DNA of 64,000 nt from Aceticella autotrophica. Lineage in GTDB: Bacteria > Bacillota > Thermoanaerobacteria > Thermoanaerobacterales > Thermoanaerobacteraceae. Shown one piece after another: positions 1-64,000 of the stretch (the stretch's first letter is position 1; the number at the start of each line of letters is the position of its first letter). The notes beneath the pieces are model-generated. The model was given only the letters and a program-made list of their open reading frames with translations, made no database searches and was not told where the DNA came from. The translations under genes were made by a program, and so were the position numbers. The stretch covers positions 1,537,001 to 1,601,000 of the forward strand of contig NZ_CP060096.1 in assembly GCF_017357865.1 (NCBI RefSeq). The letters run 5' to 3'.

Positions 1-359
1 CCTTCTAAACCCGGTGTTAGAACTATTTCTGCTCCGTATGCAGTCAAAAGCATCCTTCTTTCTATACTCATTGTATCTGGCATTACTATCACTACCTTAT
101 ATCCTTTGGCAGCACCTACCATTGCAAGACCGATGCCTGTATTTCCACTTGTGGGTTCTACAATAACACTACCTTCTTTTAACTTGCCTTCTATTTCAGC
201 ACATTCAATCATTGATAAAGCAATTCTATCCTTTATACTGCTGCCGGGATTAAATGCTTCAAGCTTTAAAAAGACATCAGCAGCATTCTTTTCAATAATC
301 TTATTAAGCATAACAACAGGTGTATTGCCAATAAGATCATATATTTTACTTGCCCTCAT
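1..359 (-). CDS. cysK: Cysteine synthase, N-terminal part (runs off the window)
   Basis: PLP-dependent O-acetylserine sulfhydrylase, which makes cysteine from O-acetylserine and sulfide in the cytoplasm. Only the first 119 or so codons are in the window, read leftward. The fragment begins [16 protein letters not shown] and contains the PLP-lysine region ([11 protein letters not shown]) and the substrate loop ([10 protein letters not shown]), both diagnostic of the CysK/CBS fold. The start is the ATG whose complement lies at 357-359. The related cystathionine beta-synthase-like paralogues cannot be excluded without the C-terminus. The adjacent divergent TSUP pair (464-1170) may be a sulfur-compound transporter, which would fit sulfur metabolism, but that link is inference. 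Confidence 0.9.
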
Positions 360-463
360 TTTATAATACCCCCCAATAAATATCTACTTAAAATTTTAAA
401 TCTAATACATATATTGTGTCAAATAAATCAAAATAAATATATAAATAAATTATAGGTGATTTA

Positions 464-820
464 ATGAAAAAAAAATTGCAGTTAATATTAATAGGCTTTT
501 TAACAGGAATTTTAAATGGTTTATTCGGTGCTGGCGGCGGTACATTAATTGTACCTTTTTTTGTATTTATACTTGGTATTGAAGACCATAAGGCACATGC
601 AACAGCTATTTCCATAATTTTACCCCTTACAATACTAAGCTCTATTATTTATATTAAGGAAAACCTTATTAATTTACCTTTGACACTGAATATTGCTTTA
701 GGAAGTACAGTTGGCGGTTATATAGGTGCAAAACTTTTATACAAGATTCCTATAAAAATACTGCGAAAGATATTTGGTATTATTATGATAATTGCAGCGG
801 TAAGGATATTTATATCATGA
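464..820 (+). CDS. TauE/SafE (TSUP) family half-permease, first half
   Basis: 118-residue integral membrane protein with about four hydrophobic segments. It carries the typical TSUP repeat signature near its N-terminus (GFLTGILNGLFGAGGGTLIVP). Full-length TSUP/DUF81 permeases are about 240-270 residues and contain two such repeats; this protein holds only one. It overlaps the next gene by ATGA (817-820), so the two halves are probably translationally coupled and assemble as a heterodimer. TSUP members move sulfite, sulfoacetate, sulfide or other small anions; the substrate here is unknown. An AGGTGAT Shine-Dalgarno site precedes the ATG at 464. Confidence 0.85.
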   Translation: MKKKLQLILIGFLTGILNGLFGAGGGTLIVPFFVFILGIEDHKAHATAISIILPLTILSSIIYIKENLINLPLTLNIALGSTVGGYIGAKLLYKIPIKILRKIFGIIMIIAAVRIFIS

Positions 821-1170
821 AAAATATTATAATAGGTCTATTATCAGGAATAATCAGCGGTATGGGTATAGGCGGAGGTACATTATTAATTCCATTGCTT
901 ACTATATTTCAAGGTATCGAACAACACGTTGCTCAGGGTGCAAACCTGCTATCGTTTGTTCCAACAGCCTTTATCGCATTAATATACCATATAAAAAATA
1001 AAAATATAAAAACAGATATAATATTATATATCATTATCAGTGGGCTTATAGGTAGTTTTATTGGTTCCTTTATATCTGTGTTAATTAATTCTACCTTGCT
1101 AAAAAAAATGTTTGCCGCCTTTTTATTGTTGATGGGTATTTATGAATTATTGTCAAAAGAAAAAAAATAA
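817..1170 (+). CDS. TauE/SafE (TSUP) family half-permease, second half
   Basis: 117-residue membrane protein that repeats the architecture of the preceding gene (GLLSGIISGMGIGGGTLLIP near the N-terminus, then three more hydrophobic segments). It starts inside the stop of the upstream half at an ATGA overlap. Together the two ORFs have the length of one normal two-repeat TSUP permease. Each half has its own start and complete repeat and there is no residual linker, so this looks like a natural two-gene arrangement, not a frameshifted single gene. Substrate unknown. Confidence 0.85.
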   Translation: MKNIIIGLLSGIISGMGIGGGTLLIPLLTIFQGIEQHVAQGANLLSFVPTAFIALIYHIKNKNIKTDIILYIIISGLIGSFIGSFISVLINSTLLKKMFAAFLLLMGIYELLSKEKK

Positions 1171-1189
1171 TCATGAAGTTAATATAGGA

Positions 1190-1837
1190 TTATTCTAAAT
1201 ATTTTTCACCTTTTTTATAAAGATATAAATTATTATCTTCTTTTAAAATTAAATTAGCCTTTGTTAAATTTTTTATATGTTCAATAAAATAGTCTTTTTT
1301 CCCCTCCTCTATATAAACATTTATTTTAACCTTATCTGTATAATCAATACTCTTTATAAAATACTCATTCTTAATCAAGTCATTTTGTACAATACCTAAT
1401 AATGTATATTCAATAATTATAGATATTTTTCTAAAAAGTATTTTTTCAACAATAACAGCATCATCAATGGCAGCTTTTGCACTTTTCCCATATGCCCTTG
1501 CAAGTCCTCCTGCACCTAATAAAATACCGCCAAAATACCTCGTTACAACAACAGCCGTGTTTTTTAAGCCCTCCATCTTAATAACATTTAATACAGGGAT
1601 ACCTCCTGTTCCAGAAGGTTCACCATCATCGCTGTATCTTTGTATTTCATCTCTCTCTCCAAAAACATATGCATAAACATTATGAGTTGCCTGTCTGTGT
1701 TTACTTCTTATCTCTTCAATAAACTTTATAGCATCTTTTTCTGAATTAATTTGTCTTGCATATCCAATGAATTTTGAACGCTTTATTTCTATTTCTTTAC
1801 AACCACTTTTATATAATGTTTTATATCGACTTAGCAA
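1190..1837 (-). CDS. yigZ: YigZ/IMPACT family protein
   Basis: 215-residue member of the UPF0029/YigZ family. The N-terminal IMPACT domain is recognised by KRSKFIGYA, the block SKHRQATHNVYAYVFG and the glycine-rich stretch YSDDGEPSGTGGIPVL. The C-terminal part is the short ferredoxin-like domain found in bacterial members. Bacterial function is not settled; eukaryotic IMPACT regulates Gcn2, and the fold has been linked to nucleic acid or ribosome binding. The start is TTG at 1835-1837, chosen because GAGGTGG lies just upstream of it. It converges with the TSUP pair and is followed upstream by the Nudix gene on the same strand. Confidence 0.88.
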   Translation of the reverse strand: MLSRYKTLYKSGCKEIEIKRSKFIGYARQINSEKDAIKFIEEIRSKHRQATHNVYAYVFGERDEIQRYSDDGEPSGTGGIPVLNVIKMEGLKNTAVVVTRYFGGILLGAGGLARAYGKSAKAAIDDAVIVEKILFRKISIIIEYTLLGIVQNDLIKNEYFIKSIDYTDKVKINVYIEEGKKDYFIEHIKNLTKANLILKEDNNLYLYKKGEKYLE

Positions 1838-1870
1838 ATTACCACCTCAATGTAATTATATCGAAATATA

Positions 1871-1898
1871 CAAAAAAAGAAAACCGATAAACGGTTTC
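1871..1898 (-). terminator. Rho-independent terminator after the Nudix gene
   Basis: On the minus strand, GAAACCG and CGGTTTTC arms enclose a five-base loop and are followed by a run of T. It lies 17 bases beyond the Nudix stop codon. Confidence 0.7.
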
Positions 1899-1914
1899 AA
1901 AAAATTATATTAAA

Positions 1915-2343
1915 TCAAGCCATGATTTCATTCAATAATTTATATTTGGAATAAGAAACGTTTACTAAAGACTTATCTTGGCTATAAGTAATTAAATCTA
2001 AGGCTTTATCAATTGGAAAAAAGCCTCCATCAAGAAAACCTTCATCTGAATTTATTTTAAAGTTTTTATCGTTTGTCGACATAAGAAACCATGTGATTTT
2101 ATTATAGACTGGTCGTTGACGTGTTACTGAATAGAATTCATAGCTGGTTTCTCCAGCCGTTGATAAGACATAAAGCGACTTTATACCGGTTTCTGCAGTT
2201 ACTCTTCTTATAGCAGCATCTACAGGCAGCTCATTATTTCGTATTACTCCCTTAGGTAATGTCCATTCCCCCTTTTCATTTTTTAGGAGAAAAACCTCAT
2301 CTCCGCTGAATAAGACTCCTCCAGAGCAATCCCTGATTAACAT
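1915..2343 (-). CDS. Nudix-fold protein with degenerate Nudix box
   Basis: 142 residues with the overall layout of a small Nudix hydrolase: a strand-rich N-terminus (SGGVLFSGDEVFLLKNEKGEW), then the Nudix helix region. The box begins correctly (G-x5-E: GVIRNNE) but the helix reads RRVTAETG where the family has REUXEEXG. Two of the metal-binding glutamates are therefore replaced by Arg and Ala, and only one remains. This suggests altered or lost hydrolase activity, perhaps a binding role. ATG at 2343 is preceded by GGGGG at good spacing. Substrate unknown. Confidence 0.75.
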   Translation of the reverse strand: MLIRDCSGGVLFSGDEVFLLKNEKGEWTLPKGVIRNNELPVDAAIRRVTAETGIKSLYVLSTAGETSYEFYSVTRQRPVYNKITWFLMSTNDKNFKINSDEGFLDGGFFPIDKALDLITYSQDKSLVNVSYSKYKLLNEIMA

Positions 2344-2547
2344 ATCAAAGCCCCCTAATCTTTATATATTTTAGCATTGTGAAAAAACAAAAGATTTACT
2401 TATACTTATATTAAATAATATTCTTCATAACTTCTTAAATTCCTTCTTAAAAATTAAATTTTTTTAAATTTTCTTCTTTAAATAGATATTATTTTGAGTA
2501 TAAAAAATCTTTAATTATTAAAAATATATATGAAAGGAGTGGTTTAC
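2344..2547. other. AT-rich divergent intergenic region
   Basis: About 200 bases separating the leftward Nudix gene from the rightward DUF3189 gene. It is almost entirely A/T and must hold both promoters. I could not single out convincing -35/-10 pairs among the AT-rich alternatives, and I see no coding sequence or structured RNA. Confidence 0.5.
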
Positions 2548-3033
2548 GTGCATATTATATACCATTGCTATGGAGGAACACATACTTCTATTGTTGCTTC
2601 ATATATCCATATAGGAAGTCTCCCTATGGATAGAATCCCTACAAAGGAAGAAATAGAAAATATTCCTATGTTTGATAAATTAAATGGTCAAAATGATACA
2701 GGACACATTGTACTTATTGGTACCGATGAATACGGAAACAATATTTATACCCTGGGTGTTAAAAATGGAAAAAATCTTGTTGAACCTGCTTTAAAGGATT
2801 TATATTATCACCTTTTTAAGACAAATAACGGTCTTATGCTAATAGACACATCTTCTTTAACTAATTGGATAATGAAAATAGGCGGCTTTACTTCTATTAC
2901 TTTGAAAATGCCTATTATCGGCAGACCCTTAGTCGTCTATGGAACAAAAAAAATATATAAAAATATTGTTCAAACTGTTAAAAACGTAAAAGCACAGGAA
3001 AGTGCAGAATACAATGCTGTTAAAAGAGAATAA
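2548..3033 (+). CDS. DUF3189 family protein
   Basis: 161-residue protein of the DUF3189 family of Firmicutes, recognised by the opening HIIYHCYGGTHTSIVASYIH and by the phrase GHIVLIGTDEYGNNIYTLG. Function is unknown; the family is common in spore-forming Clostridia. I place the start at GTG 2548-2550 and not the in-frame ATG at 2530, because AAAGGAG (2533-2539) lies inside that longer frame and is correctly spaced for the GTG. That start also makes the protein begin directly with the conserved motif. Its 3' end overlaps the convergent hflX gene by 14 bases. Confidence 0.8.
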   Translation: MHIIYHCYGGTHTSIVASYIHIGSLPMDRIPTKEEIENIPMFDKLNGQNDTGHIVLIGTDEYGNNIYTLGVKNGKNLVEPALKDLYYHLFKTNNGLMLIDTSSLTNWIMKIGGFTSITLKMPIIGRPLVVYGTKKIYKNIVQTVKNVKAQESAEYNAVKRE

Positions 3034-4258
3034 ATTTTTTTAATTTCTCTTTTGTATCCTTCTGCACCTCTGCCTTTACATTGATTCCCTCATCTGTAAA
3101 TTCCTCTCGAATTATTTTTGAGTTTTGCTTTAAAAAATTATAATCAGTGTTATTTTTATAAGGAATACAGAAATCTATAATTTCTACATCCCCATAAGCT
3201 GCTTTATCGATTGCAATTAATAAATCCTCAAAACCCCACTTGTTTTTTGCAGAAATATATATATTGTTCTCCTTGTTATTAGGTACATATTCTAATAAAT
3301 CTGCTTTATTATACACATTTATTGTGGGTTTTTGTATTACATCAAGGTCTCGTAATACCTTTTCAACAACCTTTATTTTTTCCATCATATCCTTAGAAGA
3401 AGCATCGATAACATGAATCAGAACATCGGCATATTTTGACTCCTCCAGTGTTGATTTAAATGCCTCAACAAGGTCATGGGGCAATTTTCTAATAAAACCG
3501 ACTGTGTCAATGATAACAGCTTCTCGCCTTGATGGAAGTACAAGCTTTCGTGCTGTGGGGTCAAGTGTTGCAAAAAGTTTATCCTCAACATACACATTTG
3601 AATTTGTTAAATTATTTATAAGTGTTGATTTGCCGGCGTTTGTATATCCAACTATAACAATGACAGGTATTTTGTTTTTTTTACGCCTCTCTCTTTGTAA
3701 ATTCCTATGCTTTTTTATCTCATTAAGCTTATTTTCAATCATTTTAATTCTATCTCTTATGTGTCGTCTATCCGTTTCAAGCTTTGTTTCACCAGGACCT
3801 CTTGTCCCTATACCGCCTCCAAGCCTTGACAGCTTATCACCTATGCCGATAAGACGTGGGAGCCGATATTTTAATTGTGCAAGTTCTACCTGTAATTTTC
3901 CTTCTTTTGATTTAGCTCTTTTAGCAAAAATATCAAGTATCAATGTAGTCCTATCTATAACCTTAATATCAAGCACATCCTCGATATTTTTCAACTGACT
4001 TCCCGAAAGGTCATCATTGAATATAACAAGGTTAGCCTTCATATTATCAATATATTGCTTTAATTCTTCCAGTTTCCCCTTACCTATATAGTACGTCTTG
4101 TCAATACTATGCCTTTTTTGTGTTATTACACCCAGTACCTCAGCACCTGCCGTCTTGGCAAGTTCTTTCAACTCTTCAATACTTTCATCATCACCTTCAT
4201 CAAATACTAAACCTACAAGAACAGCTTTTTCTATTGTATTTTTAATAGTTTGATCCAT
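3020..4258 (-). CDS. hflX: GTPase HflX
   Basis: Ribosome-associated GTPase involved in rescue or splitting of stalled 70S/100S ribosomes. The N-terminal HflX domain is followed by the glycine-rich block SRLGGGIGTRGPGETKLE and then the G domain: G1 GYTNAGKST, G3 DTVGF, G4 NKAD, G5 ISAK. The start is taken at the ATG reading MDQTIKNTIEKAVLVGL (4256-4258), which has a GGTGAT site upstream; a longer in-frame ATG at 4318 adds 20 residues without conservation. The C-terminal codons overlap the end of the DUF3189 gene on the other strand. Confidence 0.95.
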   Translation of the reverse strand: MDQTIKNTIEKAVLVGLVFDEGDDESIEELKELAKTAGAEVLGVITQKRHSIDKTYYIGKGKLEELKQYIDNMKANLVIFNDDLSGSQLKNIEDVLDIKVIDRTTLILDIFAKRAKSKEGKLQVELAQLKYRLPRLIGIGDKLSRLGGGIGTRGPGETKLETDRRHIRDRIKMIENKLNEIKKHRNLQRERRKKNKIPVIVIVGYTNAGKSTLINNLTNSNVYVEDKLFATLDPTARKLVLPSRREAVIIDTVGFIRKLPHDLVEAFKSTLEESKYADVLIHVIDASSKDMMEKIKVVEKVLRDLDVIQKPTINVYNKADLLEYVPNNKENNIYISAKNKWGFEDLLIAIDKAAYGDVEIIDFCIPYKNNTDYNFLKQNSKIIREEFTDEGINVKAEVQKDTKEKLKKFILF

Positions 4259-4391
4259 AAAATCACCATCCCAAATATCACATACATATATATTAAAGCA
4301 ATATATTATATAAATCAAATAATCTTTTTAACATCAATCTCTTAAGTGTTGATTTTTTAATTTTTTTATGTTAATATATTATTTGTAATTT

Positions 4392-4478
4392 GCCGAAGTG
4401 GTGGAATTGGCAGACGCGCTGGACTCAAAATCCAGTGGTAGCAATACCGTGTGGGTTCGACTCCCACCTTCGGCACCA
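4392..4478 (+). tRNA. tRNA-Leu (anticodon CAA)
   Basis: Complete cloverleaf with acceptor GCCGAAG pairing CTTCGGC, encoded CCA, T-loop GGTTCGACTCC and a long variable arm typical of class II leucine tRNA. The anticodon stem CTGGA/TCCAG holds loop CTCAAAA, so the anticodon is CAA. Its 3' end is followed by a terminator and by decayed phage-like sequence. Confidence 0.97.
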
Positions 4479-4495
4479 GAATTTAAGCCTGTTTG

Positions 4496-4528
4496 AACCG
4501 ATTGGTAAAAATCGGTTTTTTATTTTTT
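4496..4528 (+). terminator. Terminator after tRNA-Leu
   Basis: AACCGAT/ATCGGTT hairpin with an eight-base loop followed by a T-rich tract, 18 bases after the tRNA. Confidence 0.85.
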
Positions 4529-4565
4529 GCTAACATTTTATTTTTTGCTAACATTTTGCTAACAT
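4523..4565. repeat. Short direct repeats TTTTTTGCTAACATTTT next to tRNA-Leu
   Basis: The unit TTTTTTGCTAACATTTT occurs at about 4523-4539 and 4541-4557, and GCTAACAT recurs a third time at 4558. On the minus strand this stretch is an open frame reading MLAKNKMLAKNK. It looks like the decayed tail of a gene, possibly an integrase, at a tRNA attachment site. That reading is weak. Confidence 0.4.
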
Positions 4566-4643
4566 CCGTTATATGGAAAATTTTAAAAATGTTATGCCTG
4601 TACTGGGTATCTTGCAAAATCCAAAATACAAGAAACTTTCGCT

Positions 4644-4840
4644 TCATACGACTTTCCAACAATTAATTTCCTTAAAGGGTTCAGATAGCAGTGTTACCAC
4701 TTTCATCTGCCTGTAAAAACTCTTCATTTGTTTAATTTTCTTTATTTGCTTCTCTTTATATTCATTAGAAATTTCTTTTCCATGTATTCTTTCATGGCAT
4801 TCTTTTCACAGAAGTAGACATCGGATAAATATTGTTTTTA
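4644..4840 (-). pseudogene. Remnant of an HNH-type endonuclease gene
   Basis: On the minus strand two frames together read DVYFCEK, then CHERIHGKEISNEYKEKQ and a further 30 or so residues ending at the TGA at 4644-4646. CxxCHxRIHG is the typical zinc/His end of phage-type HNH nucleases, but here it is split by a frameshift and the 5' part is missing. With the neighbouring tRNA-Leu this suggests an old, eroded phage or island junction. The assignment rests on one short motif. The rest of the 4566-4806 stretch shows nothing else. Confidence 0.4.
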
Positions 4841-4904
4841 ATTTTAATTATAAATTAATATTAGATTAATTTTCCTTTAATAATGCAATTGTAAAATAAG
4901 CTTA

Positions 4905-4925
4905 TAGTTGATAAAACATCAACTA
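4905..4925 (+). promoter_or_regulatory. Stem-loop in the PepSY leader (copy 1)
   Basis: TAGTTGAT (4905-4912) and ATCAACTA (4918-4925) form an eight-base-pair hairpin with a five-base loop, ending about 14 bases before the AGAAGGAG ribosome site. It is conserved in copy 2. It could stabilise the mRNA or be an operator; function unknown. Confidence 0.55.
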
Positions 4926-4952
4926 AATAAAAAAAGAAGGAGAAGATGTAAA

Positions 4953-5504
4953 ATGAACAAAAAAATAGTAACATACGCAGTTGCAGGAGCAATGGCACTG
5001 GGAATTGTAGGAGGAGTATCAGCATATCAGGGTATTGCAAATGCACAGACAGGAACACCAGCAACAGCAGTACAGACGACAGCAAATGATAATACGGAGA
5101 ATCCGGGGTATACTGCATCGATTAAGGTTTCAAATCCACAAGACAATGCAATGGACAATGTAAATGAAACAAAAGACAATGAAACACAGGAAAGCACAAA
5201 ATTATCAACACTTGCAAAAATCACACCTGAACAAGCAAAAGCTGAGGCATTAAAAGTTGCACAAGGCACCGTTACAAAGGTTGAACTCGACAATGAAAAT
5301 GGCAATCTTGTTTATAGTGTGGATATAAAAACAAATACAGGTTCAACTGATGTAAAAGTTGATGCAGGAAATGGTAAGGTTTTATATCAAGACAAAGGAA
5401 GCGACAATGAAAAAGGAAAAGAAAAAGCCGGTGAAACAGAAAAAACAAATGCTCCTGACAAAGACAATATTCAATCAGAACAAAATGTTCAATCAGCACA
5501 ATAA
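4953..5504 (+). CDS. Secreted PepSY-domain protein, copy 1
   Basis: 183-residue exported protein. A signal peptide (MNKKIVTYAVAGAMALGIVG, probable cleavage after AIANA-like residues near position 30) is followed by a Ser/Thr/Asn-rich linker. A single PepSY domain starts near KITPEQAKAEAL (about residues 88-145), and the C-terminal tail is highly charged and Gln/Asn/Lys-rich. PepSY domains occur in protease inhibitors and cell-surface proteins; no enzymatic motif is present. The start is the ATG at 4953 behind AGAAGGAGAAG; an upstream in-frame ATG would put the ribosome site inside the protein. The tail ends in the repeat SEQNVQSAQ. Nearly identical to the gene at 6685. Confidence 0.85.
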   Translation: MNKKIVTYAVAGAMALGIVGGVSAYQGIANAQTGTPATAVQTTANDNTENPGYTASIKVSNPQDNAMDNVNETKDNETQESTKLSTLAKITPEQAKAEALKVAQGTVTKVELDNENGNLVYSVDIKTNTGSTDVKVDAGNGKVLYQDKGSDNEKGKEKAGETEKTNAPDKDNIQSEQNVQSAQ

Positions 5505-5519
5505 AATAAAATGATTTAA

Positions 5520-5550
5520 AGGTACTTCTTCAGGAAGTACCTCTTTTGTT
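5520..5550 (+). terminator. Terminator of PepSY copy 1
   Basis: GGTACTTC/GAAGTACC hairpin with a five-base loop followed by CTCTTTTGTTT. The same arms with a different loop follow copy 2. Confidence 0.85.
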
Positions 5551-5642
5551 TAAAAATAAAAAACTCATATTCAAAACCTTTATTTCGAATTTGAATATGA
5601 CTTGACTCGACATTTTTTAATTGTTGTATTTTTTATAACATT

Positions 5643-6044
5643 TTATTTGATAATTTGCAAAAATTCTTTTACTGTTAAAATACGTATTCCTTTATATTCT
5701 TTTATTTCTAATAAATCTTTATCTCCAGATATTATATAGCTACAATTACCGTCAATTGCACAATTGATAAATTTATCATCATCTTTATCTCGAGATACTG
5801 TTATGTTGCTCGTTACATGCACAAATTCCGCAAGATTGTCAATAAAATAAAACATTTTTCCTTTGATTTCTTTGCAAAAATGAAATTTTTTATATTCCAC
5901 AACTTTCCTATACTCAAAATATATATTTTCAGATATTACCCATGTGAATTTGTGCATAGCACAGTTTTCAAAAAGTTCTTCCATAATTGGACTACCAAAC
6001 AATATTGATACGAATACATTTGTATCAATTACGGCTCTAATCAT
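5643..6044 (-). CDS. PIN-domain toxin of a type II toxin-antitoxin pair
   Basis: 133-residue PIN-fold ribonuclease toxin of the VapC-like 'putative toxin-antitoxin system toxin component, PIN family' group. It opens with MIRAVIDTNVFVSILFG (first catalytic Asp in the IDTN motif) and carries further acidic residues in SRDKDDDKFINCA and YIISGDKDLL, as expected for a four-acid Mg2+ site. Such toxins cleave RNA in the cytoplasm and are held inactive by the cognate antitoxin. The gene overlaps the upstream antitoxin gene by 8 bases. Target RNA unknown. Confidence 0.88.
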   Translation of the reverse strand: MIRAVIDTNVFVSILFGSPIMEELFENCAMHKFTWVISENIYFEYRKVVEYKKFHFCKEIKGKMFYFIDNLAEFVHVTSNITVSRDKDDDKFINCAIDGNCSYIISGDKDLLEIKEYKGIRILTVKEFLQIIK

Positions 6045-6276
6045 TCGTATTCCTTATTTCCTTTACCAAATCAGAAATATTTTCTTCTGAATAGCCGTAT
6101 CCTTCTAATATCTTTTTAGTTTCCTTTGTTATTTTAAACGTATCTTTAACAATTTTTAATCTTTTCTGTATTAGATACTCAACAAAATCCAAAACTTCCT
6201 TTTGCTCATCTTTAGGCATTACTTTTACTTTTTCGTATATTATATTATCTAATCTGTCATTGATTGAGTTTGACAT
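6037..6276 (-). CDS. Antitoxin partner of the PIN toxin
   Basis: 79-residue, Glu/Lys-rich small protein directly upstream of and overlapping the PIN toxin gene. The phrase KVMPKDEQKEVLDFVEYLIQKR resembles the DUF2281/VapB-type antitoxins that accompany PIN toxins. The C-terminal part (EGYGYSEENISDLVKEIR) would be the toxin-wrapping region. The start is placed at the ATG 6274-6276 behind GGTGGTAGAA; the longer frame (to 6291) contains that site. Autoregulation is usual for such pairs but no operator was identified. Confidence 0.78.
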   Translation of the reverse strand: MSNSINDRLDNIIYEKVKVMPKDEQKEVLDFVEYLIQKRLKIVKDTFKITKETKKILEGYGYSEENISDLVKEIRNTND

Positions 6277-6335
6277 TTCTACCACCACCATTTTTATTCT
6301 TTTCTTTTATTATATCATTTTTAAAAAATAAAAAA

Positions 6336-6352
6336 AGGTATACGCATACCTC
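6336..6352. promoter_or_regulatory. Small palindrome upstream of the antitoxin gene
   Basis: AGGTATACGCATACCT (about 6337-6352) is a near-perfect inverted repeat about 60 bases upstream of the antitoxin start. It could be the autoregulatory operator of the toxin-antitoxin pair or a weak terminator. Position is the only support. Confidence 0.4.
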
Positions 6353-6357
6353 TGGCC

Positions 6358-6530
6358 TTATATAGTGGATATAATAGGTTCACTGATTGGCAACATATTC
6401 GAATTAATATGATGCATATAAACCCTATTTATATCAAAAATTTTATTGTAATTTGCTATGGCAGGATATTTTACTGCTATACTTAGAGCATCCATAACAG
6501 GCAGTTTGCTTGTAACTGAATGGCAAAAAA
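6358..6530 (-). pseudogene. Unidentified C-terminal ORF remnant
   Basis: The minus strand is open for more than 55 codons ending at TAA 6358-6360, reading KLPVMDALSIAVKYPAIANY then a run ending PISEPIISTI. It has no start codon with a ribosome site and runs into the edge of PepSY repeat copy 2, so it looks like the 3' end of a gene cut off by the duplication. I do not recognise the family. Confidence 0.35.
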
Positions 6531-6538
6531 TTATATGA

Positions 6539-7280
6539 CACAGAAGTAGACATTGGATAAATATTGTTTTTATTTTAATTATAAATTAATATTAGATTAA
6601 TTTTCCTTTAATAATGCAATTGTAAAATAAGCTTATAGTTGATAAAACATCAACTAAATAAAAAAAAGAAGGAGAAGATGTAAAATGAACAAAAAAATAG
6701 TAACATACGCAGTTGCAGGAGCAATGGCACTGGGAATTGTAGGAGGAGTATCAGCATATCAGGGTATTGCAAATGCACAGACAGAAACATCGGCAACAGC
6801 AGTACAGACGACAGCAAATGATAATACGCAGAATCCGGGGTATACTGCATCGATTAAGGTTTCAAATCCACAAGACAATGCAAAGGACAATGTAAATGAA
6901 ACTAAAGACAATGAAACACAGGAAAGCGCAAAATTATCAACACTTGCAAAAATCACACCTGAACAAGCAAAAGCTGAGGCATTAAAAGTTGCACAAGGCA
7001 CCGTTACAAAGGTTGAACTCGACAATGAAAATGGCAATCTTGTTTATAGTGTGGATATAAAAACAAATACAGGTTCAAGTGATGTAAAAGTTGATGCAGG
7101 AAATGGTAAGGTTTTATATCAAGACAAAGGAAGCGACAATGAAAAAGGAAAAGAAAAAGCCGGTGAAACAGAAAAAACAAATGCTCCTGACAAAGACAAT
7201 GTTCAATCAGAACAAAATGTTCAATCAGCACAATAAAATAAAATGATTTAAAGGTACTTCTATTAAGAAGTACCTCCTTT
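6539..7280 (+). repeat. 735-bp duplicated unit, copy 2
   Basis: Second copy of the unit at 4807-5545: same leader hairpin, ribosome site, signal peptide and PepSY gene, and a terminator with the same arms. Differences are scattered single bases, plus a different terminator loop. Confidence 0.9.
6685..7236 (+). CDS. Secreted PepSY-domain protein, copy 2
   Basis: 183 residues, differing from the product of 4953-5504 at only about ten positions (for example ETSAT for GTPAT near residue 36, SSDVKV for STDVKV, KDNVQSEQ for KDNIQSEQ). Signal peptide, PepSY domain and charged tail are all intact, so both copies are probably expressed. The substitutions are mostly conservative, which is compatible with purifying selection or gene conversion since duplication. 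Confidence 0.85.
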   Translation: MNKKIVTYAVAGAMALGIVGGVSAYQGIANAQTETSATAVQTTANDNTQNPGYTASIKVSNPQDNAKDNVNETKDNETQESAKLSTLAKITPEQAKAEALKVAQGTVTKVELDNENGNLVYSVDIKTNTGSSDVKVDAGNGKVLYQDKGSDNEKGKEKAGETEKTNAPDKDNVQSEQNVQSAQ

Positions 7281-7284
7281 TTTA
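7252..7284 (+). terminator. Terminator of PepSY copy 2
   Basis: GGTACTTC/GAAGTACC arms with loop TATTAA, followed by a T-rich tract. Confidence 0.85.
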
Positions 7285-7457
7285 TACAAAGCAAAATAAT
7301 TTGGCTTTTAATGTCTGCTATGAATTATAAAGTTAGAGACTTTAAAAAATTTTGTGCAAACTTCAGTTTAAATTTTGCTGCAAAAGTAATGATGACTACT
7401 TGACAGCACCATAATTTAAAGTTTAAAATAAATCAAAGGAAAAATTAAATAACAATA

Positions 7458-7613
7458 GCTTCAGGTGCTTTTTAAGCTTAATAGGGAAAGCGGTGAAAAT
7501 CCGTTGCAGCCCCTGCTACTGTAATGAAGGACGAAACCGTATTAATTCCACTGGGAAACCGGGAAGGAACGGAAGTAGGATGATATCAGAGCCAGGAGAC
7601 CTGCCTGAATGCT
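7458..7613 (+). ncRNA. Cobalamin (adenosylcobalamin) riboswitch
   Basis: Contains the classical B12 box core GCCAGGAGACCTGCC (7591-7605), the upstream blocks GGGAAAGCGGTGAAAATCCG, GCAGCCCCTGCTACTGTAA and CCGGGAAGG in the right order, and a closing P1 helix formed by AGCTTCAGG with CCTGAATGCT. It precedes an ECF S-component gene and a radical SAM gene, so those genes should be repressed when cobalamin is plentiful. No clean terminator follows; CCTTCGGAGG just downstream could sequester a ribosome site, so control may be translational. Confidence 0.95.
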
Positions 7614-7637
7614 AAACTGGCCTTCGGAGGGGAGAGA

Positions 7638-7745
7638 ATGGTATATGAGAGAGATTTCTGTTTTAAAATTCCAATTATAACCCTAAAGAGCTGTAACATG
7701 GAGTTTTTTTATTTTATTTTTTTATATGTTAATTTATTAAAATAA
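7638..7745 (+). CDS. Possible 35-residue leader or small membrane peptide behind the riboswitch
   Basis: ATG at 7638 follows GGAGGGGAG at ideal spacing, immediately after the cobalamin riboswitch. The frame runs 35 codons to TAA at 7743, 26 bases before the ECF gene start. The C-terminal half is hydrophobic (MEFFYFIFLYVNLLK). The strong ribosome site overlaps the small CCTTCGGAGG hairpin, so this ORF may be what the riboswitch controls directly. It could equally be chance; no homologue is known to me. Confidence 0.4.
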   Translation: MVYERDFCFKIPIITLKSCNMEFFYFIFLYVNLLK

Positions 7746-7771
7746 GTTTGAAATTTAGGAGGTCAAAAATA

Positions 7772-8323
7772 ATGAAAAATAATAATGTCACCAAACTTAT
7801 ACAAGCATCTATATTTTTAGCACTTGCTATGATTCTCCAAATTATAGGTAGAAATTTTGTTCAAATAAACCCTATTCTTATTGGACCATTAATAAGTACA
7901 ATTATCTTTTTGACAACTTATATATCTGGTCTAAGTTTAGGAATTTTAATAGGAATACTTATTCCACTACTTGGCATATTAATTGGGGTTGTTGCCGGAC
8001 CATTTATACCATTTGTTCCTGTTATGATACTTGGAAATATAATCCTTATTATAACATTTGGAATCTTAATGTATAAAGGAAGAACTTTTTTATATGCAGG
8101 AATCGCACTTAGCTCCATTTTAAGATACCTCTTCATGACTTTCGCTTCTCAATATTTAATTAATATATTTAATTTAAATATTCCTCAAAAAATTTTACAA
8201 CAAGTCTTAATGCTTCTTTCAACCCCACAACTTATTAATGCTTTAATTGGTGGAATAATAGCCATTATTATTATCGAAATCTTGAATAAAAGAAAACTTA
8301 ATTTCTTAAAAAATTTAAAATAA
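7772..8323 (+). CDS. ECF transporter S component, cobalamin-regulated
   Basis: 183-residue integral membrane protein with about five to six hydrophobic helices (opening MKNNNVTKLIQASIFLALAM, later GPLISTIIFLTTYISG and VVAGPFIPFVPVMILG). This is the size and pattern of S components of energy-coupling factor vitamin transporters. These bind the substrate and share the EcfAA'T module encoded elsewhere. The upstream B12 riboswitch makes a cobalamin precursor a likely cargo; the CblT-type alpha-ribazole transporters of Firmicutes are one candidate. The start is the ATG at 7772 behind TTTAGGAGGTC. The next gene begins 18 bases on. Confidence 0.8.
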   Translation: MKNNNVTKLIQASIFLALAMILQIIGRNFVQINPILIGPLISTIIFLTTYISGLSLGILIGILIPLLGILIGVVAGPFIPFVPVMILGNIILIITFGILMYKGRTFLYAGIALSSILRYLFMTFASQYLINIFNLNIPQKILQQVLMLLSTPQLINALIGGIIAIIIIEILNKRKLNFLKNLK

Positions 8324-8341
8324 AAATGGAGATAGTAAATT

Positions 8342-9310
8342 ATGAATATTAAAACAAAAAATGAAATAATTGAAATACTAAAAATGCCTTATAATGAATT
8401 TGATAAGTCAATTAAATCCATTGCAAAAAATATCTCCCAAAATATTAATATACAAACTATTGCATTGCTTGGTTATAATAATACATGTATTAATCAATGT
8501 ACTTACTGTGGTATGAGAGCAGATAATATAAATTTAAAACGTTATAAATTATCACCAACAGAAATTAAAAAAATAGTAAAAACAGTTGAAAAATCAAATA
8601 TAAAAAATATTTATTTCGTATCCGGAGAGGATCCGGAATATGATTTTAAAGATATCCTATCAATAATTGAATATAGTAAAAGCTTAAATCTCAATGTAGG
8701 TTTGGCTATCGGTGAAAGAAAGTTGAAAGATTATAATGAATTAAAAGCGGCAGGTTTAGATGAATATATGTTAAAATTTGAAACAACAAATAAAACCCTT
8801 TTTAACAACATCAAACCAAATACCAATTTTAAAAAACGAATTAGTTGCATACAACAAATTAAAAAAGCTGGTTTGCGTTTGGCTTCCGGTAATATTGTAG
8901 GACTTCCACATCAAACAATTGATGATATAGCCAATGACATCATCTTAATGAATGATTTGGAAATTAGTTTTGCTCCCGTTATTCCTTATATACCTGTTTC
9001 TAATACGCCACTTATTATTGAAGCAAAGAAAGAAAATAATAAAAAAAATTTAGAATTAACAATAAAAGAAATATCCTTATTAAGAATTATAATACCAAAA
9101 GTCAATATTACTGCTCAACAACCAGGTGAAGATTTTAAAAACGGATTGTCTGATTTAAATGGAAATTTAAATGCACTAAAGGCAGGAGCTAATGTGCTTC
9201 TTATTGACATGTTGCCTCAAGAATTAATAGAAAATTTCAATATTATTGATAACAGAATGATTAAAGGATTGAATCATATTAACAAATTAATTACATTGTA
9301 TAATTTATAA
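8342..9310 (+). CDS. Radical SAM enzyme of the BioB/HydE/PylB-like group
   Basis: 322-residue radical SAM protein with the cluster motif C49-x3-C53-x2-C56 (CINQCTYCG), a glycine-rich SAM-binding region (YFVSGEDPE) and a TIM-barrel-like layout resembling biotin synthase, HydE and PylB. It has no biotin or hydrogenase neighbours. It lies in the same riboswitch-controlled unit as the ECF S component, so it may make or modify a cobalamin-related molecule such as a lower ligand. The exact reaction is unknown. ATG at 8342 has GGAGATAGTAAATT upstream. Confidence 0.82.
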   Translation: MNIKTKNEIIEILKMPYNEFDKSIKSIAKNISQNINIQTIALLGYNNTCINQCTYCGMRADNINLKRYKLSPTEIKKIVKTVEKSNIKNIYFVSGEDPEYDFKDILSIIEYSKSLNLNVGLAIGERKLKDYNELKAAGLDEYMLKFETTNKTLFNNIKPNTNFKKRISCIQQIKKAGLRLASGNIVGLPHQTIDDIANDIILMNDLEISFAPVIPYIPVSNTPLIIEAKKENNKKNLELTIKEISLLRIIIPKVNITAQQPGEDFKNGLSDLNGNLNALKAGANVLLIDMLPQELIENFNIIDNRMIKGLNHINKLITLYNL

Positions 9311-9324
9311 ATATATTAACAAAA

Positions 9325-9355
9325 ATGGTAACAATCATTGCCATCTTTGTTTTCA
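9325..9355 (+). terminator. Probable terminator of the B12-regulated unit
   Basis: ATGGTAA/TTGCCAT hairpin followed by CTTTGTTTTC, 15 bases after the radical SAM stop codon. Confidence 0.6.
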
Positions 9356-9368
9356 ATTGTAATATAAT

Positions 9369-11000
9369 CTAAATTACAGTATTAAATGCCTTTCTCCATG
9401 CAACAATATCTATAATAAGAATTATTATTATAAATATTAAAACACCATATCTAAAAAATGTAGAAATGAAATGTATAGCAACTAAAATAAACATCAAAAA
9501 CATAATCGGTATTATAATCACGTTCTCCCCTTGCTGAGTTCCAAATGCTTCTGAAAAGGGCAAAGCCTTTGGAAGGGCTTTAAAGCATATCACGACATAA
9601 AACATCATATTTAAAAACACTAAAATCAAATCAGGAATTATTCTTATTCCAAATATACCTATAAAGATTAAACTTTCAAGCATAAATATTGGTACTACAA
9701 TCTTAACAATGAATGCCTTAAATGTTCCCCTATAAATATCAGATGTTTCTTTAATCGGCAAAGCTTTGTATAACCAAGCCGCTTTATAACTCTCTGAATA
9801 TTTAATCATCATCATAGCTGTGGGAAACATCAATGAACAAAAATATATACTTAAATAAATCTTGCTTGACGATATATTGGAAAAGGGGTTGCTTCTTAAA
9901 TTATCAAATAATAAAATAAAAGGCAATACAACCGCAAATCCTAAAGAAGGATATACTTTTAATTTAAACTGTCTTTCATTTTTCATCATATCATTAGCAA
10001 ATCTAAAAAATGTTTTTTCCATTTTTGTGAAACAAACAATTTTAGACAATCTATTAATAAATTTTGCATCTGTCCTTTTACTTTCAACATTATTATTTAA
10101 CTTTTGTAAATTCTTTTCAAATTGTGGAATCAACTTTAAATAAATTGCAAAAGAAATTATCGGTACAATTATAGCAAGCACCGTAAATAGTATATAATTA
10201 AAATTATAATTTTTATGCAATATTACTTCAAAAGGAGACGCAAACCATATGGGAATTATAAAATACTGCCACCATTTAGGAGTAAATACCACATTAAAAT
10301 TTACAAAATCGAATAACCTACATAGCAATTGATATCCAATAGCAATAGTTATTGCTAAACTAATCTGAACATAGTTAATTATATCTTTCAATTTCTCCCC
10401 ATCAAAAAACTTTAAAATCAATAAGTATAAAAGAGCTGTGATTACAATGACAAATAAATCCATAAGAATTATTTCTGATAAAAATAAAAGGAAAAATATA
10501 ATGCCATGACGTATTAAGGCTATAATCAAAGGAATCCCTGTTAAAGCAAATGTAATAGAAAACATATATATTGATATATGTATAAATTTAGCCATGTTTA
10601 AGGTCCTTGCTTTTACCGGCTTGGAATAGATGATATTCTTATCTTTTATATCTAATAGTACGGAAGAAAAATCTGAAATCAACGATGTCATAAGCATAAA
10701 CATTAAGAAGCCAAAAACAAAACTCATTTGAAAAATAAAATTATGTTTCATCAATATAAATGGAACAAAAATCAAACTAAATAATCCATATATTAATAAC
10801 GATAAAGTAAAATTGTTTTTATTTTCATTGGAGAGGTATTTTTTTGATTTTGATGAATTGCTCATAATAGTCGGCAATCTTCTTCCGTCCATAGTAAGCT
10901 TTACTTGTAAGACCTTTCTCATCGTATAATAGTCAACATCAATTTTCTCAAAAAATAACCTAAATTTATCCAAGATTTTCAGTGAAATAAAATCTTTCAT
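9369..11000 (-). CDS. ABC exporter membrane subunit, EcsB-like
   Basis: 543-residue membrane protein with about ten or more hydrophobic segments and no ATPase motif, encoded 5 bases downstream of the ATPase gene at 11006-11794. Size and position match the permease of ABC-2/EcsB-type exporters. GGAG lies 10 bases before the ATG. Substrate unknown; Ecs-type systems in Firmicutes affect protein secretion and membrane physiology. Confidence 0.75.
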   Translation of the reverse strand: MKDFISLKILDKFRLFFEKIDVDYYTMRKVLQVKLTMDGRRLPTIMSNSSKSKKYLSNENKNNFTLSLLIYGLFSLIFVPFILMKHNFIFQMSFVFGFLMFMLMTSLISDFSSVLLDIKDKNIIYSKPVKARTLNMAKFIHISIYMFSITFALTGIPLIIALIRHGIIFFLLFLSEIILMDLFVIVITALLYLLILKFFDGEKLKDIINYVQISLAITIAIGYQLLCRLFDFVNFNVVFTPKWWQYFIIPIWFASPFEVILHKNYNFNYILFTVLAIIVPIISFAIYLKLIPQFEKNLQKLNNNVESKRTDAKFINRLSKIVCFTKMEKTFFRFANDMMKNERQFKLKVYPSLGFAVVLPFILLFDNLRSNPFSNISSSKIYLSIYFCSLMFPTAMMMIKYSESYKAAWLYKALPIKETSDIYRGTFKAFIVKIVVPIFMLESLIFIGIFGIRIIPDLILVFLNMMFYVVICFKALPKALPFSEAFGTQQGENVIIIPIMFLMFILVAIHFISTFFRYGVLIFIIIILIIDIVAWRKAFNTVI

Positions 11001-11005
11001 GAGAA

Positions 11006-11794
11006 CTATACTCCTTCAACCACTGATACAAAATTTTCTGCTATTTCCTTGTATTCATTAAAACCGGTAAGCTGATTAAATATTTCCTCAAGTGAACCTT
11101 CCCGGCACTTATGTTTTAATTCTTCAAAGCTTCCGTCGGCAACAATCTGTCCCTCTTTAATTAATATTATTCTATTGCTTATTTTTTCGACAACCTCCAT
11201 TATATGTGATGAATAAAATATGGCTTTCCCTTGTATTGCTAATTCTTTCAATATTTCCTTGACTATCATAACGCTATTGGCATCAAGCCCGCTTAGTGGT
11301 TCATCAAAAAACAATATATCCGGGTTATGCAATAAGCTTGAAATTAATAGTACTTTCTGCCTCATTCCTTTAGAATAAGAAGTCATTCTCGAATTATATA
11401 CATCTTCAATTCCAAACATAGACATTAGCTTTCTTGCTTTTTTATCAACTATGTTATATTCCAAACCATATAGTTCACCAATAAAAGTTAAATATTCAGC
11501 CGCAGTAAGGCTGTCATACAATTCTGCAGTTTCAGGTACATATCCGATTTTCCTTTTATACTCCACATCACCATTAGATATGTCCTGTCCAAAAATTTTA
11601 ACTTCTCCTGTATATCCTGCAACAAGTCCAAGCATAATTTTTACAGTAGTACTTTTACCTGCTCCATTAGGACCAATATACCCTATAACCTCACCCTTGG
11701 CAACCTCTAAATTTATTCCTTTTAAAACCTGCTTATCTCCATAGCTCATTTTCAAATCCTTTAATTTTATCATAGGTTCTTTATTAAATTTCAT
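11006..11794 (-). CDS. ABC transporter ATP-binding protein, EcsA-like
   Basis: 262-residue ABC ATPase with Walker A GPNGAGKST, Q-loop within YVPETAELYD, signature YSKGMRQK, Walker B ILFFDEP, D-loop SGLD and switch His (SSHIME). The C-terminal extension (about residues 210-262) is typical of ABC-2 type exporter ATPases. It is followed directly by the permease gene. GAGGAAG precedes the ATG at good distance. Confidence 0.92.
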   Translation of the reverse strand: MKFNKEPMIKLKDLKMSYGDKQVLKGINLEVAKGEVIGYIGPNGAGKSTTVKIMLGLVAGYTGEVKIFGQDISNGDVEYKRKIGYVPETAELYDSLTAAEYLTFIGELYGLEYNIVDKKARKLMSMFGIEDVYNSRMTSYSKGMRQKVLLISSLLHNPDILFFDEPLSGLDANSVMIVKEILKELAIQGKAIFYSSHIMEVVEKISNRIILIKEGQIVADGSFEELKHKCREGSLEEIFNQLTGFNEYKEIAENFVSVVEGV

Positions 11795-12011
11795 ATTCTT
11801 CTTCCTCTCAAATAAATATAATATGAAACCTTCTTTTCTATTTCCCCACTTTTGATTTATTTTACATTAAATAATTAAAAATTACAATACATAAATACCA
11901 TCGTTTTTCTACATTATAGGGCTATCTTTTTTATACACAGCATAAAAAATAGATTGGCTTTTAAAGTCTTCTATGGAATAAGATCAAATAGTCAAAAATT
12001 ATTATTAACAC
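11795..12011. other. Intergenic region upstream of the ABC exporter
   Basis: About 215 AT-rich bases between spoIIP and the exporter ATPase gene, both leftward. A stretch at about 11931-11978 resembles one at 7281-7325 (shared TTGGCTTTTAA and TCTATGGAAT/TCTGCTATGAAT blocks), perhaps relics of an old dispersed repeat. I see no coding sequence. Confidence 0.4.
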
Positions 12012-13169
12012 TTAGTTAATTATTTTATCTTCTTTTAATACTTCATACAACCCTTTTGCAAGATATTTTGTAGTTCCAAGTGCCTCTTCTAAGGTATTCT
12101 CATTACACCCGAGTTCGATTAATATGGCTTTATCAAGAAAATGCTGATTATACTCGCTATATGTATGAACCTCAACCCCTAAGGAAATACCCGGATACAA
12201 TTCATTAAGTTTATCACTAAGCTGTTTTGCAAATTCATAATTCTTTTTCCAATCTTCATTCATATCTTTCGTTCTTCTTGCACCTATTACAAACATTAAC
12301 TTTGCTATTCTTTCACCATTAATATCCATGATATATTTATTTCTGTATGGCTGGTTTGGAAGACTGCTTAAAGCAGGTATACAATCAACACCCGGCTTCA
12401 TTATACCGCCATATCCATCCCGATGCAGGTCAATTGCAACTTTTATTGATGGGTTATTTTCAAGCAATTTTTTTACTGTCAAAGATGAATTGTAATATGA
12501 TTCATCATAATTATAATCATGAATTGTTTTATTATGCAATACACTTATACCATAATTTTTTTCAAGATAATCCGTTAAATAATCTCCGACTTTTGCTACA
12601 CTTAGGTTTAAATTATCCGTCCTGTCATATCCATATGATGCTATATATTTATATTTAGGAGTTGCTACAAATGATTCCATTGTATGTGTATGATAAAGCA
12701 AAATTATCGGTTTCCCTAACGACTTAATATTTGAATTTGCAGAAATATCTGGAGGGGCTTCTTCAGGTTTTGATGTTTGTTTCCCATTATCAACATTTGA
12801 AGTTATGTTGTTTTTTGCTGTAGAAGCATTTTTGTTTTCTCCCTGTGCCAGAACCGGTATTTGGTATTTTATTATACTTAATGGATTATTTGTGTCGATA
12901 TTCAACAATGATGCAATTGTCAAATCTTTTCCACTATATCCCTGCGTCTTAAAACTAACATCAACAACTGGCATTGTATAATTAATAGCCATAATAAACA
13001 TATCGTCGACATTATTATATTCTTCAGCAAAGGCATCGGTAATTATTCCGCTATTTTGTGTTTTAATATTATTCGTTATCATCCATTTATATCCCAATAT
13101 ATTTATTATAAGAAGCAGCATAAACAAAATATTTTTAATTCTATAACATTTTATTGAATTCTTATACAA
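12012..13169 (-). CDS. spoIIP: Stage II sporulation protein P
   Basis: 386-residue membrane-anchored peptidoglycan hydrolase (amidase/endopeptidase) needed for engulfment, acting with SpoIID and SpoIIM in the mother cell. An N-terminal membrane segment (NILFMLLLIINILGYKWM) precedes a low-complexity linker. The SpoIIP catalytic domain follows, with LLYHTHTMESF, the DLHRDGYG motif and GVEVHTYSEYNQ supplying zinc-type His/Glu residues. I place the start at TTG 13167-13169, eight bases after AGAGGGG; the GTG at 13178 lies within that site. It lies downstream of gpr on the same strand, as in other spore formers. Confidence 0.93.
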   Translation of the reverse strand: MYKNSIKCYRIKNILFMLLLIINILGYKWMITNNIKTQNSGIITDAFAEEYNNVDDMFIMAINYTMPVVDVSFKTQGYSGKDLTIASLLNIDTNNPLSIIKYQIPVLAQGENKNASTAKNNITSNVDNGKQTSKPEEAPPDISANSNIKSLGKPIILLYHTHTMESFVATPKYKYIASYGYDRTDNLNLSVAKVGDYLTDYLEKNYGISVLHNKTIHDYNYDESYYNSSLTVKKLLENNPSIKVAIDLHRDGYGGIMKPGVDCIPALSSLPNQPYRNKYIMDINGERIAKLMFVIGARRTKDMNEDWKKNYEFAKQLSDKLNELYPGISLGVEVHTYSEYNQHFLDKAILIELGCNENTLEEALGTTKYLAKGLYEVLKEDKIIN

Positions 13170-13304
13170 TAAAAGCACCCCTCTTTTGTATTTTATTCAC
13201 ATAGGAATCCCAGATTAAAACAAAAAGTCATTTTCCTCTCTAAGAGATATTTACTTAATTGACTTTTTATAATATAAATTATTCGAAAGAGAGGTGCTTT
13301 ATTA
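13167..13304 (-). promoter_or_regulatory. Long-range stem covering the spoIIP ribosome site
   Basis: In the gpr-spoIIP leader RNA the segment AATAAAGCACCTCTCTTT (just after gpr) can pair almost perfectly with AAAGAGGGGTGCTTTTATT, which contains the spoIIP Shine-Dalgarno site. About 17 base pairs would form across a 100-base loop. A read-through transcript from gpr would thus mask spoIIP translation, while a transcript starting inside the loop would not. Confidence 0.55.
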
Positions 13305-13309
13305 CAAAA

Positions 13310-14284
13310 TTAATGTACAAGTTGATTCATTTCTTCAATTGTCATATTAGGTTGTAATGCCATATTTATACCCTTTGATATGATTGAAGAAATATTCTCA
13401 ATTAAAGAATCTACTTCTTTTGGAGTTACCATTAGGTCTTTAACATATGGATTCAATACCTCTCTAATAAGTGCATATTTATCTTCACTCCCCATGTTTT
13501 TTAATACTGTATAAAATGGACTATCCTCTTTTGTTTGTTTAATAAGTGAATTTGTCAGATATTCTATTGTATCATTTGCTATTGTAGCAGCATCTACTAC
13601 TGTGGGAACTCCAATAGCTATGACAGGTATCCCAATACTTTCCTGATTTATTGCAAGTCTCATATTGCCAATACCTGAACCGGGACTTATACCGGTATTT
13701 GCAATTTGTATCGTTGTAGCTAACCTTTCTATCCTTCTGGATGCAAGTGCGTCAATTGTTATTAATATGTCAGGCTTAATCCTATCAACGATACCTTTTA
13801 CAATTTCAACTGTTTCAATACCTGTAATACCAAGAACACCTGGTGCTATAGCAGATACAGCACTTATTTCATTTCCAAATTCATCTGGAATAATTTCTTT
13901 CAAATGCCTTGTTATAATTATATCTGAAACCACCTTTGGTCCAAGTGCATCAGGCGTAACATTCCAATTACCAAGACCTACCACAAGTATATTTGTTTCA
14001 GCACTTAAGGTTGTTATTTGTTTAATAACGTTTGCAAGTATTTTCGCTACATTTTCTTCTAATTTCAAATCCCTTTCTTTCAAATCAGGTGCTTCTATTG
14101 TTATATAATCACCAACAGGCTTTCCCATTGCCTGTACTCCCTGTTCATTTAAAATACTTACTTTTACAACCTTAACCCCTTCATAATTTTTTTCTTCTAC
14201 GGATACACCGGGTATTTCACCTGCATAACCCTCTTTATAAAGTTCACGTGCCTCTACAGCAAGGTCTGTCCTTATACTGAACAT
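13310..14284 (-). CDS. gpr: Germination protease
   Basis: 324-residue Gpr aspartate-type protease that degrades small acid-soluble spore proteins when spores germinate. It is made in the forespore as a zymogen. Recognised by the N-terminal FSIRTDLAVEARELY, the core block VVGLGNWNVTPDALGP, and the conserved stretches TIDALASRRIERLATTIQ and GIGVPTVVDAATI. Length agrees with clostridial Gpr. Neighbouring spoIIP and a small holin-like gene are on the same strand. Confidence 0.96.
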   Translation of the reverse strand: MFSIRTDLAVEARELYKEGYAGEIPGVSVEEKNYEGVKVVKVSILNEQGVQAMGKPVGDYITIEAPDLKERDLKLEENVAKILANVIKQITTLSAETNILVVGLGNWNVTPDALGPKVVSDIIITRHLKEIIPDEFGNEISAVSAIAPGVLGITGIETVEIVKGIVDRIKPDILITIDALASRRIERLATTIQIANTGISPGSGIGNMRLAINQESIGIPVIAIGVPTVVDAATIANDTIEYLTNSLIKQTKEDSPFYTVLKNMGSEDKYALIREVLNPYVKDLMVTPKEVDSLIENISSIISKGINMALQPNMTIEEMNQLVH

Positions 14285-14288
14285 GATT

Positions 14289-14615
14289 TCACCTCAATTC
14301 AGTAGGTATAAAAGCATCTACAAGCCCTATTACAAATGCTGCTATCAATGCACCCGGAATCGTAGCATGTATTGTAGGCACAATAAATTGTGCAATATAT
14401 ATAACTATTGCCGCAACAATAAATCCTACAATACCTCTGCTCCTTGGTGAGATATTTTTCCCCAACAATGCTTCAACAATATATCCCAATAAGGCAATAA
14501 CAACTGCTGAAATTAAAGCACCCCAAAAGCCTGCAACACTAAAACCGGGTACAAGGTATCCAACCACTAATAAGACAATTGCAGATACAATAAACCTAAC
14601 TATTGATTTCAACAT
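14289..14615 (-). CDS. Phage holin family 4 / YvlD-like membrane protein
   Basis: 108-residue protein of four hydrophobic segments (MLKSIVRFIVSAIVLLVVGY, then GALISAVVIALLGYIVEALLG, and two more). It fits the small YvlD/phage-holin-family-4 membrane proteins. The start is the ATG at 14613-14615 behind GGAGGTG; a longer frame to 14666 holds that site internally. It sits 4 bases before gpr and is probably co-transcribed with it. Function unknown. Confidence 0.75.
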   Translation of the reverse strand: MLKSIVRFIVSAIVLLVVGYLVPGFSVAGFWGALISAVVIALLGYIVEALLGKNISPRSRGIVGFIVAAIVIYIAQFIVPTIHATIPGALIAAFVIGLVDAFIPTELR

Positions 14616-14734
14616 AAAAATCACCTCCTGTAAATATGATAAACAATTTGACAGATAATATACCACTATGGTAAATTATCATTAATATTGCTTTATTATT
14701 GACAAAATTATTATGTTTTGATACGATTACAAAT

Positions 14735-14797
14735 GAAACCTTGATAAAAGTCTACCGGGAACATAAAGCACGTAAATTTATTGGCGATGTAGTTCAC
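14735..14797 (+). mobile_element. Relic of an IS200/IS605-type right end (omegaRNA-like 3' segment)
   Basis: The stretch ending in TTTATTGGCGATGTAGTTCAC (last base 14797) matches, with scattered changes, the 3' part of the element at 23388-23585: CCGGGAACATAAAGCACG corresponds to TCGGGAGCACGAAGCTCG, and the TTTATTGGC stem half and GTAGTTCAC terminus are conserved. No tnpA or tnpB remains. It lies in the leader region of rpsT, whose ribosome site begins about 45 bases further on. Confidence 0.5.
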
Positions 14798-14858
14798 TTG
14801 CAAATATTATGTTTTCATGTTAAAATTACATTTGATTGATTTGAGGAGGTGAAAAAGT

Positions 14859-15125
14859 TTGGCAAATATAAAATCCGCAAAAAAAAGAATTTTAGTTACT
14901 GCAAAAAAGACTTTAAAAAACAAAATGATAAAATCTAAAGTAAAAACGGCTATTTCCAAATTTGAAAAAAATCTTTCCGCCGGTAACATAGATGAATCAA
15001 AGAAAACATTAAAAGCCGCTATTAGAGAGCTTGACAAGGCATATTCAAAAGGTGTTTTGCATAGAAATACCATTGCAAGAAAAAAATCAAGACTCTGTAA
15101 AAAATTAAATACCTTAGATGCATAA
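14859..15125 (+). CDS. rpsT: 30S ribosomal protein S20
   Basis: 88-residue, strongly basic ribosomal protein that binds 16S rRNA in the body of the 30S subunit. The sequence begins [17 protein letters not shown] and keeps the Ala/Lys-rich helical pattern, ending with [16 protein letters not shown]. The start is TTG (14859-14861) preceded by GAGGAGGTG. It converges with holA, the usual neighbour of rpsT in Firmicutes. Confidence 0.97.
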
Positions 15126-15146
15126 AAGCGTACATGGTACGCTTTT
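15124..15146. terminator. Bidirectional terminator between rpsT and holA
   Basis: AAAAGCGTAC/GTACGCTTTT hairpin that overlaps the rpsT stop codon and abuts the holA stop codon; T-runs follow on both strands. Confidence 0.85.
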
Positions 15147-16145
15147 TCACTTGCAAAGTTTTCTTATGAGATTTTCCAAGGAAAGTCTTGCATCATGTCC
15201 TGATTTTAACGCTTTATCACATAACAAGCATTTGTCATATGCTGCAATCAGTTCTTTAAAACTAAACATTTTACTCTGTATTAGTATATCTTTAACTGCA
15301 AAACTATGTATACTTAATCTTGCAGCATACTCTTTTTTATCAATATTTTTTTGCATAAGATATACTATTTTTAAAATATTTCGGAACTGTCTTATAATCA
15401 TGCTTAATATAACAATACCGCTTTCACCGTTATTAATCATTCTATTTAAAAGATATATTGCTTCTGCTTCCTTTTTTAAGCCAATCGAGTTAACTAAATT
15501 AAATATATTTTCATGTAAATCAACACAAACAACAGCTTTAATATCTTTTTCTGATACCTCATCATTTTCAGAATATGCAATAATTTTATTTACTTCATTA
15601 AATATTCTGTATAAATCTGTTCCACAATTTTTTACAATAAATTCTGCCAATGGCTTTTTTATAGTCTTCCCATATTTCCTTATAAAATATCCGGTATAAT
15701 TAACAGCTTCTTTATATCTTACCCTTTCAAAATTTACTATGATACCGTATTTTTCAATTGTTTTAAAAAATTTTTTTCTCATATCAATTTTATCACCAAA
15801 CATGAACAGCAGAATATTGTAATTATTTTTGTTTTCAATATAATCAATCAATTCTTTAATACTTCTATCATCAAGCCTTTTAAACATGTCTTGGTCTTTT
15901 ACAACCACCAATTTGTGCTGGGACATAAAAGGAAGGGTTTCACATGCATCAATAATATTATCCAAATTTGCTTCCTCAATCATTAAACAATTCATTTCAT
16001 CTGCAATCCCATTAAGCAATATATTTTTTAATTTTTTATAAGCATCATCCAATAAAAACTTTTCTTCACCATAAAAAACATATACAGGTAATATTTTGGA
16101 TTTTAAACTATTTATAAAGTCTGTATAATTCATCTTACCCTTCAT
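15147..16145 (-). CDS. holA: DNA polymerase III subunit delta
   Basis: Clamp-loader delta subunit, which opens the beta sliding clamp. About 332 residues, with the family opening VYVFYGEEKFLLDDAYKKL, the segment LPFMSQHKLVVVKD, and the C-terminal collar domain (LYRIFNEVNKIIAY to the end). Start choice is uncertain: ATG at 16145 has AAAGGG six bases upstream, whereas an ATG four codons later (16133) has AAGGG too close. The longer ATG at 16181 lacks a good ribosome site. Confidence 0.92.
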   Translation of the reverse strand: MKGKMNYTDFINSLKSKILPVYVFYGEEKFLLDDAYKKLKNILLNGIADEMNCLMIEEANLDNIIDACETLPFMSQHKLVVVKDQDMFKRLDDRSIKELIDYIENKNNYNILLFMFGDKIDMRKKFFKTIEKYGIIVNFERVRYKEAVNYTGYFIRKYGKTIKKPLAEFIVKNCGTDLYRIFNEVNKIIAYSENDEVSEKDIKAVVCVDLHENIFNLVNSIGLKKEAEAIYLLNRMINNGESGIVILSMIIRQFRNILKIVYLMQKNIDKKEYAARLSIHSFAVKDILIQSKMFSFKELIAAYDKCLLCDKALKSGHDARLSLENLIRKLCK

Positions 16146-16199
16146 TCCTTTCCCTTTACTAAAACAACAGAATTGACTCAAAAAACATAAAATATATTT

Positions 16200-18470
16200 T
16201 TAATCCTCAATAAACCTTTTTACTTTAATAACATTACCATCCGTATTTATAATAACTGCGCCATCCCTGTCTGTTCTATATAATTTAGAAATACTTGCTA
16301 AGTATTTTACGACATTAACATTGGGATGTCCATAATTATTTTTACCCACTGAAATTATAGTAATCTCAGGATTTACCTTCTCAATAAAATCTTTTGTTGA
16401 AGATGTGTTTGAACCATGATGTGGAACCTTTAGCACATCTGCTTTTATATCTAAATTTTTCAATTTGTTTTCTGCTTCCTTTTCAATATCACCCGTAAAT
16501 AAAAAATCAGCATTTCTATAAATCATTTTAAATGTTAAAGCATTATTATTAATTGGATTTTCCTCAATAAAATCTTTCCCGGGACTTAATACAATAAAAT
16601 CAATTCCATCTATCGTCACCACATCTCCTTGTGTTAAAAATACAACTGGTATTTGTTTTGATTTAGCTATTTCAATAAGTTCCTTGTAATTATTATCCGT
16701 AACCTTCTGTTCTCCTATGAATATTTTCTTAACGTTTATTTCATTAAGGATACTTAATACTCCTCCGATATGGTCAATATCCGTATGTGATATAAATATT
16801 GTATCAAGCGTTGCTGTATTCTTATAGTACAAAAAGGGCATTACTATATTATGTCCAACATCAAATGCCGTACCATTTGCATTTGGTCTTCCGCCTCCAT
16901 CAATAAGGATTTTCTTTCCGTGAGGTGTTTCTACAAAAGCACTGTCGCCCTGCCCCACATCAAGAAATGTAACTTCCAATCCTTTATGTACAGTAACATT
17001 ATAAACAATTCCTGCAATAAAAATAAAGATTATTATTGCAGTTATTTGATATTTAAGCTTTTTATTTAATTTACTTAAAAACACTATAATCATTATATAA
17101 TACAATATAATAGCATAAAAAGGCATTACTAATGTATTTAAGCTTGCATATGGTAAACAACTAAGAAATTTTGTCAAATATAAAATTATCTCAACAATCG
17201 GTATGTTAATATAATTTATTGGAAAAGATAAAAATGGTATGACTATGCTTATAACCGCAGATATAAATCCAAGAATAACAACAGCACCTGTTATTGGTAC
17301 AATTAATATGTTTGCCAAAAGAGAAATAAGAGATAAATTATGAAAATAAAAAAGTATAATTGGAATTGTGCCAATTTGCGCTGCCATCGTCAAAGCAATC
17401 ATGTCCTTAAGTTTTTTATTTGGAATTTTTATCAAAACTTTTAATGGATTATAGAGATATATAATAGACAAGGTTGCTATAAACGATAGTTGAAACCCAA
17501 CATCATAAATCATAAGGGGATTAATGAGCAATATAAATACTGCAGCAACGGAAATAGAATTTTCCGGCACGTTATTTCTCCCTATACTTGTACCTATCAA
17601 TGCCATTGATGCCATGATTGTTGACCTCATAACAGGCGGTACTGAGCCAGTTAATAGGGTATAAAATATCAAAATCAAAATAACAATTGGTGTACTGTAT
17701 CTATTGATTTTAAAAAATCCCAGTATAAATATAATAAATAAGGCAATAACGCCAACATGAAGTCCCGATACCGACAATACATGGGCAATACCGGTAATTC
17801 TAAATGAATTCATCGTTGCATCATCTATACTATAATCCCCCAATATCATAGATGAAACAAATTCAGCATCATTTTTCGGCATTGATGCGGCATATCCAGC
17901 CCTGATTTTATTTCTTGTATTCTGTAATATTCTATCAATAACACTATTTTTGTTCTTTTCTACTATTTCAAAGCTTGTACCTTTAATACTCATCAGTGCC
18001 CCTATATTATTTTTCCTTAAAAATAATCTGTAGTTAAATCCTCCCGGATTTCTTTTTTCTGGAGGTATATATACTATTCCCCTTACATTTACTAAATCTC
18101 CATTTTCAGGTGGAATCCCCCCATACTGTGATACAAGAATCTTTAGACCCTTATCTGGGTTAACAATATATTTTGATAAATTCTGCATTTTCTTTAGTTC
18201 AGATACGGTACCCCTTATAGTTACAAGCTTCCCTTCCATAGTTTCATAATTGTTTTTCGAATATATAGCGTTTGTACCAATTATAACTCCAAAAAGAAAA
18301 ATACTTATTAAAATAGGAAACGTAGCATTTAAGGATTTCTTATACATGATAATAGAAAAAAATACAGATATAAGCAAGAATATAAATAAATAATTTATGT
18401 TTATATTATATCGTCCAACAATTATACCAGAGGATAGAGCTATTGCAATATATAAAAAGGGGGCGTTCAT
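16200..18470 (-). CDS. comEC: DNA internalisation-related competence protein ComEC/Rec2
   Basis: 756 residues, full length for ComEC, the membrane channel through which transforming DNA enters the cell. It has an N-terminal OB-like domain (DUF4131), a multi-spanning Competence domain (RITGIAHVLSVSGLHVGV) and a C-terminal metallo-beta-lactamase-like domain with VGQGDSAFVETP and the zinc motif HTDIDHIGG, then PHHGSN. The metal motif is intact, so this domain may be an active nuclease. AGAGGT lies just before the ATG. It lies upstream of holA, the standard Firmicute order. Confidence 0.95.
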   Translation of the reverse strand: MNAPFLYIAIALSSGIIVGRYNININYLFIFLLISVFFSIIMYKKSLNATFPILISIFLFGVIIGTNAIYSKNNYETMEGKLVTIRGTVSELKKMQNLSKYIVNPDKGLKILVSQYGGIPPENGDLVNVRGIVYIPPEKRNPGGFNYRLFLRKNNIGALMSIKGTSFEIVEKNKNSVIDRILQNTRNKIRAGYAASMPKNDAEFVSSMILGDYSIDDATMNSFRITGIAHVLSVSGLHVGVIALFIIFILGFFKINRYSTPIVILILIFYTLLTGSVPPVMRSTIMASMALIGTSIGRNNVPENSISVAAVFILLINPLMIYDVGFQLSFIATLSIIYLYNPLKVLIKIPNKKLKDMIALTMAAQIGTIPIILFYFHNLSLISLLANILIVPITGAVVILGFISAVISIVIPFLSFPINYINIPIVEIILYLTKFLSCLPYASLNTLVMPFYAIILYYIMIIVFLSKLNKKLKYQITAIIIFIFIAGIVYNVTVHKGLEVTFLDVGQGDSAFVETPHGKKILIDGGGRPNANGTAFDVGHNIVMPFLYYKNTATLDTIFISHTDIDHIGGVLSILNEINVKKIFIGEQKVTDNNYKELIEIAKSKQIPVVFLTQGDVVTIDGIDFIVLSPGKDFIEENPINNNALTFKMIYRNADFLFTGDIEKEAENKLKNLDIKADVLKVPHHGSNTSSTKDFIEKVNPEITIISVGKNNYGHPNVNVVKYLASISKLYRTDRDGAVIINTDGNVIKVKRFIED

Positions 18471-18632
18471 TTTATACCTCTCTTCTGTACTTGAAAAATA
18501 TACTATATAGCCTTTGCAAGCTAAGAATAATAATCCTCATAACATGTACCCCCTGGATATTCTTACAATAAAATCATATAATTTTATACAATAAAAAGCA
18601 ATATCTTCTTATAAGCGTGATAAATAATCTTA
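18471..18632. other. Intergenic region between the ATPase terminator and comEC
   Basis: About 160 AT-rich bases that should hold the comEC-holA promoter. No gene or structured RNA was recognised. Confidence 0.4.
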
Positions 18633-18660
18633 ATAAAAAAAAGCTGTTTAAAACAGCTTA
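18633..18660 (-). terminator. Terminator of the P-type ATPase gene
   Basis: AAGCTGTTT/AAACAGCTT hairpin followed on the minus strand by eight T; it includes the ATPase stop codon. Confidence 0.88.
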
Positions 18661-21270
18661 ATTAGAATTCCTATTTAAAAAAGGTTTAACAATTTCCATG
18701 ATTATTAATGGTGCAAGTGATAGAGCTATAATAATGTCCCAGTCATAAATATTAACATTTTTAACCTCAAAAATTGTATTCAATGGTGTCATAACTACAA
18801 CAAGTTGTAATATCAATGATATTGTAAATGCAAAAATCATATATTTGTTTTTAAATATTCCTATTTTAAATATAGATTTATTTGACCTTACATTCATCGC
18901 TTGAACTAATTGTGACATTGTTAAAACCACAAAAGCCATAGTTCGTCCATTGCTAAGGCTTTCATTAAGACCTATTATAAAAGCCAAAAAAGATACAGCA
19001 CCTATTATTATACCTTCTAAAGGTATCCTTATTGCCAAACCTTCTGAAAATATTCCTTCTTCCTTCCTCCGGGGCTTTTTAAGCATTATATCTTTTTCAG
19101 CCGGTTCTAATCCAAGAGCAAGTGCTGGTAAACTATCTGTAATAAGATTAACCCATAATATATGTATTGGCTTTAAAGGAAGCGGCATCCCAAGTATTGT
19201 CGCAACCAATAAAACAATTATCTCTCCTATATTACAGGAAAGAAGGTAATGTATTGACTTTTTTATATTTGAATAAATAGTCCTGCCTTCCTCCACTGCC
19301 GCAACAATAGTAGAAAAATTATCATCTGTCAAAACCATATCTGCAGCTTCCTTAGCTACATCAGTACCTGTAATCCCCATCGCAGCACCAATATCAGCTT
19401 GTTTTAACGCCGGTGCATCATTTACACCGTCACCGGTCATAGCAACTACTGCTTTATTTTTTTGCCATGCTTTTATTATCCTCATCTTATGCTCTGGCGA
19501 AACCCTTGCATAAACAGAAATATTTTTCACTCTATTGATTAATTCCTCATCCGAAACCTTTTCCAGTTCTTTGCCTGATATAACTTCGTCATTTTCACTC
19601 AGTATTCCCAGTTCTCTTGCTATTGCAGATGCTGTGATTTTATGATCTCCTGTTATCATTACCGGTTTGATTCCCGCTTTCTTACACAACTTCACAGATT
19701 CTTCTACTTCTTCCCGCGGTGGATCTATCATTCCTATAAGCCCTACAAATATCAAGTCCTTTTCTACCGTTTCACTGGATAGATTTTCAGGAATTTTGTC
19801 AACATCTTTATATGATACAGCAAGCACCCTTAAGGCGTCTTTACCCATTTTTTCATTTTCTTTTTTTATCTCTTCTTTATCTTCATTTTCGAGCGCTATT
19901 ACTTCACCATTTTTTAATATGTATTTGCATCTTTCAATAATATTATCAAACGCACCCTTGGTTATAATTCTATATCTATCTTTATCCATTCTATGTATTG
20001 TTGTCATCATTTTACGTTCAGAATCAAAGGGAATTTCTGCTTCTCTGGGATTTTCATTTTCTACATCTATTTTTTTAGACCCTGTACTTTCAAAGGCAGC
20101 CACCAGTGCAACCTCGGTCGGGTCACCAATACTTTTGCCATCTTTATTAATTATTGCATCTGTACATAAAGCAGCAATCTTTAATATAAAATGCAGTTTT
20201 TCATTAACGTTATTTCTTAATCCATATTCCCTGCCATCACTAAATACTTTAACGACAGTCATTTTATTCTGCGTTAATGTTCCTGTCTTGTCGGAACAAA
20301 TAACATTAGCACTTCCTAAGGTTTCAACAGCTGTCAACTTTCTTATTATTGCATTCCTTTTAATCATTTTTTGAACACCAATCGCAAGTGTAATAGTAAC
20401 GACTGCCGGTAAACCTTCTGGTATAGCAGCAACTGCAAGACTTACAGCAGTCATAAACATCTCAAAAACCGGTCTTTTTTCAAGTACCCCTATTATAAAT
20501 ATAATTACACATATAATGATAGCACCTGAACCAAGATATTTTCCAAGCTGCTCCAGCTTTTCCTGTAAGGGCGTTCTTTGATTGTTTTCACTCTCTAACA
20601 TACCGGCTATACAACCTACCTCTGTATTCATGCCAGTTGCTGTTACAACGTATTTCCCTCTGCCGTATGTAACAATTGTTCCCTTATAAACCATATTTGT
20701 TCTGCCGCCAATATCTAAATCCTCATCCTCAATCATCATCTGAGATTTTTCTACCGGCAAAGACTCACCGGTAAGTGATGATTCATCAATCTTTAAATTG
20801 GCAGATTCTATTATTCTGCCATCTGCCGGAACAAAATTACCTGCTTCAAAAAATACAATATCACCCGGAACTATGTTGGAAATTTCTATTTCAATAATTC
20901 TACCATCCCTCAAGACTCTTGCGTTTGGTGCAGATAATTTCTTTAAAGCTTCAAGAGATTCCTCCGCCTTGTTTTCCTGAATCATCCCAAGAAGTGCATT
21001 TAATATTAAGATAAATAATATTATAACTGCATCTACAACCTCTCCAAGAAAAAAAGATATAAAAGCTGCAATAATTAATATAATTACCATATAATTATTA
21101 AACTGTTCAATAAACATTGAAAATATAGATTTTCTTCCTTTACCTTTTAGACTATTTGTCCCATATTTAGAAAGCCTTATTTCAACCTCCCTGCTTGATA
21201 ATCCTTTGTTTGAATCTGTATTCAAATCTTTAAGGACTTCTGATATATCAAATCTCCAATATTTTTTCAT
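18658..21270 (-). CDS. P-type cation ATPase (Ca2+/Mn2+ type, PMR1/YoaB-like)
   Basis: 870-residue P2A-type ATPase. It has an N-terminal cation-ATPase domain (WRFDISEVLKDL), TGES motif in the actuator domain (SSLTGESLPVEK), PEGL in the fourth membrane helix (AAIPEGLPAVV), phosphorylation motif CSDKTGTLT near residue 326, MITGDHKITA, the hinge GDGVNDAPALKQADIG, and a C-terminal four-helix domain. The sequence alone suggests Ca2+ transport, but the yybP-ykoY riboswitch upstream points to Mn2+ export, as for lactococcal YoaB. The start is ATG 21268-21270, seven bases after AAAGGAG; the longer frame to 21288 contains that site. Confidence 0.93.
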   Translation of the reverse strand: MKKYWRFDISEVLKDLNTDSNKGLSSREVEIRLSKYGTNSLKGKGRKSIFSMFIEQFNNYMVIILIIAAFISFFLGEVVDAVIILFILILNALLGMIQENKAEESLEALKKLSAPNARVLRDGRIIEIEISNIVPGDIVFFEAGNFVPADGRIIESANLKIDESSLTGESLPVEKSQMMIEDEDLDIGGRTNMVYKGTIVTYGRGKYVVTATGMNTEVGCIAGMLESENNQRTPLQEKLEQLGKYLGSGAIIICVIIFIIGVLEKRPVFEMFMTAVSLAVAAIPEGLPAVVTITLAIGVQKMIKRNAIIRKLTAVETLGSANVICSDKTGTLTQNKMTVVKVFSDGREYGLRNNVNEKLHFILKIAALCTDAIINKDGKSIGDPTEVALVAAFESTGSKKIDVENENPREAEIPFDSERKMMTTIHRMDKDRYRIITKGAFDNIIERCKYILKNGEVIALENEDKEEIKKENEKMGKDALRVLAVSYKDVDKIPENLSSETVEKDLIFVGLIGMIDPPREEVEESVKLCKKAGIKPVMITGDHKITASAIARELGILSENDEVISGKELEKVSDEELINRVKNISVYARVSPEHKMRIIKAWQKNKAVVAMTGDGVNDAPALKQADIGAAMGITGTDVAKEAADMVLTDDNFSTIVAAVEEGRTIYSNIKKSIHYLLSCNIGEIIVLLVATILGMPLPLKPIHILWVNLITDSLPALALGLEPAEKDIMLKKPRRKEEGIFSEGLAIRIPLEGIIIGAVSFLAFIIGLNESLSNGRTMAFVVLTMSQLVQAMNVRSNKSIFKIGIFKNKYMIFAFTISLILQLVVVMTPLNTIFEVKNVNIYDWDIIIALSLAPLIIMEIVKPFLNRNSN

Positions 21271-21319
21271 TCTTTTTCTCCTTTTCATAAATCAGATAAA
21301 AATGTTAAATATAGAATGA

Positions 21320-21435
21320 GACCTCTATTTCGTGATAATATCACAAAATAAAGGTCTCACTCGCAGTTACTGCATAATCAACCGGGTTTTTAGTACCGTG
21401 ATGACGACTGATTATTTAAGAGTTACTCCCCTTCA
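21320..21435 (-). ncRNA. yybP-ykoY manganese riboswitch
   Basis: Reading leftward the leader has AAGGGGAGTAACTC, then GTCGTCATCACGGTACT, ACCCGGTT, TGCAGTAACTGCGAG and GAGACCTTTATT. This is the order and wording of the yybP-ykoY motif, a Mn2+-sensing ON switch. The 3' GAGACCT can pair either with the 5' AAGG of the aptamer or with AGGTCTC further downstream, giving two mutually exclusive folds. It ends about 40 bases before the ribosome site of the P-type ATPase gene. Confidence 0.88.
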
Positions 21436-21494
21436 TTAAAACAATAATATTTTTATTACTAAGTCTATTTAAACATTTTCAAATTATATTCATA

Positions 21495-21665
21495 TTATTC
21501 TGTATACATATTTTTTGTTAAAACATAAAATACAATCAAATCATCGAGACGCCTGCTGATATCAAGTACAACATCATATTTGACATTCTTCTGTTGAATT
21601 AAATCATCAAGTTCCTGCCTTAAATCATTTATTTTTTGCTCCAATGCTGAAATATTAGTATTCAT
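21495..21665 (-). CDS. Spo0E-like aspartyl-phosphate phosphatase
   Basis: 56-residue protein beginning MNTNISALEQKINDLRQELD, followed by an SRRLDDLIVFY motif near its C-terminus. The S-x-x-LD-x-LI-x-x-Y pattern is the signature of the Spo0E family, small two-helix phosphatases that dephosphorylate Spo0A~P and delay sporulation. The ATG (21663-21665) follows AAAGGAG at seven-base spacing and the stop is TAA at 21495-21497. It is monocistronic, between the Mn riboswitch and a small hypothetical gene. Confidence 0.82.
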   Translation of the reverse strand: MNTNISALEQKINDLRQELDDLIQQKNVKYDVVLDISRRLDDLIVFYVLTKNMYTE

Positions 21666-21745
21666 AATGCTTCTCCTTTTAAAATGATTGCATATACAAT
21701 TTTATCATTTTAAACCATAAATTTCAATAGTATGCTAAGGAAAAT

Positions 21746-21943
21746 TTAATTAATTTTCCCCATAACTTTCAACAATTTCTTGTATGATTCTACTATAACC
21801 TTTGCGCAATTTATTTTCCAGTCATTTGCTTTTAAAAATATATCCTCTTCGTTATAAATCTTATTCATTATATCATCATTAATAATTTTTCTTTTAATAT
21901 TTTCCATTAAATTCTCAAGCTCAAAATTTTTATTACTATCCAA
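21746..21943 (-). CDS. Small hypothetical protein
   Basis: 65-residue, charged, probably helical protein (opening MDSNKNFELENLMENIKRK, later KIYNEEDIFLKANDWKINC). I do not recognise it. The start is TTG at 21941-21943 because TTAGGAGG lies just upstream; an ATG at 21961 would place that site inside the gene. It lies 80 bases upstream of the Spo0E-like gene on the same strand and may be transcribed with it. Confidence 0.6.
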   Translation of the reverse strand: MDSNKNFELENLMENIKRKIINDDIMNKIYNEEDIFLKANDWKINCAKVIVESYKKLLKVMGKIN

Positions 21944-21961
21944 GATAATTCCTCCTAACAT

Positions 21962-22171
21962 ATATAGAATTGATATACAATATATTTTTGTTTAGAAACA
22001 ATTTTATTTACGTAAAATATTTTATATTGTTATATATTCTATATATGTTATAAATTTCCTGCTATTCCAGAAAAATTATTGTTCGTTTCCTACTATATTA
22101 TTTTTAACAATATGAATACTATTTATTATTTATATTTTTATCTCTTTACTTTTATATTTTACATGTTTATT
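21962..22171. other. AT-rich intergenic region
   Basis: About 210 bases, close to pure A/T, between ilvE and the small hypothetical gene. I see nothing structured beyond what such composition gives by chance. Confidence 0.4.
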
Positions 22172-23047
22172 TTACTCATAAACCTTTGTTCCATATACTG
22201 ATGTAATCTTTCTAAACTCGCTAATTATTTTTTTTGTAATTTCACCAGCTTTTCCACTGCCTATTATCCTATGGTCAACCTCAGTAACCGGTATGGCTTC
22301 TGCTGCTGTTCCTGTCAGAAAACATTCGTCAGCCGTATATACATTAAATAATGAAATGTTCTTTTCTTCAAAAGGTATATTTAGTTCCTTTGCTATGTCA
22401 ATTACTGTAGCCCTTGTTATTCCTCCAAGTGCCCCTGCTGCTGATGGTGGTGTATATAAGGTTCCATTTGATACTATGAAAATATTATCCCCTGTACATT
22501 CAACAACATAACCCTCAAGATTTAAAAGCAACGCTTCAGAATATCCCGCTTTTACAGCCTCAATTTTAGCAAGTATATTATTCAAATAATTTAATGATTT
22601 TATCTGTGGGTCAAGTGATTGTATTGAATTCCTCCTACATGTAGACGTAATTATTTTAAGCCCCTTTTCATATGTTTCCTCAGGATACAAAGCAATTTTA
22701 TCTGCAATTATTACTATAGTTGGTTTATCACATTTATATGGATCAAGCCCAAGGTCACCTTTTCCTCTCGATACAACTAATCTAATATAGGCATCCTTTA
22801 AATTGTTTTTTCTAACCGTTTCACAAACCTTTTTTTCCATTTCCTCCATAGTAATTGGTATATCAAGAAGCAAAGCTTTTGCCATACTATAAAGCCTTTT
22901 TAAATGCTCCTTAAGTTTAAAGACTGTACCGTTGTATGCCCTGATGCCTTCAAATATACCATCGCCATAAAGATATCCGTGGTCAAAAACAGAAACAACC
23001 GCCTTATCGCTGTCAACAAACTCACCATTTATATATACAATAGACAT
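22172..23047 (-). CDS. ilvE: Branched-chain amino acid aminotransferase
   Basis: 291-residue class IV PLP aminotransferase that interconverts Leu, Ile and Val with their 2-oxo acids. Key regions are VFDHGYLYGDGIFEGIRAY at the N-terminus, the PLP-lysine segment (IKSLNYLNNILAK), the LNLEGYVVECTGDNIF block and FLTGTAAEAIPVTEVD near the C-terminus. It stands alone, not in an ilv/leu operon. D-amino acid aminotransferases share the fold, but the sequence follows the IlvE pattern. Confidence 0.92.
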   Translation of the reverse strand: MSIVYINGEFVDSDKAVVSVFDHGYLYGDGIFEGIRAYNGTVFKLKEHLKRLYSMAKALLLDIPITMEEMEKKVCETVRKNNLKDAYIRLVVSRGKGDLGLDPYKCDKPTIVIIADKIALYPEETYEKGLKIITSTCRRNSIQSLDPQIKSLNYLNNILAKIEAVKAGYSEALLLNLEGYVVECTGDNIFIVSNGTLYTPPSAAGALGGITRATVIDIAKELNIPFEEKNISLFNVYTADECFLTGTAAEAIPVTEVDHRIIGSGKAGEITKKIISEFRKITSVYGTKVYE

Positions 23048-23117
23048 TTCAATTCCCCCAATGCATATTAATATTTTAACGTAAATTATAACATTATAAA
23101 TTTATTTAGTCAATCAA

Positions 23118-23146
23118 AACAAAAAGCCCCATTACAGGGACTCTTT
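23118..23146 (-). terminator. Terminator of the ferredoxin gene
   Basis: On the minus strand AAAGAGTCCC and GGGGCTTTTT form a hairpin with a small bulge, followed by TGTTTT. Confidence 0.7.
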
Positions 23147-23155
23147 GTATTCCTT

Positions 23156-23332
23156 TTATTCAGCTTCTTTTATTGCTCCTGTCGGGCAAACATCCTCACA
23201 TGCTCCACAATCAATACATGCATCGGCATCTACTTCATACTTGTCATCAACTTCTTTTATTGCATCTTCTGGGCATTCATCAGCACAAGCACCACAGCTT
23301 ATGCATTCTTCTTGGTCAATAATATGCGCCAT
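23156..23332 (-). CDS. 2[4Fe-4S] ferredoxin
   Basis: 58-residue clostridial-type ferredoxin, an electron carrier for anaerobic metabolism. Two CxxCxxCxxxCP motifs are present (CISCGACADECP and CIDCGACEDVCP), each followed by a short acidic stretch. The start is ATG 23330-23332 behind AAAGGAGGAAATAAG. The upstream region is occupied by a solitary omegaRNA-like element whose end is about 55 bases away, so the promoter may lie within that element or its edge. Confidence 0.95.
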   Translation of the reverse strand: MAHIIDQEECISCGACADECPEDAIKEVDDKYEVDADACIDCGACEDVCPTGAIKEAE

Positions 23333-23387
23333 CTTATTTCCTCCTTTCAAGTAAGCAGTATGTACTTCATAAATATGAACCACCCGT

Positions 23388-23585
23388 GTGAACTACACGC
23401 CAATAAATTGGCGAGCTTCGTGCTCCCGATGAAAGTCCCATCGGTACGCAACCGGGACGTCCAACCCCACTACTGCCGTGACGGGTTTCCCCATCCTTTG
23501 CAGATACTTTTTCATACATACTGGCTTTTATCTCTCCAATAAATTGGAGAAGATTCCCGCCAGTTTGTCCTAAATGGATTATATC
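23388..23585 (-). mobile_element. Solitary IS200/IS605 right-end / omegaRNA-like element
   Basis: The minus strand reads a structured, GC-rich block in AT-rich surroundings. It has a hairpin ACTGGC...GCCAGT enclosing CTCCAATTTATTGGAG, then GGTTGGACGTCCCGGTTGCG, CGATGGGACTTTCATCGGGAG and GCACGAAGCTCGCC, and the terminal stem-loop CGCCAATTTATTGGCG followed by GTAGTTCAC. This wording matches the 3' end of TnpB-associated omegaRNA scaffolds at right ends of IS605-group elements. No tnpB or tnpA lies upstream, so it is a non-autonomous or decayed copy. The guide position would be filled by ACGGGTGGTTCATATTTATG. An 79-codon ORF across it is not a real gene. Confidence 0.65.
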
Positions 23586-23755
23586 ATAATTTTTTTTTGT
23601 AATCAATATAAAAAATCAATATAAAAAATTTTTTTGTCATTAAAATAAGTCTTATTCTTCAAAATTAAAGCTTATTTAAGTTTAAAATACCATTCTGAGA
23701 TTTATATTAAAAAGAGTATTCCTTAAAGAAAATTATTAGAACTAAGTGAATAGAA

Positions 23756-23831
23756 TGGTAGCCTTAAGGGGAGTCGAACCCCTGTCTTCGCCGTGAGAGG
23801 GCGATGTCCTAGGCCACTAGACGATAAGGCC
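23756..23831 (-). tRNA. tRNA-Glu (anticodon CTC)
   Basis: Cloverleaf with acceptor GGCCTTA/TAAGGCT (a G-U first pair), encoded CCA, T-loop GGTTCGACTCC and anticodon stem TCGCC/GGCGA holding loop CTCTCAC; anticodon CTC. It is close to tRNA-Gln and to gltX, whose enzyme charges it. Confidence 0.95.
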
Positions 23832-23839
23832 GCAAATGA

Positions 23840-23913
23840 TGGCTGCCGAACTAGGATTCGAACCTAGACTAGATGATCCAGAGTCATCGGTGCTACCGTT
23901 ACACCATTCGGCA
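23840..23913 (-). tRNA. tRNA-Gln (anticodon CTG)
   Basis: Cloverleaf with acceptor TGCCGAA/TTCGGCA, encoded CCA, T-loop GGTTCGAATCC and anticodon stem GATGA/TCATC with loop CTCTGGA; anticodon CTG. Separated by eight bases from tRNA-Glu on the same strand. Confidence 0.95.
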
Positions 23914-24038
23914 CCAGCTAACAGAAAATATTATAACATGGCTTTATTATTTTGACAAGCCTTTTTTTATTTTTTCAATATATATTTATCATTTTTAACT
24001 TTATTTATTCATAAATAACCCTCTTGATTTATAAATGA

Positions 24039-25487
24039 TTATTCTACTTCTTCATGGTAGTTTTCGATATATTCGACCGCCTTTTCTATTCTCTCAAGTG
24101 TTTTAGCCTTTCCTAAAAGTTCCATAATATCAAACAAACCAGGTCCAAATGTCCTGCCAGATATTGCGAGCCTCGTTGGGTGAAATAAATTCCCGCTGGA
24201 AATTTTCAGTTCCTCAATAAGCCTTCTGTATGCATCTTCTGTATTTTCCACTGTAAAGGGCTCTACATTTTCTAATGCTTTTTTCGCTTTTTTCAATATG
24301 TCTATAACGCCGGTCTTTAAAAAATATTTTTTTACACCCTTTTTATCATACTCTTCTATCTCTGCAAAATAATATGATGAAGCATCGGCAATATCTATAA
24401 GGGTTTTTTCCCTCTCTCTCACTAAATTAACAATCTTTTTAATGTAATTATAATCATAGTTATCCCCAATTAAATTTTTCTTTTGCAGAAAAGGTATAAC
24501 CATATTTGTCAGTTTATCGATATCATATTCCCTTATATAGTGTCCATTTAGCCACGTTAATTTTTTTGTATCATATATTGCAGGATTTTTAGAAACCCTT
24601 TCAAGTGTAAATTCCTTTATGCTTTTCGAAGTATCAAATATTTCCTCTCCATCTTGAGGTATCCATCCCAATAATGTTATATAATTAATTATTGCTTCCG
24701 GTAAATATCCTAAATCTCTAAATTCCTGTACAGATGTTGCTCCATGTCTTTTGCTGAGCTTGCTCCTATCAGGCGCCAGAACCATTGAAACATGTGCAAA
24801 TTCTGGGAGTTTGAATTCCAATGCCTCATATATCAAGATTTGTTTGGGGGTATTGGAAAGATGCTCTTCTGCTCTTATTACATGAGATATCTTAAACTCA
24901 TAATCATCAATAACCGTCGCAAAATTATATGTCGGCATATTATCGGATTTCATTATTATAAAATCATCAAATGTTGAATTTTCAAACTCAACATTTCCCC
25001 TTATTATATCATGAACCACTGTTTTACCTGCTCTGGGAACTTTAAGCCTTATAACCGGTTTTTTACCCTCTTCTAAGTATTTTTCAATCATTTCCTGTTT
25101 TAAATCCCTGCACTTCCCTGAATACATAGAAGGTCTACCGTCTTTTTGAGCTTTTTTTCTCATTTCGTCAAGTTCTTCCTTTGAGCAAAAACAATAATAT
25201 GCTTTACCTTCATTAAGAAGTTGTTGAGCATATTCCCTATATCTTTCTAACCTTTGAGCTTGATAAAAAGGACCCTCATCCCAGTCTAAACCAAGCCATT
25301 TTAAACCATCAAGAATAGCTTCCATAGATTTCTCGGTAGAACGTTCAATATCAGTATCATCTACCCTAAGAATTAAACATCCTTCATTATGTCTTGCAAA
25401 TAACCAATTAAACAATGCTGTACGTGCACCACCTATATGCAAATTGCCAGTAGGACTTGGCGCAAATCTCACTCTTATATCACTCAT
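24039..25487 (-). CDS. gltX: Glutamyl-tRNA synthetase
   Basis: 482-residue class I aminoacyl-tRNA synthetase that charges tRNA-Glu; a non-discriminating form would also mischarge tRNA-Gln for GatCAB. It has the HIGH-type motif [17 protein letters not shown] at the N-terminus and the KMSKS-type motif KLSKRHG. The C-terminal anticodon-binding domain is complete. GGAGGTAATTTT precedes the ATG. The gene lies just upstream of tRNA-Gln and tRNA-Glu. Confidence 0.96.
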
Positions 25488-25669
25488 AAAATTACCTCCA
25501 TACCCTTTATGCTATACAAAAATTTAGCAAGAAAATTTTAACTAACATTGATTATACTTTAATCAATAATACTTTTCAACAAAACATCATAATATAACTT
25601 CGTATCTATTTATTATAATTCTTAAAAATGATATTATAATAATATTATCAAAACATTAGGAGGTAAGCA
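25488..25669. other. Divergent promoter region gltX / pgpA
   Basis: About 180 AT-rich bases between two divergent genes; no gene or recognised structured element. Confidence 0.4.
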
Positions 25670-26164
25670 ATGAAAAATACAACAATTGAGCTTTTAAAAG
25701 AACGCGGTGTAACAATTGATGACATGGCAGAGCTTGTAATTGAACTTCAAAAAAAATACTATACGTTAACAAAAGATGAATGTATTGCAAGCATTAATTC
25801 AGTACTTAATAAAAGAGAGGTACAAAATGCAGTCTTAACAGGTATAACCCTTGATAAATTAGCTGAAAAAAATATGCTTGAGGAACCACTTCTTTCTATA
25901 TTAAAGCGTGACGAACCACTATACGGCATTGATGAAATTCTTGCGTTAAGTATTACAAATATATATGGTTCAATAGGACTTACAAATTTTGGTTACCTCG
26001 ATAAAATCAAGCTTGGTATAATAGGTAAATTAAACGAAGATAAAAATGAACACTGCAATACCTTTATTGATGATTTAGTTGCAGCAATTGTTGCAGCCGC
26101 ATGTTCTAAAATAGCACATTCTCATAAAGATAATGAATGTGCTCATAATGAAAATGAATGTTGA
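25670..26164 (+). CDS. pgpA: Phosphatidylglycerophosphatase A-family protein
   Basis: 164-residue protein of the PgpA family in its short Firmicute form (YutG-like), thought to dephosphorylate phosphatidylglycerol phosphate in phospholipid synthesis. Recognised from LNKREVQNAVLTGITLDKLAE, LLSILKRDEPLYGIDEILA and the closing TNIYGSIGLTNFGYLDK-GIIGKL pattern. An unusual Cys/His-rich tail (CSKIAHSHKDNECAHNENEC) could bind a metal. AGGAGGT precedes the ATG. Confidence 0.82.
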   Translation: MKNTTIELLKERGVTIDDMAELVIELQKKYYTLTKDECIASINSVLNKREVQNAVLTGITLDKLAEKNMLEEPLLSILKRDEPLYGIDEILALSITNIYGSIGLTNFGYLDKIKLGIIGKLNEDKNEHCNTFIDDLVAAIVAAACSKIAHSHKDNECAHNENEC

Positions 26165-26199
26165 AAAAAAGGACAAAATATATTATAATAAACAACATT

Positions 26200-26295
26200 G
26201 GGAGTAGATAGGTACTGGTGTATCTACTGGTCTTCAAAACCAGCTTCTCGTCCTTTACGGCGAGAGGTGGGTTCGATTCCCACATACTCCCGCCA
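26200..26295 (+). tRNA. selC: Selenocysteine tRNA (anticodon TCA)
   Basis: 96 bases, with acceptor GGGAGTA/TACTCCC followed by GCCA, a long variable arm (CTTCTCGTCCTTTACGGCGAGAG), T-arm GTGGGTTCGATTCCCAC, and anticodon stem CTGGT/ACCAG with loop CTTCAAA, giving anticodon TCA. The extended D arm and overall length match bacterial tRNA-Sec, which reads UGA as selenocysteine with SelB. Its presence implies selA, selB and selD elsewhere in the genome. Confidence 0.95.
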
Positions 26296-26331
26296 TTTTT
26301 TTAAATTTGATTACTTATAATTTTATATCAA

Positions 26332-26760
26332 TTAACTTTTATCCTCACTATCGTATTTAGCAACAACCCTTGTGGAAATACCTCCTCTTTCCATGAATTC
26401 ACCAATAACCTCCATGCATTTGGGAGCTAAAAGTTTTACCAAATCATCTAATATACGGTTTACTGCATGTTCCTGTAATATTCCTACATTTCGGTATGAT
26501 GTTAAATAATATTTTAAAGATTTTAATTCAACCAATTTATCACTCGGTATATACTTAATCGTCAATCTTGCATTATCCGGCAAGCCTGTCCATGGACACA
26601 CAGAAGAAAATTCTTCGGTATTGTATTCTATAACCGTATCTTTCTCTGGATACTCATATACCGTCGTTTCTAAAATTTCTGAATCAATTTTATCATATCC
26701 ATAAATATCAAATCTCTTTTCACTGTATTTATTCATCAGTTTAAGCGCTGGATGCTCCAT
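26332..26760 (-). CDS. queF: NADPH-dependent preQ0 reductase
   Basis: 142-residue type I QueF, which reduces 7-cyano-7-deazaguanine (preQ0) to preQ1 in queuosine biosynthesis. It has the catalytic Cys in [12 protein letters not shown], the conserved [15 protein letters not shown] motif (QueF signature) and the substrate-binding GGIST near the C-terminus. The ATG at 26760 has only AAGGA immediately adjacent, so efficient initiation may depend on coupling to an overlapping short upstream ORF (26736-26792). Confidence 0.94.
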
Positions 26761-26792
26761 TCCTTAACAGGTGGATGAAATGCGCTTTTCAC
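26736..26792 (-). CDS. Possible 18-codon leader ORF overlapping the queF start
   Basis: GTG at 26790-26792 is preceded by GAAAGGA, a much better ribosome site than that of queF. The frame encodes [18 protein letters not shown] and ends at TGA 26736-26738, inside queF. It may deliver ribosomes to the queF start by translational coupling. No preQ1 riboswitch was found here. Support is positional only. Confidence 0.35.
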
Positions 26793-26883
26793 TCCTTTCA
26801 TTTAAAAAAATATTTATCATAATTCTTTCTGTCTTTAAATTCTTATATTTATAAAGCTTATCATACTTTATTTCTTTGATAAA

Positions 26884-27864
26884 TTATATAAAACCGTAAA
26901 ACTCATTTCCACATTTTAAACATTTATTATTTTTTATACCAATAATATTTATATTGATATTTCTTTCAATCAGCAAATTCCCGCATACAGGACAATATGT
27001 ATTGTTATCAAACCCAGGGGCATTGCCTGTATAAACATAATTAAGATATTTCTTTCCCGTTTCAGAAACCAATTTTAAGGTTTCAATAGGTGTAGGTGGA
27101 TTTGTCATTTTATAATGAGGAAAATATCTCGTAAAATGTAAAGGAATGTTTTTATTTATGCCTGACAGCCATTTTGCAAGTTTTTCCATTTCGTCAACAT
27201 TATCATTTTCTCCTGTAACTAATAATGTTGTTATTTCAACATGACAAGATTTAGCCGCAACTTCTACCGTCCTTAATACATTGTCAAGTTTCCCGTAGCA
27301 CAGCTTTCTGTAATATTCATCAGTAAATGCTTTTATATCAATGTTCATTGCATCAATATATTTTAGCAGTTCTTTTAATGGCTCAATATTTATAAATCCA
27401 TTTGAAACAAGCACATTTTTTAACCCATTTTCCCTTGCTGCTTTTGCACATTCTATCACATATTCAAACCATATAGTCGGTTCATTATAAGTATATGCTA
27501 TACCTATATTGTTCTCCTGAGACTTTGCAATATGTATTAATTGCTCAGGTAATGCAAAATTTCCTTCCAATTTTTGCTGTGATATCTCCCAGTTCTGACA
27601 AAATGCACATCTTAAATTGCATCCGAAGGTTCCAACAGAAAGTATATATCTGCCGGGATAGAAATGATATAAAGGCTTCTTTTCCATTGGATCCAAGGCA
27701 ATTGCTGTTACAATGCCATAATTTTCAGTATTAAGGGTACCATTCACATTTTTACGCACATTACAAAATCCATACTTACCTTCTTTAATCATACAATCAT
27801 GAGGACATAATAAGCAGTGTACTGTATTATTATCAAGTTTTTCATAAAACATTGCTTCTTTCAT
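26884..27864 (-). CDS. amrS: AmmeMemoRadiSam system radical SAM enzyme
   Basis: 326-residue PflA-like radical SAM protein with the cluster motif CNLRCAFC and an N-terminal Cys-rich region ([18 protein letters not shown]) that may hold another metal site. A C-terminal CPVCGNLL...CLKCG zinc-ribbon-like pair is present. It overlaps the upstream AmrB/AmrA fusion gene by ATGA (27861-27864), the standard conserved pairing of the AmmeMemoRadiSam system. The biochemical role of the system remains poorly defined. Confidence 0.92.
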
Positions 27865-29267
27865 TTATGCCTCACCACCTTAAATTTAAATATGCTATAT
27901 GGTTCCTGTGGATTTATTCCTGCCTTTTTAAGAGCAATGGAGATTTGTTCATCTACTGTATTTACACCTTCAAGGTCCGGCAGAAGGACTCCTGACCTGT
28001 AACCGCTTTTTACTATAATGCCGTATTTTTTAGGGTCAAGTTCATCTATGGATAATACCGACTCCGGTTGGGTTAAAACATCGACAGAATATTCTAAATC
28101 ATCTAGTTCTTCAAGCCTTACGGGATAGAATCGAGGATCCTCCGTTCCTGCACTTATGGCATTTCTTATTATTTCATCAGCAATATTATCCCTTTGAGGA
28201 TATATTGTACCTATACATCCTCTTAAGTCACCATCTTTATGTATTGAAACAAAAACGCCCGCTTTTTTATTTAACATTTCCATCGGTAAATCCTCAGGTA
28301 CTTTCATTATTTTATTATTCTTAAGATAATATTCTAAACTTTTCCTTGCTAATTTTACATAGATATCTTCATTTGCCCTCATTTCATTAATTCTTTCCTT
28401 CTTTAAATTATACAGTATTTTCATAAATCCAAAAGATTTTTCTTTTTCAGGTATAAATTCTGCGACACCATACCCAACTCCAAACGGTCCTTCATATGAA
28501 AGTACCTTTGCTTTTACTTCATAAGCATCAAGGACCCCCAGCAAAACACATATAGACCTAAAACCACATTCTGCAGCATCTTCTATAAGGGCTTTATCCA
28601 TATTGATTATTTCTTTTACTTTCATATCTTCTAAAAGATTTAAAATAAGTTCGTCAAATACCTTACCATTTGGGGTATACCCATTAGGGCTGTTTGGTGT
28701 AAGTTTATGTGAAAGGTCTCCACTGGCAATAAAAACAACCTTATTATCTGACTCAATTATTGCTTCATTTATTGCAATTCCAAATTCATAAAGCTGTTCA
28801 AAAGGCAAAAATCCATATGCCAAATTTACTAATTTAAAATCGTTGTACTGTTTTGTGACAAAGTATAAAGGTACCAATGTGCCGTGGTCAAGATCTTCCG
28901 GCAATGAATATTTTCTTAATATTGTTTCATCAATTGCTGCAATAGGGATATTATGTGCCTTTGCCTTTTCCAAAATCTTTTTAGATAATCCTATGTTGTT
29001 TTTAAAGCTAAATTTAACCTGTCCGGCTGCAAACTTTCCAAGGTCTCCTTCTAAGTCAGACCTCATTATTATTGACACCGCATCTCTAAAAACATAACTA
29101 TGCGGAGAAATAACGATAATTGTATCAGGCATAAGTTCTCTTATGTTTTTAGAAGCTATATTTAATGCCTCTATCGTTTTCTGAATCTTTTTTTCTTCCC
29201 CATGACCAACCTCGGGTACTATAATCGGTGGATGTGGCATGAGGTATGCCGATAAAAGCTTACCCAT
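27861..29267 (-). CDS. AmmeMemoRadiSam fusion protein: Memo domain plus AMMECR1 domain
   Basis: 468 residues. The N-terminal half (about 1-265) is a MEMO1/LigB-like class III dioxygenase-fold domain ([40 protein letters not shown]). The C-terminal half (about 285-468) is an AMMECR1 domain with its hallmark [10 protein letters not shown]. These are the AmrB and AmrA components of the AmmeMemoRadiSam system fused into one chain. The downstream radical SAM partner is translationally coupled. Function unknown; all three parts are co-conserved from archaea to bacteria, which suggests one pathway. Confidence 0.92.
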
Positions 29268-29357
29268 AGTGATTACCCCTTTCTTTTTTCATTTGCTTAT
29301 ATTATACTCTTAATACATATAATTTAAAATATTATTTAGAAATAATATTTTAAATTA

Positions 29358-29386
29358 TTGACAAATACTAAAAATAATGTTATATT
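29358..29386 (+). promoter_or_regulatory. Thioredoxin promoter
   Basis: TTGACA (29358-29363) and TATATT (29381-29386) separated by exactly 17 bases, in front of the thioredoxin gene. Confidence 0.75.
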
Positions 29387-29397
29387 TATATTGTGGA

Positions 29398-29419
29398 ATT
29401 ACCCCATATACAGGGGATA
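29398..29419 (+). promoter_or_regulatory. CCCC/GGGG inverted repeat in the thioredoxin leader
   Basis: TTACCCC-ATATACA-GGGGATA lies just downstream of the -10 box, where transcription should start. G/C blocks flanked by A/T in this arrangement are typical of CsoR/RcnR-family repressor operators. The site could instead be an mRNA hairpin. No regulator gene is adjacent. Confidence 0.45.
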
Positions 29420-29439
29420 AGTATAGGAGGTTGGTATTA

Positions 29440-29766
29440 ATGAAACCAATTAGTGTAACAGATGCGACATTTGAAAATGAAGTTTATAACTCAGACAAAC
29501 CGGTATTAGTTGATTTTTGGGCAAAATGGTGCGGTCCATGCAGAATGATGGCACCTGTTCTTGAAGAATTTTCAGAAGAATATTCAGACCATATTAAGGT
29601 TGCAAAATTAGATATAGATGAAAACCCTTTAATCACGACACAATACAGGGTAATGAGCATACCTACCTTGGGTATATTTGTAAATGGTAAACTTGTTGAC
29701 AAATTAGTTGGATTTATGCCCAAAGAAGAACTTGCTAACAGATTATCGAAATATATTAATGCATAA
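29440..29766 (+). CDS. trxA: Thioredoxin
   Basis: 108-residue thioredoxin with active site WAKWCGPCRMMAP, the buried Asp region (LVDFWAKW), cis-proline MSIPTLGIF and the glycine motif KLVGFMPKEEL. It reduces protein disulfides in the cytoplasm. ATG at 29440 follows AGGAGGTTGGTATTA; upstream in-frame ATGs lie in the promoter. No thioredoxin reductase is adjacent. Confidence 0.95.
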   Translation: MKPISVTDATFENEVYNSDKPVLVDFWAKWCGPCRMMAPVLEEFSEEYSDHIKVAKLDIDENPLITTQYRVMSIPTLGIFVNGKLVDKLVGFMPKEELANRLSKYINA

Positions 29767-29781
29767 TTTAAACCAAGGCAT

Positions 29782-29813
29782 AAAAAAGGAGCTAATTTCC
29801 ATAGCTCCTTTTT
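29782..29813. terminator. Bidirectional terminator between trxA and the decarboxylase gene
   Basis: AAAAAGGAGCTA/TAGCTCCTTTTT hairpin with A- and T-runs on both sides; its right edge touches the decarboxylase stop codon. Confidence 0.88.
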
Positions 29814-31299
29814 ATGCTGTTATATTTAATATTTGAAGGTCATTTACAACCTTTATATATTCGACATTTGGATCTTCAGTACCCTGTATGCTTAAATTAG
29901 CATTTTTCATTTCATTAACATATTCTATAATCTCTCTGGTTATTCTTTCACCCGGACATAATACTGGAATGCCAGGAGGATATGCCATGAGAAACTCTGC
30001 ACTTATCTGTCCAATACTTTCTTCCAATGGGAGAGCTACTGTTGAACATTCAAATGCATATCTTGGTGATATTACCTGTTCAGGTATATCTGGTATATCA
30101 ATAGATTTCATTATATCTACACCATCTTTATATAATTCACTGCTAATATCCCTTAATGCCCTTAACAAATAATCAACTTTTTCCTTTGTATCACCTATTG
30201 AAAAAATACATAATACATTATACATATCAGATAACTCCGGCTGAATATAATATTTTTCAGCTAAGATTCTTTCCAACTCATGACCCGTTATGCCAAGTCC
30301 CTTAGCGGTTATAGTAATCTTTGTTGGGTCAAAATCATATGCACCATTTTTACCTACAATTTCATCTCCAAAACAATACAATCCATTTATATTGTTTATC
30401 TCTTTACGTGCATATTCCGAAAGTTCAATTGTCATATCAAGCAATTTCTTACCTTCTATCATCATTTGTTTCCTTGCAACATCTAAGGATGCCAGCAATA
30501 TATAAGAAGGGCTTGTTGTTTGTAGTAAGCTCATGACCTGTTTTACTCTTAATACATCTATTCTATCCGCTTTTACATGTAGCATTGAACTCTGTGTCAT
30601 TGAGCCAATAATCTTATGTGTGCTTTGTGCACATATATCTGCACCTGCTTCCATAGCTGATATTGGTAATTTCTCATTAAATTTCAAATGGGGACCATGT
30701 GCCTCGTCTACCATTAAAATTGCTCCATAGTCATGAACAATTTCAGAAATTTTAACAATATCTGCTGATACACCATAATAGGTGGGATTTATAATTAAAA
30801 CAGCCTTTGCATCGGGATTATCTTTAAGTGTTTTTTCTACTATTTCCGGTGTAACATTAAGAGCAACGCCTATATTTTTGTCAACCTCTGGCTGCATATA
30901 AACAGGTACTGCTCCGCTTAAAATTATTCCAGAGGTAACCGATTTATGAATATTTCGAGGTACAATAATTTTTTCATTTTCACCCATAACACTTAAAATC
31001 ATAGCCTGTATAGCTCCTGATGTCCCGTGAATACAAAAGAATGTAGCATCAGCACCGAAAGCATCTGCTGCTAATTCTTGAGCTTCCTTTATAGGACCGG
31101 TTGGCTTATGAAGGCTGTCAACTTGCTTAAATACAGTAACATCCATTGATAAAACATTTTTTCCAACAAAATCTAAAAACCTTTTTTCCATTCCTTTTCC
31201 TTTTTTATGCCCCGGAACATGAAAAGGTATCGTGTTATTATTGACATATTCCATTAGAGCATCAAACAATGGGGTCTTTTCATGATTTAAATTTTTCAA
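29812..31299 (-). CDS. Orn/Lys/Arg-type PLP decarboxylase
   Basis: About 495-residue fold-type I PLP decarboxylase of the basic amino acid group (SpeA/Cad/YaaO type), probably arginine or lysine decarboxylase supplying polyamines. Features: PFHVPGHKKGKGM near the N-terminus, the PLP lysine in CAQSTHKIIGSMTQSSML, VDEAHGPHL and a C-terminal decarboxylase domain with YPPGIPVLCPGE. The start is taken as TTG at 31297-31299 with AAGGTG nine bases upstream; the GTG at 31311 touches that site. Substrate cannot be settled from sequence alone. Confidence 0.9.
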   Translation of the reverse strand: MKNLNHEKTPLFDALMEYVNNNTIPFHVPGHKKGKGMEKRFLDFVGKNVLSMDVTVFKQVDSLHKPTGPIKEAQELAADAFGADATFFCIHGTSGAIQAMILSVMGENEKIIVPRNIHKSVTSGIILSGAVPVYMQPEVDKNIGVALNVTPEIVEKTLKDNPDAKAVLIINPTYYGVSADIVKISEIVHDYGAILMVDEAHGPHLKFNEKLPISAMEAGADICAQSTHKIIGSMTQSSMLHVKADRIDVLRVKQVMSLLQTTSPSYILLASLDVARKQMMIEGKKLLDMTIELSEYARKEINNINGLYCFGDEIVGKNGAYDFDPTKITITAKGLGITGHELERILAEKYYIQPELSDMYNVLCIFSIGDTKEKVDYLLRALRDISSELYKDGVDIMKSIDIPDIPEQVISPRYAFECSTVALPLEESIGQISAEFLMAYPPGIPVLCPGERITREIIEYVNEMKNANLSIQGTEDPNVEYIKVVNDLQILNITA

Positions 31300-31338
31300 C
31301 TTGATTAACACCTTCTTTCATAAGTTTTGGCTCAGAAT

Positions 31339-31376
31339 AAAAGCCTGAACCACGATGCAAAAAGGATCAGGGCTTT
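31339..31376 (-). promoter_or_regulatory. Attenuator-like hairpin upstream of the decarboxylase gene
   Basis: On the minus strand AAAGCCCTGATCC pairs with GGTTCAGGCTTT around a twelve-base loop and is followed by TTATTC. It lies in the leader, about 40 bases before the ribosome site, where a terminator would reduce expression unless relieved. No known riboswitch was recognised. Confidence 0.5.
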
Positions 31377-31641
31377 ACAACATTAATTATTTTCCTTTTT
31401 TGTTTTCAATTTATTATAAGATATATTTATTCATATTTCAATAAAAAATTTATAATTTATTTTTTTCTATAATTATAATATGCAGTATTAAAAAAACTGC
31501 GAAAGCAATAAACTTCATGAATATTACCTTTATTTTATAATTATATCCAATATACATTAAATATTGATTAAAAACAGAACTTTATATTATAATGAATGTG
31601 AAAGTGCGTGAAATAAATATATATAAGGAGAAAATAAAAAT
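31377..31641. other. Divergent intergenic region before purL
   Basis: About 265 AT-rich bases between the decarboxylase leader and purL. A small hairpin GCAGTATTAAAAAAACTGC lies near 31482-31500. No gene or purine-type riboswitch is visible. Confidence 0.4.
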
Positions 31642-34600
31642 ATGAACACAGTAAGAAGAATTTTTGTGGAAAAAAAGCCTGAATTTAATATTGATGCTTT
31701 TAAACTCTATCATGATTTAAAAGAAAATCTTAATATTAAAGGGCTTAAAGGTTTAAGGTTATTAAACAGATATGATATTTCAGGAATTTCAGAGAAGGAT
31801 TATTTAAAATCCTTAAATACCATCTTCTCTGAACCTAATGTTGATACATTGTATGAAGAACAATTTGATATCGAAAAAGGTGACATAATATTTGCTGTCG
31901 AATATCTCCCAGGACAATATGACCAAAGAGCAGATTCTGCCGAACAATGTATTCAGATCATTACAGAAGGCAAAAAACCTATTATTCGAACTGCAAGGGT
32001 TATTGTATTAAAAGGCAATATAAAAAATGAGGAATTGCTTAAAATTAAGGAATACTGCATAAATACCGTTGATTCACGTGAAGCATCCTTGGAAAAACCA
32101 GACACTCTTGAGATTGAAATTAAACGTCCTGATAATGTGGAAATACTTGAGGGATTTATTAACATGGATGATTCTGCTCTTGAATCTTTAATGGAAAAAC
32201 TAAATCTTGCAATGAGCTTTGAAGATTTTAAATTCTGTCAAGAGTATTTCAAAAATACCGAGTTAAGAAATCCAACAATAACAGAAATAAGAGTTATTGA
32301 CACATACTGGTCTGACCACTGCCGGCATACTACATTTCTTACAAAAATCAATAATATTAAAATTATTGACAGCAAATATACAATTCCAATCAAAGAAGCC
32401 TTTGATGAATATATTAAATCACGAAAATATGTTTATGGTGATACGGATAGAAACATATGCCTTATGGACATTGCTACAATAGGCATGAAAGAACTTAAAA
32501 AAAGAGGAATCCTCGATAATCTCGATGAATCTGAAGAAATAAATGCATGCAGTATCGTATCAGATGTTGATATAAATGGCAAAACAGAAAAATGGCTTAT
32601 TATGTTTAAAAATGAAACCCATAACCATCCAACCGAAATAGAACCCTATGGCGGCGCAGCCACATGCCTCGGCGGTGCTATAAGGGATCCATTGTCCGGA
32701 AGATCGTATGTATATCAGGCAATGCGGGTAACCGGCAGTGGAGACCCAAGAAAAAAAGTCGAGGATACCCTCCCCGGAAAACTACCCCAAAGAAAAATAA
32801 CAACAGAAGCTGCACATGGTTATAGTTCTTATGGAAACCAAATAGGTCTATCAACCGGTCATGTCGCAGAAATTTATGATGAAGGATTTGTTGCAAAAAG
32901 AATGGAAATAGGTGCTGTAATTGGCGCTGTCCCAAAAGAAAATGTCGTAAGAAAGAAACCGAAAGAAGGCGATGCAATAATATTACTTGGAGGCAGAACG
33001 GGAAGAGATGGCTGCGGAGGTGCTACAGGATCTTCAAAAAAACATACGAAAGAATCCATAGCGACATGCGGAGCAGAGGTACAGAAAGGTAACGCAATTA
33101 CAGAAAGAAAAATACAAAGACTTTTTAGAAACCCTCATGTCAGCAGATTGATAAAAAAATGCAATGATTTTGGAGCAGGCGGTGTATCTGTTGCAATAGG
33201 CGAATTAAGCGATGGATTAATTATAGACTTAGACAAAATTCCTAAGAAATATGAAGGACTTGATGGTACAGAACTTGCTATTTCAGAATCTCAGGAACGA
33301 ATGGCAGTTGTAGTTCATAAAAATGATGTTGAAAAATTTATCATGCTTGCAAAAGAAGAAAATTTAGAAGCAACAGAAGTTGCTTCAGTTACAAATGACA
33401 GAAGAATGAAAATGCTGTGGCAAGGTAAAACAATTGTAGATATAAGCCGGGATTTTCTTAATACAAATGGTGTTACACAAGAAACAAATGTTGTTATAAA
33501 TCCTATAGATAATGAAAGTTATTTTGAAAATTCACTTTCAAGGCTTAATCATAATACCTGCCTTAAAGAAGAATGGCTGTCAAATCTGGCAGATTTAAAT
33601 GTATGCAGCCAGAAGGGTCTTGTTGAAATGTTTGATAGTACAATAGGGGCGAGTACGGTACTTTTGCCTTTTGGCGGCAAATATCAGGATACCCCTATTG
33701 AAGGAATGGCTGCTAAAATACCCTTAATAGATGGAGAAACAAATACAGGCACATTAATGACGTTTGGATATAATTCTAAACTTTCAACATGGAGTCCCTT
33801 CCATGGGGCAGTTTATGCTGTTGTTGAAGCAGTTACAAAGATAGTCGCAATGGGCGGTAATTATAAAACCATAAGACTTACATTGCAGGAATATTTCGAA
33901 AAACTGGGGAAGAACCCCTCTAAGTGGGGCAAACCATTCAGTGCCCTTTTAGGTGCCCTTTACGCTCAAAAAATGTTTGAAATACCTGCAATAGGCGGTA
34001 AAGACAGTATGTCAGGTACTTTTATGGATATGAATGTACCACCGACCCTTGTGGCTTTTGCAGTGGATGTAATAAATGTTAATAATGTGATTTCTCCAGA
34101 ATTTAAAAAATATGGCAGCAGAGTAATATTAATACCTGTCAAAAGAGATGAAAGAGAATTACCCGATTTCAATTCTTTAATGATGAATTTTAACAAAGTA
34201 AATAAGCTGATTAAAGAAAACAAGGTATTGGCAGCATATAGCGTAAAATATGGCGGTCTTGCTGAATGTATAACTAAAATGTCCTTTGGAAACAGAATAG
34301 GCTTTAAATTTGAAAAAGAAATGAGCAAAAAAGATTTATTTTTACCAGAATATGGGTCAATTGTATTAGAAATAGACGATGCCGTTGATATTGAAAATGA
34401 ATTATCTGATATCGGATTTATTTTATTGGGACATACAATATCTGATAAATCAATATACTTAAATAATACTGAAATAACACTATATGAGGCTTATAACGCA
34501 TGGCAGATTCCACTGGAAAAAGTCTTCCCTGTAAAAATAAATCCTGTAAAAGAGAAACCTGAAATTATAAAATATGACAACAGAATAATACGCCCTGTTT

Positions 34601-35412
34601 CAACTTCATTTGCTAAACCAAGGATTTTAATACCAGTTTTCCCGGGAACAAACTGCGAATATGACAGCAAAAGAGCATTTGAAAAAGCGGGGGGCATTGT
34701 AGATATTGTAGTGTTTAGAAATCTTTCAGGAGATGATATTAAAGATTCGATTAATAATCTTGTAAAAGCTATTAATAATTCTCAAATCGTAATGCTTCCG
34801 GGTGGATTCAGCGCAGGTGATGAACCTGACGGCTCAGGGAAATTCATAGCAGCTGTATTCAGAAATCCTTTTGTTAAAGATGCTGTAATGGATTTGTTGA
34901 AAAATAGAGATGGATTAATCTTAGGCATTTGCAATGGATTTCAAGCATTGATCAAATTAGGACTTCTTCCATTTGGGGAAATAAAGGATATCGATGAGGA
35001 TTCTCCTACCTTAACAAATAATACAATTGGGCGCCACGTATCCTGCATGGTTAGGACAAAAATTACATCAACATTATCACCTTGGTTTAATAATGTCAAA
35101 TTAGGAGATATTCATACAATAGCAGTATCACATGGTGAAGGAAGATTTATAGCAAAGGATGAGACTTTACAATTATTGAAAAATAATGGGCAGATTGCAA
35201 CACAATATGTTGATATTAACGGAAATCCAACAATGGAAATGCCCTATAATCCAAATGGTTCTATCTGGGCAATAGAAGGCATAACAAGCCCCGATGGAAA
35301 AATACTTGGCAAAATGGGACATTCTGAAAGAATAGGTTCAAATGTAGCAAAAAATATACCCGGAAATAAAGACCAGAAAATATTTGAAGCCGGTGTAAAA
35401 TATTTTGGTTAA
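31642..35412 (+). CDS. purL: Phosphoribosylformylglycinamidine synthase, single chain
   Basis: 1256-residue FGAM synthase of the clostridial single-polypeptide type, catalysing the fourth step of purine synthesis. It begins VRRIFVEKKPEFNIDA; the catalytic half carries DTYWSDHCRHTTF and KNETHNHPTEIEPYGGAATC, with the duplicated ATP-binding half after GGAGGVSVAIGELSDG-like residues. The C-terminal glutaminase domain (about residues 985-1256) has LPGGFSAGDEPDGSGKF, nucleophile Cys in GICNGFQALIKLG, and the His-Glu pair in SHGEGRF. Most Firmicutes split this into PurS-PurQ-PurL. It stands alone, outside a pur operon. AAGGAGA precedes the ATG. Confidence 0.95.
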   Translation: MNTVRRIFVEKKPEFNIDAFKLYHDLKENLNIKGLKGLRLLNRYDISGISEKDYLKSLNTIFSEPNVDTLYEEQFDIEKGDIIFAVEYLPGQYDQRADSAEQCIQIITEGKKPIIRTARVIVLKGNIKNEELLKIKEYCINTVDSREASLEKPDTLEIEIKRPDNVEILEGFINMDDSALESLMEKLNLAMSFEDFKFCQEYFKNTELRNPTITEIRVIDTYWSDHCRHTTFLTKINNIKIIDSKYTIPIKEAFDEYIKSRKYVYGDTDRNICLMDIATIGMKELKKRGILDNLDESEEINACSIVSDVDINGKTEKWLIMFKNETHNHPTEIEPYGGAATCLGGAIRDPLSGRSYVYQAMRVTGSGDPRKKVEDTLPGKLPQRKITTEAAHGYSSYGNQIGLSTGHVAEIYDEGFVAKRMEIGAVIGAVPKENVVRKKPKEGDAIILLGGRTGRDGCGGATGSSKKHTKESIATCGAEVQKGNAITERKIQRLFRNPHVSRLIKKCNDFGAGGVSVAIGELSDGLIIDLDKIPKKYEGLDGTELAISESQERMAVVVHKNDVEKFIMLAKEENLEATEVASVTNDRRMKMLWQGKTIVDISRDFLNTNGVTQETNVVINPIDNESYFENSLSRLNHNTCLKEEWLSNLADLNVCSQKGLVEMFDSTIGASTVLLPFGGKYQDTPIEGMAAKIPLIDGETNTGTLMTFGYNSKLSTWSPFHGAVYAVVEAVTKIVAMGGNYKTIRLTLQEYFEKLGKNPSKWGKPFSALLGALYAQKMFEIPAIGGKDSMSGTFMDMNVPPTLVAFAVDVINVNNVISPEFKKYGSRVILIPVKRDERELPDFNSLMMNFNKVNKLIKENKVLAAYSVKYGGLAECITKMSFGNRIGFKFEKEMSKKDLFLPEYGSIVLEIDDAVDIENELSDIGFILLGHTISDKSIYLNNTEITLYEAYNAWQIPLEKVFPVKINPVKEKPEIIKYDNRIIRPVSTSFAKPRILIPVFPGTNCEYDSKRAFEKAGGIVDIVVFRNLSGDDIKDSINNLVKAINNSQIVMLPGGFSAGDEPDGSGKFIAAVFRNPFVKDAVMDLLKNRDGLILGICNGFQALIKLGLLPFGEIKDIDEDSPTLTNNTIGRHVSCMVRTKITSTLSPWFNNVKLGDIHTIAVSHGEGRFIAKDETLQLLKNNGQIATQYVDINGNPTMEMPYNPNGSIWAIEGITSPDGKILGKMGHSERIGSNVAKNIPGNKDQKIFEAGVKYFG

Positions 35413-35421
35413 ATAATTATA

Positions 35422-35465
35422 AATAGAAAGGTGCGATAATTTATAAATTATCGCACCTTTCTATT
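35422..35465. terminator. Bidirectional terminator between purL and the MFS gene
   Basis: A long perfect palindrome: AATAGAAAGGTGCGATAAT and its complement around a short AT loop. It contains the stop codon of the leftward MFS gene. Confidence 0.9.
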
Positions 35466-36892
35466 ATTTTCTCTTCCCACTTTGGTTTAGGTCCTCTTAA
35501 ATATGAAATAAACGTAGCAATCAAACTAAATATCATTGAAATAAAAAATGCCTCTCTAAGCCCTAAAACAAATTGTGAAATTGCAATTCCCTTTGAGCCT
35601 ACCTGCGTTCCTACAAATAAACCCTGCAATGCTTCAGGTGAAATACTTGACGAAACGATTCCCATTGATAATGCTATACTGATTACCGTACCCGCATTGT
35701 TCATCATTGTTCTTGTACCAGCAGCGATTCCTCTCTTATCGGCTGGAACTGTACCCATGATTTCGCTGGTGTTTGGTGAAAAAAACATACCGGAGCCGGC
35801 ACCTATTACCATCATCCAAATAATCAATTCAATTAACGAAGTATGTGCAGTTATTCTCATTAATCCCATAAGTCCAACTGATGATATTAACAATCCCAAA
35901 GAACTTAACATCCTTGCACCATACTTATCGGAAAGCCAACCACTTATCGGAGAGACAACCATCATTGACATTGCAAAAGGTGATAAAAATATACCTGCTT
36001 TAAGCGGATCCATGCTTTTTATCCCCTGTAAATAAAAAATTAAAAGAAAAGTTACAGCACCTCTTGCAATGCCATTTAAAAGATTGCTGGCAAAAGCAAA
36101 AGCCAATATCCTTGTCTTAAACAGCCGTAAATCTAACATAGGTTCCAGTGTTGTATTTTCAATATATACAAAAATGCTCAGCAGAATGATTGATACAATA
36201 AACAAGGTAATAATAAATGGATTTAACCATCCTATAAAACCTCCAAAAGACAACGCAATAAGAAATAAAAGCATACCTATGGTAAACATAACAGTACCTT
36301 TTAAATCAAAGCTCTGTCGCTTCGATTTAAAATTAGGTTCTTTTAATTGTATCCATGCCCATAATGTACCAATAATACCAAATGGAACATTTATATAAAA
36401 AACGCTTCTCCATCCAAAATTCATCAGAAAACCGCCTAAGATAGGACCAATAACAGAAGCAATTCCTATTGTCATACTGTTAATCCCTAATGCTTTACCA
36501 AGTTCTCTTTTGGGGAATGCATCTGTTACAATTGCCGTACTATTTGTAACCATTAAAGAGCCTCCAACAGCCTGAATAATCCTATATATCAGCAGTTGAA
36601 CACCACTATTTGATAAACCGCATAACAATGATGAAAATGTAAATATTCCAAAACCTACTACATATAATTTCTTTCTACCTATCATATCAGCAATTCTTCC
36701 TATTGATGGCACAAGTATAGTAAGTGCAAGCATATAACCCATAACAACCCACATTATAATACCCATATTTGTATTCAAGCCCTTCATGATATCAGGTAAA
36801 GCAATCAACAGCATACTCCCATTTAATACGGAAAATAAAGCGCCAAGCGTTGTACATGACAAAGCAATCCATTTATATTTAATATTTTTCAT
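35441..36892 (-). CDS. MFS drug exporter, DHA2 (EmrB/QacA) type
   Basis: 483-residue major facilitator with about 14 hydrophobic segments. Motif A appears as GRIADMIGRKKLYVVG after the second segment and motif C-like residues as GIASVIGPILGGFLM, both typical of proton-driven drug exporters. The gene begins 4 bases after a MerR-family regulator gene and is very likely induced by the compound it exports. Substrate unknown. Confidence 0.9.
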   Translation of the reverse strand: MKNIKYKWIALSCTTLGALFSVLNGSMLLIALPDIMKGLNTNMGIIMWVVMGYMLALTILVPSIGRIADMIGRKKLYVVGFGIFTFSSLLCGLSNSGVQLLIYRIIQAVGGSLMVTNSTAIVTDAFPKRELGKALGINSMTIGIASVIGPILGGFLMNFGWRSVFYINVPFGIIGTLWAWIQLKEPNFKSKRQSFDLKGTVMFTIGMLLFLIALSFGGFIGWLNPFIITLFIVSIILLSIFVYIENTTLEPMLDLRLFKTRILAFAFASNLLNGIARGAVTFLLIFYLQGIKSMDPLKAGIFLSPFAMSMMVVSPISGWLSDKYGARMLSSLGLLISSVGLMGLMRITAHTSLIELIIWMMVIGAGSGMFFSPNTSEIMGTVPADKRGIAAGTRTMMNNAGTVISIALSMGIVSSSISPEALQGLFVGTQVGSKGIAISQFVLGLREAFFISMIFSLIATFISYLRGPKPKWEEKIIERCDNL

Positions 36893-36896
36893 TTTT

Positions 36897-37319
36897 TCAG
36901 TCCCCCTTTATATTGCCAATATTCCCCTTTATTTTAATTAATTTTTGTAAAATTTCATTGCACTTTACTTCAGTATTTTTTATAGTTTCTTCTTTCTTTT
37001 TTATAAGTTGAATTAAATTTTCCATCATAACAATTGCATTATCAACCATTGAAACTTCTGAAACATCACCAGTTAATACTTCTTTTACATTTTTTTCAAG
37101 TTCTAATATATATTTTATATCCTTTAATGTAAAACCTAAGCTTTCTTTTAATTCTTTTATTTTATTTATTTTTTCAAGGTCTTCGTCTGAATATATCCTA
37201 TATCCCGAATCTGCTCTTTTAGGAATAATAAGATTTATTTCTTCATAATATCTCAATGCCCTTTTAGAAATACCAGTTTTTGCTGCAATCTCATCAATTT
37301 TAAAATATCTTTTCTCCAT
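36897..37319 (-). CDS. MerR-family transcriptional regulator
   Basis: 140-residue regulator. The N-terminal winged helix-turn-helix is recognised by YFKIDEIAAKTGISKRALRYY and YRIYSDEDLEKINKI; the rest is a coiled-coil dimerisation helix with a short C-terminal effector region. It lies directly upstream of the MFS exporter in one operon and most likely controls its own operon. No metal-binding cysteines are visible, which favours an organic ligand. GGAGGTATAAGCG precedes the ATG. Confidence 0.93.
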   Translation of the reverse strand: MEKRYFKIDEIAAKTGISKRALRYYEEINLIIPKRADSGYRIYSDEDLEKINKIKELKESLGFTLKDIKYILELEKNVKEVLTGDVSEVSMVDNAIVMMENLIQLIKKKEETIKNTEVKCNEILQKLIKIKGNIGNIKGD

Positions 37320-37339
37320 CGCTTATACCTCCAAAAAGT

Positions 37340-37368
37340 ATTATAAACTACATTAACATTTACGTCAA
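37340..37368 (-). promoter_or_regulatory. Promoter of the merR-MFS operon
   Basis: On the minus strand TTGACG and TATAAT are 17 bases apart, 20 bases before the regulator's ribosome site. The spacer contains a partial inverted repeat (ATTAACCTTGACGT...ATGTTAATG), a candidate MerR-type operator. Confidence 0.65.
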
Positions 37369-37389
37369 GGTTAATAATGCTTTAACTTT

Positions 37390-37448
37390 ATTTAAATAAA
37401 AACAAGATAAAAAGTTTTTAAAACTTCTCATCTTGTTTTTATTTAAAT
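37390..37448. terminator. Bidirectional terminator-type palindrome
   Basis: Nineteen-base arms ATTTAAATAAAAACAAGAT and complement flank an inner smaller inverted repeat (AAGTTTTTAAAACTT). It marks the left edge of the metal-uptake island and the upstream boundary of the merR operon. Confidence 0.8.
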
Positions 37449-37495
37449 AATAATTTTCTACCAACTTAAGCCTAATTTTTTAAGAGGATTTACTC

Positions 37496-37584
37496 CTATT
37501 GAGCATAATCAGCAGGTACCTCAACCTCTTTTAACTCAAATAACTTTGTCTGCTCAAAATTCCTAAGAATATCCCAGAATTTCT
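37496..37584 (-). pseudogene. Out-of-frame 3' extension of the DUF364 gene
   Basis: Directly beyond the DUF364 stop codon another frame is open for about 29 codons and ends at TAG 37496-37498, reading FWDILRNFEQTKLFELKEVE then VPADYAQ. It joins the upstream gene through an A6 run near its end, so a one- or two-base slip would fuse it to the DUF364 protein. It may be the true C-terminus lost by frameshift or the tail of another decayed gene. Confidence 0.4.
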
Positions 37585-38478
37585 TTAAAGTTTTATTTTT
37601 TCTAATCTGCCTTTTGGACATATCAACATATGCTTTAAATCCATTTCGTCGTACCAATAACCTCGGCTGTTAATAAAACGCTTTTTAAATTGTTCTCCAC
37701 TTGGAAATAAAATAGCACCTATCAAATCAACACCTTCATCAAAAAGTGCCTTAGGATAGAATGTATTGGTAGGACCCATCATCATAACAAAGCGTGCATT
37801 TTTAGTAAACTCAAGAAGTGGCAAAACGGTGTCATTAGCTATGGTCATACCTGTCAATATTACAACATCAGCATTCTCTAAAACTTCCTTGCTCTTAGAA
37901 GATGGAAAAACTCTTACATTTGTATTCTCAGGTTTTGCTTTATATATTTCAAAATCACCTATTGGCTCTAACTCTAAAATGTCAACTTCTTTAACAAAAG
38001 TCGAAATATGTGCAACAAAACCATAAAAATATCCAACAAAAGCTACAACATCTTTCCTATCGATTAATCCTAAATCCAAAATAGCCGATAGGGCTGGTTT
38101 TGATAGCGTTTTTGCATCAAAACCATAGACTTTTAAAGTATTTTCATCCCATATAAATTTATGTGATAATGCTGCAATAATTGAAATTATTAAAGAAATG
38201 TCAAACATTCTCATATTGCCTTGTTCTAACCTGTTTAAAACTTCATAAGCATCAAGATTTATGACCTCTTTTAAAAAAGACAAATCGATTGGGACATCAA
38301 AACCATTGTTGCCCATTCCACAACCTACATACCCATCTTCACAAATTACATAGCTAAAAGTCCATGGCGTGAAAAGGCGTGTTGAACGGGTTACCATAAC
38401 ATCTGATAATTTGCCTTTAGCATCTAAAGCCCTTAGTTCATCAATGGTTCTCTTTATAATCTCATAACTCATTCTCAT
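37585..38478 (-). CDS. DUF4213/DUF364 protein (putative heavy-metal chelation)
   Basis: 297-residue protein with an N-terminal DUF4213-like part (SYVICEDGYVGCGMGNN) and a C-terminal Rossmann-like DUF364 domain (DVVILTGMTIANDTVLPLL, FVMMMGPTNTFYPKALFDEG). The DUF364 family is annotated as putative heavy-metal chelation and is often found beside metal-complex ABC transporters. Here it is the last gene of the unit operator A - flavin reductase - FepB-like binding protein. GGGAG precedes the ATG. Function unproven; note the alternative frame at its 3' end. Confidence 0.85.
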   Translation of the reverse strand: MRMSYEIIKRTIDELRALDAKGKLSDVMVTRSTRLFTPWTFSYVICEDGYVGCGMGNNGFDVPIDLSFLKEVINLDAYEVLNRLEQGNMRMFDISLIISIIAALSHKFIWDENTLKVYGFDAKTLSKPALSAILDLGLIDRKDVVAFVGYFYGFVAHISTFVKEVDILELEPIGDFEIYKAKPENTNVRVFPSSKSKEVLENADVVILTGMTIANDTVLPLLEFTKNARFVMMMGPTNTFYPKALFDEGVDLIGAILFPSGEQFKKRFINSRGYWYDEMDLKHMLICPKGRLEKIKL

Positions 38479-38506
38479 TAATTACTCCCTTTCAATCTAT
38501 TTATCT

Positions 38507-39613
38507 TTAACTGCCAAGATTCAATTTCTTAAATCCACTTATACTATTCACCATATCTTTATACAAAGGTTTACCCAAAAGAAACTTGTAAATATCATCA
38601 GCTTTTTGTTCCGGGTTAATATCTTTAAATTGTTCAGGAAATATCACTTTCCCATTCCAATATGCATCCGCTATTGCATTCTCAATGTTTACATCATAAC
38701 AAACATATGGTAACTGTGTATAAATTTGCCCTTCTTTAACTGCTTTTATAGATTGGTAAAACTGAGGATTTTTTTTATAATCGTCTTTCACTAAAGAAAG
38801 TCCAAATTCATCAATAAAAATGATGTCTGGATCCCAATTTAAAAGTTTTTCCTTATCAATTATGATGCTTCCTGTTTTACCAGTTTCATCAGCAACATTT
38901 TTGGCATTAATAAGATTTAAAGGTCTATACTTGCCTTGGGTACTCTCAATGCCATGTACTCCATAAAAACCTATTCCACTAATATAAACCTTAGGCTTTT
39001 TATTATCTGAAATTTTATTTGTTCTGCTACTCAAATCTTGTTCACATCTCTTAAGATAAGAAACTACTTCTTGCGTCCTTTTTTCTTTATCTATGATCCT
39101 ACCGATAATTTGCAATGATTTATATACATCTTCAGTAAATGCACATTTATCACCATATTTTAATGCCACAACTGGTATATGTGTTTGTGCTTGCAGTTTA
39201 TCCGGATCCATATCCCCATAATGGACATAAAAGATTACATCAGGTTTAAGTTTAATTATCTCTTCAGCATTTAAACTATTATATTTACCTAATTGCGGTA
39301 AATTTTTTAATTCTGGATGAGCCAAAAGATACGGTTTATAAGCATCAGAAAATTTGGACAAAGTTTCAATACCAACCACCTTGTCTAATCCATCCAGGTA
39401 AGAAATAAGCCGTGTAGCACTCTCATTAACTGATACTATTTTCTTGGCTGGAATAGGAACCTCAACCTGACGACCAATTACATCGGTAATAACAACTTTC
39501 TGAGGTTCTGAAGCCGATGATTTTGTCGTCTGGCTTGACTTATTAGCTCCACATCCAGATAATAAAGAAAGCAGTAAAACAAAAACCATCAAAAAGCAAA
39601 GTTTCTTTTTCAT
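38507..39613 (-). CDS. FepB/BtuF-type periplasmic-binding lipoprotein
   Basis: 368-residue substrate-binding lipoprotein for an iron-siderophore/cobalamin-type ABC importer (cluster with helical backbone, Peripla_BP_2). A lipoprotein signal peptide with lipobox LLSGC is followed by VVITDVIGRQVEVP, the family opening, and by KLKPDVIFYVHYG and later WDPDIIFIDEFG. No FecCD-type permease or ATPase gene is adjacent. The first 32 codons are identical to those of the unrelated family-5 binding protein at 46512-48116, because both lie in copies of the 882-bp cassette. Confidence 0.9.
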   Translation of the reverse strand: MKKKLCFLMVFVLLLSLLSGCGANKSSQTTKSSASEPQKVVITDVIGRQVEVPIPAKKIVSVNESATRLISYLDGLDKVVGIETLSKFSDAYKPYLLAHPELKNLPQLGKYNSLNAEEIIKLKPDVIFYVHYGDMDPDKLQAQTHIPVVALKYGDKCAFTEDVYKSLQIIGRIIDKEKRTQEVVSYLKRCEQDLSSRTNKISDNKKPKVYISGIGFYGVHGIESTQGKYRPLNLINAKNVADETGKTGSIIIDKEKLLNWDPDIIFIDEFGLSLVKDDYKKNPQFYQSIKAVKEGQIYTQLPYVCYDVNIENAIADAYWNGKVIFPEQFKDINPEQKADDIYKFLLGKPLYKDMVNSISGFKKLNLGS

Positions 39614-39671
39614 TTGACATAACCTCCCGCATATAATTAATTCTTTTAATGTTATTTAACCTCTTTAAACC

Positions 39672-40283
39672 TTATTTTTCTTCCTCAATAACAGAAGCCT
39701 GATCTTTATTGCTTAAAAACATTTCCGTATACTTCATTTCCTTTCCTGTAAAAACTGGATAGGTAAAGTGCATTCCTTTTTCTCTAAGCATCACTGATAA
39801 AGGCTTTGCCTTTTCATAATCCATTTCTCCATCTTTATTAAAGAAGGAGTCGTTTACCTCAAGATGAATTACCTTGCCGATTACAATGGAATAATTTTTC
39901 CTGCTTATCTCCTCTACCAATGAGCATTCTGCCCATGCTATGCAACCATCGATTCCAGGAGCTTTTACCTTTTGAGAAATACGTGGCTTTAAGCCTGCCT
40001 TTTCAAACTCATCAACATCCGGAGGATAATCCCGTGATGAAATCACAATAGCTTCAATCATATCTACAGTTGGTACATTGACTACAAATTCCCCTGTTTC
40101 GCGAATATTATTTAATGTGTCGCGTTTAATCCATGATGCAATAGCTATATCGTCAAGCGGTCTTAATACCGGCATCACACATGACCATGGAGCAGCATTC
40201 CTTACTCCATCCTTTCCAATAGTTGAAATCAGTACAACCGGAAGCGGCATTATCTGTTCTCTCTTACGTGGTTCAAGTATCAT
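39672..40283 (-). CDS. Flavin reductase-type FMN-binding protein, copy A
   Basis: 203-residue protein of the flavin reductase/FMN-binding split-barrel family (DIM6/NTAB type): VVLISTIGKDGVRNAAPWSC, GEFVVNVP and ECSLVEEISRKNYSIVIGKV are typical. In metal uptake such enzymes may reduce a metal complex to release the metal or supply reduced flavin; this is inference. It is the first gene behind operator A. AAAAAGGGGG precedes the ATG. Confidence 0.88.
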   Translation of the reverse strand: MILEPRKREQIMPLPVVLISTIGKDGVRNAAPWSCVMPVLRPLDDIAIASWIKRDTLNNIRETGEFVVNVPTVDMIEAIVISSRDYPPDVDEFEKAGLKPRISQKVKAPGIDGCIAWAECSLVEEISRKNYSIVIGKVIHLEVNDSFFNKDGEMDYEKAKPLSVMLREKGMHFTYPVFTGKEMKYTEMFLSNKDQASVIEEEK

Positions 40284-40328
40284 GATTTAACCCCCTTTTT
40301 ATAATACATGCTAAATTTTGCTCAGTTT

Positions 40329-40374
40329 ATGTTATGTTTATTATAATAGTAACACAATGTTAGACATGTGTCAA
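40329..40374 (-). promoter_or_regulatory. Promoter and palindromic operator A
   Basis: On the minus strand TTGACA (-35, 40369-40374) is followed after 17 bases by TACTAT; over and after this -10 box lies GTGTTAC-N13-ATAACAT (40329-40355). The same palindrome occurs at 48832, 55292 and 59340. It resembles NikR-type operators with seven-base arms separated by 13 bases, which is my inference. Confidence 0.7.
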
Positions 40375-40489
40375 GTATAAAATAATTATGATTTTTTGCT
40401 GATGAAAAAGTTTTTCAAATGCAGTTTACAATGAGTTCTAACCTGATTTTTTCTTTTTAAAAAACTATATGGTTCAGTAAAAATTTAAT

Positions 40490-41253
40490 TTATTTTGGTT
40501 TTATGCCCGTTACTATATACCGCTGGTAATTAAAAATCAATCGATATCGTAAAGGCATACCTTTTTTCTGTGCCTCAACAACCTTATTTAAAGGCTCAAC
40601 GCATACTTTTGTTAATCCTGCGCTCTCCATAAGTTGCATAATGTCATTTGGATTCGCTCCACCCATAAATGGAAGTTCCTTTTGAATTGCTTTTTCATAA
40701 CGTCCATGACCCTTCCACGGATTACGTCCTTCTATCAAAGCAACTAAGCAGTTGCCAAGCAAACGCCGCACTTTACTTAAGGCTCCGGCTCTATTCCATA
40801 TACCGTCGATTATGATTACCTTTCCTCCTGGGTTAAGCACCCGTACCCATTCCTTGAGTGCCACTTTCGGCTGGGGCAGCGTCCAAAGCAAGTGACGGTT
40901 GATAACCACATCAAAAGTTCCATTCTCAAATGGCAGCTTCTCTGCGTCCCCCAGGGAAAAATCAATCTTCATTCCAGCTTGTCGAGCTTTTTTTGCGCCT
41001 GCTTCAACATCTCTTGCGAAAGGTCCACACCGGTACATTGATGATCTAATTCAACAAGTAAGAAAGCCAAAAAACCCGTACCTGTACCCACATCCAAAAT
41101 TCGGCGTCTATCTTGTCCTACCAACTCCTTTAAGGTTTCCAACCATGCGGTTTTCTCATATTTACTTTTTAAACAATGACCGTATAGTTGGTCAAAAAGT
41201 GCAGCACTTTCATCCCAATTCCTGCTGATTTTTTCTTTTAAGTTCATATTCAT
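40490..41253 (-). pseudogene. SAM methyltransferase gene with a frameshift
   Basis: Class I methyltransferase (UbiE/Methyltransf_11 type) in two overlapping frames. The first part (from ATG 41253, MNMNLKEKISRNWDESAALF) has the SAM motif ILDVGTGTGFLAFLLVELDH and GVDLSQEML. The second resumes with MKIDFSLGDAEKLPFENGTF, VINRHLLWTLPQP and LNPGGKVIIIDG. The frame changes at an A7 run (complement at 40988-40994); one extra A would restore a single ORF of about 253 codons. It may be a true pseudogene, a sequencing error or ribosomal slippage. Last gene of the nik-type operon. Confidence 0.85.
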
Positions 41254-42203
41254 ATTAAAATTCCCCCTTCTTTTAAATAAGTACATAGGCACCTCACCTT
41301 ATGTCTTGAGTTAATATTAAGTAGCTCGGGCAATTGCTCTTTGCAGGAATTTTTCCTTATGGGGCAACGAGCGTAATATCGGCAACCTTCTATAATAGAA
41401 TTGCTATCATCTTCTATATCGAAGGTGTATAAATTGCTCGTCAGTTCTGCCGATTCAATGAGAAATTGTGTATATGGGTGTAATGGGTTGTTAAATAGTT
41501 CATTGGGTTCAGCCATCTCTATTATCTGCCCGGCATACATGATGGCAATACGATTACTCACTTTTCTTGCAACCTCCAAGTCATGAGTAATAAAGATGAT
41601 AGAAAGATCAAATTTTTTTTGTAAGTTCATCAGCAGATTCAGTATCTGTGCCTGAACAGACACATCCAGCATAGATGTGGGTTCATCCGCAACGATGATT
41701 TTAGGATTCAAAGATAGAACTCTTGCAATCATTACTCTTTGAAGCTCCCCACCGCTCAGCTCATGTGGATACCTGTCCAAATGATCCTCTTTCAAGCCTA
41801 CCATATTCAATAGTTCAAAAACCTTTTTCTTTTCATCTGCCCTGCTTTTTACCACTCGGTGTATCCTCATCGGTTCAACTATACTATCATAAACCTTCCA
41901 TCGCGGATCAAATGATACTTCTGGATGCTGTGGTATTAATTGCAGGTCTTTTCTAATGTTTTGGAGTTCTCTTTTTTTTACCTTTGTAAGCTCAACTCCA
42001 TCAAGAAATATCTGACCTTCAGTAGATTCAAGCAATAGAAGCAACATCTTGCCCAAGGTTGTCTTCCCTGAGCCCGACTCACCCACTAATGCTATAGTCT
42101 CATTTCTGCCGATTTCCAAATCTACACCATCAACAGCAACCAAAGATTTTTTTTGCCAAAATCCACTTTCAAACACCTTTTTTAACTGTACAGCTTTAAG
42201 CAT
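41250..42203 (-). CDS. ABC transporter ATP-binding protein, NikE/DppF/OppF type
   Basis: 317 residues with Walker A GESGSGKTTLGK, signature LSGGELQRVMIARV, Walker B IIVADEPTSMLDVS and switch FITHDLEVA. The C-terminal oligopeptide-type extension contains the cysteines CRYYARCPIRKNSC and CLC typical of this group (iron-sulfur or metal-binding). It pairs with the preceding ATPase gene, which it overlaps by eight bases. Nickel/peptide importers use such heterodimers. GAGGTG precedes the ATG. Confidence 0.93.
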   Translation of the reverse strand: MLKAVQLKKVFESGFWQKKSLVAVDGVDLEIGRNETIALVGESGSGKTTLGKMLLLLLESTEGQIFLDGVELTKVKKRELQNIRKDLQLIPQHPEVSFDPRWKVYDSIVEPMRIHRVVKSRADEKKKVFELLNMVGLKEDHLDRYPHELSGGELQRVMIARVLSLNPKIIVADEPTSMLDVSVQAQILNLLMNLQKKFDLSIIFITHDLEVARKVSNRIAIMYAGQIIEMAEPNELFNNPLHPYTQFLIESAELTSNLYTFDIEDDSNSIIEGCRYYARCPIRKNSCKEQLPELLNINSRHKVRCLCTYLKEGGILI

Positions 42204-43146
42204 AATGCCAGCACCTCACCATCGATCCATTTATTTTTAATAATGGTGGTTCCATATCTTTACACTTATCCATGGCCTCTTTACAGCGAGGATGAAAACG
42301 ACATCCACTTGGGGGATTGATCATACTGGGAATTTCCCCCGGTATACTTTTCATTCCCCTCGCTGGTAGAGATTCAAGCAGTGCTTTCCCATAGGGGTGT
42401 AGTGGCTCTTTGAAAAACATCTCTGACAAATTTATTTCTATAATCTGCCCACAGTACATAACAGCAATACGGTCACATAAGGCTTGGGCAAAAGATAAAT
42501 CATGTGTAATTAATAGAATGGAAAGGTCTTTGTTGTCATCCTTTACCTTCCTGAACATAAAGGCTACCTGTTTTTTTCGAAAGTTATCCAAACCCTTTGT
42601 TGGCTCATCAGCAATCAACAGCTTTGGTTTAGTGGAAGTACCCATGGCTACCATAGCTCTTTGCCTCATCCCGCCGCTATACTGGTATGGATATTGATCT
42701 ACCCGCTCCTCTGCAGGTTGGATGCCAAATAATTGCAATAATTCCACCACTTTTTTCCGTGCCTGAATTTTATCAAGAGACATATGCAAAACCATCGGTT
42801 CTGCTATCTGGAAACCTATTTTAAGGACCGGATTAAAAGACGCTGAAGGATTTTGAGGAATCCAAGCTATCTCTTTACCTCGAATTTTTCTCATGTCTTC
42901 CTCTGAATAATAGGTCAAATTCTTATCTGCAAACCATGTCTCTCCTTTGATTTTTGCATTTGATGGAAGCAATCTTAAGATGGATAACCCGAGTATAGAT
43001 TTGCCAGAACCGCTCTCCCCAATTATCCCTATAGTTTCACCTTCTAAAATTTCGAAATTTACTCCGTCAACCGCCTTGACTGACGAATTACCCAGATCGA
43101 ATATAATGTGCAAATCATTTATTCTTAGAATAGTTTGCTGACTCAT
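42196..43146 (-). CDS. ABC transporter ATP-binding protein, NikD/DppD/OppD type
   Basis: 316 residues with Walker A GESGSGKSILGL, signature YSGGMRQRAMVAMG, Walker B LLIADEPTKGLD and the C-terminal cysteine region ([18 protein letters not shown]). It begins at the ATGA overlapping the stop of a permease remnant (43144-43260), so its original partner permease has been replaced. Works with the NikE-type ATPase downstream. Confidence 0.93.
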   Translation of the reverse strand: MSQQTILRINDLHIIFDLGNSSVKAVDGVNFEILEGETIGIIGESGSGKSILGLSILRLLPSNAKIKGETWFADKNLTYYSEEDMRKIRGKEIAWIPQNPSASFNPVLKIGFQIAEPMVLHMSLDKIQARKKVVELLQLFGIQPAEERVDQYPYQYSGGMRQRAMVAMGTSTKPKLLIADEPTKGLDNFRKKQVAFMFRKVKDDNKDLSILLITHDLSFAQALCDRIAVMYCGQIIEINLSEMFFKEPLHPYGKALLESLPARGMKSIPGEIPSMINPPSGCRFHPRCKEAMDKCKDMEPPLLKINGSMVRCWHYA

Positions 43147-43260
43147 AGCGAAACAACCTTCCTTCTCAAACGTGGATCTAAAAGATCCCTCACTCCATCA
43201 CTTATCAAATTACATGAGAATATAAAAAATATTCCAAATAAAATTTGAACTTTTAAAATA
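43144..43260 (-). pseudogene. 3' end of a lost DppC/NikC-type permease gene
   Basis: The minus strand just upstream of the NikD-type gene is open and reads FIFSCNLISDGVRDLLDPRL then RRKVVSL and a TGA that overlaps the ATPase start. The N-L-x-x-DG-x-RD-x-LDP motif is the standard C-terminus of DppC-type permeases. The intact DppC-like gene upstream (43282-44118) has a different, shorter C-terminus, so this is a leftover from another transporter, marking a recombination joint. Confidence 0.8.
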
Positions 43261-43281
43261 CATAAAAATAAATAATACTTA

Positions 43282-44118
43282 TTAATAATTTTTATAAGAA
43301 TATTTTTCATTTTTTAATGTAGGGACTATTTTTTCTTCCAAACTATATGCCAATAAGGAAATTGCAACTGATATAATTGCAGTACATAATCCCGGTGGAA
43401 TTAACCACCACCACAATCCTAAAGCAAATGCTCCTCCCGTATAAGCATCATTTATCATCTGTCCCCAATTAATATTAGTTGGATCTCCAATACCTAAAAA
43501 TCCAAGCCCTACTCCCATTAACATATAACCTTGTACAGCAAAAATAAAATTAGCAATTGATAATGGTAGTATATTTGGTACTATATGTTTAATAATAATA
43601 TATAAATCACTGCCTCCTATAGCTTTAGTCATAAGTATAAATTCATAATTAACCAAAGCTAATACCTGTGATCGTATTATTCTTGCACATCTTGTCCATC
43701 CTAAAATACCCATTATTATAGAAACCCCAACTATATTTGGAGTAAAAAATAAACTAAGAAGAATCAAAAGAGGAAACATTGGAATAGTCATCTGGAAATC
43801 AATTAATTTTGTTATAATTACATCAATCGACTTACCATAGTATCCTGATATTGCACCCATTAAAGTACCTATACATGTTGATAAAAATCCTCCAATAACT
43901 CCCATTAACAATGTACCCCTTGTCCCATATAAAAGCTCACTAAAAATATCTTGACCTAAAGTATTAGTGCCAAGAAAATGCTCTGCATTAGGTCTTTCTA
44001 AAGGTACTCCTGTTACTGCAGTGGGATGATATGGTACTAACCATGGAGAAAAAATTGCAATGATTATGTAAAGAATCAGTAAACATAAACCTACCATAAA
44101 AGAATTATTTCTATACAT
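43282..44118 (-). CDS. ABC transporter permease, NikC/DppC type
   Basis: About 278-residue permease with the DppC-type N-terminal region (GVPLERPNAEHFLGTNTLGQDIFSELLYG), six hydrophobic segments and the EAA loop (MTKAIGGSDLYIIIKHIVPN). The usual C-terminal DG-x-RD-x-LDP motif is absent and the protein ends LKNEKYSYKNY. Start uncertain: ATG 44118 lies 12 bases after AAAGGA, while ATG 44139 and 44130 sit upstream of or against that site. Codon use is more AT-rich than in the neighbouring ATPase genes, consistent with a separate origin. Confidence 0.88.
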   Translation of the reverse strand: MYRNNSFMVGLCLLILYIIIAIFSPWLVPYHPTAVTGVPLERPNAEHFLGTNTLGQDIFSELLYGTRGTLLMGVIGGFLSTCIGTLMGAISGYYGKSIDVIITKLIDFQMTIPMFPLLILLSLFFTPNIVGVSIIMGILGWTRCARIIRSQVLALVNYEFILMTKAIGGSDLYIIIKHIVPNILPLSIANFIFAVQGYMLMGVGLGFLGIGDPTNINWGQMINDAYTGGAFALGLWWWLIPPGLCTAIISVAISLLAYSLEEKIVPTLKNEKYSYKNY

Positions 44119-44158
44119 TTTTATAATCATTCCTTTCATTTATGAAAAAATCAAAAAT

Positions 44159-45130
44159 TTAATTATCTTTAATACAAGGATTAATAAAAAGATATAAAAT
44201 ATCGGCGATGAAATTAGCTATTATAATTAGAAAAGTTTCTATTAGAAAAATTGCTTGTAATAAAGGAAAATCTCTTGCTTTTATTGCATCGAATGTAAGT
44301 AGTCCCATACCAGGCCATGAAAATATCGTTTCTATAAAAAGACTGCCAGTAAACAAATGTGCACACTCCAAAGAAATAACAGTTAACATAGGAAGTATTG
44401 CATTTTTTATGGCATGTAAATAAAGAATATAATTTTCAGGTAAACCTTTTGCTCTTGCTACTGTAATATAAGGTTCTTTAATTACTGAAAGCATTGAATT
44501 CCTCATTAAATAATAATGCCCAGGAATTGAACATAATGTTAAAGTTAAAATAGGTAAAAAAGCATGATACAAAATATCAAGATAATTAACTCCATACTTA
44601 AGTGCATTAACGTTAGTAAATCCGCCTAATGGAAAAATTTTTATATAATAACTGAATAATAAAATAAAAGTTATTGCCCACCAATAAGAAGGAATAGTTT
44701 TTATAAAAATCATAAAATTTGTAATAAATAAATCATTTCTTGAACCATTTTTCCATCCCATATATGCACCTACAATAATACCTACAAAAATAGATAACAT
44801 AGTAGATGGAAATAATATTATAAGCGTCCAGTTTAATTTTTCATTAATAATATTCAATACAGGTCTAGCATATTGTAAAGAATAACCCCAATTGCCATAA
44901 AAAATATTTTTAAGATAAATTATATATTGAACTATCAATGGTTTATCTAATCCAAACTTTTCTTTAAATAATACAGATACCTCCGGATTAACTTGGGCAA
45001 GATCTTTTAATAAATAATCGAGATAATTCCCTGGAAGCATATGTATTAAAACAAAGCTTATACTTATACTTATAAAAAAAATTATTATAGAAAAAAAACT
45101 TTTACAAAAAATATATTTTACTCTTTTCAT
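44159..45130 (-). CDS. ABC transporter permease, NikB/DppB type
   Basis: About 323 residues with the DppB pattern: an N-terminal membrane helix, LIHMLPGN, KEKFGLDKPLIVQYI, the EAA-loop region TVARAKGLPENYILYLHAIKNAILPML and ETIFSWPGMGLLTFDAI near the C-terminus. It pairs with the NikC-type gene downstream. The start is placed at ATG 45128-45130; AAGGAGG lies inside the longer frame (to 45157), though its spacing to this ATG is long. Confidence 0.9.
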   Translation of the reverse strand: MKRVKYIFCKSFFSIIIFFISISISFVLIHMLPGNYLDYLLKDLAQVNPEVSVLFKEKFGLDKPLIVQYIIYLKNIFYGNWGYSLQYARPVLNIINEKLNWTLIILFPSTMLSIFVGIIVGAYMGWKNGSRNDLFITNFMIFIKTIPSYWWAITFILLFSYYIKIFPLGGFTNVNALKYGVNYLDILYHAFLPILTLTLCSIPGHYYLMRNSMLSVIKEPYITVARAKGLPENYILYLHAIKNAILPMLTVISLECAHLFTGSLFIETIFSWPGMGLLTFDAIKARDFPLLQAIFLIETFLIIIANFIADILYLFINPCIKDN

Positions 45131-45217
45131 TAATAATATTATAACCTCCTTACTCAAATAAATAAATTTATCTTGTTAAAAATATTTTAAAATATTTTAT
45201 TTCAAGTATATAAGAAG

Positions 45218-45237
45218 CTCCCCTTGTTCAAGGAGAG
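45218..45237 (-). promoter_or_regulatory. Intercistronic hairpin between methyltransferase and permease genes
   Basis: CTCTCCTT/AAGGGGAG arms with one mismatch and a short loop, followed on the minus strand by CTTCTTAT. It may act as an mRNA-stability or partial termination site within the operon. Confidence 0.4.
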
Positions 45238-45273
45238 ATTTGTTCTGAATTAATAATTTAAACTTTTATATAT

Positions 45274-46314
45274 TCAAATTTTTTCTTTTCTTACAATAAT
45301 TGTTTTTATTGGCATTTCCGAAGAGCTTGACATTTCTACATCCTTTATTTTATTAAATCCTGATTTTTTAAATATATCATCTAATTCTGAATCAGTAAAA
45401 ATATGCATATGTCTATGCCCATCAATTGTTTCTTTTAAATCCCATAAAAGTGTTGATATAGGACCCGTTTTGTCATTATTAATTGTGAATGTTTGTAAAA
45501 TAAATAATCCTTTTTTATTTAAAATATTGTTTATTTTACTAAAAAATGATATGCTTTCCTCTTTATTTCCATCAAATGATAATGAACAAAATGCTATATC
45601 ATAATTACTTCCTAAATTATCTTTAATATAATCCCCTGCCCACACTTTGACTCTATCTGTTAAATAATATTTATTGACATATTCTTGAGCAACTTTTGCT
45701 ACATGCGGTCTATCAAAAAGAATCACCTTTAGCTTTGGATTTTCTTGAGCTAATCCAATACCAAAAAGTCCATGTCCACAACCTAAATCTATTAATTTTT
45801 CTGCTTTTAAGAATTCAGGTAATTCTTTTATAATTTTTAAAGTAGCTTGCAACCTACCTAACATAGCTCCTCGAGCTATCCAATCAATACATTCTTTATC
45901 ATAATCATGGTTAGTCTCCCTATTTTTTGATTTCTCTTTAACTCCTTCATATAAATATTGTCTTAAATTCATCCAGTCTTTTCTATCTTCTAATGAAAAA
46001 GCAAGATATCGAGCAAAATATGGTCCGCTTTCATTTAGAAATGGACTAAGTTCAGGTCTTGTTTTATAATATTCTCCATTTTTAATAAGCAGTCCCTCAG
46101 CTACTAATATATCTAAAAGTTTTTCAGTTAGTACATCATGTGTTTTAATTTCTTGAGCTATATCTCTCGCAGTTTTGAATTCGTCAAGATAATTAAAAAT
46201 TTTTAATTCAAGTGCAGTAAAAAATACCTGTGCTTTTTCAAAACCAGAAGCTATTTCTCGAAGAAATCCACTTTGATCATACAAAGGTGGTTTTAAGCTA
46301 ATTAATTTTTCCAT
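45274..46314 (-). CDS. SAM methyltransferase with dimerisation domain (O-methyltransferase type)
   Basis: 346 residues. The N-terminal winged-helix dimerisation domain (FFTALELKIFNYLDEFKTAR, LTEKLLDILVAEGLL) is followed by a class I SAM domain with LIDLGCGHGLFGIGLAQ and VILFDRPHVAKVA. This is the architecture of small-molecule O-methyltransferases, unlike the UbiE-like gene at 40490. It lies between a binding protein gene and the permease pair, so its substrate may be a metallophore-like molecule or the transported compound. ATG 46314 follows GGAGG. Confidence 0.88.
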   Translation of the reverse strand: MEKLISLKPPLYDQSGFLREIASGFEKAQVFFTALELKIFNYLDEFKTARDIAQEIKTHDVLTEKLLDILVAEGLLIKNGEYYKTRPELSPFLNESGPYFARYLAFSLEDRKDWMNLRQYLYEGVKEKSKNRETNHDYDKECIDWIARGAMLGRLQATLKIIKELPEFLKAEKLIDLGCGHGLFGIGLAQENPKLKVILFDRPHVAKVAQEYVNKYYLTDRVKVWAGDYIKDNLGSNYDIAFCSLSFDGNKEESISFFSKINNILNKKGLFILQTFTINNDKTGPISTLLWDLKETIDGHRHMHIFTDSELDDIFKKSGFNKIKDVEMSSSSEMPIKTIIVRKEKI

Positions 46315-46372
46315 TTGGTTTTCCTCCAAGTATATTATATTTGTAATAAAGTTACATGGTTTATATCAAATC

Positions 46373-46444
46373 GGGAGTCAATATACCTAATAATATTTTA
46401 AAATAATTTTTCTATCTTCAGATATATTCCAATATTTGACTCCC
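46373..46444 (-). promoter_or_regulatory. Long inverted repeat between binding protein and methyltransferase genes
   Basis: GGGAGTCAAATAT and its complement ATATTGACTCCC enclose about 48 AT-rich bases in the intergenic space. It could be a processing or partial termination hairpin that raises binding protein expression over downstream genes. Confidence 0.5.
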
Positions 46445-46511
46445 ATATTATGCATATCTTAATTTAAATGAATTTATATGGCACATCTATAGAATTTAAA
46501 TTTTTATTTTA

Positions 46512-48116
46512 TTACTTTACTGGTCGTACTTTTAATAATTGCTTTATATCTACCACACTCCAATACATAGGATAAGTTTCTTTCCAACCAGTAAATTTAT
46601 CAGATCTATATGCTACCACCGTATCACTAACACAAATTGGGATGCTTGGTATATCTCTTGCAAGAATATCTTGCATTTGATAAGCAATTTTTTTCCTATC
46701 TTCTTTATTAGTTGTATTTTGTAATTGTTTAATTAATTGATCATATTCATTATTACTATAACCATACCAATTATCTTTACCAAAAAATGATTTAGAACCA
46801 AAATGACTTAAATCATCTGGATCATCATGCATTAGCCAAGGCATTCCAACAAAAAAGACCTCATTTTTATGAACTTCATTAAACCATTGGTTAAAATCCA
46901 CTTGTTTAATTTTAACATCAATACCTAATTGTGTCCAATCATTTTTAATAACTTCAGCTAAATTATTATCAACACTACCAGCTTTCCCTCCTGTTGGTAT
47001 TGTTATTTGTACTTTTTTCTTATCTGGACCTTCCAATACTCCATTATTTTCAACAAATCCAGCTTCATTTAATAAATCCTTGCATTTTTTAAGATTAAAT
47101 TCATACTTCCTTATATCTGTTTTTACGTAGTCATGAGCCACTTCTGGCATTAGAAATGTATTCGCAGGCTTAGCATTCCCTCCAAAAACTATTTTACAAA
47201 TTTTATCCTTATCAATTGCATATTCCATAGCTTTCCTAAACTTTATCATATTTGTTGGATATTTATTTACATTAAAGCCAAGTTCATAACCATTAGTACT
47301 GGGAATATTATAAACTACAATTTTTTTATTATCTTTTAAACTATTAGCTACTGCTTGACTTATTCCACAAACAACATCTACTGTTCCAGATTTTAATGCT
47401 AATATCTGAGCATCTTTATTTTTTATAACTTTTAAAACTATTTCTTTAATATGAGGTTTATTACCATGATAATCTTGATTTGCCACAAGTTTTACCATAT
47501 CACCAGGTATTCTATTCTCATATTTAAAAGGACCCGTACCAACATATTGCTTATCCTCATAATGCTCAGGATCATTAATATTTTCCCATATATGCTTTGG
47601 TATAATTGGAATTCCAGGGCAATGGGATAAATGATCTAAAAATGCAGGATTTGAAGATTTAAGAAAAAACACTACCGTATATTTATCTGGAGTTTCAACA
47701 TGATCAACCGTCATTGGTAAATATGATAATATCATGATTTTTTTCTCTTTAGCATAATCATAGGTAAATTTTACATCTTCAGATGTAAAAGGTACACCAT
47801 CATGCCACTTAGCATTTTCAACCAAATTAAATTTCCATATCTTGCCATTTTCAGTTGACTTCCAATTTTTTGCTAGCCAAGCATCATAAGAACCTTGCCT
47901 GTTTTTTGTTACTAACCCTTCATATATAAGTGAGCCTGTCGGTCCTCCTCCCATATTTAATATATTTCCTGCCATAAATTCTGAATCTACAGGTATTACT
48001 AGCTGACTGGGAGTCTCAGATGATTTTGTCGTCTGGCTTGACTTATTAGCTCCACATCCAGATAATAAAGAAAGCAGTAAAACAAAAACCATCAAAAAGC
48101 AAAGTTTCTTTTTCAT
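46512..48116 (-). CDS. Family-5 substrate-binding lipoprotein (NikA/OppA type) 1
   Basis: 534-residue SBP_bac_5 protein. It has a lipoprotein signal peptide with LLSGC, the KWHDGVPFTSEDVKFTYDYA motif, the YVGTGPFKY loop and FNVNKYPTNMIKFRKAMEYA. Family-5 proteins feed Nik/Dpp/Opp importers; some bind nickel chelates. Its N-terminal 32 residues come from cassette copy B and are identical to those of the FepB-like protein at 38507. It is preceded by a flavin-reductase-type gene and followed by methyltransferase and NikBCDE-type genes. Confidence 0.93.
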   Translation of the reverse strand: MKKKLCFLMVFVLLLSLLSGCGANKSSQTTKSSETPSQLVIPVDSEFMAGNILNMGGGPTGSLIYEGLVTKNRQGSYDAWLAKNWKSTENGKIWKFNLVENAKWHDGVPFTSEDVKFTYDYAKEKKIMILSYLPMTVDHVETPDKYTVVFFLKSSNPAFLDHLSHCPGIPIIPKHIWENINDPEHYEDKQYVGTGPFKYENRIPGDMVKLVANQDYHGNKPHIKEIVLKVIKNKDAQILALKSGTVDVVCGISQAVANSLKDNKKIVVYNIPSTNGYELGFNVNKYPTNMIKFRKAMEYAIDKDKICKIVFGGNAKPANTFLMPEVAHDYVKTDIRKYEFNLKKCKDLLNEAGFVENNGVLEGPDKKKVQITIPTGGKAGSVDNNLAEVIKNDWTQLGIDVKIKQVDFNQWFNEVHKNEVFFVGMPWLMHDDPDDLSHFGSKSFFGKDNWYGYSNNEYDQLIKQLQNTTNKEDRKKIAYQMQDILARDIPSIPICVSDTVVAYRSDKFTGWKETYPMYWSVVDIKQLLKVRPVK

Positions 48117-48174
48117 TTGACATAACCTCCCGCATATAATTAATTCTTTTAATGTTATTTAACCTCTTTAAACC

Positions 48175-48786
48175 TTATTTTTCTTCCTCAATAACAGAAG
48201 CCTGATCTTTATTGCTTAAAAACATTTCCGTATACTTCATTTCCTTTCCTGTAAAAACTGGATAGGTAAAGTGCATTCCTTTTTCTCTAAGCATCACTGA
48301 TAAAGGCTTTGCCTTTTCATAATCCATTTCTCCATCTTTATTAAAGAAGGAGTCGTTTACCTCAAGATGAATTACCTTGCCGATTACAATGGAATAATTT
48401 TTCCTGCTTATCTCCTCTACCAATGAGCATTCTGCCCATGCTATGCAACCATCGATTCCAGGAGCTTTTACCTTTTGAGAAATACGTGGCTTTAAGCCTG
48501 CCTTTTCAAACTCATCAACATCCGGAGGATAATCCCGTGATGAAATCACAATAGCTTCAATCATATCTACAGTTGGTACATTGACTACAAATTCCCCTGT
48601 TTCGCGAATATTATTTAATGTGTCGCGTTTAATCCATGATGCAATAGCTATATCGTCAAGCGGTCTTAATACCGGCATCACACATGACCATGGAGCAGCA
48701 TTCCTTACTCCATCCTTTCCAATAGTTGAAATCAGTACAACCGGAAGCGGGATTACCTGTTCTCTCTTACGTGGTTCAAGTATCAT
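48175..48786 (-). CDS. Flavin reductase-type FMN-binding protein, copy B
   Basis: 203 residues, identical to the product of 39672-40283 except at two adjacent positions near the N-terminus (REQVIPLP for REQIMPLP). Same split-barrel FMN-binding family. It heads the second operator-controlled unit, in front of a family-5 binding protein. Confidence 0.88.
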   Translation of the reverse strand: MILEPRKREQVIPLPVVLISTIGKDGVRNAAPWSCVMPVLRPLDDIAIASWIKRDTLNNIRETGEFVVNVPTVDMIEAIVISSRDYPPDVDEFEKAGLKPRISQKVKAPGIDGCIAWAECSLVEEISRKNYSIVIGKVIHLEVNDSFFNKDGEMDYEKAKPLSVMLREKGMHFTYPVFTGKEMKYTEMFLSNKDQASVIEEEK

Positions 48787-48831
48787 GATTTAACCCCCTT
48801 TTTATAATACATGCTAAATTTTGCTCAGTTT

Positions 48832-48877
48832 ATGTTATGTTTATTATAATAGTAACACGATGTTAGACATGTGTCAA
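48832..48877 (-). promoter_or_regulatory. Promoter and palindromic operator B
   Basis: Copy of operator A: TTGACA at the distal end and GTGTTAC-N13-ATAACAT at 48832-48858. Drives flavin reductase copy B and the nik-type genes downstream. Confidence 0.7.
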
Positions 48878-49023
48878 GTATAAAATAATTATGATTTTTT
48901 ACCATATTCATTTTGATTGGAAAATGACCTGACTTAGATATAGAAATAATTAAACTTATTATTATAACAAAAAATTAAAGTTAATCTTAACTATTAAGCC
49001 TAATCTATTTTCATGTATTCAAT

Positions 49024-49056
49024 AAAGCAAAAGGAGGCGAGAATAAAATTGCCTCC
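49024..49056 (-). terminator. Terminator after binding protein 2
   Basis: GGAGGCAA/TCGCCTCC arms followed by TTTTGCTTT on the minus strand, 40 bases after the stop codon at 49097. Confidence 0.8.
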
Positions 49057-49096
49057 CCTATCTGAGTTAAAATAAAGGATTTGATACAATACAATT

Positions 49097-50638
49097 TTAT
49101 TTTATCCATGCCTTTTCTAAACTCGGTTTGAAAAATGGATCTAATTTTAAATTTTGTATTTCCTTTCTTGTCGCATATAAGCATACATCATTATAAATAG
49201 GAGAAAGTGGTACATCCTTTGCAACCAAACGCTGCAACTCATCGTAAAGTTCTTTTCTTTTTGATAATTCTGGCACAATGGCTGCCGCATCAATAATACG
49301 ATCGGCTTCTGGGTTATTGTAGCCGATGCCACGTTGTATATTCATCTGCCCTTTGGAATATATCCACCTTCCGAAGAAAAAGTCTGGATCTCCGGTCATC
49401 AACGTATAAGGAGTCAGGGTAAGGTCGTACTCTCCTTTCTTTAACGCCTCTTTCCAGGCGCCCATCTCCAGCATCTTCAGCTCAACTTCAAAACCGAGGG
49501 TTTTCAGCTCCGACTGCATTATTTCTGAAATCGCTTTATAAGGCCAACGATTAGCCAATGATGAATTAATAACAAAAACTGCTTTATGTGGTATCCCGCT
49601 TTTGGTATTATTCATAATTTCACTAGCCTTATTTTTATCATACCTCCAAAGTCCCCTAACCACCCACGTTTTAGCCAATGGTGTAAAGATAGTTTCTGCC
49701 GGTTCTCCATAACCCTCCATAACTTTATCAACAAGCTGTGAACGATCTATGGAAAAACTTACTGCCTGTCGAAGATTTACATCATTAAAGGGAGCCTTCT
49801 TATTGTTAAACAAAAGATAATGAGTGGTAGTTACTGGTCTTGAAAGCAGAACTAAGTTAGAATTATTTTTAATTATATTAGCCTGTTCAGGCAAAACACC
49901 TCCTACATCAGCTATTGCCTGAATCTCCCCAGTTTGTAAGGCTGAAAGTCGAGTAGTTGGATCTGGAATAATTTTAAATGTTACTTTCGACAACTTGACT
50001 TTGCCACCCCAATAATTATCGTTTCGAGTCACTGTTATTTTTTCTCCTTTTTTATAATCCTCAAATTTAAATGGACCAGTTCCATAAGGATGTACAATTT
50101 TGCCTTCTGAATCAAAACTTTGGGTACTAAAAATAGGGCATCCAAAATAGGCTACTTTAGCAGGAAATGCCGGTTCAGGTTTTTTAAAGATAAACCGTAC
50201 TTCATTATCATTAACTGCTTCTATCTTTTCCAAGTTTAAAAATGTTCCATAATCATCCAATTTAGGATGCTCTTTAAATCTCTTTACATTTTTAACAACT
50301 GTTTCAGCATTTAACAAGCTTCCATCGTGAAATTTTATACCTGAACGTATAGTAAATGTCCATACCTTGTTAGTATTATCGGGAAGAAATTTTTCAGCCA
50401 ACTGTGGTTTCGGCTCTAATTTTTCATTTAGATAAGTAAGGCTTTCCCATACATTTGTACTTCCATGAACAAAATCACTGCTGTCAGGACCATCATAAAA
50501 ATCTCTTCCAATACCTATAACTAATTCTTGAGGCTTTGAAGAAATCGTCCCTGTTTGTTTGGTACAACCTGAAAAAGAACCAGCAAAAACTATCAAGGCG
50601 ATTAGCCATATTAAAATGGATCTTGCTTTGTTAAACAT
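49097..50638 (-). CDS. Family-5 substrate-binding lipoprotein (NikA type) 2
   Basis: 513-residue SBP_bac_5 lipoprotein with lipobox SFSGC, the motif GIKFHDGSLLNAETVVKNVK, HPYGTGPFKFEDY and VNLRQAVSFSIDRSQLVDKV. The region around WESLTYLNEKLEPKPQLAEKF resembles nickel-binding NikA proteins more than dipeptide-binding ones, by my reading only. It appears to be transcribed after remnants at 50663-51255 and downstream of the DppF-type gene. GAAAGGAAGGA precedes the ATG. Confidence 0.92.
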   Translation of the reverse strand: MFNKARSILIWLIALIVFAGSFSGCTKQTGTISSKPQELVIGIGRDFYDGPDSSDFVHGSTNVWESLTYLNEKLEPKPQLAEKFLPDNTNKVWTFTIRSGIKFHDGSLLNAETVVKNVKRFKEHPKLDDYGTFLNLEKIEAVNDNEVRFIFKKPEPAFPAKVAYFGCPIFSTQSFDSEGKIVHPYGTGPFKFEDYKKGEKITVTRNDNYWGGKVKLSKVTFKIIPDPTTRLSALQTGEIQAIADVGGVLPEQANIIKNNSNLVLLSRPVTTTHYLLFNNKKAPFNDVNLRQAVSFSIDRSQLVDKVMEGYGEPAETIFTPLAKTWVVRGLWRYDKNKASEIMNNTKSGIPHKAVFVINSSLANRWPYKAISEIMQSELKTLGFEVELKMLEMGAWKEALKKGEYDLTLTPYTLMTGDPDFFFGRWIYSKGQMNIQRGIGYNNPEADRIIDAAAIVPELSKRKELYDELQRLVAKDVPLSPIYNDVCLYATRKEIQNLKLDPFFKPSLEKAWIK

Positions 50639-50662
50639 AAATATCCTTCCTTTCTCAATAAT

Positions 50663-50835
50663 CTACATTTCAGGGAATAGAAACTTTTCCATATGCAATG
50701 TTTGTCGTAGCCCATCTTCATTAAGTCTTAATTTAAACCCCTCTGATTGCCATAACTCATAAGCACCTTGTAGGTATCTATGAATATAAAGATAAATAAC
50801 ATCATATCCGTTTTTTTGCAAAATTCTTCAGAAAC
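50663..50835 (-). pseudogene. C-terminal remnant of a GNAT acetyltransferase-like gene
   Basis: The minus strand reads ILQKNGYDVIYLYIHRYLQG then AYELWQSEGFKLRLNEDGLR and ends at TAG 50663-50665. The V-x-L-x-V-x-x-x-N/R...A-x-x-LY/LW-x-x-x-GF pattern is the C-terminal part of the GNAT fold. The 5' part is missing or frameshifted into the binding-protein remnant next to it. Confidence 0.5.
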
Positions 50836-50856
50836 TTTAAAGAGCTGTGTTCCAAT

Positions 50857-51260
50857 TCATCTCCTGTGGTATCTTTTATCTATAAAACATCTCCCTAACT
50901 CTGCTGTTGTTTTTAAGTTGTAAAACCCTTTCAGTGCCTTAATTCTATCGTCATATTGCCATACACCTATGGTTCCTTCAACAAAAGGCTTGCTGGTATT
51001 TATAATAACCTCATTATCAGAGGGTATTTCTACAGAACTAATTGGTATAGGCTTTGAATTAACGGCCAAACGATCTAAGACAAATTTAACCGCTTTTGAA
51101 TCCATATTTGTTCCATCATGGAACTTAACACCGGGACGCAATGTAAATTTCCATGAGGTTGGAGATTTTAATTCCCATGATGTGGCTAAACAGGGTTTAA
51201 GTTTTCCATCAAAATCAACATCAACAAGGGTTTCTAAAATACCCGCCCTCTGGTAGAAAT
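50857..51260 (-). pseudogene. Truncated family-5 substrate-binding protein gene
   Basis: An internal segment of an SBP_bac_5 gene: GILETLVDVDFDGKLKPCLA, SWKFTLRPGVKFHDGT, MDSKAVKFVLDRLAV and IGVWQYDDRIKALKGFYN. Signal peptide and C-terminal two thirds are absent; it stops at 50857 in sequence unrelated to the family. It shows that an additional transporter once stood here. Confidence 0.8.
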
Positions 51261-51377
51261 AAGCTGACTTTATAGACTTAATATGAAAAATAACTTATTT
51301 TTGTTAAATATTATCATTTATATCCTCCTTTTAAAATTTTACGTGATAAATGTACAATTAGTATAAGACTGAATTTC

Positions 51378-52337
51378 TTAACTTAGATGACATGCAACAA
51401 AATGCCCTTTCCTCACCTCCTTTAATGTAGGTTCATACCGACAGCAAACCTCTTTGGCTTTGGAACAACGAGGGTGAAATCTACAGCCTGTAGGCGGTTT
51501 TGACGCATCAGGAGGCTCACCCTCTAACAACTGTTTTTGTGTTGTTTTCTGCTTTGGATCAGGCTCCATTATTGCATTCAAAAGTGCTATAGTATATGGA
51601 TGGTATGCCTTTGATTCAAGGTCTTTTGTCGGCAATATCTCAACAATTTTACCAAGATACATCACTGCTACTCTATCTGACAAGTAAGTTACTGCAGCCA
51701 AGTCATGGGAAATAAAGAAATAAGACAAGCCCAACTGTTTTTTTAAGTCTCGAAACAGATTTAAAATTTGCGCACGTATGGAAACATCTAAACTGGAAAC
51801 AGGTTCATCACAAACTATAAGTTCCGGCTGCAGAGCCAGTGCACGAGCAATATTAATGCGCTGCCTCTGACCTCCGCTGAACTCATGAGGATATTGAAAT
51901 GCATGTTCTGCTTCTAAACCGACAAGCATTAATAGTTCACCTACACGTTCTCGTCGTTTTTCTCTTTCGATACCAAAATTAGATAAAGGTTCCTCAATGA
52001 TTTTCCCCACAGTCCTACGAGGATTAAGCGAGGAAAAAGAATCCTGAAAAATAATTTGAAAATGGCATCGCTGATTTCGTAGCCTTCTCCCTTTTAAACC
52101 AGTAATTTCTACACCATCAAATAAAATTTTACCATACGTAGGTTCCTCCAGCCGTATTATTAAACGCCCTAAGGTGCTTTTACCACAACCGCTTTCTCCT
52201 ACCAAGCCCAATGTCTCTCCTTTCTCCATAGAAAATGAAACATCATCTACCGCATGAATCTTCTTTTTTGCAGATGTGAAAATACCTTTCTTACGTTCGT
52301 AATTTTTTGTCAAATTTTTTACTTCTAAAAAACTCAA
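51378..52337 (-). CDS. ABC transporter ATP-binding protein, DppF/NikE type
   Basis: 319 residues with Walker [13 protein letters not shown], signature [14 protein letters not shown], Walker [15 protein letters not shown] and the C-terminal cysteine segment ([16 protein letters not shown]). The start is TTG at 52335-52337 with GGAGGTAAG upstream. Last gene of the second complete transporter set (54275-55210 onward). Confidence 0.94.
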
Positions 52338-52350
52338 TTTTTCTTACCTC

Positions 52351-53328
52351 CTAATATACGGCTTTTAAGAAAATCTTATGGCATGCTGCAAGATGACCTG
52401 ATTCGACCTCAAGCAGTTTTGGTTTTTCTCCTCTGCATTCCTTATCCGCTTTAGTACACCTTGGAAAGAATGCGCAATAACTCGGAAGATTTAAAAGTTT
52501 AGGAGGCTGACCATTAATCGGAATTAGTTTTTTCTTTCCTATCCGCGGCACAGAACAAAGCAATGCCTGAGTATATGGATGAACAGGATGTTCAAAAATC
52601 TCTGTTGCTAATCCATATTCAACAATAGAACCTGCATACATTACCGCCACCTCATCTGCCATTGCTGCTACAACTCCTAAGTCATGAGTAATGAGAATAA
52701 TTGCCATTCCTATCTCTTCTTGCAACCGTTTCATCTCCGATATGATCTGGGCTTGAAGTGTAACATCCAAAGCAGTGGTAGGTTCATCTGCAATCAAAAC
52801 TTTCGGACTCATTAAAAGTGCCATTCCCATCATTACACGCTGGCGCATACCTCCTGAAAGCTGAAAAGGATATTGTCGCATAAGATATTCTGGATCCGAC
52901 AATCCCATACGAAGAAGAATAGACGCTGACTGTAACTTTGCATCATTTAAAGATATGTTTCCGTGTGATATTAGGGTTTCCACAAGTTGTGTCCCAACTG
53001 TCAAAACAGGATTTAGAGAGGTTAAGGGATCTTGGAAAACCATTGCAATTTCCTTGCCTCGTATCTTTTGCAATTTATTAGATGGAAGTTTAAGTAAGTC
53101 ACAGCCTTCAAACCAAACTTCTCCTGAAACAATCTCCCCCGGTGGTTCAATCAGTTTTAATATGGATAGTGCTGTAATACTTTTGCCGCACCCGCTTTCA
53201 CCTACCAATCCTAAGGTTTTTCCAGCTTTCACTTTAAAAAATATATTATCTGCAGCTTTAATAATGCCATGTCTTGTTTTAAAGCAGGTAGTTAGATTAT
53301 TAACTTGTAATATAAATATATCAGTCAA
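52351..53328 (-). CDS. ABC transporter ATP-binding protein, DppD/NikD type
   Basis: 325 residues with Walker [13 protein letters not shown], signature [14 protein letters not shown], Walker [15 protein letters not shown] and the cysteine-rich end ([15 protein letters not shown]). The start is TTG at 53326-53328 behind GGAGATGATTTT. It forms a heterodimer with the DppF-type product downstream, 13 bases away. Confidence 0.94.
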
Positions 53329-53368
53329 AAAATCATCTCCCGATTTAATAATTCAAGCTAATATATGC

Positions 53369-54271
53369 TCAAAAAATAACTTCTTTCGGATCTAAAGCAT
53401 CTCTCAATCCATCTCCTAAAAAGTTAAATGCTAAAACCACTATCATAATACATATACCCGGATATATCATAAGATGCGGCGCTATTTCCATATAAGGGCG
53501 TGCATCATTCAGCATTGCTCCCCATTCTGGCTTAGGCGGCTGTGCACCAAGACCCAAAAAAGACAGTCCGGAAATCGTCAACATTAAACTTCCCATTTCC
53601 AGTGTAGCTAAGACAACAACAGGTGATAAAACATTAGGCAATATATGTCTTATTACTATCTTCAATTCATTTGTGCCAGAGGCTTCAGCCGCCAAGATAA
53701 ACTCCTTCTCCTTTATTGAAAGAACCATTCCACGTACGACCCTTGCATATCCAACCCACCATACCGCAATAACAGATATCATTACATTAAGAAGCCCCGG
53801 ACCGAGAATTCCTGCAATAACAAGTGCGAAGATAAGATTTGGGAAAGCCAGCAAGATATCAACAATCCTCATAATGATATTGTCCACCAATCCACCATAA
53901 TATCCCGCTATTATGCCAAGTGGAATACCAATTATCATAATAGCGAATAAAGCTAAAATAGAAGTTGTAAGAGAAACTCTTGCTCCATATATCAAGCGGG
54001 ATAAAAGACAGCGTCCTAAATGGTCGGTACCAAGAGGATATTGTGCACTTGCCGGTGCAAGGCGATGCTGAAGGTCCACCTTTGTTGGGTCGTTAGGTGC
54101 AATATCATGTGCAAAAACTGCCATTGTAACTACAAATATGATTATGATAAAACTTAAAACAGCCAATTTGTCTTTAAAAAGTCTGTTTACTGCATCAAGC
54201 ATTAAACCAGATATTCTTTTCCTTTTTCGAATTGTATCGTTTGCAGTAAAATTTTTATTCTTAGTAAACAT
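53369..54271 (-). CDS. ABC transporter permease, DppC/NikC type
   Basis: 300 residues with the DppC pattern: LQHRLAPASAQYPLGTDHLG, six membrane segments, the EAA loop (EASGTNELKIVIRHILPNVL) and the full C-terminal motif FNFLGDGLRDALDPKEV. This contrasts with the C-terminally different NikC at 43282. GGAGGAG precedes the ATG. Confidence 0.94.
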   Translation of the reverse strand: MFTKNKNFTANDTIRKRKRISGLMLDAVNRLFKDKLAVLSFIIIIFVVTMAVFAHDIAPNDPTKVDLQHRLAPASAQYPLGTDHLGRCLLSRLIYGARVSLTTSILALFAIMIIGIPLGIIAGYYGGLVDNIIMRIVDILLAFPNLIFALVIAGILGPGLLNVMISVIAVWWVGYARVVRGMVLSIKEKEFILAAEASGTNELKIVIRHILPNVLSPVVVLATLEMGSLMLTISGLSFLGLGAQPPKPEWGAMLNDARPYMEIAPHLMIYPGICIMIVVLAFNFLGDGLRDALDPKEVIF

Positions 54272-54274
54272 AAT

Positions 54275-55210
54275 TTAATCTCCTCCCAAACGAATGCGGG
54301 GATCAATAAAAAAATATGAAATATCAACAACTAAATTCATAACAACAAAAATAACCGCCATAAAAAGTGCATATCCTTGAATAACCGGATAATCCCTGTT
54401 AAATATAGAATCTACTGCAAATTTTCCTACACCAGGCCAGGCAAAAATCGTTTCAACAATTACCGCACCACCCAGTAAATGCCCAAAGCTCATGCCGAAA
54501 AGGGTTACAGCCGGTAAAAGAGCATTCTTTAATGCATGTCTTCCAATGATCCATTTTTCCAAAAGTCCTTTTGCCCGTGCCACCTTAATATAATCTTGTT
54601 TCATAACATCAAGCATTCCCGCTCTAAGTATGCGTGCATATACAGCAGACACTCCAAACCCTAATGTTATTGTCGGCAGCAAAAGATGTTGAATACCTCC
54701 CATACCCATTACAGGAAATAGCCTTAATTTCACAGCAAAAAAATAAATAAGCATAAGCCCCAACCAAAAACCGGGGATCGAAGCACCTAAAAGCGCAAAA
54801 ATACGACTTAAATGGTCAAGAAAATTATTACGATAAAGTGCGGAAATTATTCCAGACAAAAGTGCAATAAATATCACAAAAATCATAGCAGAACAAGCAA
54901 GTTCTAAAGTTGCCGGAAATCTGGAAAGAATTTCTTCAGTTACTGATTGACCGGTACGAAATGATTTGCCTAAATTACCATGTAATACTTTCCACAGCCA
55001 TCTCCCATACTGAATGTAAATAGGGTTATTTAAGCCCAGTTCTACCCTGAGGGCTTCTACAGCTTCCCTTGTAGGTTCCACTCCTCCCGAACGTAAAATC
55101 AATTCTGCCGGGTCTCCTGGTGCAAGATTGATTAATCCAAAGGTTATTAGAGATACTCCAAACATAACCGGAAACATATAAAGAAACCGTTTTGATATAT
55201 ATTGCCACAT
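54275..55210 (-). CDS. ABC transporter permease, DppB/NikB type
   Basis: 311 residues with LINLAPGDPAELILR, LRVELGLNNPIYIQYGRWL, the EAA loop YIKVARAKGLLEKWIIGRHA and ETIFAWPGVGKFAVDSIFNR. The start is ATG 55208-55210, eight bases after AAGGGG; GTG 55219 lies within that site. First gene of a four-gene dppBCDF-type operon behind operator E (55292-55342). Confidence 0.94.
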   Translation of the reverse strand: MWQYISKRFLYMFPVMFGVSLITFGLINLAPGDPAELILRSGGVEPTREAVEALRVELGLNNPIYIQYGRWLWKVLHGNLGKSFRTGQSVTEEILSRFPATLELACSAMIFVIFIALLSGIISALYRNNFLDHLSRIFALLGASIPGFWLGLMLIYFFAVKLRLFPVMGMGGIQHLLLPTITLGFGVSAVYARILRAGMLDVMKQDYIKVARAKGLLEKWIIGRHALKNALLPAVTLFGMSFGHLLGGAVIVETIFAWPGVGKFAVDSIFNRDYPVIQGYALFMAVIFVVMNLVVDISYFFIDPRIRLGGD

Positions 55211-55291
55211 TAAAAGCACCCCTTACATCAAAAAGATCTGATTTTGTAAATACAAATAAAGGCTTAATATTATTTTTCAATAATAGATGAA

Positions 55292-55342
55292 ATGTTATGT
55301 TCATTATAAAAATAACATAATATAATATAAGAAATGTGTCAA
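55292..55342 (-). promoter_or_regulatory. Promoter and perfect palindromic operator E
   Basis: TTGACA (55337-55342 on the minus strand) followed downstream by the exact inverted repeat ATGTTAT-N13-ATAACAT (55292-55318). Arms are the same as in operators A-C but the distance from the -35 box is four to five bases longer. It controls the dppBCDF-type operon. Confidence 0.72.
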
Positions 55343-55370
55343 GTCTACTAACTTCTTAAGAATAACCTCC

Positions 55371-56309
55371 TTAAATACCATCTACCTCGTTTCTCCATCT
55401 CTCATCCACTCTCCACAGAATCATCCCTAAGCGCACTCTATCCTTTAGCTGGAAAACTCCATTAGTTGCATGTTGCTTTATATAATTAGCAATCTTATCT
55501 TTAATCTCGGAAGTGAGTTCTACATAAAACTGAAAGCGATTTTCTAAATCAACAATTGCTTCGTCTACAGAAAAATCCTCTTTGTCCCACTCATCTGCCC
55601 ATAACTGAACCGAAGGAAAATAACCTGATGTATAAAGGTAATTAAAGGGATAAGAAATATCATACGGCGAAAGGGGCGGTTCCTCTCCAAAAATATCGCG
55701 CCAGAGTTCCTCCCACGTCGGATACCACCGTTGCCCGGCAAGGTCGCACAAAAAACACCACTTGTGGGAGCAGGTCATCATTTTTACAAGGGTTTCCACA
55801 TCCTTCACCCCCGGCGTAAGGGAAGCAAAAACCAGATCGAACCTGCCAGCCAGACCTTCTGCCACCGGGTCAACCTTCTCCCACTCCCGGTTCAGAAATT
55901 GAACGTTTGTCAGGCCTTCTGCCTCCACCTTCTTTTGCAAGGTAGTCAGCACCGCCGGGGCCGGTTCCAGAGCCACCACCTTTTTTACCCTCCGGGCCAG
56001 AGGTATGGTAAAAGTACCCGCTCCGGCACCGATGTCCAGCACCTCCAATTGCGAGTGCAGTACTCCCTGTCGCTCGAGCCAGGCAAGTACCCGGGCAACA
56101 CGCCCTCCAGCGTTCGCCTGATCAGTCCAGCGTTCAACCTGCCCGGCCAGCCGGTTCCAGCATTCTACAGGGTTCAAGTCAGGACGTCGCCTGGCAGATA
56201 GGGAGTTACGATGAACCGCGTTCCAGGCATCTATCCAAAAATGAGGATTTTTTAACAAACATCCTGGGCAATTTAAGAATTTCCCTTCCAAACTCGGCTT
56301 TTCTGTCAT
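55371..56309 (-). CDS. Class I SAM methyltransferase, GC-rich, beside binding protein 3
   Basis: 312-residue methyltransferase with SAM motif LEVLDIGAGAGTFTIPLARR and ALEPAPAVLTTLQKK, an N-terminal Cys pair (NCPGCLLKNPHFW) and a long C-terminal extension (WRDIFGEEPPLSPYDISYPF). The gene has visibly higher GC than its neighbours (Gly/Ala/Arg codons with G or C thirds), suggesting transfer from a GC-richer bacterium. It starts 27 bases after the binding protein gene upstream. ATG 56309 follows AAAAGGAGGAG. Substrate unknown. Confidence 0.88.
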   Translation of the reverse strand: MTEKPSLEGKFLNCPGCLLKNPHFWIDAWNAVHRNSLSARRRPDLNPVECWNRLAGQVERWTDQANAGGRVARVLAWLERQGVLHSQLEVLDIGAGAGTFTIPLARRVKKVVALEPAPAVLTTLQKKVEAEGLTNVQFLNREWEKVDPVAEGLAGRFDLVFASLTPGVKDVETLVKMMTCSHKWCFLCDLAGQRWYPTWEELWRDIFGEEPPLSPYDISYPFNYLYTSGYFPSVQLWADEWDKEDFSVDEAIVDLENRFQFYVELTSEIKDKIANYIKQHATNGVFQLKDRVRLGMILWRVDERWRNEVDGI

Positions 56310-56335
56310 CGTAAAGCTCCTCCTTTTTAAATCTT

Positions 56336-57904
56336 CTATTCTTCTATATAGACACCATCCCACCTTGTGTTAATTCCAGAAGGATGGGGCGTAAGTCCCT
56401 TAATCTTTTTCTTCGCAGCGTAAATTGTGTATAGGGAGGCAAGGGGTACAGCAGTCGTTTCTTCATCAATGAGCACATGCATAGCTTCCGCCGTCAGTCG
56501 TGCAGATTCTCGGATATCAGGAGTATTGCGAGCTTCCTCTAAGAGGCGGTCAAACTTCTCGCCCGGCCAAAATGCTTTGTTATAGTTCTCCTCATAATAC
56601 CCTCTGCTATAGAAAAGAAGCTGCGGCAAGAAAGTAGGGTCACCGTCATTCTGGCTGCCTCGCTCCAGCCAGAGATCCCCTTCTCCCTTTTTCAATTTAT
56701 CGGAGTAAAGCCCGCGATCTGCAACTTCTACCACCTTAACTGCAATGCCGACTCCCTTAAGCTGCTGTTGCAAGATTTCCGGCAGGGGTTTCAGCACGCT
56801 GGCAGATGGAAAACCGGAAACAAGGGTGAGTTCCAAGCGCCGCCCGTCCTTAATCCTGACGCCGTCAGGGCCGGGTTTCCATCCAGCCTGTTCCAGGAGA
56901 TTTTTGGCCCTTTCTGGGTTGTAGGTAAATCCGTTGACTAAACCCTTAAACTCCCTCAAGATATCAGGAGGAATTATGGTCTGACTGCTAACAGCATTAT
57001 CTTCCCATACCTTCTGGATAATAGCCTCGCGGTCGATGGCCCAGCCAATGGCCTGCCGTATCCTTTTGTCCTGCAAAATGTCGTAAGGCTGTTTCCCGTT
57101 AACCATAAGGTAAAGAGCCACATAAGCACCGGTTTTTCCGCGCAACACCTGAATCCCTTGGGTTGTCTTAAGTTGTCCAATCATTTCACGAGGAATTTCT
57201 GTAATAACATCAATTTCACCTGCCTGCAGGGCAAGGAGCCGGCTGTTGTGGTCGGGAATGAATTTAAAAACAATCTTATTCACTTTTGCCGGTTCCCCCC
57301 AATAATTAGGATTACGCTCAACAACCAGCTCTTTATCTTGCTCGTACCTGACAAAACGGAAGGGACCGGTACCAATAGGTTTCTGGATATCTTCATTTTC
57401 TTTGATGCATATGGCAATAGTTGGAAGAGCCAGGATTTCTGGAACGCGCATATTAGGCTCTGTGGTTACAATGTCCACTGTATAATCGTCAATTATCTTG
57501 ACAGCATCTTCTTTGATTTTTAACATGGATTTTTCACTCGAGAGAATACCTTTTTCCAAGGTGTACTTTACAGCTGAAGCATTAAAGTCCTTACCGTTAT
57601 GGAACTTTATACCTTTGCGCAGGTAAAAGCGCCAGGTGTTATTCCCCTTATATTCCCATTTGGTGGCCAAAAGTGGCTCCAATTGATACTCAGGCGTTAG
57701 TCTAATTAACGGCTCGCAAATATTGGCATTTAGCGGATAGATTCCCAACTTGCTGTTCCTTTGGCTATAACCATCAGATCCAACGCCCACAACTAATTCC
57801 TTTTTACTTAACTGACCTTCTCTTTGTTGCCTGCCACAACCCGCAGACCCGGCAAATAACATTATGATGACCAAGAAAGATACTATTTGCCTTAAATATT
57901 TCAC
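56336..57904 (-). CDS. Family-5 substrate-binding lipoprotein (NikA type) 3
   Basis: 522-residue SBP_bac_5 lipoprotein with lipobox AGSAGC, GIKFHNGKDFNASAVKYTLEK, IGTGPFRFVRYEQDKE and IRQAIGWAIDREAIIQKVWE. NikA-like wording (VGVGSDGYSQRNSKLGIYPL and PNMRVPEILALPT) fits nickel- or metallophore-binding members, by inference. GC content is raised like that of the methyltransferase downstream, so both probably arrived together. The start is GTG at 57902-57904 behind AAAGGAGTG. Confidence 0.92.
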   Translation of the reverse strand: MKYLRQIVSFLVIIMLFAGSAGCGRQQREGQLSKKELVVGVGSDGYSQRNSKLGIYPLNANICEPLIRLTPEYQLEPLLATKWEYKGNNTWRFYLRKGIKFHNGKDFNASAVKYTLEKGILSSEKSMLKIKEDAVKIIDDYTVDIVTTEPNMRVPEILALPTIAICIKENEDIQKPIGTGPFRFVRYEQDKELVVERNPNYWGEPAKVNKIVFKFIPDHNSRLLALQAGEIDVITEIPREMIGQLKTTQGIQVLRGKTGAYVALYLMVNGKQPYDILQDKRIRQAIGWAIDREAIIQKVWEDNAVSSQTIIPPDILREFKGLVNGFTYNPERAKNLLEQAGWKPGPDGVRIKDGRRLELTLVSGFPSASVLKPLPEILQQQLKGVGIAVKVVEVADRGLYSDKLKKGEGDLWLERGSQNDGDPTFLPQLLFYSRGYYEENYNKAFWPGEKFDRLLEEARNTPDIRESARLTAEAMHVLIDEETTAVPLASLYTIYAAKKKIKGLTPHPSGINTRWDGVYIEE

Positions 57905-58044
57905 GTTTTTACACTCCTTTCTCCAGTTATCGCCTTTTTAATATCCAGATCGTTATGAATGGTACTCGAACTCAAACTGACAAGTAGCACTCCAAAAAAC
58001 CGATTACCTATCTCTAATAGTTATTCATTCAATGTTAGAGTAAA

Positions 58045-58375
58045 TCAGCGGTTTGCACATGTTCCAGAATCCTGGATAAAGATTGAAATCAAGACATTTT
58101 TCTTCATCGCCCACACATTCAGGTGATAATAAGCAAAAATGATCATGGCATCATCCATTATTTTCTTTTGAATTGTATAGTATAGTTTGAGTCGTTCAGT
58201 GCATAGAGCCCTCCATTTATTGACCAGTTGGTCTATTTCATTGTTTTTATATAGTACGTAAGTCCCCCTTGACGTAAAGTAGTTTTTGTAAAACTGCCAT
58301 GGTTCATCGTAAGGTATAAATCGTTGACCAGTCAATACCAGATCAAAATTCTTCTTGCTCAAAATGGAAGGAGGA
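58045..58375 (-). pseudogene. C-terminal remnant of a family-5 substrate-binding protein
   Basis: Reads FDLVLTGQRFIPYDEPWQFY, then a run through NNEIDQLVNKWRALCTERLK and LYYTIQKKIMDDAMIIFAYY, matching the last 110 or so residues of SBP_bac_5 proteins. Its N-terminal part is replaced by sequence resembling a pseudomurein-binding repeat, with which it is in frame (junction near 58370), so the present ORF is an accidental fusion of two decayed genes. Confidence 0.75.
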
Positions 58376-58678
58376 GCACCTATATTTCTGATAATCGATA
58401 CAGTGTTTGGAACATAGCCATTTTGATCATGGAACCGCAACCATCTGGCCATCATGTAAGAGAATTCAGCTACTTTTACTGAACTGGTGTGACTGGTATC
58501 AGTATAGATTACTTATAGAACTTTTTGATACGTATCCATATACGTATTCACTCTCTTGCACATATACAGCATTTGTGCGTTGGTTACTGTTTCTTCTGCA
58601 AATACTGGGAACGCAGGGAATAGTGTAAATACAATAATTGTTATCAGTAATAAAACACTAATTCTTTTTCCCCATAAT
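58376..58678 (-). pseudogene. Remnant of a secreted pseudomurein-binding-repeat-like protein
   Basis: A signal peptide-like stretch (GKRISVLLLITIIVFTLFPA then FPVFAEETVT) is out of frame with its ATG by one base (four G where three are expected). It continues into NAQMLYMCKRVNTYMDTYQK and stops. A second segment reads KVAEFSYMMARWLRFHDQNG followed by YVPNTVSI. Both segments follow the repeat pattern of pseudomurein-binding domains (aromatic/Arg helix, then G-x-x-PNxV). Frame breaks show it is dead. Family assignment is moderate. Confidence 0.45.
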
Positions 58679-58872
58679 TATCCTTCCTCTTTAAAAAGTT
58701 TTTAATCCTTTCTGATAATGAATTCTTAACTTCAATTTTCTCCTCTATCCTCACCCTCCTTTACGTCTTTCCCTTAGACTTGTGCATATCCTTAAAGCCT
58801 CTATCTAAGCTGTTTCTAAAATATGCTTTATTCATATCACCTCACCCTAAATTTTTTTATCTGAAAATCTAC
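58679..58872. other. Intergenic junction sequence
   Basis: About 195 bases between the decayed secreted protein and a truncated transposase. No gene recognised; likely old insertion sequence edge. Confidence 0.3.
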
Positions 58873-59274
58873 ATGTACCAGCTTCAACAAGTTTTAAATT
58901 TTATGAACCTTTATAATTCCCAACCTAAAATTGATTTTTATACTTCTTTATTTAGTAATCTTGATTTATCTCCAATTTCTGAATTTCCACCTTCTAAATT
59001 TAGCACTATTGGCTATTCTCGACATGCTTTTTTAAGTTTAATTATTATGAACACCAAAAAATTCGGTGATATTTCTTACCTTATTGATTATCTTTATAAT
59101 AATCTCATTATAGCTTATCTTTGCGTCTTTGATATTACTAAAAAGCTGCCTTCTTATTGGATTTTTGAACGTTTCCTTAAGAATTTTGACCATAAATATT
59201 TATTTCTTATTAAAGCGTACAGCTTAATTTTGCATTCAAATATTTACCAATTTTTACCATTCGTCTTTTTCTAA
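58873..59274 (+). pseudogene. Truncated DDE transposase (N-terminal part)
   Basis: Reads MYQLQQVLNFMNLYNSQPKI, then IGYSRHAFLSLIIMNTKKFG, LIDYLYNNLIIAYLCVFDIT and KLPSYWIFERFLKNFDH. This is the N-terminal DUF772-like domain of IS1182/IS5-type transposases. The catalytic part is missing and the frame ends in unrelated sequence, so it is a dead fragment. Confidence 0.7.
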
Positions 59275-59339
59275 TTTATTTCTGCAATTCTTTGTATTTA
59301 TATTTTACACTAAACAACATGCTAAATTTTGCTCAGTTT

Positions 59340-59385
59340 ATGTTATGTTTATTATAAAAATAACACAATGTCAGACATGTGTCAA
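59340..59385 (-). promoter_or_regulatory. Orphan promoter/operator C
   Basis: ATGTTAT-N13-ATAACAC (59340-59366 on the plus strand) with TTGACA of the minus strand at 59380-59385. The sequence around it (GCTAAATTTTGCTCAGTTT on the left, AAATAATTATGATTTT on the right) is the same as around operators A and B. It points left toward dead sequence, so its original gene is gone. The IS1634-type target duplication begins inside it. Confidence 0.65.
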
Positions 59386-59476
59386 GTATAAAATAATTAT
59401 GATTTTAACTAATTTTTATCAATTCAACATATCATAAATAAAATTTATCCTTAATACATTTTAATATATAATGCCT
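59351..59476 (+). repeat. 126-bp target-site duplication, left copy
   Basis: Exact match to 61458-61583, directly abutting the insertion sequence. Begins ATTATAAAAATAACAC and ends ATATATAATGCCT. Confidence 0.93.
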
Positions 59477-61457
59477 CGGGAGTTTGACAGTTGAATAAAG
59501 AAAAAATTACTTATAAGCCTTGAAATAGGCTTATTTTTTTGTCAAATTTTTAATTTCTATATTGCGTGATTTTGCGTGATATGTTATAATATAACTAATT
59601 CTGTGAGGGGGATGTCTATGAGATTAAAAATATCACGTTCAAAAAATTCAGCTTCACTTTACGTTACAAAAACTGTTTATATAGATAAAAAAGAACGCAC
59701 AATAACTGTTGAAAAGCTTGGCACTTACAATGAACTTCTTAAAAAATTAAACGGACAAGATCCCATTGAATGGGCAAAAAAGTATATTGAAGAGCTTAAC
59801 AATAAAGAGAAGGAAGAAAAACGGGAAGTACTTGTTAAATATTCTCCTTCAAAATTTATTCCTAAAGATGAACAGCGTTCCTTCAACGGTGGTTATCTAT
59901 TCCTTCAAAAAATATATCATGAACTTGGATTACATAAAATTTGCAATCAGATTACCAAAAAGTATAAATTTGATTTTGACTTAGATTCAATCTTATCAAG
60001 GCTTGTTTACAGCAGAATTATTTTCCCTGCTTCTAAACTTGCGACCTATGAACTTTCTAAAAAGTTTATTGAAAAACCGAATTTTGATTTGCATCAAATA
60101 TACAGAGCTCTTGAAATTCTCGCTAAGGAGACAGATTTTATTCAGTCCTCATTATATGAAAACAGCTTGAAAGTTTCCAAAAGAAATACACGCGTTCTCT
60201 ATTATGATTGCACCAATTACTTTTTTGAAATAGAAGAGGAAAATGGCATCAAACGGTATGGTCCATCTAAAGACCACAAGCCTAATCCAATTGTTCAAAT
60301 GGGATTATTTATGGATGGAGACGGAATCCCTTTAGCTTTTAGTATTAACAAAGGGAATATGAATGAACAGCTGACTTTAAAACCTTTAGAAAAGAAAATT
60401 ATTTCTGACTTTGAGATTTCTAAATTTATCGTATGCACAGATGCAGGTCTTGCATCTGAAGCTAATAGAAAGTTTAACAACAAGGATGACCGTGCATTCA
60501 TTACTACACAATCTATCAAAAAATTAAAAGATCATCTTAAGAAGTGGGCTCTTTCTACAGATGGATGGAAACTTCCTTACAGCAAAAAAAAGTATGACAT
60601 TTCTAAACTTGATGAAATGATAGATAAAGATAGTACTGAAGATAAAACAAAAATACGTGAAAAAGTCTTTTACAAAGAACGCTGGATAAATGAAAATGGC
60701 CTTGAGCAAAGACTTATTGTAACTTATTCGATTAAATACAGAGACTATCAGAGAGAAATTCGCAATTCTCAAATACAGCGTGCACAAAGGATCATTGATA
60801 CAAACCCAACAAAAATCAATAAATGCAACGCTAACGATTGCAAAAGATTTATTAAGAAAACAAGCATTACTCCTGACGGTGAAATAGCAGGTAAAGAAAT
60901 CTATAATATTGATTCTGTGCTCATTCAAAGAGAAGAAGCTTTTGATGGTTTTTATGGAGTATGTACAAACCTTGAAGATGATGTATCTGAAATTATCAAG
61001 ATAAATCTAAGAAGATGGGAAATTGAAGAATGTTTCAGGATTATGAAAAGTGAATTTAAAGCAAGACCAGTGTATTTAAGCAATGATGACAGGATTGAAG
61101 CGCATTTTACAACCTGTTTCATATCACTAATTATTTATAGGCTGCTGGAGAAGAGACTCAAAGAGGAATTTACTTGTCACGAGATTATTTCCGCACTAAG
61201 AAGTATGGAATTCCTTGAGGTTAAAGGTGAAGGCTATGTTCCAATCTACACAAGAACTGATTTTACTGACGCTTTACATGATGCTTTTAGCTTTCGCACA
61301 GATTATCAGATTGTTTCAACAAAAATGATGAAAAAAATTTTTAAAGAGACGAAAAAGTAAAAAAAGTACGCAAATTTTATAACAGAAAAAAATCCTGTAA
61401 AAGCTTTTATATCAAGACTCACAGGATTTTGTATCTGTTCCAAGTGTCAAACTTAGG
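59477..61457 (+). mobile_element. IS1634-family insertion sequence (1981 bp)
   Basis: Bounded by a 126-bp direct repeat. Imperfect terminal inverted repeats: left CGGGAGTTTGACAGTTGAA and right (complement) CCTAAGTTTGACACTTGGAA share the core AGTTTGACA-x-TTG. It holds one intact transposase gene. A hairpin (TCCTGTAAAAGC...GACTCACAGGA) after the gene may act as a terminator. Complete and potentially active. Confidence 0.9.
59618..61360 (+). CDS. IS1634-family DDE transposase
   Basis: About 580-residue transposase of the IS4-superfamily IS1634 type. The N-terminal part has the family opening MRLKISRSKNSASLYVTKTV; the catalytic domain shows VLYYDCTNYFFEIEEENG (first Asp), KFIVCTDAGLASEANRKF (second Asp) and RRWEIEECFRIMKSEFKARP (the Y/W-x-x-E glutamate motif). 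The frame is uninterrupted. The start is placed at ATG 59618 behind GAGGGG; ATGs at 59576 and 59612 are alternatives. Confidence 0.93.
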   Translation: MRLKISRSKNSASLYVTKTVYIDKKERTITVEKLGTYNELLKKLNGQDPIEWAKKYIEELNNKEKEEKREVLVKYSPSKFIPKDEQRSFNGGYLFLQKIYHELGLHKICNQITKKYKFDFDLDSILSRLVYSRIIFPASKLATYELSKKFIEKPNFDLHQIYRALEILAKETDFIQSSLYENSLKVSKRNTRVLYYDCTNYFFEIEEENGIKRYGPSKDHKPNPIVQMGLFMDGDGIPLAFSINKGNMNEQLTLKPLEKKIISDFEISKFIVCTDAGLASEANRKFNNKDDRAFITTQSIKKLKDHLKKWALSTDGWKLPYSKKKYDISKLDEMIDKDSTEDKTKIREKVFYKERWINENGLEQRLIVTYSIKYRDYQREIRNSQIQRAQRIIDTNPTKINKCNANDCKRFIKKTSITPDGEIAGKEIYNIDSVLIQREEAFDGFYGVCTNLEDDVSEIIKINLRRWEIEECFRIMKSEFKARPVYLSNDDRIEAHFTTCFISLIIYRLLEKRLKEEFTCHEIISALRSMEFLEVKGEGYVPIYTRTDFTDALHDAFSFRTDYQIVSTKMMKKIFKETKK

Positions 61458-61583
61458 ATTATAAAAATAACACAATGTCAGACATGTGTCAAGTATAAAA
61501 TAATTATGATTTTAACTAATTTTTATCAATTCAACATATCATAAATAAAATTTATCCTTAATACATTTTAATATATAATGCCT
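61458..61583 (+). repeat. 126-bp target-site duplication, right copy
   Basis: Exact copy of 59351-59476. It retains the right half of operator C and the upstream region of the Na/Pi cotransporter-family gene that starts at 61610. Confidence 0.93.
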
Positions 61584-61609
61584 GCTTAAAAATAATTGGA
61601 GGTAAAAAG

Positions 61610-62542
61610 ATGCTTGCAGCTTTATTTTATTTTATTATAGGCATAGCAATTTTTATTGCAGGTATTCTTACTTTGACAACTAACCTAAGAAGTATTTCAA
61701 AAAACAAAGTCAAATATTTAATAGATAAATTTACTGGCAATATGAGTATGTCAATAATTATTGGATTTTTTACTACACTTATCCTGCAAAGCAGCAGTAT
61801 TGTCAGCATTCTTGCCGTAGGAATGGCAGATGCAGGACTTTTAAATCTTTACAGTGCTGCCGGCATAATAATGGGTTCAAATATTGGTACAACTATAGCT
61901 GTACAATTATATGCCTTTAATTTATTTCATCTCGCACCTTATGCAGTTTTAGCCGGTTCAATACTTCATTTTCAAAAAAAAAGCTTGAAATTAAAATTAA
62001 TAGGAAACACAATATTAGGATTCGGAATTATATTTTATGGACTTGAAATAATGAACTTATCTGCTGTACCCTTAAGACATTTTGAAAACATTACTTTATT
62101 TCTCGATAAGTTATCAAATCCGATGATTGCAGTAATTACAGGTATAATTGCAGCATTAATTATGCAGTCCAGTAATATCGGTATTGCCATGATGCAGTCA
62201 CTTGCATCATCAGGTATTTTATCTTTATCAAGTATTATACCTGTTGTTTATGGTTTAAATATTGGAACTTGTTCAGAAGCAATTATTATGAGCTTTACAA
62301 CAAACAAAGAAGGTAAAAAAATAGCTCTTTTTAATATCTTTTTCAATATAGCCGGCACAATAATTTTCATGCCTTTTACACAATATTTTGCTGTTTTTCT
62401 CAAATTTCTTTCTCCTGAAAATCCTGCAAGACAGATAGCCAATGCTCATATGCTCTTTAATATTTTATCAATTATTTTTATAGTTCCAATTATAAGGTAT
62501 ATTTTCATTCTTATTGATAAATTAATTAATTTATTTTATTAA
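61610..62542 (+). CDS. Na/Pi-cotransporter family protein
   Basis: 310-residue membrane protein of the PNaS (NptA/YjbB) family, with two inverted Na_Pi repeats carrying the signature TTLILQSSSIVSILAVG and, in degenerate form, ALIMQSSNIGIAMM, plus GSNIGTTIAVQ and GLNIGTCSEA. It lacks the C-terminal PhoU-like domain of longer relatives. The second QSSS motif is QSSN, so transport specificity may differ. ATTGGAGGT precedes the ATG. The IS insertion duplicated its upstream region but left it intact. Confidence 0.9.
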   Translation: MLAALFYFIIGIAIFIAGILTLTTNLRSISKNKVKYLIDKFTGNMSMSIIIGFFTTLILQSSSIVSILAVGMADAGLLNLYSAAGIIMGSNIGTTIAVQLYAFNLFHLAPYAVLAGSILHFQKKSLKLKLIGNTILGFGIIFYGLEIMNLSAVPLRHFENITLFLDKLSNPMIAVITGIIAALIMQSSNIGIAMMQSLASSGILSLSSIIPVVYGLNIGTCSEAIIMSFTTNKEGKKIALFNIFFNIAGTIIFMPFTQYFAVFLKFLSPENPARQIANAHMLFNILSIIFIVPIIRYIFILIDKLINLFY

Positions 62543-62560
62543 AATCGCTCCTATTATTTC

Positions 62561-62803
62561 TCATTTGCATAAAATATTTAATTTGTTCCACAAGCTTATC
62601 ATAGGACTATGAAAGATACTTACAACTTTACTTAGAGGTTCTATTGTTAAATCAAACATCCATAAAAGGTACATAACATAACTTATAGAAATAAAGATAA
62701 AGGATATAATCAATTCCTTCCATTTTTTCTCTTTAAAGAGTGGTAAAAATACTATTACTGATATTATTATGAAAATAACAGTAAGAATAATTAATTTTAA
62801 CAT
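62561..62803 (-). CDS. Small two-helix membrane protein next to a germination locus
   Basis: 80 residues with a strong N-terminal membrane helix (LIILTVIFIIISVIVFLPLF), then KEKKWKELIISFIFISISYV and a second helix, ending near a SPMISL stretch. The pattern, including the basic loop before W-x-E-L-I, resembles the small two-helix proteins encoded with germinant receptor operons (D-subunit type). It is divergent from the GerAB-type gene. The start follows a GGAGGGACC site. Role is inference from context. Confidence 0.55.
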   Translation of the reverse strand: MLKLIILTVIFIIISVIVFLPLFKEKKWKELIISFIFISISYVMYLLWMFDLTIEPLSKVVSIFHSPMISLWNKLNILCK

Positions 62804-62905
62804 TTTGGTCCCTCCAATCTAAAATTTATTATTTCATTTACAATTGAATATTATTTATTTTTTTACAAATAATAGATATATCAATGTAAAAAGAAAGGAT
62901 ATGGT

Positions 62906-64000
62906 ATGTTTGAAAATATGAAAAAAAATGAGATAACCTCAGAAAAAAAAATATCCATAAAACAACTTATATATATCATAGTTACAATTGTTATTACTAC
63001 AGAAAGTGTATTTCTTCCCTCTTTCGTAGCCTCTTACGCAAAAGAAGATTCGTGGATCTCTGTAATAATCTCAACCATTTTTAGTGCTTTAATATTTATA
63101 ATATATTATAATCTGGCTATGATGTTTAAAGATCAGAATTTTTTTGAATACATTGAAAAAATCGTTGGAAAATTTATGGGAAAAATTATATCGATATTGT
63201 TCATCCTGTTCTTTCTTAATGTAATATTTGTTGTAACAAGACAACTTATAGAAATCATGGGGAATGCTTTTATGCCAAAAACACCTTCACTTGTATTTTT
63301 AGTCGTCACATTAATTCCTGTAATGTATGCCGTATCAAAGGATTTCTCATCTATTGTTAAGGTAAATGAAATCCTTCTTCCTTACGGATTGTTTGCATTA
63401 ATTTTTATAGTAGCATTATCTTTACCAAATATAAAAATTGATAATTTTATGCCAATATTAGCAAAAGGAATTCTGCCTCCTATAATAGGCTCATTCCCAA
63501 TAACCTCATGGGTACTGGAAAGTGTTATCCTCCTTGCTATTTTCCCACAAATAGAGCAAAAAGAAAAAGCCTTAAAAGGAGGGCTTTTATCAATATTAAT
63601 AATTGGTTTTATCTCTTTTTTGGGTCTTATTGCAATAGGAATCTTCAGTGCCGAAGTAACTACGAATATGCAGTTTCCTTTACTTGAAGTAACCAGAAAC
63701 ATAAGAACAGGAATTTATACCCAGAGGTTTGACTCTCTCATTATGTCCATATGGATTGCAGGTATCTATATAAAAATCACTGTATTTACATACCTTTTTC
63801 TTAAAGGTCTTACTGAAATATTAAAATGTAATGACCAAAAATTTGCTTTGATTCCTATGGGAATTTTTCTGTCGATTTTACCTATTTATGGATGCAAAGA
63901 TATGGGATATTTTTATCAATATCTTAAAAAAATCTTTACAACAGAAAATCTTATAGTAGAAATAATAATACCTTTACTACTTTTTTTAATAGCAAAAATA
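62906..64000 (+). CDS. GerAB-type spore germination permease (runs off the window)
   Basis: At least 365 residues, no stop before the window end. An N-terminal ISIKQLIYIIVTIVITTESV and a series of about ten hydrophobic segments, with LPSFVASYAKEDSWISVIIS and FFEYIEKIVGKFMGKIISIL, match the Spore_permease (GerAB/GerKB) family of the amino acid-polyamine-cation superfamily. The B subunit binds germinants in the spore inner membrane with GerAA and GerAC. I chose ATG 62906, eight bases after AAAGGA; the ATG at 62901 gives only a six-codon frame. Confidence 0.9.
   Translation, partial: MFENMKKNEITSEKKISIKQLIYIIVTIVITTESVFLPSFVASYAKEDSWISVIISTIFSALIFIIYYNLAMMFKDQNFFEYIEKIVGKFMGKIISILFILFFLNVIFVVTRQLIEIMGNAFMPKTPSLVFLVVTLIPVMYAVSKDFSSIVKVNEILLPYGLFALIFIVALSLPNIKIDNFMPILAKGILPPIIGSFPITSWVLESVILLAIFPQIEQKEKALKGGLLSILIIGFISFLGLIAIGIFSAEVTTNMQFPLLEVTRNIRTGIYTQRFDSLIMSIWIAGIYIKITVFTYLFLKGLTEILKCNDQKFALIPMGIFLSILPIYGCKDMGYFYQYLKKIFTTENLIVEIIIPLLLFLIAKI

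Follow-up and report, generated by a model that had tools for sequence, protein, structure and literature searches.

What does a cobalamin riboswitch control when it stands before an ECF transporter S component and a radical-SAM enzyme, with none of the classical cobalamin genes in the flanks that were read? This constellation is found in Aceticella autotrophica, in a window (the whole stretch of DNA analysed here) of 64,000 nucleotides on a closed chromosome of 2,267,618 bases. Many cobalamin riboswitches precede genes for cobalamin synthesis, transport and use (PMC9600662). The organism, strain 3443-3Ac, is an obligately autotrophic acetogen, which needs no vitamins for growth and has genes for all 18 COGs of cobalamin biosynthesis (PMC10213532). 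An earlier note, made from the DNA letters, had proposed that the pair could salvage and remodel a corrinoid precursor or a lower ligand. Literature searches yielded no description of the pair, nor of a cobalamin riboswitch that controls a HydE-like gene. We here read it as a B12-repressed salvage module that would import a compound and convert it, the product most likely feeding the corrinoid supply of Aceticella; the probability of this reading is about 0.4.

Riboswitch, leader and S component

Riboswitch, S component and radical-SAM gene form a single compact unit on the plus strand (Table 1).

Table 1. Features of the riboswitch-controlled unit, in window coordinates
Feature	Position	Strand	Evidence
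Promoter-like site TTGACA-18-TAAAAT	7400-7429	+	11/12 consensus matches
Cobalamin riboswitch aptamer RF00174	7447-7622	+	112.9 bits, full-length match with B12 box GAGCCAGGAGACCUGCC
Predicted anti-Shine-Dalgarno segment, directly 3' of aptamer	7619-7625	+	pairs with 7758-7764, in silico
Shine-Dalgarno of S component, AGGAGGUC	7757-7764	+	sequence; AGGAGG at 7757
ECF transporter S component, 183 aa	7772-8323	+	PF12822 ECF_trnsprt 45.8 bits
HydE-family radical-SAM enzyme, distinct subfamily, 322 aa	8342-9310	+	TIGR03956 166 bits; PF04055 71.7 bits
CxxxCxxC motif for [4Fe-4S] cluster, C49/C53/C56	8486-8509	+	aligned with C63/C67/C70 of T. maritima HydE

A covariance-model search bears out the riboswitch of the earlier note. 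The aptamer is of the AdoCbl type, matches the model completely (1-189, E 1.6e-27) and scores far above the gathering score of 31.5 bits. The S component likewise exceeds the cut-off of its Pfam family (gathering score 30.7 bits), and its assignment as an ECF substrate-binding subunit stands. Its best start is the ATG at 7772, behind the AGGAGG, rather than the TTG at 7748, and 18 nt past its stop codon the radical-SAM gene begins. The plasmid collection and the PDB sequences hold no close relative of the S component, and its single-sequence AlphaFold model is all-helical but weak (pLDDT 67, pTM 0.37).

The 3' end of the promoter-like site lies 17 nt upstream of the aptamer. It is only this position that speaks for the site, the number of such matches in the AT-rich region being no higher than in shuffled sequences. 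According to base-pair probabilities of the leader, calculated in silico, the Shine-Dalgarno bases 7758-7764 pair with 7619-7625 with P ~0.87. This is consistent with translational control via sequestration of the Shine-Dalgarno sequence of the S component. The expression platform is, however, just a model, because the whole leader folds no better than shuffled sequences (z -0.58).

Other parts of the window may be mentioned in passing. Positions 4807-5228 and 6539-6960 are a direct duplication (95-99%) of a gene for a PepSY-domain protein with its upstream region; it flanks two minus-strand genes (133 and 84 aa) that together resemble a PIN-type toxin-antitoxin module. Between 26200 and 29267, a selenocysteine tRNA is followed, about 0.6 kb downstream and on the other strand, by an AmmeMemoRadiSam system, composed of a protein A domain and the radical-SAM enzyme belonging to it. 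Clusters for ABC importers of the oligopeptide/nickel type extend from 37585 to 57904; with them come a DUF364 protein, putatively for chelation of heavy metals, and two near-copies of a flavin-reductase-like gene (39672-40283 and 48175-48786). DUF364 and such an importer also directly follow a HydE-like gene in genome G358, which is discussed below.

The radical-SAM enzyme and its pocket

Of the label BioB/HydE-like, under which the enzyme had been introduced, only the second half holds. In the NCBIfam ranking HydE (TIGR03956) comes first, followed by PylB (110 bits) and BioB (86 bits), and HydE of T. maritima is the best solved relative in a PDB sequence search (E ~6e-47). Even the HydE score stays below the equivalog cut-off of 254.6 bits, as do those of the two orthologs presented below (180 and 186 bits). 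BioB is out with 85.7 bits against a cut-off of 225, and so is PylB, the methylornithine synthase, which would need 348 bits; a real PylB (L024) lies outside the clade formed by the enzyme and its orthologs and differs at the pocket positions.

The architecture recalls queuine salvage by QrtT and QueL, likewise an ECF S component and a radical-SAM enzyme. QueG is B12-dependent, and a queuosine-type salvage with QueL, the queuine lyase, could derive its B12 control from this need. Such an identity is nevertheless extremely improbable. The radical-SAM family is a different one by profile as well as by PDB search: HydE ranks first, before PylB and BioB, and although the structure of a queuine lyase has been solved, no such chain appears among the PDB sequence matches at E up to 0.01. 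QueL is thus out.

Profile searches detected a canonical HydE (335 bits) and a canonical HydG (498 bits) elsewhere in the Aceticella genome. Judged by sequence, the window enzyme is a paralog of this HydE, and because both canonical proteins are present it is not needed as HydE. It shares with HydE the fold family and the core motifs, but differs in being B12-controlled and in coexisting with the canonical protein. In trees it falls into the HydE group, yet together with its two orthologs it makes up a separate clade on a long stem (support 99/99 and 100/100), apart from PylB and from HydE proper; where exactly this clade roots inside the HydE group is unsettled in the trees.

The pocket was compared by aligning HydE and HydE-paralog sequences, including that of T. 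maritima, whose numbering is used here, with the three clade proteins. All eight positions that are invariant across the former are changed in the latter: Q107 to V/I, T134 to G/S, S136 to A, M224 to F/W, G226 to P, T268 to Q, T269 to Q and M291 to L/F. Position 155, which is R or N in the HydE and paralog sequences compared, is E in all three. In contrast, the core motifs are kept (CxxxCxxC, S108-G-E-D-P, E161, R180, Q205-T206, P-F/Y-x-P-TP). Several of the replaced residues presumably line the substrate site, as in HydE crystal structures. Since the pocket residues differ from those of HydE, a new substrate is likely, and we infer that the clade does not act on that of HydE. As the anion-binding residues of HydE are lost (Arg155 to Glu, Thr268/269 to Gln), the pocket probably accommodates a molecule that is neutral or bears an amine, and not an iron-carbonyl-cyanide complex, when the alignment is read against HydE crystal structures. 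The single-sequence AlphaFold model of the enzyme is poor (pLDDT 36).

HydE paralogs are common in a sister genus of the same family (g3; L038, L040, L042-L048). Most genomes of this genus have one, in most cases a protein of 432-441 aa that includes an additional N-terminal domain; Asn takes the place of the HydE Arg155.

Orthologs and their ABC importer

Orthologs of the enzyme are rare. In a sample of 399 genomes of the phylum, two of the other 398 contain one: G358 (49% identity) and G140 (47%). No further genome among 20 of the family or 37 of the class carries the gene; the searches there retrieved only HydE and HydE-like paralogs, 33-37% identical to the enzyme. Searches extended to the orders and classes around the two orthologs added no member. 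A scan of the viral collection with the three-protein alignment revealed no relative, the plasmid collection offered only canonical HydE or BioB, and the collection of genome contigs one PylB and one HydG/ThiH-like protein. With Aceticella as the only carrier among the 37 genomes of its class, one might suspect a recent acquisition, perhaps a non-functional remnant, or a riboswitch captured by chance. Reading frames that are intact, catalytic cysteines, a strong Shine-Dalgarno sequence, a high-scoring aptamer of full length and the 18-nt intergenic gap make this very unlikely.

In G140 the genes for a substrate-binding protein, a permease and an ATPase precede the enzyme gene, with an overlap of 1 nt, and HydF (530 bits) follows after a gap of 12 nt. 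In G358 the order is TM1266 (a hydrogenase regulator), substrate-binding protein, permease, ATPase and enzyme. The riboswitch is absent from both loci, and none of the three enzyme loci has a cobalamin gene among its neighbours. Linkage to HydF, HydG or hydrogenase genes is seen in G140 and G358, but not in the window. The earlier note had itself named riboswitch-free orthologous pairs beside hydrogenase genes as evidence against its proposal. Both orthologs are of just this kind, and the corrinoid claim must therefore be stated weakly.

In all three cases the enzyme gene directly follows a transporter gene, and the transporters belong to two unrelated types, ECF S component and ABC importer. 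This argues for a step of import and conversion. What survives of the proposal is a B12-controlled importer with its radical-SAM partner, a pair that looks like a salvage module; a corrinoid precursor or lower ligand as the substrate is not supported. What is solid is that the enzymes constitute a subfamily of their own, which derives from HydE and is linked with transporters; within the HydE/BioB/PylB radical-SAM family this branch has so far had no name.

The ABC importer, of the NitT/TauT type, is more widespread than the enzyme. A close substrate-binding protein was found in 31 of the 399 genomes. In several lineages of Clostridia and in Collinsella, members of the family repeatedly stand next to TM1266 or [FeFe]-hydrogenase genes (L076, L077, L113, L114, L133, L135, L138, L139 and other loci). 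A TM1266 or hydrogenase-type gene is near the importer in G358, G331, G098, G288, G321, G401 and G174; HydF is near in G140, and G249 shows a more distant hydrogenase match. Immediately upstream of the importer there is TM1266 in Vescimonas and an [FeFe]-hydrogenase in Collinsella. About 22 of the 31 loci have no hydrogenase gene nearby; by chance, one or two of 31 would be expected to have such a neighbour, which is a rough estimate made without control loci.

G140 and G358 contain [FeFe]-hydrogenases, and the H-cluster motifs are intact in those of G140. A profile search found no HydG in either genome, nor did cross-matching detect a canonical HydE. The listed completeness is 99% for G140 and 86% for G358, and the bifurcating hydrogenase genes lie at contig ends in both, so that HydG may reside in an assembly gap. 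For clostridial acetogens, the gap posed by hydrogenases without a detectable HydG has been noted before (PMC9431212).

Corrinoid supply or H-cluster assembly

The evidence is in conflict. B12 control and the B12 regulon point to corrinoids, whereas the enzyme family and the neighbours of the orthologs point to [FeFe]-hydrogenase maturation.

Six other cobalamin riboswitches are found in the Aceticella genome. One stands before a cob operon whose products include an ECF S component and an AIR-synthase-like protein (candidate CblT/CblS), one before a btuF-cbiZ-cobN unit and one before cbiMNQO. A fourth precedes the gene for a DUF4430 protein, which is accompanied by an ECF cassette; the last two belong to surface proteins with S-layer anchors, of which one has DUF4430 domains. 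The names cob, cobN and cbiMNQO were read by eye from the protein sequences, and DUF4430 is taken here to be a transcobalamin-type corrinoid-binding domain. All six appear to serve corrinoid supply, and by analogy the same is argued for the unit in the window.

Two of these loci, both outside the window, are peculiar in themselves. At L019 5607-12244 (G000:C1:238606-245243), two cobalamin riboswitches of equal score stand before S-layer-homology proteins, one of 1490 aa with two DUF4430 domains and one of 509 aa with a weak squalene-cyclase-like match; both resemble corrinoid binders that are anchored at the surface and controlled by B12. At L017 6279-8604 (G000:C1), a transposon-like element with a serine recombinase has come to lie between btuF and cbiZ and probably cuts cbiZ-cobN off from its riboswitch.

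The usual logic of many cobalamin riboswitches would also allow a B12-sparing function: the imported and converted compound would let the cell do without a B12-dependent reaction, which is the part that MetE or NrdAB play in other operons with B12 riboswitches. No B12-dependent or B12-independent isoenzyme is, however, adjacent, and none of the six other switches controls such a bypass gene, so this must be rated improbable.

The nearest known analogue that had been named, the salvage of alpha-ribazole by CblT and CblS, likewise pairs an enzyme with an ECF S component that a B12 riboswitch controls. The window enzyme, however, is a radical-SAM protein and not a kinase. The analogy is further weakened by the cob operon, which already has its own pair of S component and AIR-synthase-like protein, its S component being without detectable similarity to that of the window (14 bits, E 1.2).

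The reading preferred here, supply of corrinoids, would work as follows. When adenosyl-corrinoid becomes scarce, the Shine-Dalgarno sequence would be freed and the S component made. It would dock on the shared ECF energising module of the cell and import a small precursor, which the enzyme would remodel with a 5'-deoxyadenosyl radical. The product would then most likely enter corrinoid supply, e.g., as a precursor of the lower ligand or of a corrin side chain. Against this it must be said that the orthologs are riboswitch-free and sit beside HydF or TM1266 rather than B12 genes. Nor is corrinoid salvage strictly needed by an organism that grows without vitamins and has the complete set of cobalamin-biosynthesis COGs (PMC10213532).

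The main rival is a role in assembly of the [FeFe]-hydrogenase H-cluster. An imported precursor would be converted by the HydE-like enzyme for HydF, as a stand-in for HydG and/or HydE in G140 and G358 and as an extra route under B12 control in Aceticella. The membership of the enzyme in the HydE family, the gene orders around both orthologs, hydrogenases in genomes that yielded neither HydG nor a canonical HydE, and the recurrence of the importer near TM1266 or hydrogenase genes all speak for it. But Aceticella has both canonical maturases, it is not obvious why hydrogenase maturation should be controlled by a B12 riboswitch, the invariant pocket residues of HydE are replaced, most of the importer loci show no hydrogenase gene nearby, and the missing HydG may be hidden in an assembly gap. 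An H-cluster role thus appears possible, if doubtful, and corrinoid supply is slightly favoured over it in Aceticella. More specifically, bacteria like G140 and G358 might make the H-cluster independently of HydG, by taking up, via the hydrogenase-linked ABC importer, either a precursor or a compound that replaces the HydG product and processing it with the HydE-derived enzyme before HydF, with Aceticella using a B12-controlled ECF version; we regard this as unlikely.

If an H-cluster role proved true, it could bear on how the cofactor is made in bacteria that have hydrogenases without a detectable HydG. A corrinoid precursor as the product would mean one more salvage route for an organism whose livelihood is corrinoid-dependent acetogenesis.

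Follow-up and report, generated by a model that had tools for sequence, protein, structure and literature searches.

A gene island of Aceticella autotrophica combines two importers of the Nik/Opp type with three methyltransferases, flavin-reductase-like proteins and a DUF364 protein, which raises the question of which metal is imported and what methylation contributes to uptake. Nickel limits CO dehydrogenase and methanogenesis; to our knowledge, nickel acquisition by acetogens, sulfate reducers and methanogens in sulfide-rich, nickel-poor habitats is poorly known. We analysed a window of 64,000 nucleotides (positions 1537001–1601000 of the closed, 2.27-Mb genome), from whose first nucleotide coordinates are counted unless a genome position or locus is given. 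Our preferred reading, to which we assign a probability of about 0.7, is that the island is a segment of a nickel-starvation regulon, that its binding proteins and importer cores bring in nickel, and that one methyltransferase, MTA, would act on the organic partner of nickel.

Gene content and transcription units

All genes named in an initial annotation, which had described a candidate metal-uptake island, are present with Pfam and NCBIfam support and lie on the minus strand, as do the operators, gene remnants, cassettes and inverted repeat described below. There are, as proposed, two complete importer cores. In core 1 (51378–55219), the permeases pass NCBIfam nickel cut-offs. Specifically, NikB1 (54275–55219) scores 437 bits against NF045470 (cut-off 350) and 386 bits against NF045469 (cut-off 380) and is below the cut-off of TIGR02789, while NikC1 (53369–54271) scores 366 bits against TIGR02790 (cut-off 358) and also passes NF045473 and NF045474. 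Domain matches identify a NikD1/OppD-type ATPase (52351–53328) and a NikE1/OppF-type ATPase (51378–52337) in the same core. Core 2 (41250–45157), composed of the NikB2/OppB-type (44159–45157) and NikC2/OppC-type (43282–44139) permeases and the NikD2/OppD-type (42196–43146) and NikE2/OppF-type (41250–42203) ATPases, belongs to the same family by its domain matches and passes none of the NCBIfam nickel-permease cut-offs. The NikABCDE-type make-up, SBP_bac_5 with two BPD_transp_1 permeases and two oligo_HPY ATPases, is present in one unit.

The binding proteins are of two fold families, as had been claimed: three intact SBP_bac_5 lipoproteins of NikA or NikA/Opp type (46512–48116, 49097–50638, and 56336–57904, the last with a GC content of 0.46) and one Peripla_BP_2 lipoprotein (38507–39613). 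The best NCBIfam neighbours of the three SBP_bac_5 proteins are NikA, Opp5A and CntA, none over its cut-off; against the NikA model TIGR02294 (cut-off 393 bits) they reach 191–208 bits. Two further binding-protein genes have decayed: 50986–51267 retains N-terminal sequence of a NikA-like gene (tblastn E 4e-13), and 58045–58455 retains C-terminal sequence of a family-5 solute-binding protein, with no Pfam match but with a phmmer match (E 4e-7) to a NikA-like protein from locus L065. The closest solved relative of the Peripla_BP_2 protein is 2etv, and there is weaker similarity to HI_1472 (3psa), which we take to be a molybdate-binding protein. The DUF364 protein (37585–38478; PF04016, E 7e-24, 84.5 bits against a cut-off of 23), from a family with a putative role in chelating heavy metals, is encoded by the last gene of its transcription unit.

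The three methyltransferases are likewise all present, but the third is not intact. MTA (55371–56363), a class I SAM-dependent methyltransferase of 330 residues, has its start overlapped by the binding-protein gene at 56336–57904, and MTB (45274–46329) consists of Methyltransf_2 and a dimerisation domain (Pfam/NCBIfam). MTC (40490–41292), which is UbiE/BioC-like, is split by a −1 frame shift over two overlapping ORFs (40969–41292 and 40490–41038) joined at C-AAA-AAA-AG, an A7 run near 40985–41008. Its homologues in other genomes (L047, L066, L068, L076) are in a single frame.

The two flavin-reductase-like FMN-binding proteins (39672–40283 and 48175–48786, both Flavin_Reduct in Pfam) are duplicates. 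Each sits in a cassette (39516–40397 and 48019–48900) that spans promoter and operator, the flavin reductase gene and the start of the following lipoprotein gene (33 codons, including the signal peptide), and the cassettes are 99.7% identical over 882 bp; judging from this identity, the gene pair is a recent duplication. Because the cassette is repeated near-exactly and fused to different secreted proteins, the Peripla_BP_2 protein and the family-5 binding protein at 46512–48116 have the same signal peptide. In addition, a 9.3-kb piece of the island (39561–48898) recurs at genome positions 1940704–1950041 with 99.7% identity; MTC is split there too, and the cassette is joined to a Cu_amine_oxidN1-FmdE protein.

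Operators and gene order predict four transcription units. The unit from the operator at 59340 would contain the C-terminal binding-protein remnant, a NikA-type protein and MTA, and the unit from 55292 the NikBCDE genes of core 1, the N-terminal remnant and a NikA-type protein. The operator at 48832 would serve flavin reductase, a NikA-type protein, MTB, the NikBCDE genes of core 2 and MTC, and that at 40329 would serve flavin reductase, the Peripla_BP_2 protein and DUF364. The last unit would end at an inverted repeat 3′ of DUF364 (37388–37450; 31 bp, 94% complementary), a likely terminator. An MFS transporter gene (35441–36892) adjoins the island on the far side of this repeat and has a MerR neighbour of its own.

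NikR-type operators

The exact motif TGTTAY-N13-RTAACA occurs 11 times in the whole 2.27-Mb genome. Four of these sites (40330, 48833, 55293 and 59341) are in the island and two in its partial copy, making six of the 11. The shared operators of the initial annotation are thus found: those at 40329–40355, 48832–48858 and 59340–59366 are mutual copies, and that at 55292–55318 has diverged. Specifically, the operators at 40329 and 48832 have the same sequence, ATGTTATGTTTATTATAATAGTAACAC, with 12 of 14 consensus positions. The operator at 59340, ATGTTATGTTTATTATAAAAATAACAC, matches 11 of the 14 positions of GTGTTAC-N13-GTAACAC and is located upstream of the decayed binding-protein gene and the NikA/MTA pair; its region is 97% identical over 90 bp to the promoter at 40306–40395. 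The operator at 55292, ATGTTAT-N13-ATAACAT, lies over the −10 region upstream of NikB1.

In the direction of transcription, TTGACA is followed by about 14 bases and then by the site, which covers the −10 box. The same TTGACA-N14-operator geometry precedes nikR (L043, 8036–8062), of which the genome has one gene (E 9e-33), and the gene for a CobN-like protein (L042, 8565–8591). The NikR signal of delta-proteobacteria is GTGTTAC-N13/14-GTAACAC (PMC545781); the Aceticella operators match it at 10–12 of 14 positions with a spacing of exactly 13, and their half-sites are often ATGTTAT, two changes from that consensus. Because the site geometry is shared with nikR and the published consensus is resembled, autoregulation of nikR together with control of the island by NikR is the simplest reading. 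NikR is predicted to bind the operators, and we consider it very likely that this is a nickel-import island under NikR.

Parts of the site region, 43–56 bp long, recur beside a DDE transposase element, which could mean that the operators derive from IS ends. We rejected this origin for two reasons: the flanking sequence is a direct repeat of 126 bp (59351–59476 and 61458–61583), which we take to be a target duplication, and sites of this kind are also found ahead of nikR, CobN and the MTA genes of other organisms.

The alternative that the binding proteins import peptides, molybdate or tungstate under a non-NikR regulator, which the weak resemblance of the Peripla_BP_2 protein to HI_1472 and the tie of DUF364 to molybdate and tungstate genes (PMC2954201) would favour, is very improbable given that nikR is preceded by the same site geometry and that sites in other genomes are found upstream of MTA and next to nikR and CbiM/NikM-like genes.

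The MTA family and its neighbourhoods

MTA carries the SAM motif LDIGxGxG of a Rossmann fold, in which G112 and G116 are invariant and D110 is near-invariant, and its structural model (pLDDT 90.7) has the class I methyltransferase fold. The nearest folds are small-molecule methyltransferases, including BioC, S-methyltransferases and ChlM. Since the TM-scores are about 0.4–0.6, the substrate cannot be read from the fold. The idea of MTA as a nicotianamine-synthase-like enzyme gains no support, with no such fold among the best 50 structural matches.

A profile of MTA retrieved 80 loci, of which the 77 with a recognisable MTA gene were used for neighbour counts. These loci span clostridia, sulfate reducers, spirochaetes and methanogens, and 35 of the 77 have a gene for NikB, NikC or fused NikDE no more than 6 kb from the MTA relative. 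The initial annotation would have been refuted by methyltransferases scattered away from such transporters; for the MTA family this was not seen: nickel-importer genes occur at 0.23 per kb within 2 kb of MTA and at 0.011 per kb at 8–10 kb, a 20-fold drop. The exception is Moorella, whose MTA orthologues occupy a conserved locus that has no importers and lies beside a peptidase-like gene and an apparent alaS. Further neighbours of MTA include FmdE (PF02663), FecC, FecE and Peripla_BP_2 proteins, CooC-like ATPases, DUF4198 proteins and CobN-like proteins. No related methyltransferase locus contains DUF364, whose status as a conserved partner is therefore not upheld. In the open-access literature we found no published methyltransferase linked to a nickel importer.

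The 80 loci contain five sites that agree with the NikR consensus in no fewer than 13 of its 14 positions, and three of them are directly upstream of MTA. By comparison, 120 permuted motifs gave a mean of 0.12 such sites in the same loci, with none upstream of MTA. Specifically, in Natroniella (L076) nikR belongs to a cluster with Nik, MTA and Fec genes, and in L083 a near-consensus NikR site lies between MTA and CbiM/NikM-like transporter genes, which were named from reading the sequence.

Co-occurrence was assessed in 300 genomes of the phylum, of which 55 encode MTA, 127 encode nickel CO dehydrogenase and 38 give strong matches to NikR. CO dehydrogenase is found in 45 of the 55 genomes with MTA and in 82 of the 245 others, an association with an odds ratio of 8.9 and p 7e-11 when kinship is ignored. 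No such association between MTA and NikR is seen in the 300 genomes (6 of 55 with MTA versus 32 of 245, p 0.82), so control of MTA by NikR is not universal. The genome of A. autotrophica itself encodes one hydrogenase-like protein and two nickel CO dehydrogenases, one of them with adjoining CooC- and HypB-like genes. The metal-uptake role assigned initially can thereby be narrowed: the NikR-type operators, the same kind of site before nikR, the two CO dehydrogenases and the MTA neighbourhoods indicate nickel as the most likely metal.

Role of the island and alternative explanations

We propose that, when nickel is scarce, NikR would leave the four operators overlapping the −10 boxes and the four transcription units would be made. 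Nickel, probably chelated, would then be bound by the binding proteins and brought in through the two Nik/Opp cores to supply CO dehydrogenase and the hydrogenase-like protein. MTA, a predicted cytoplasmic small-molecule methyltransferase, would take the organic partner of nickel as its substrate, either finishing a chelator or processing the imported complex; for this part of the proposal we see about even odds. In the initial annotation, the imported metal complex would be methylated or methylatable, and reduction dependent on FMN, together with methylation, may release, trap or detoxify it. The linkage of MTA to nickel importers across distant phyla suggests that a chemical step of uptake is missing from the Nik and Nik/Cbi ECF models, and it offers both a target for deletion and a metabolite to seek.

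One alternative is unlikely, though it has several points to its credit: the importers would be ordinary ones for nickel or peptides, and the methyltransferases, flavin reductases and DUF364 would be passengers with tasks in other processes, such as CO dehydrogenase or cobamide metabolism. In its favour, MTA follows CO dehydrogenase more closely than it does NikR, the Moorella copies sit elsewhere, DUF364 and Peripla_BP_2 have no Fec permease with them in the island, and MTC is frame-shifted. However, in many distant phyla MTA is a direct neighbour of importer genes, and it has NikR-type sites of its own.

We are more doubtful of a route in which the methyltransferases produce a small, methylated nickelophore for export and later re-uptake, following the logic of staphylopine with different enzymes. 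The fold of MTA, its retention beside SBP, permease and ATPase genes, and the adjoining MFS transporter agree with such a route. The staphylococcal Cnt system likewise has a Nik/Opp-family importer beside biosynthetic-looking enzymes, but the island enzymes are methyltransferases, with no recognised homologue of CntK, CntL or CntM in the island. The initial annotation had reported no known metallophore synthase, and this holds: there is no nicotianamine-synthase-like match in Pfam or NCBIfam, the best 50 structural matches to MTA give none either, and the island has no NRPS or opine dehydrogenase. The MFS gene, moreover, is separated from the island by the inverted repeat and is paired with a MerR neighbour of its own.

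A further possibility, which we rate lower still, is that nickel is scavenged from nickel tetrapyrroles such as F430 debris, through Dpp/Fec-type import, de-metallation by a CobN-like, NikR-linked protein that receives electrons from the flavin protein, and methylation of the freed macrocycle or carboxylates. MTA is accompanied by CobN-like genes in L042, L045, L065, L068 and L090, and by a fragment of one in L083. In L042, a paralogous locus of the A. autotrophica genome, MTA is flanked on one side by a CooC-like ATPase and on the other by a CobN-like protein, which has the motif HGTHG and resembles CobN, ChlH and HmuS. HmuS is a CobN-like heme de-chelatase that takes iron out of heme, and CobN-annotated groups with no assigned function have been noted (PMC12583661). 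In another report, CobN1 and NikR1 of Methanothermobacter marburgensis rise only under nickel limitation (PMC12350162). Against this scheme, CobN is outside the window and within 6 kb of MTA in only 4 of 77 loci, and CobN-like proteins may work in the opposite direction, inserting metal.

Returning to nickel import with MTA acting on the partner of nickel, three known systems offer points of comparison. The island resembles NikABCDE/NikR in having SBP_bac_5, two permeases and two ATPases, an operator that overlaps the promoter, and a core 1 that passes nickel-permease cut-offs; unlike it, the island has several binding proteins per core, linked methyltransferases, a flavin reductase, and an operator of the GTGTTAC type instead of the GTATGA type of E. 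coli. The HmuS system of Bacteroides, whose hallmark is a methionine-rich insertion, shares a CobN-like protein in metal-starvation loci, here in L042, but regulation here is of nickel type and CobN is encoded elsewhere. The nickel-limitation proteins of M. marburgensis share the response of a CobN-like protein and NikR; that organism is archaeal, and the accessible text of the report mentions no linked small-molecule methyltransferase. By analogy with these two cases and from the context of L042, processing of a nickel complex is plausible. A wider scheme is speculative, and we would not bet on it: anaerobes that need nickel for CO dehydrogenase might share a pathway in which a nickel macrocycle or nickelophore, imported by Nik/Opp or Fec, is processed by MTA together with a CobN-like (de)chelatase and an FmdE-like protein.

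MTA and its NikA differ in composition from the rest of the island, with GC3 near 0.48 compared with 0.14–0.37 for the other intact genes, and clear MTA matches are absent from most relatives of the same family. This contrast and patchy occurrence suggest that the two genes were recently acquired.

Split methyltransferase gene

The UbiE/BioC-like methyltransferase gene of the island (MTC, window 40490-41292, minus strand) is split by C-AAA-AAA-AG, with an A7 run near 40985-40995, and a second genomic copy, at 16633-17435 of L040, another stretch of this genome, carries an identical split. The split site includes A-AAA-AAG, a heptamer known from -1 frameshifting. This heptamer lies in frame 0. 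The downstream frame is open up to its end in both genomic copies, which makes read-through of MTC by slippage possible.

Duplicated cassette and DDE transposase elements

The cassette comprising promoter/operator, flavin reductase gene and signal peptide of the next gene occurs at window 39516-40397 and 48019-48900, and is reused with different secreted proteins downstream of each copy. Part of the island recurs, nearly identical over 9.3 kb, at another place in the genome (1940704-1950041, L040/L041). The DDE transposase element of the window (59477-61457) is located inside a NikR-type promoter, with a predicted NikR site on the -10 region, and is flanked on both sides by a 126-bp perfect direct repeat (59351-59476 and 61458-61583). 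A second copy of the element, at genome position 1937070, likewise abuts a NikR-type promoter half.

Paralogous nickel-type locus

A paralogous nickel-type locus (L042, genome 1040001-1056000) contains a paralogue of the island methyltransferase MTA, transport genes (two Peripla_BP_2, FecC/FecE), and genes for CobN-like proteins, a secreted CobN fragment, a flavin reductase, a TrmO-like protein, a CooC-like ATPase and a protein of MotA/TolQ-like appearance.

Neighbouring features of the window

Directly downstream of the island are an MFS transporter, possibly an exporter, and a MerR regulator (35441-37319). A perfect 44-bp palindrome (35422-35465; 22+22 bp, no spacer) is placed between convergent purL-like and MFS genes. 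A tRNA-Sec gene is present at 26200-26295, so this genome probably makes selenoproteins. A 748-bp direct repeat (4807-5552 and 6539-7284, copies 97.7% identical) lies near a cobalamin riboswitch (7447-7622).
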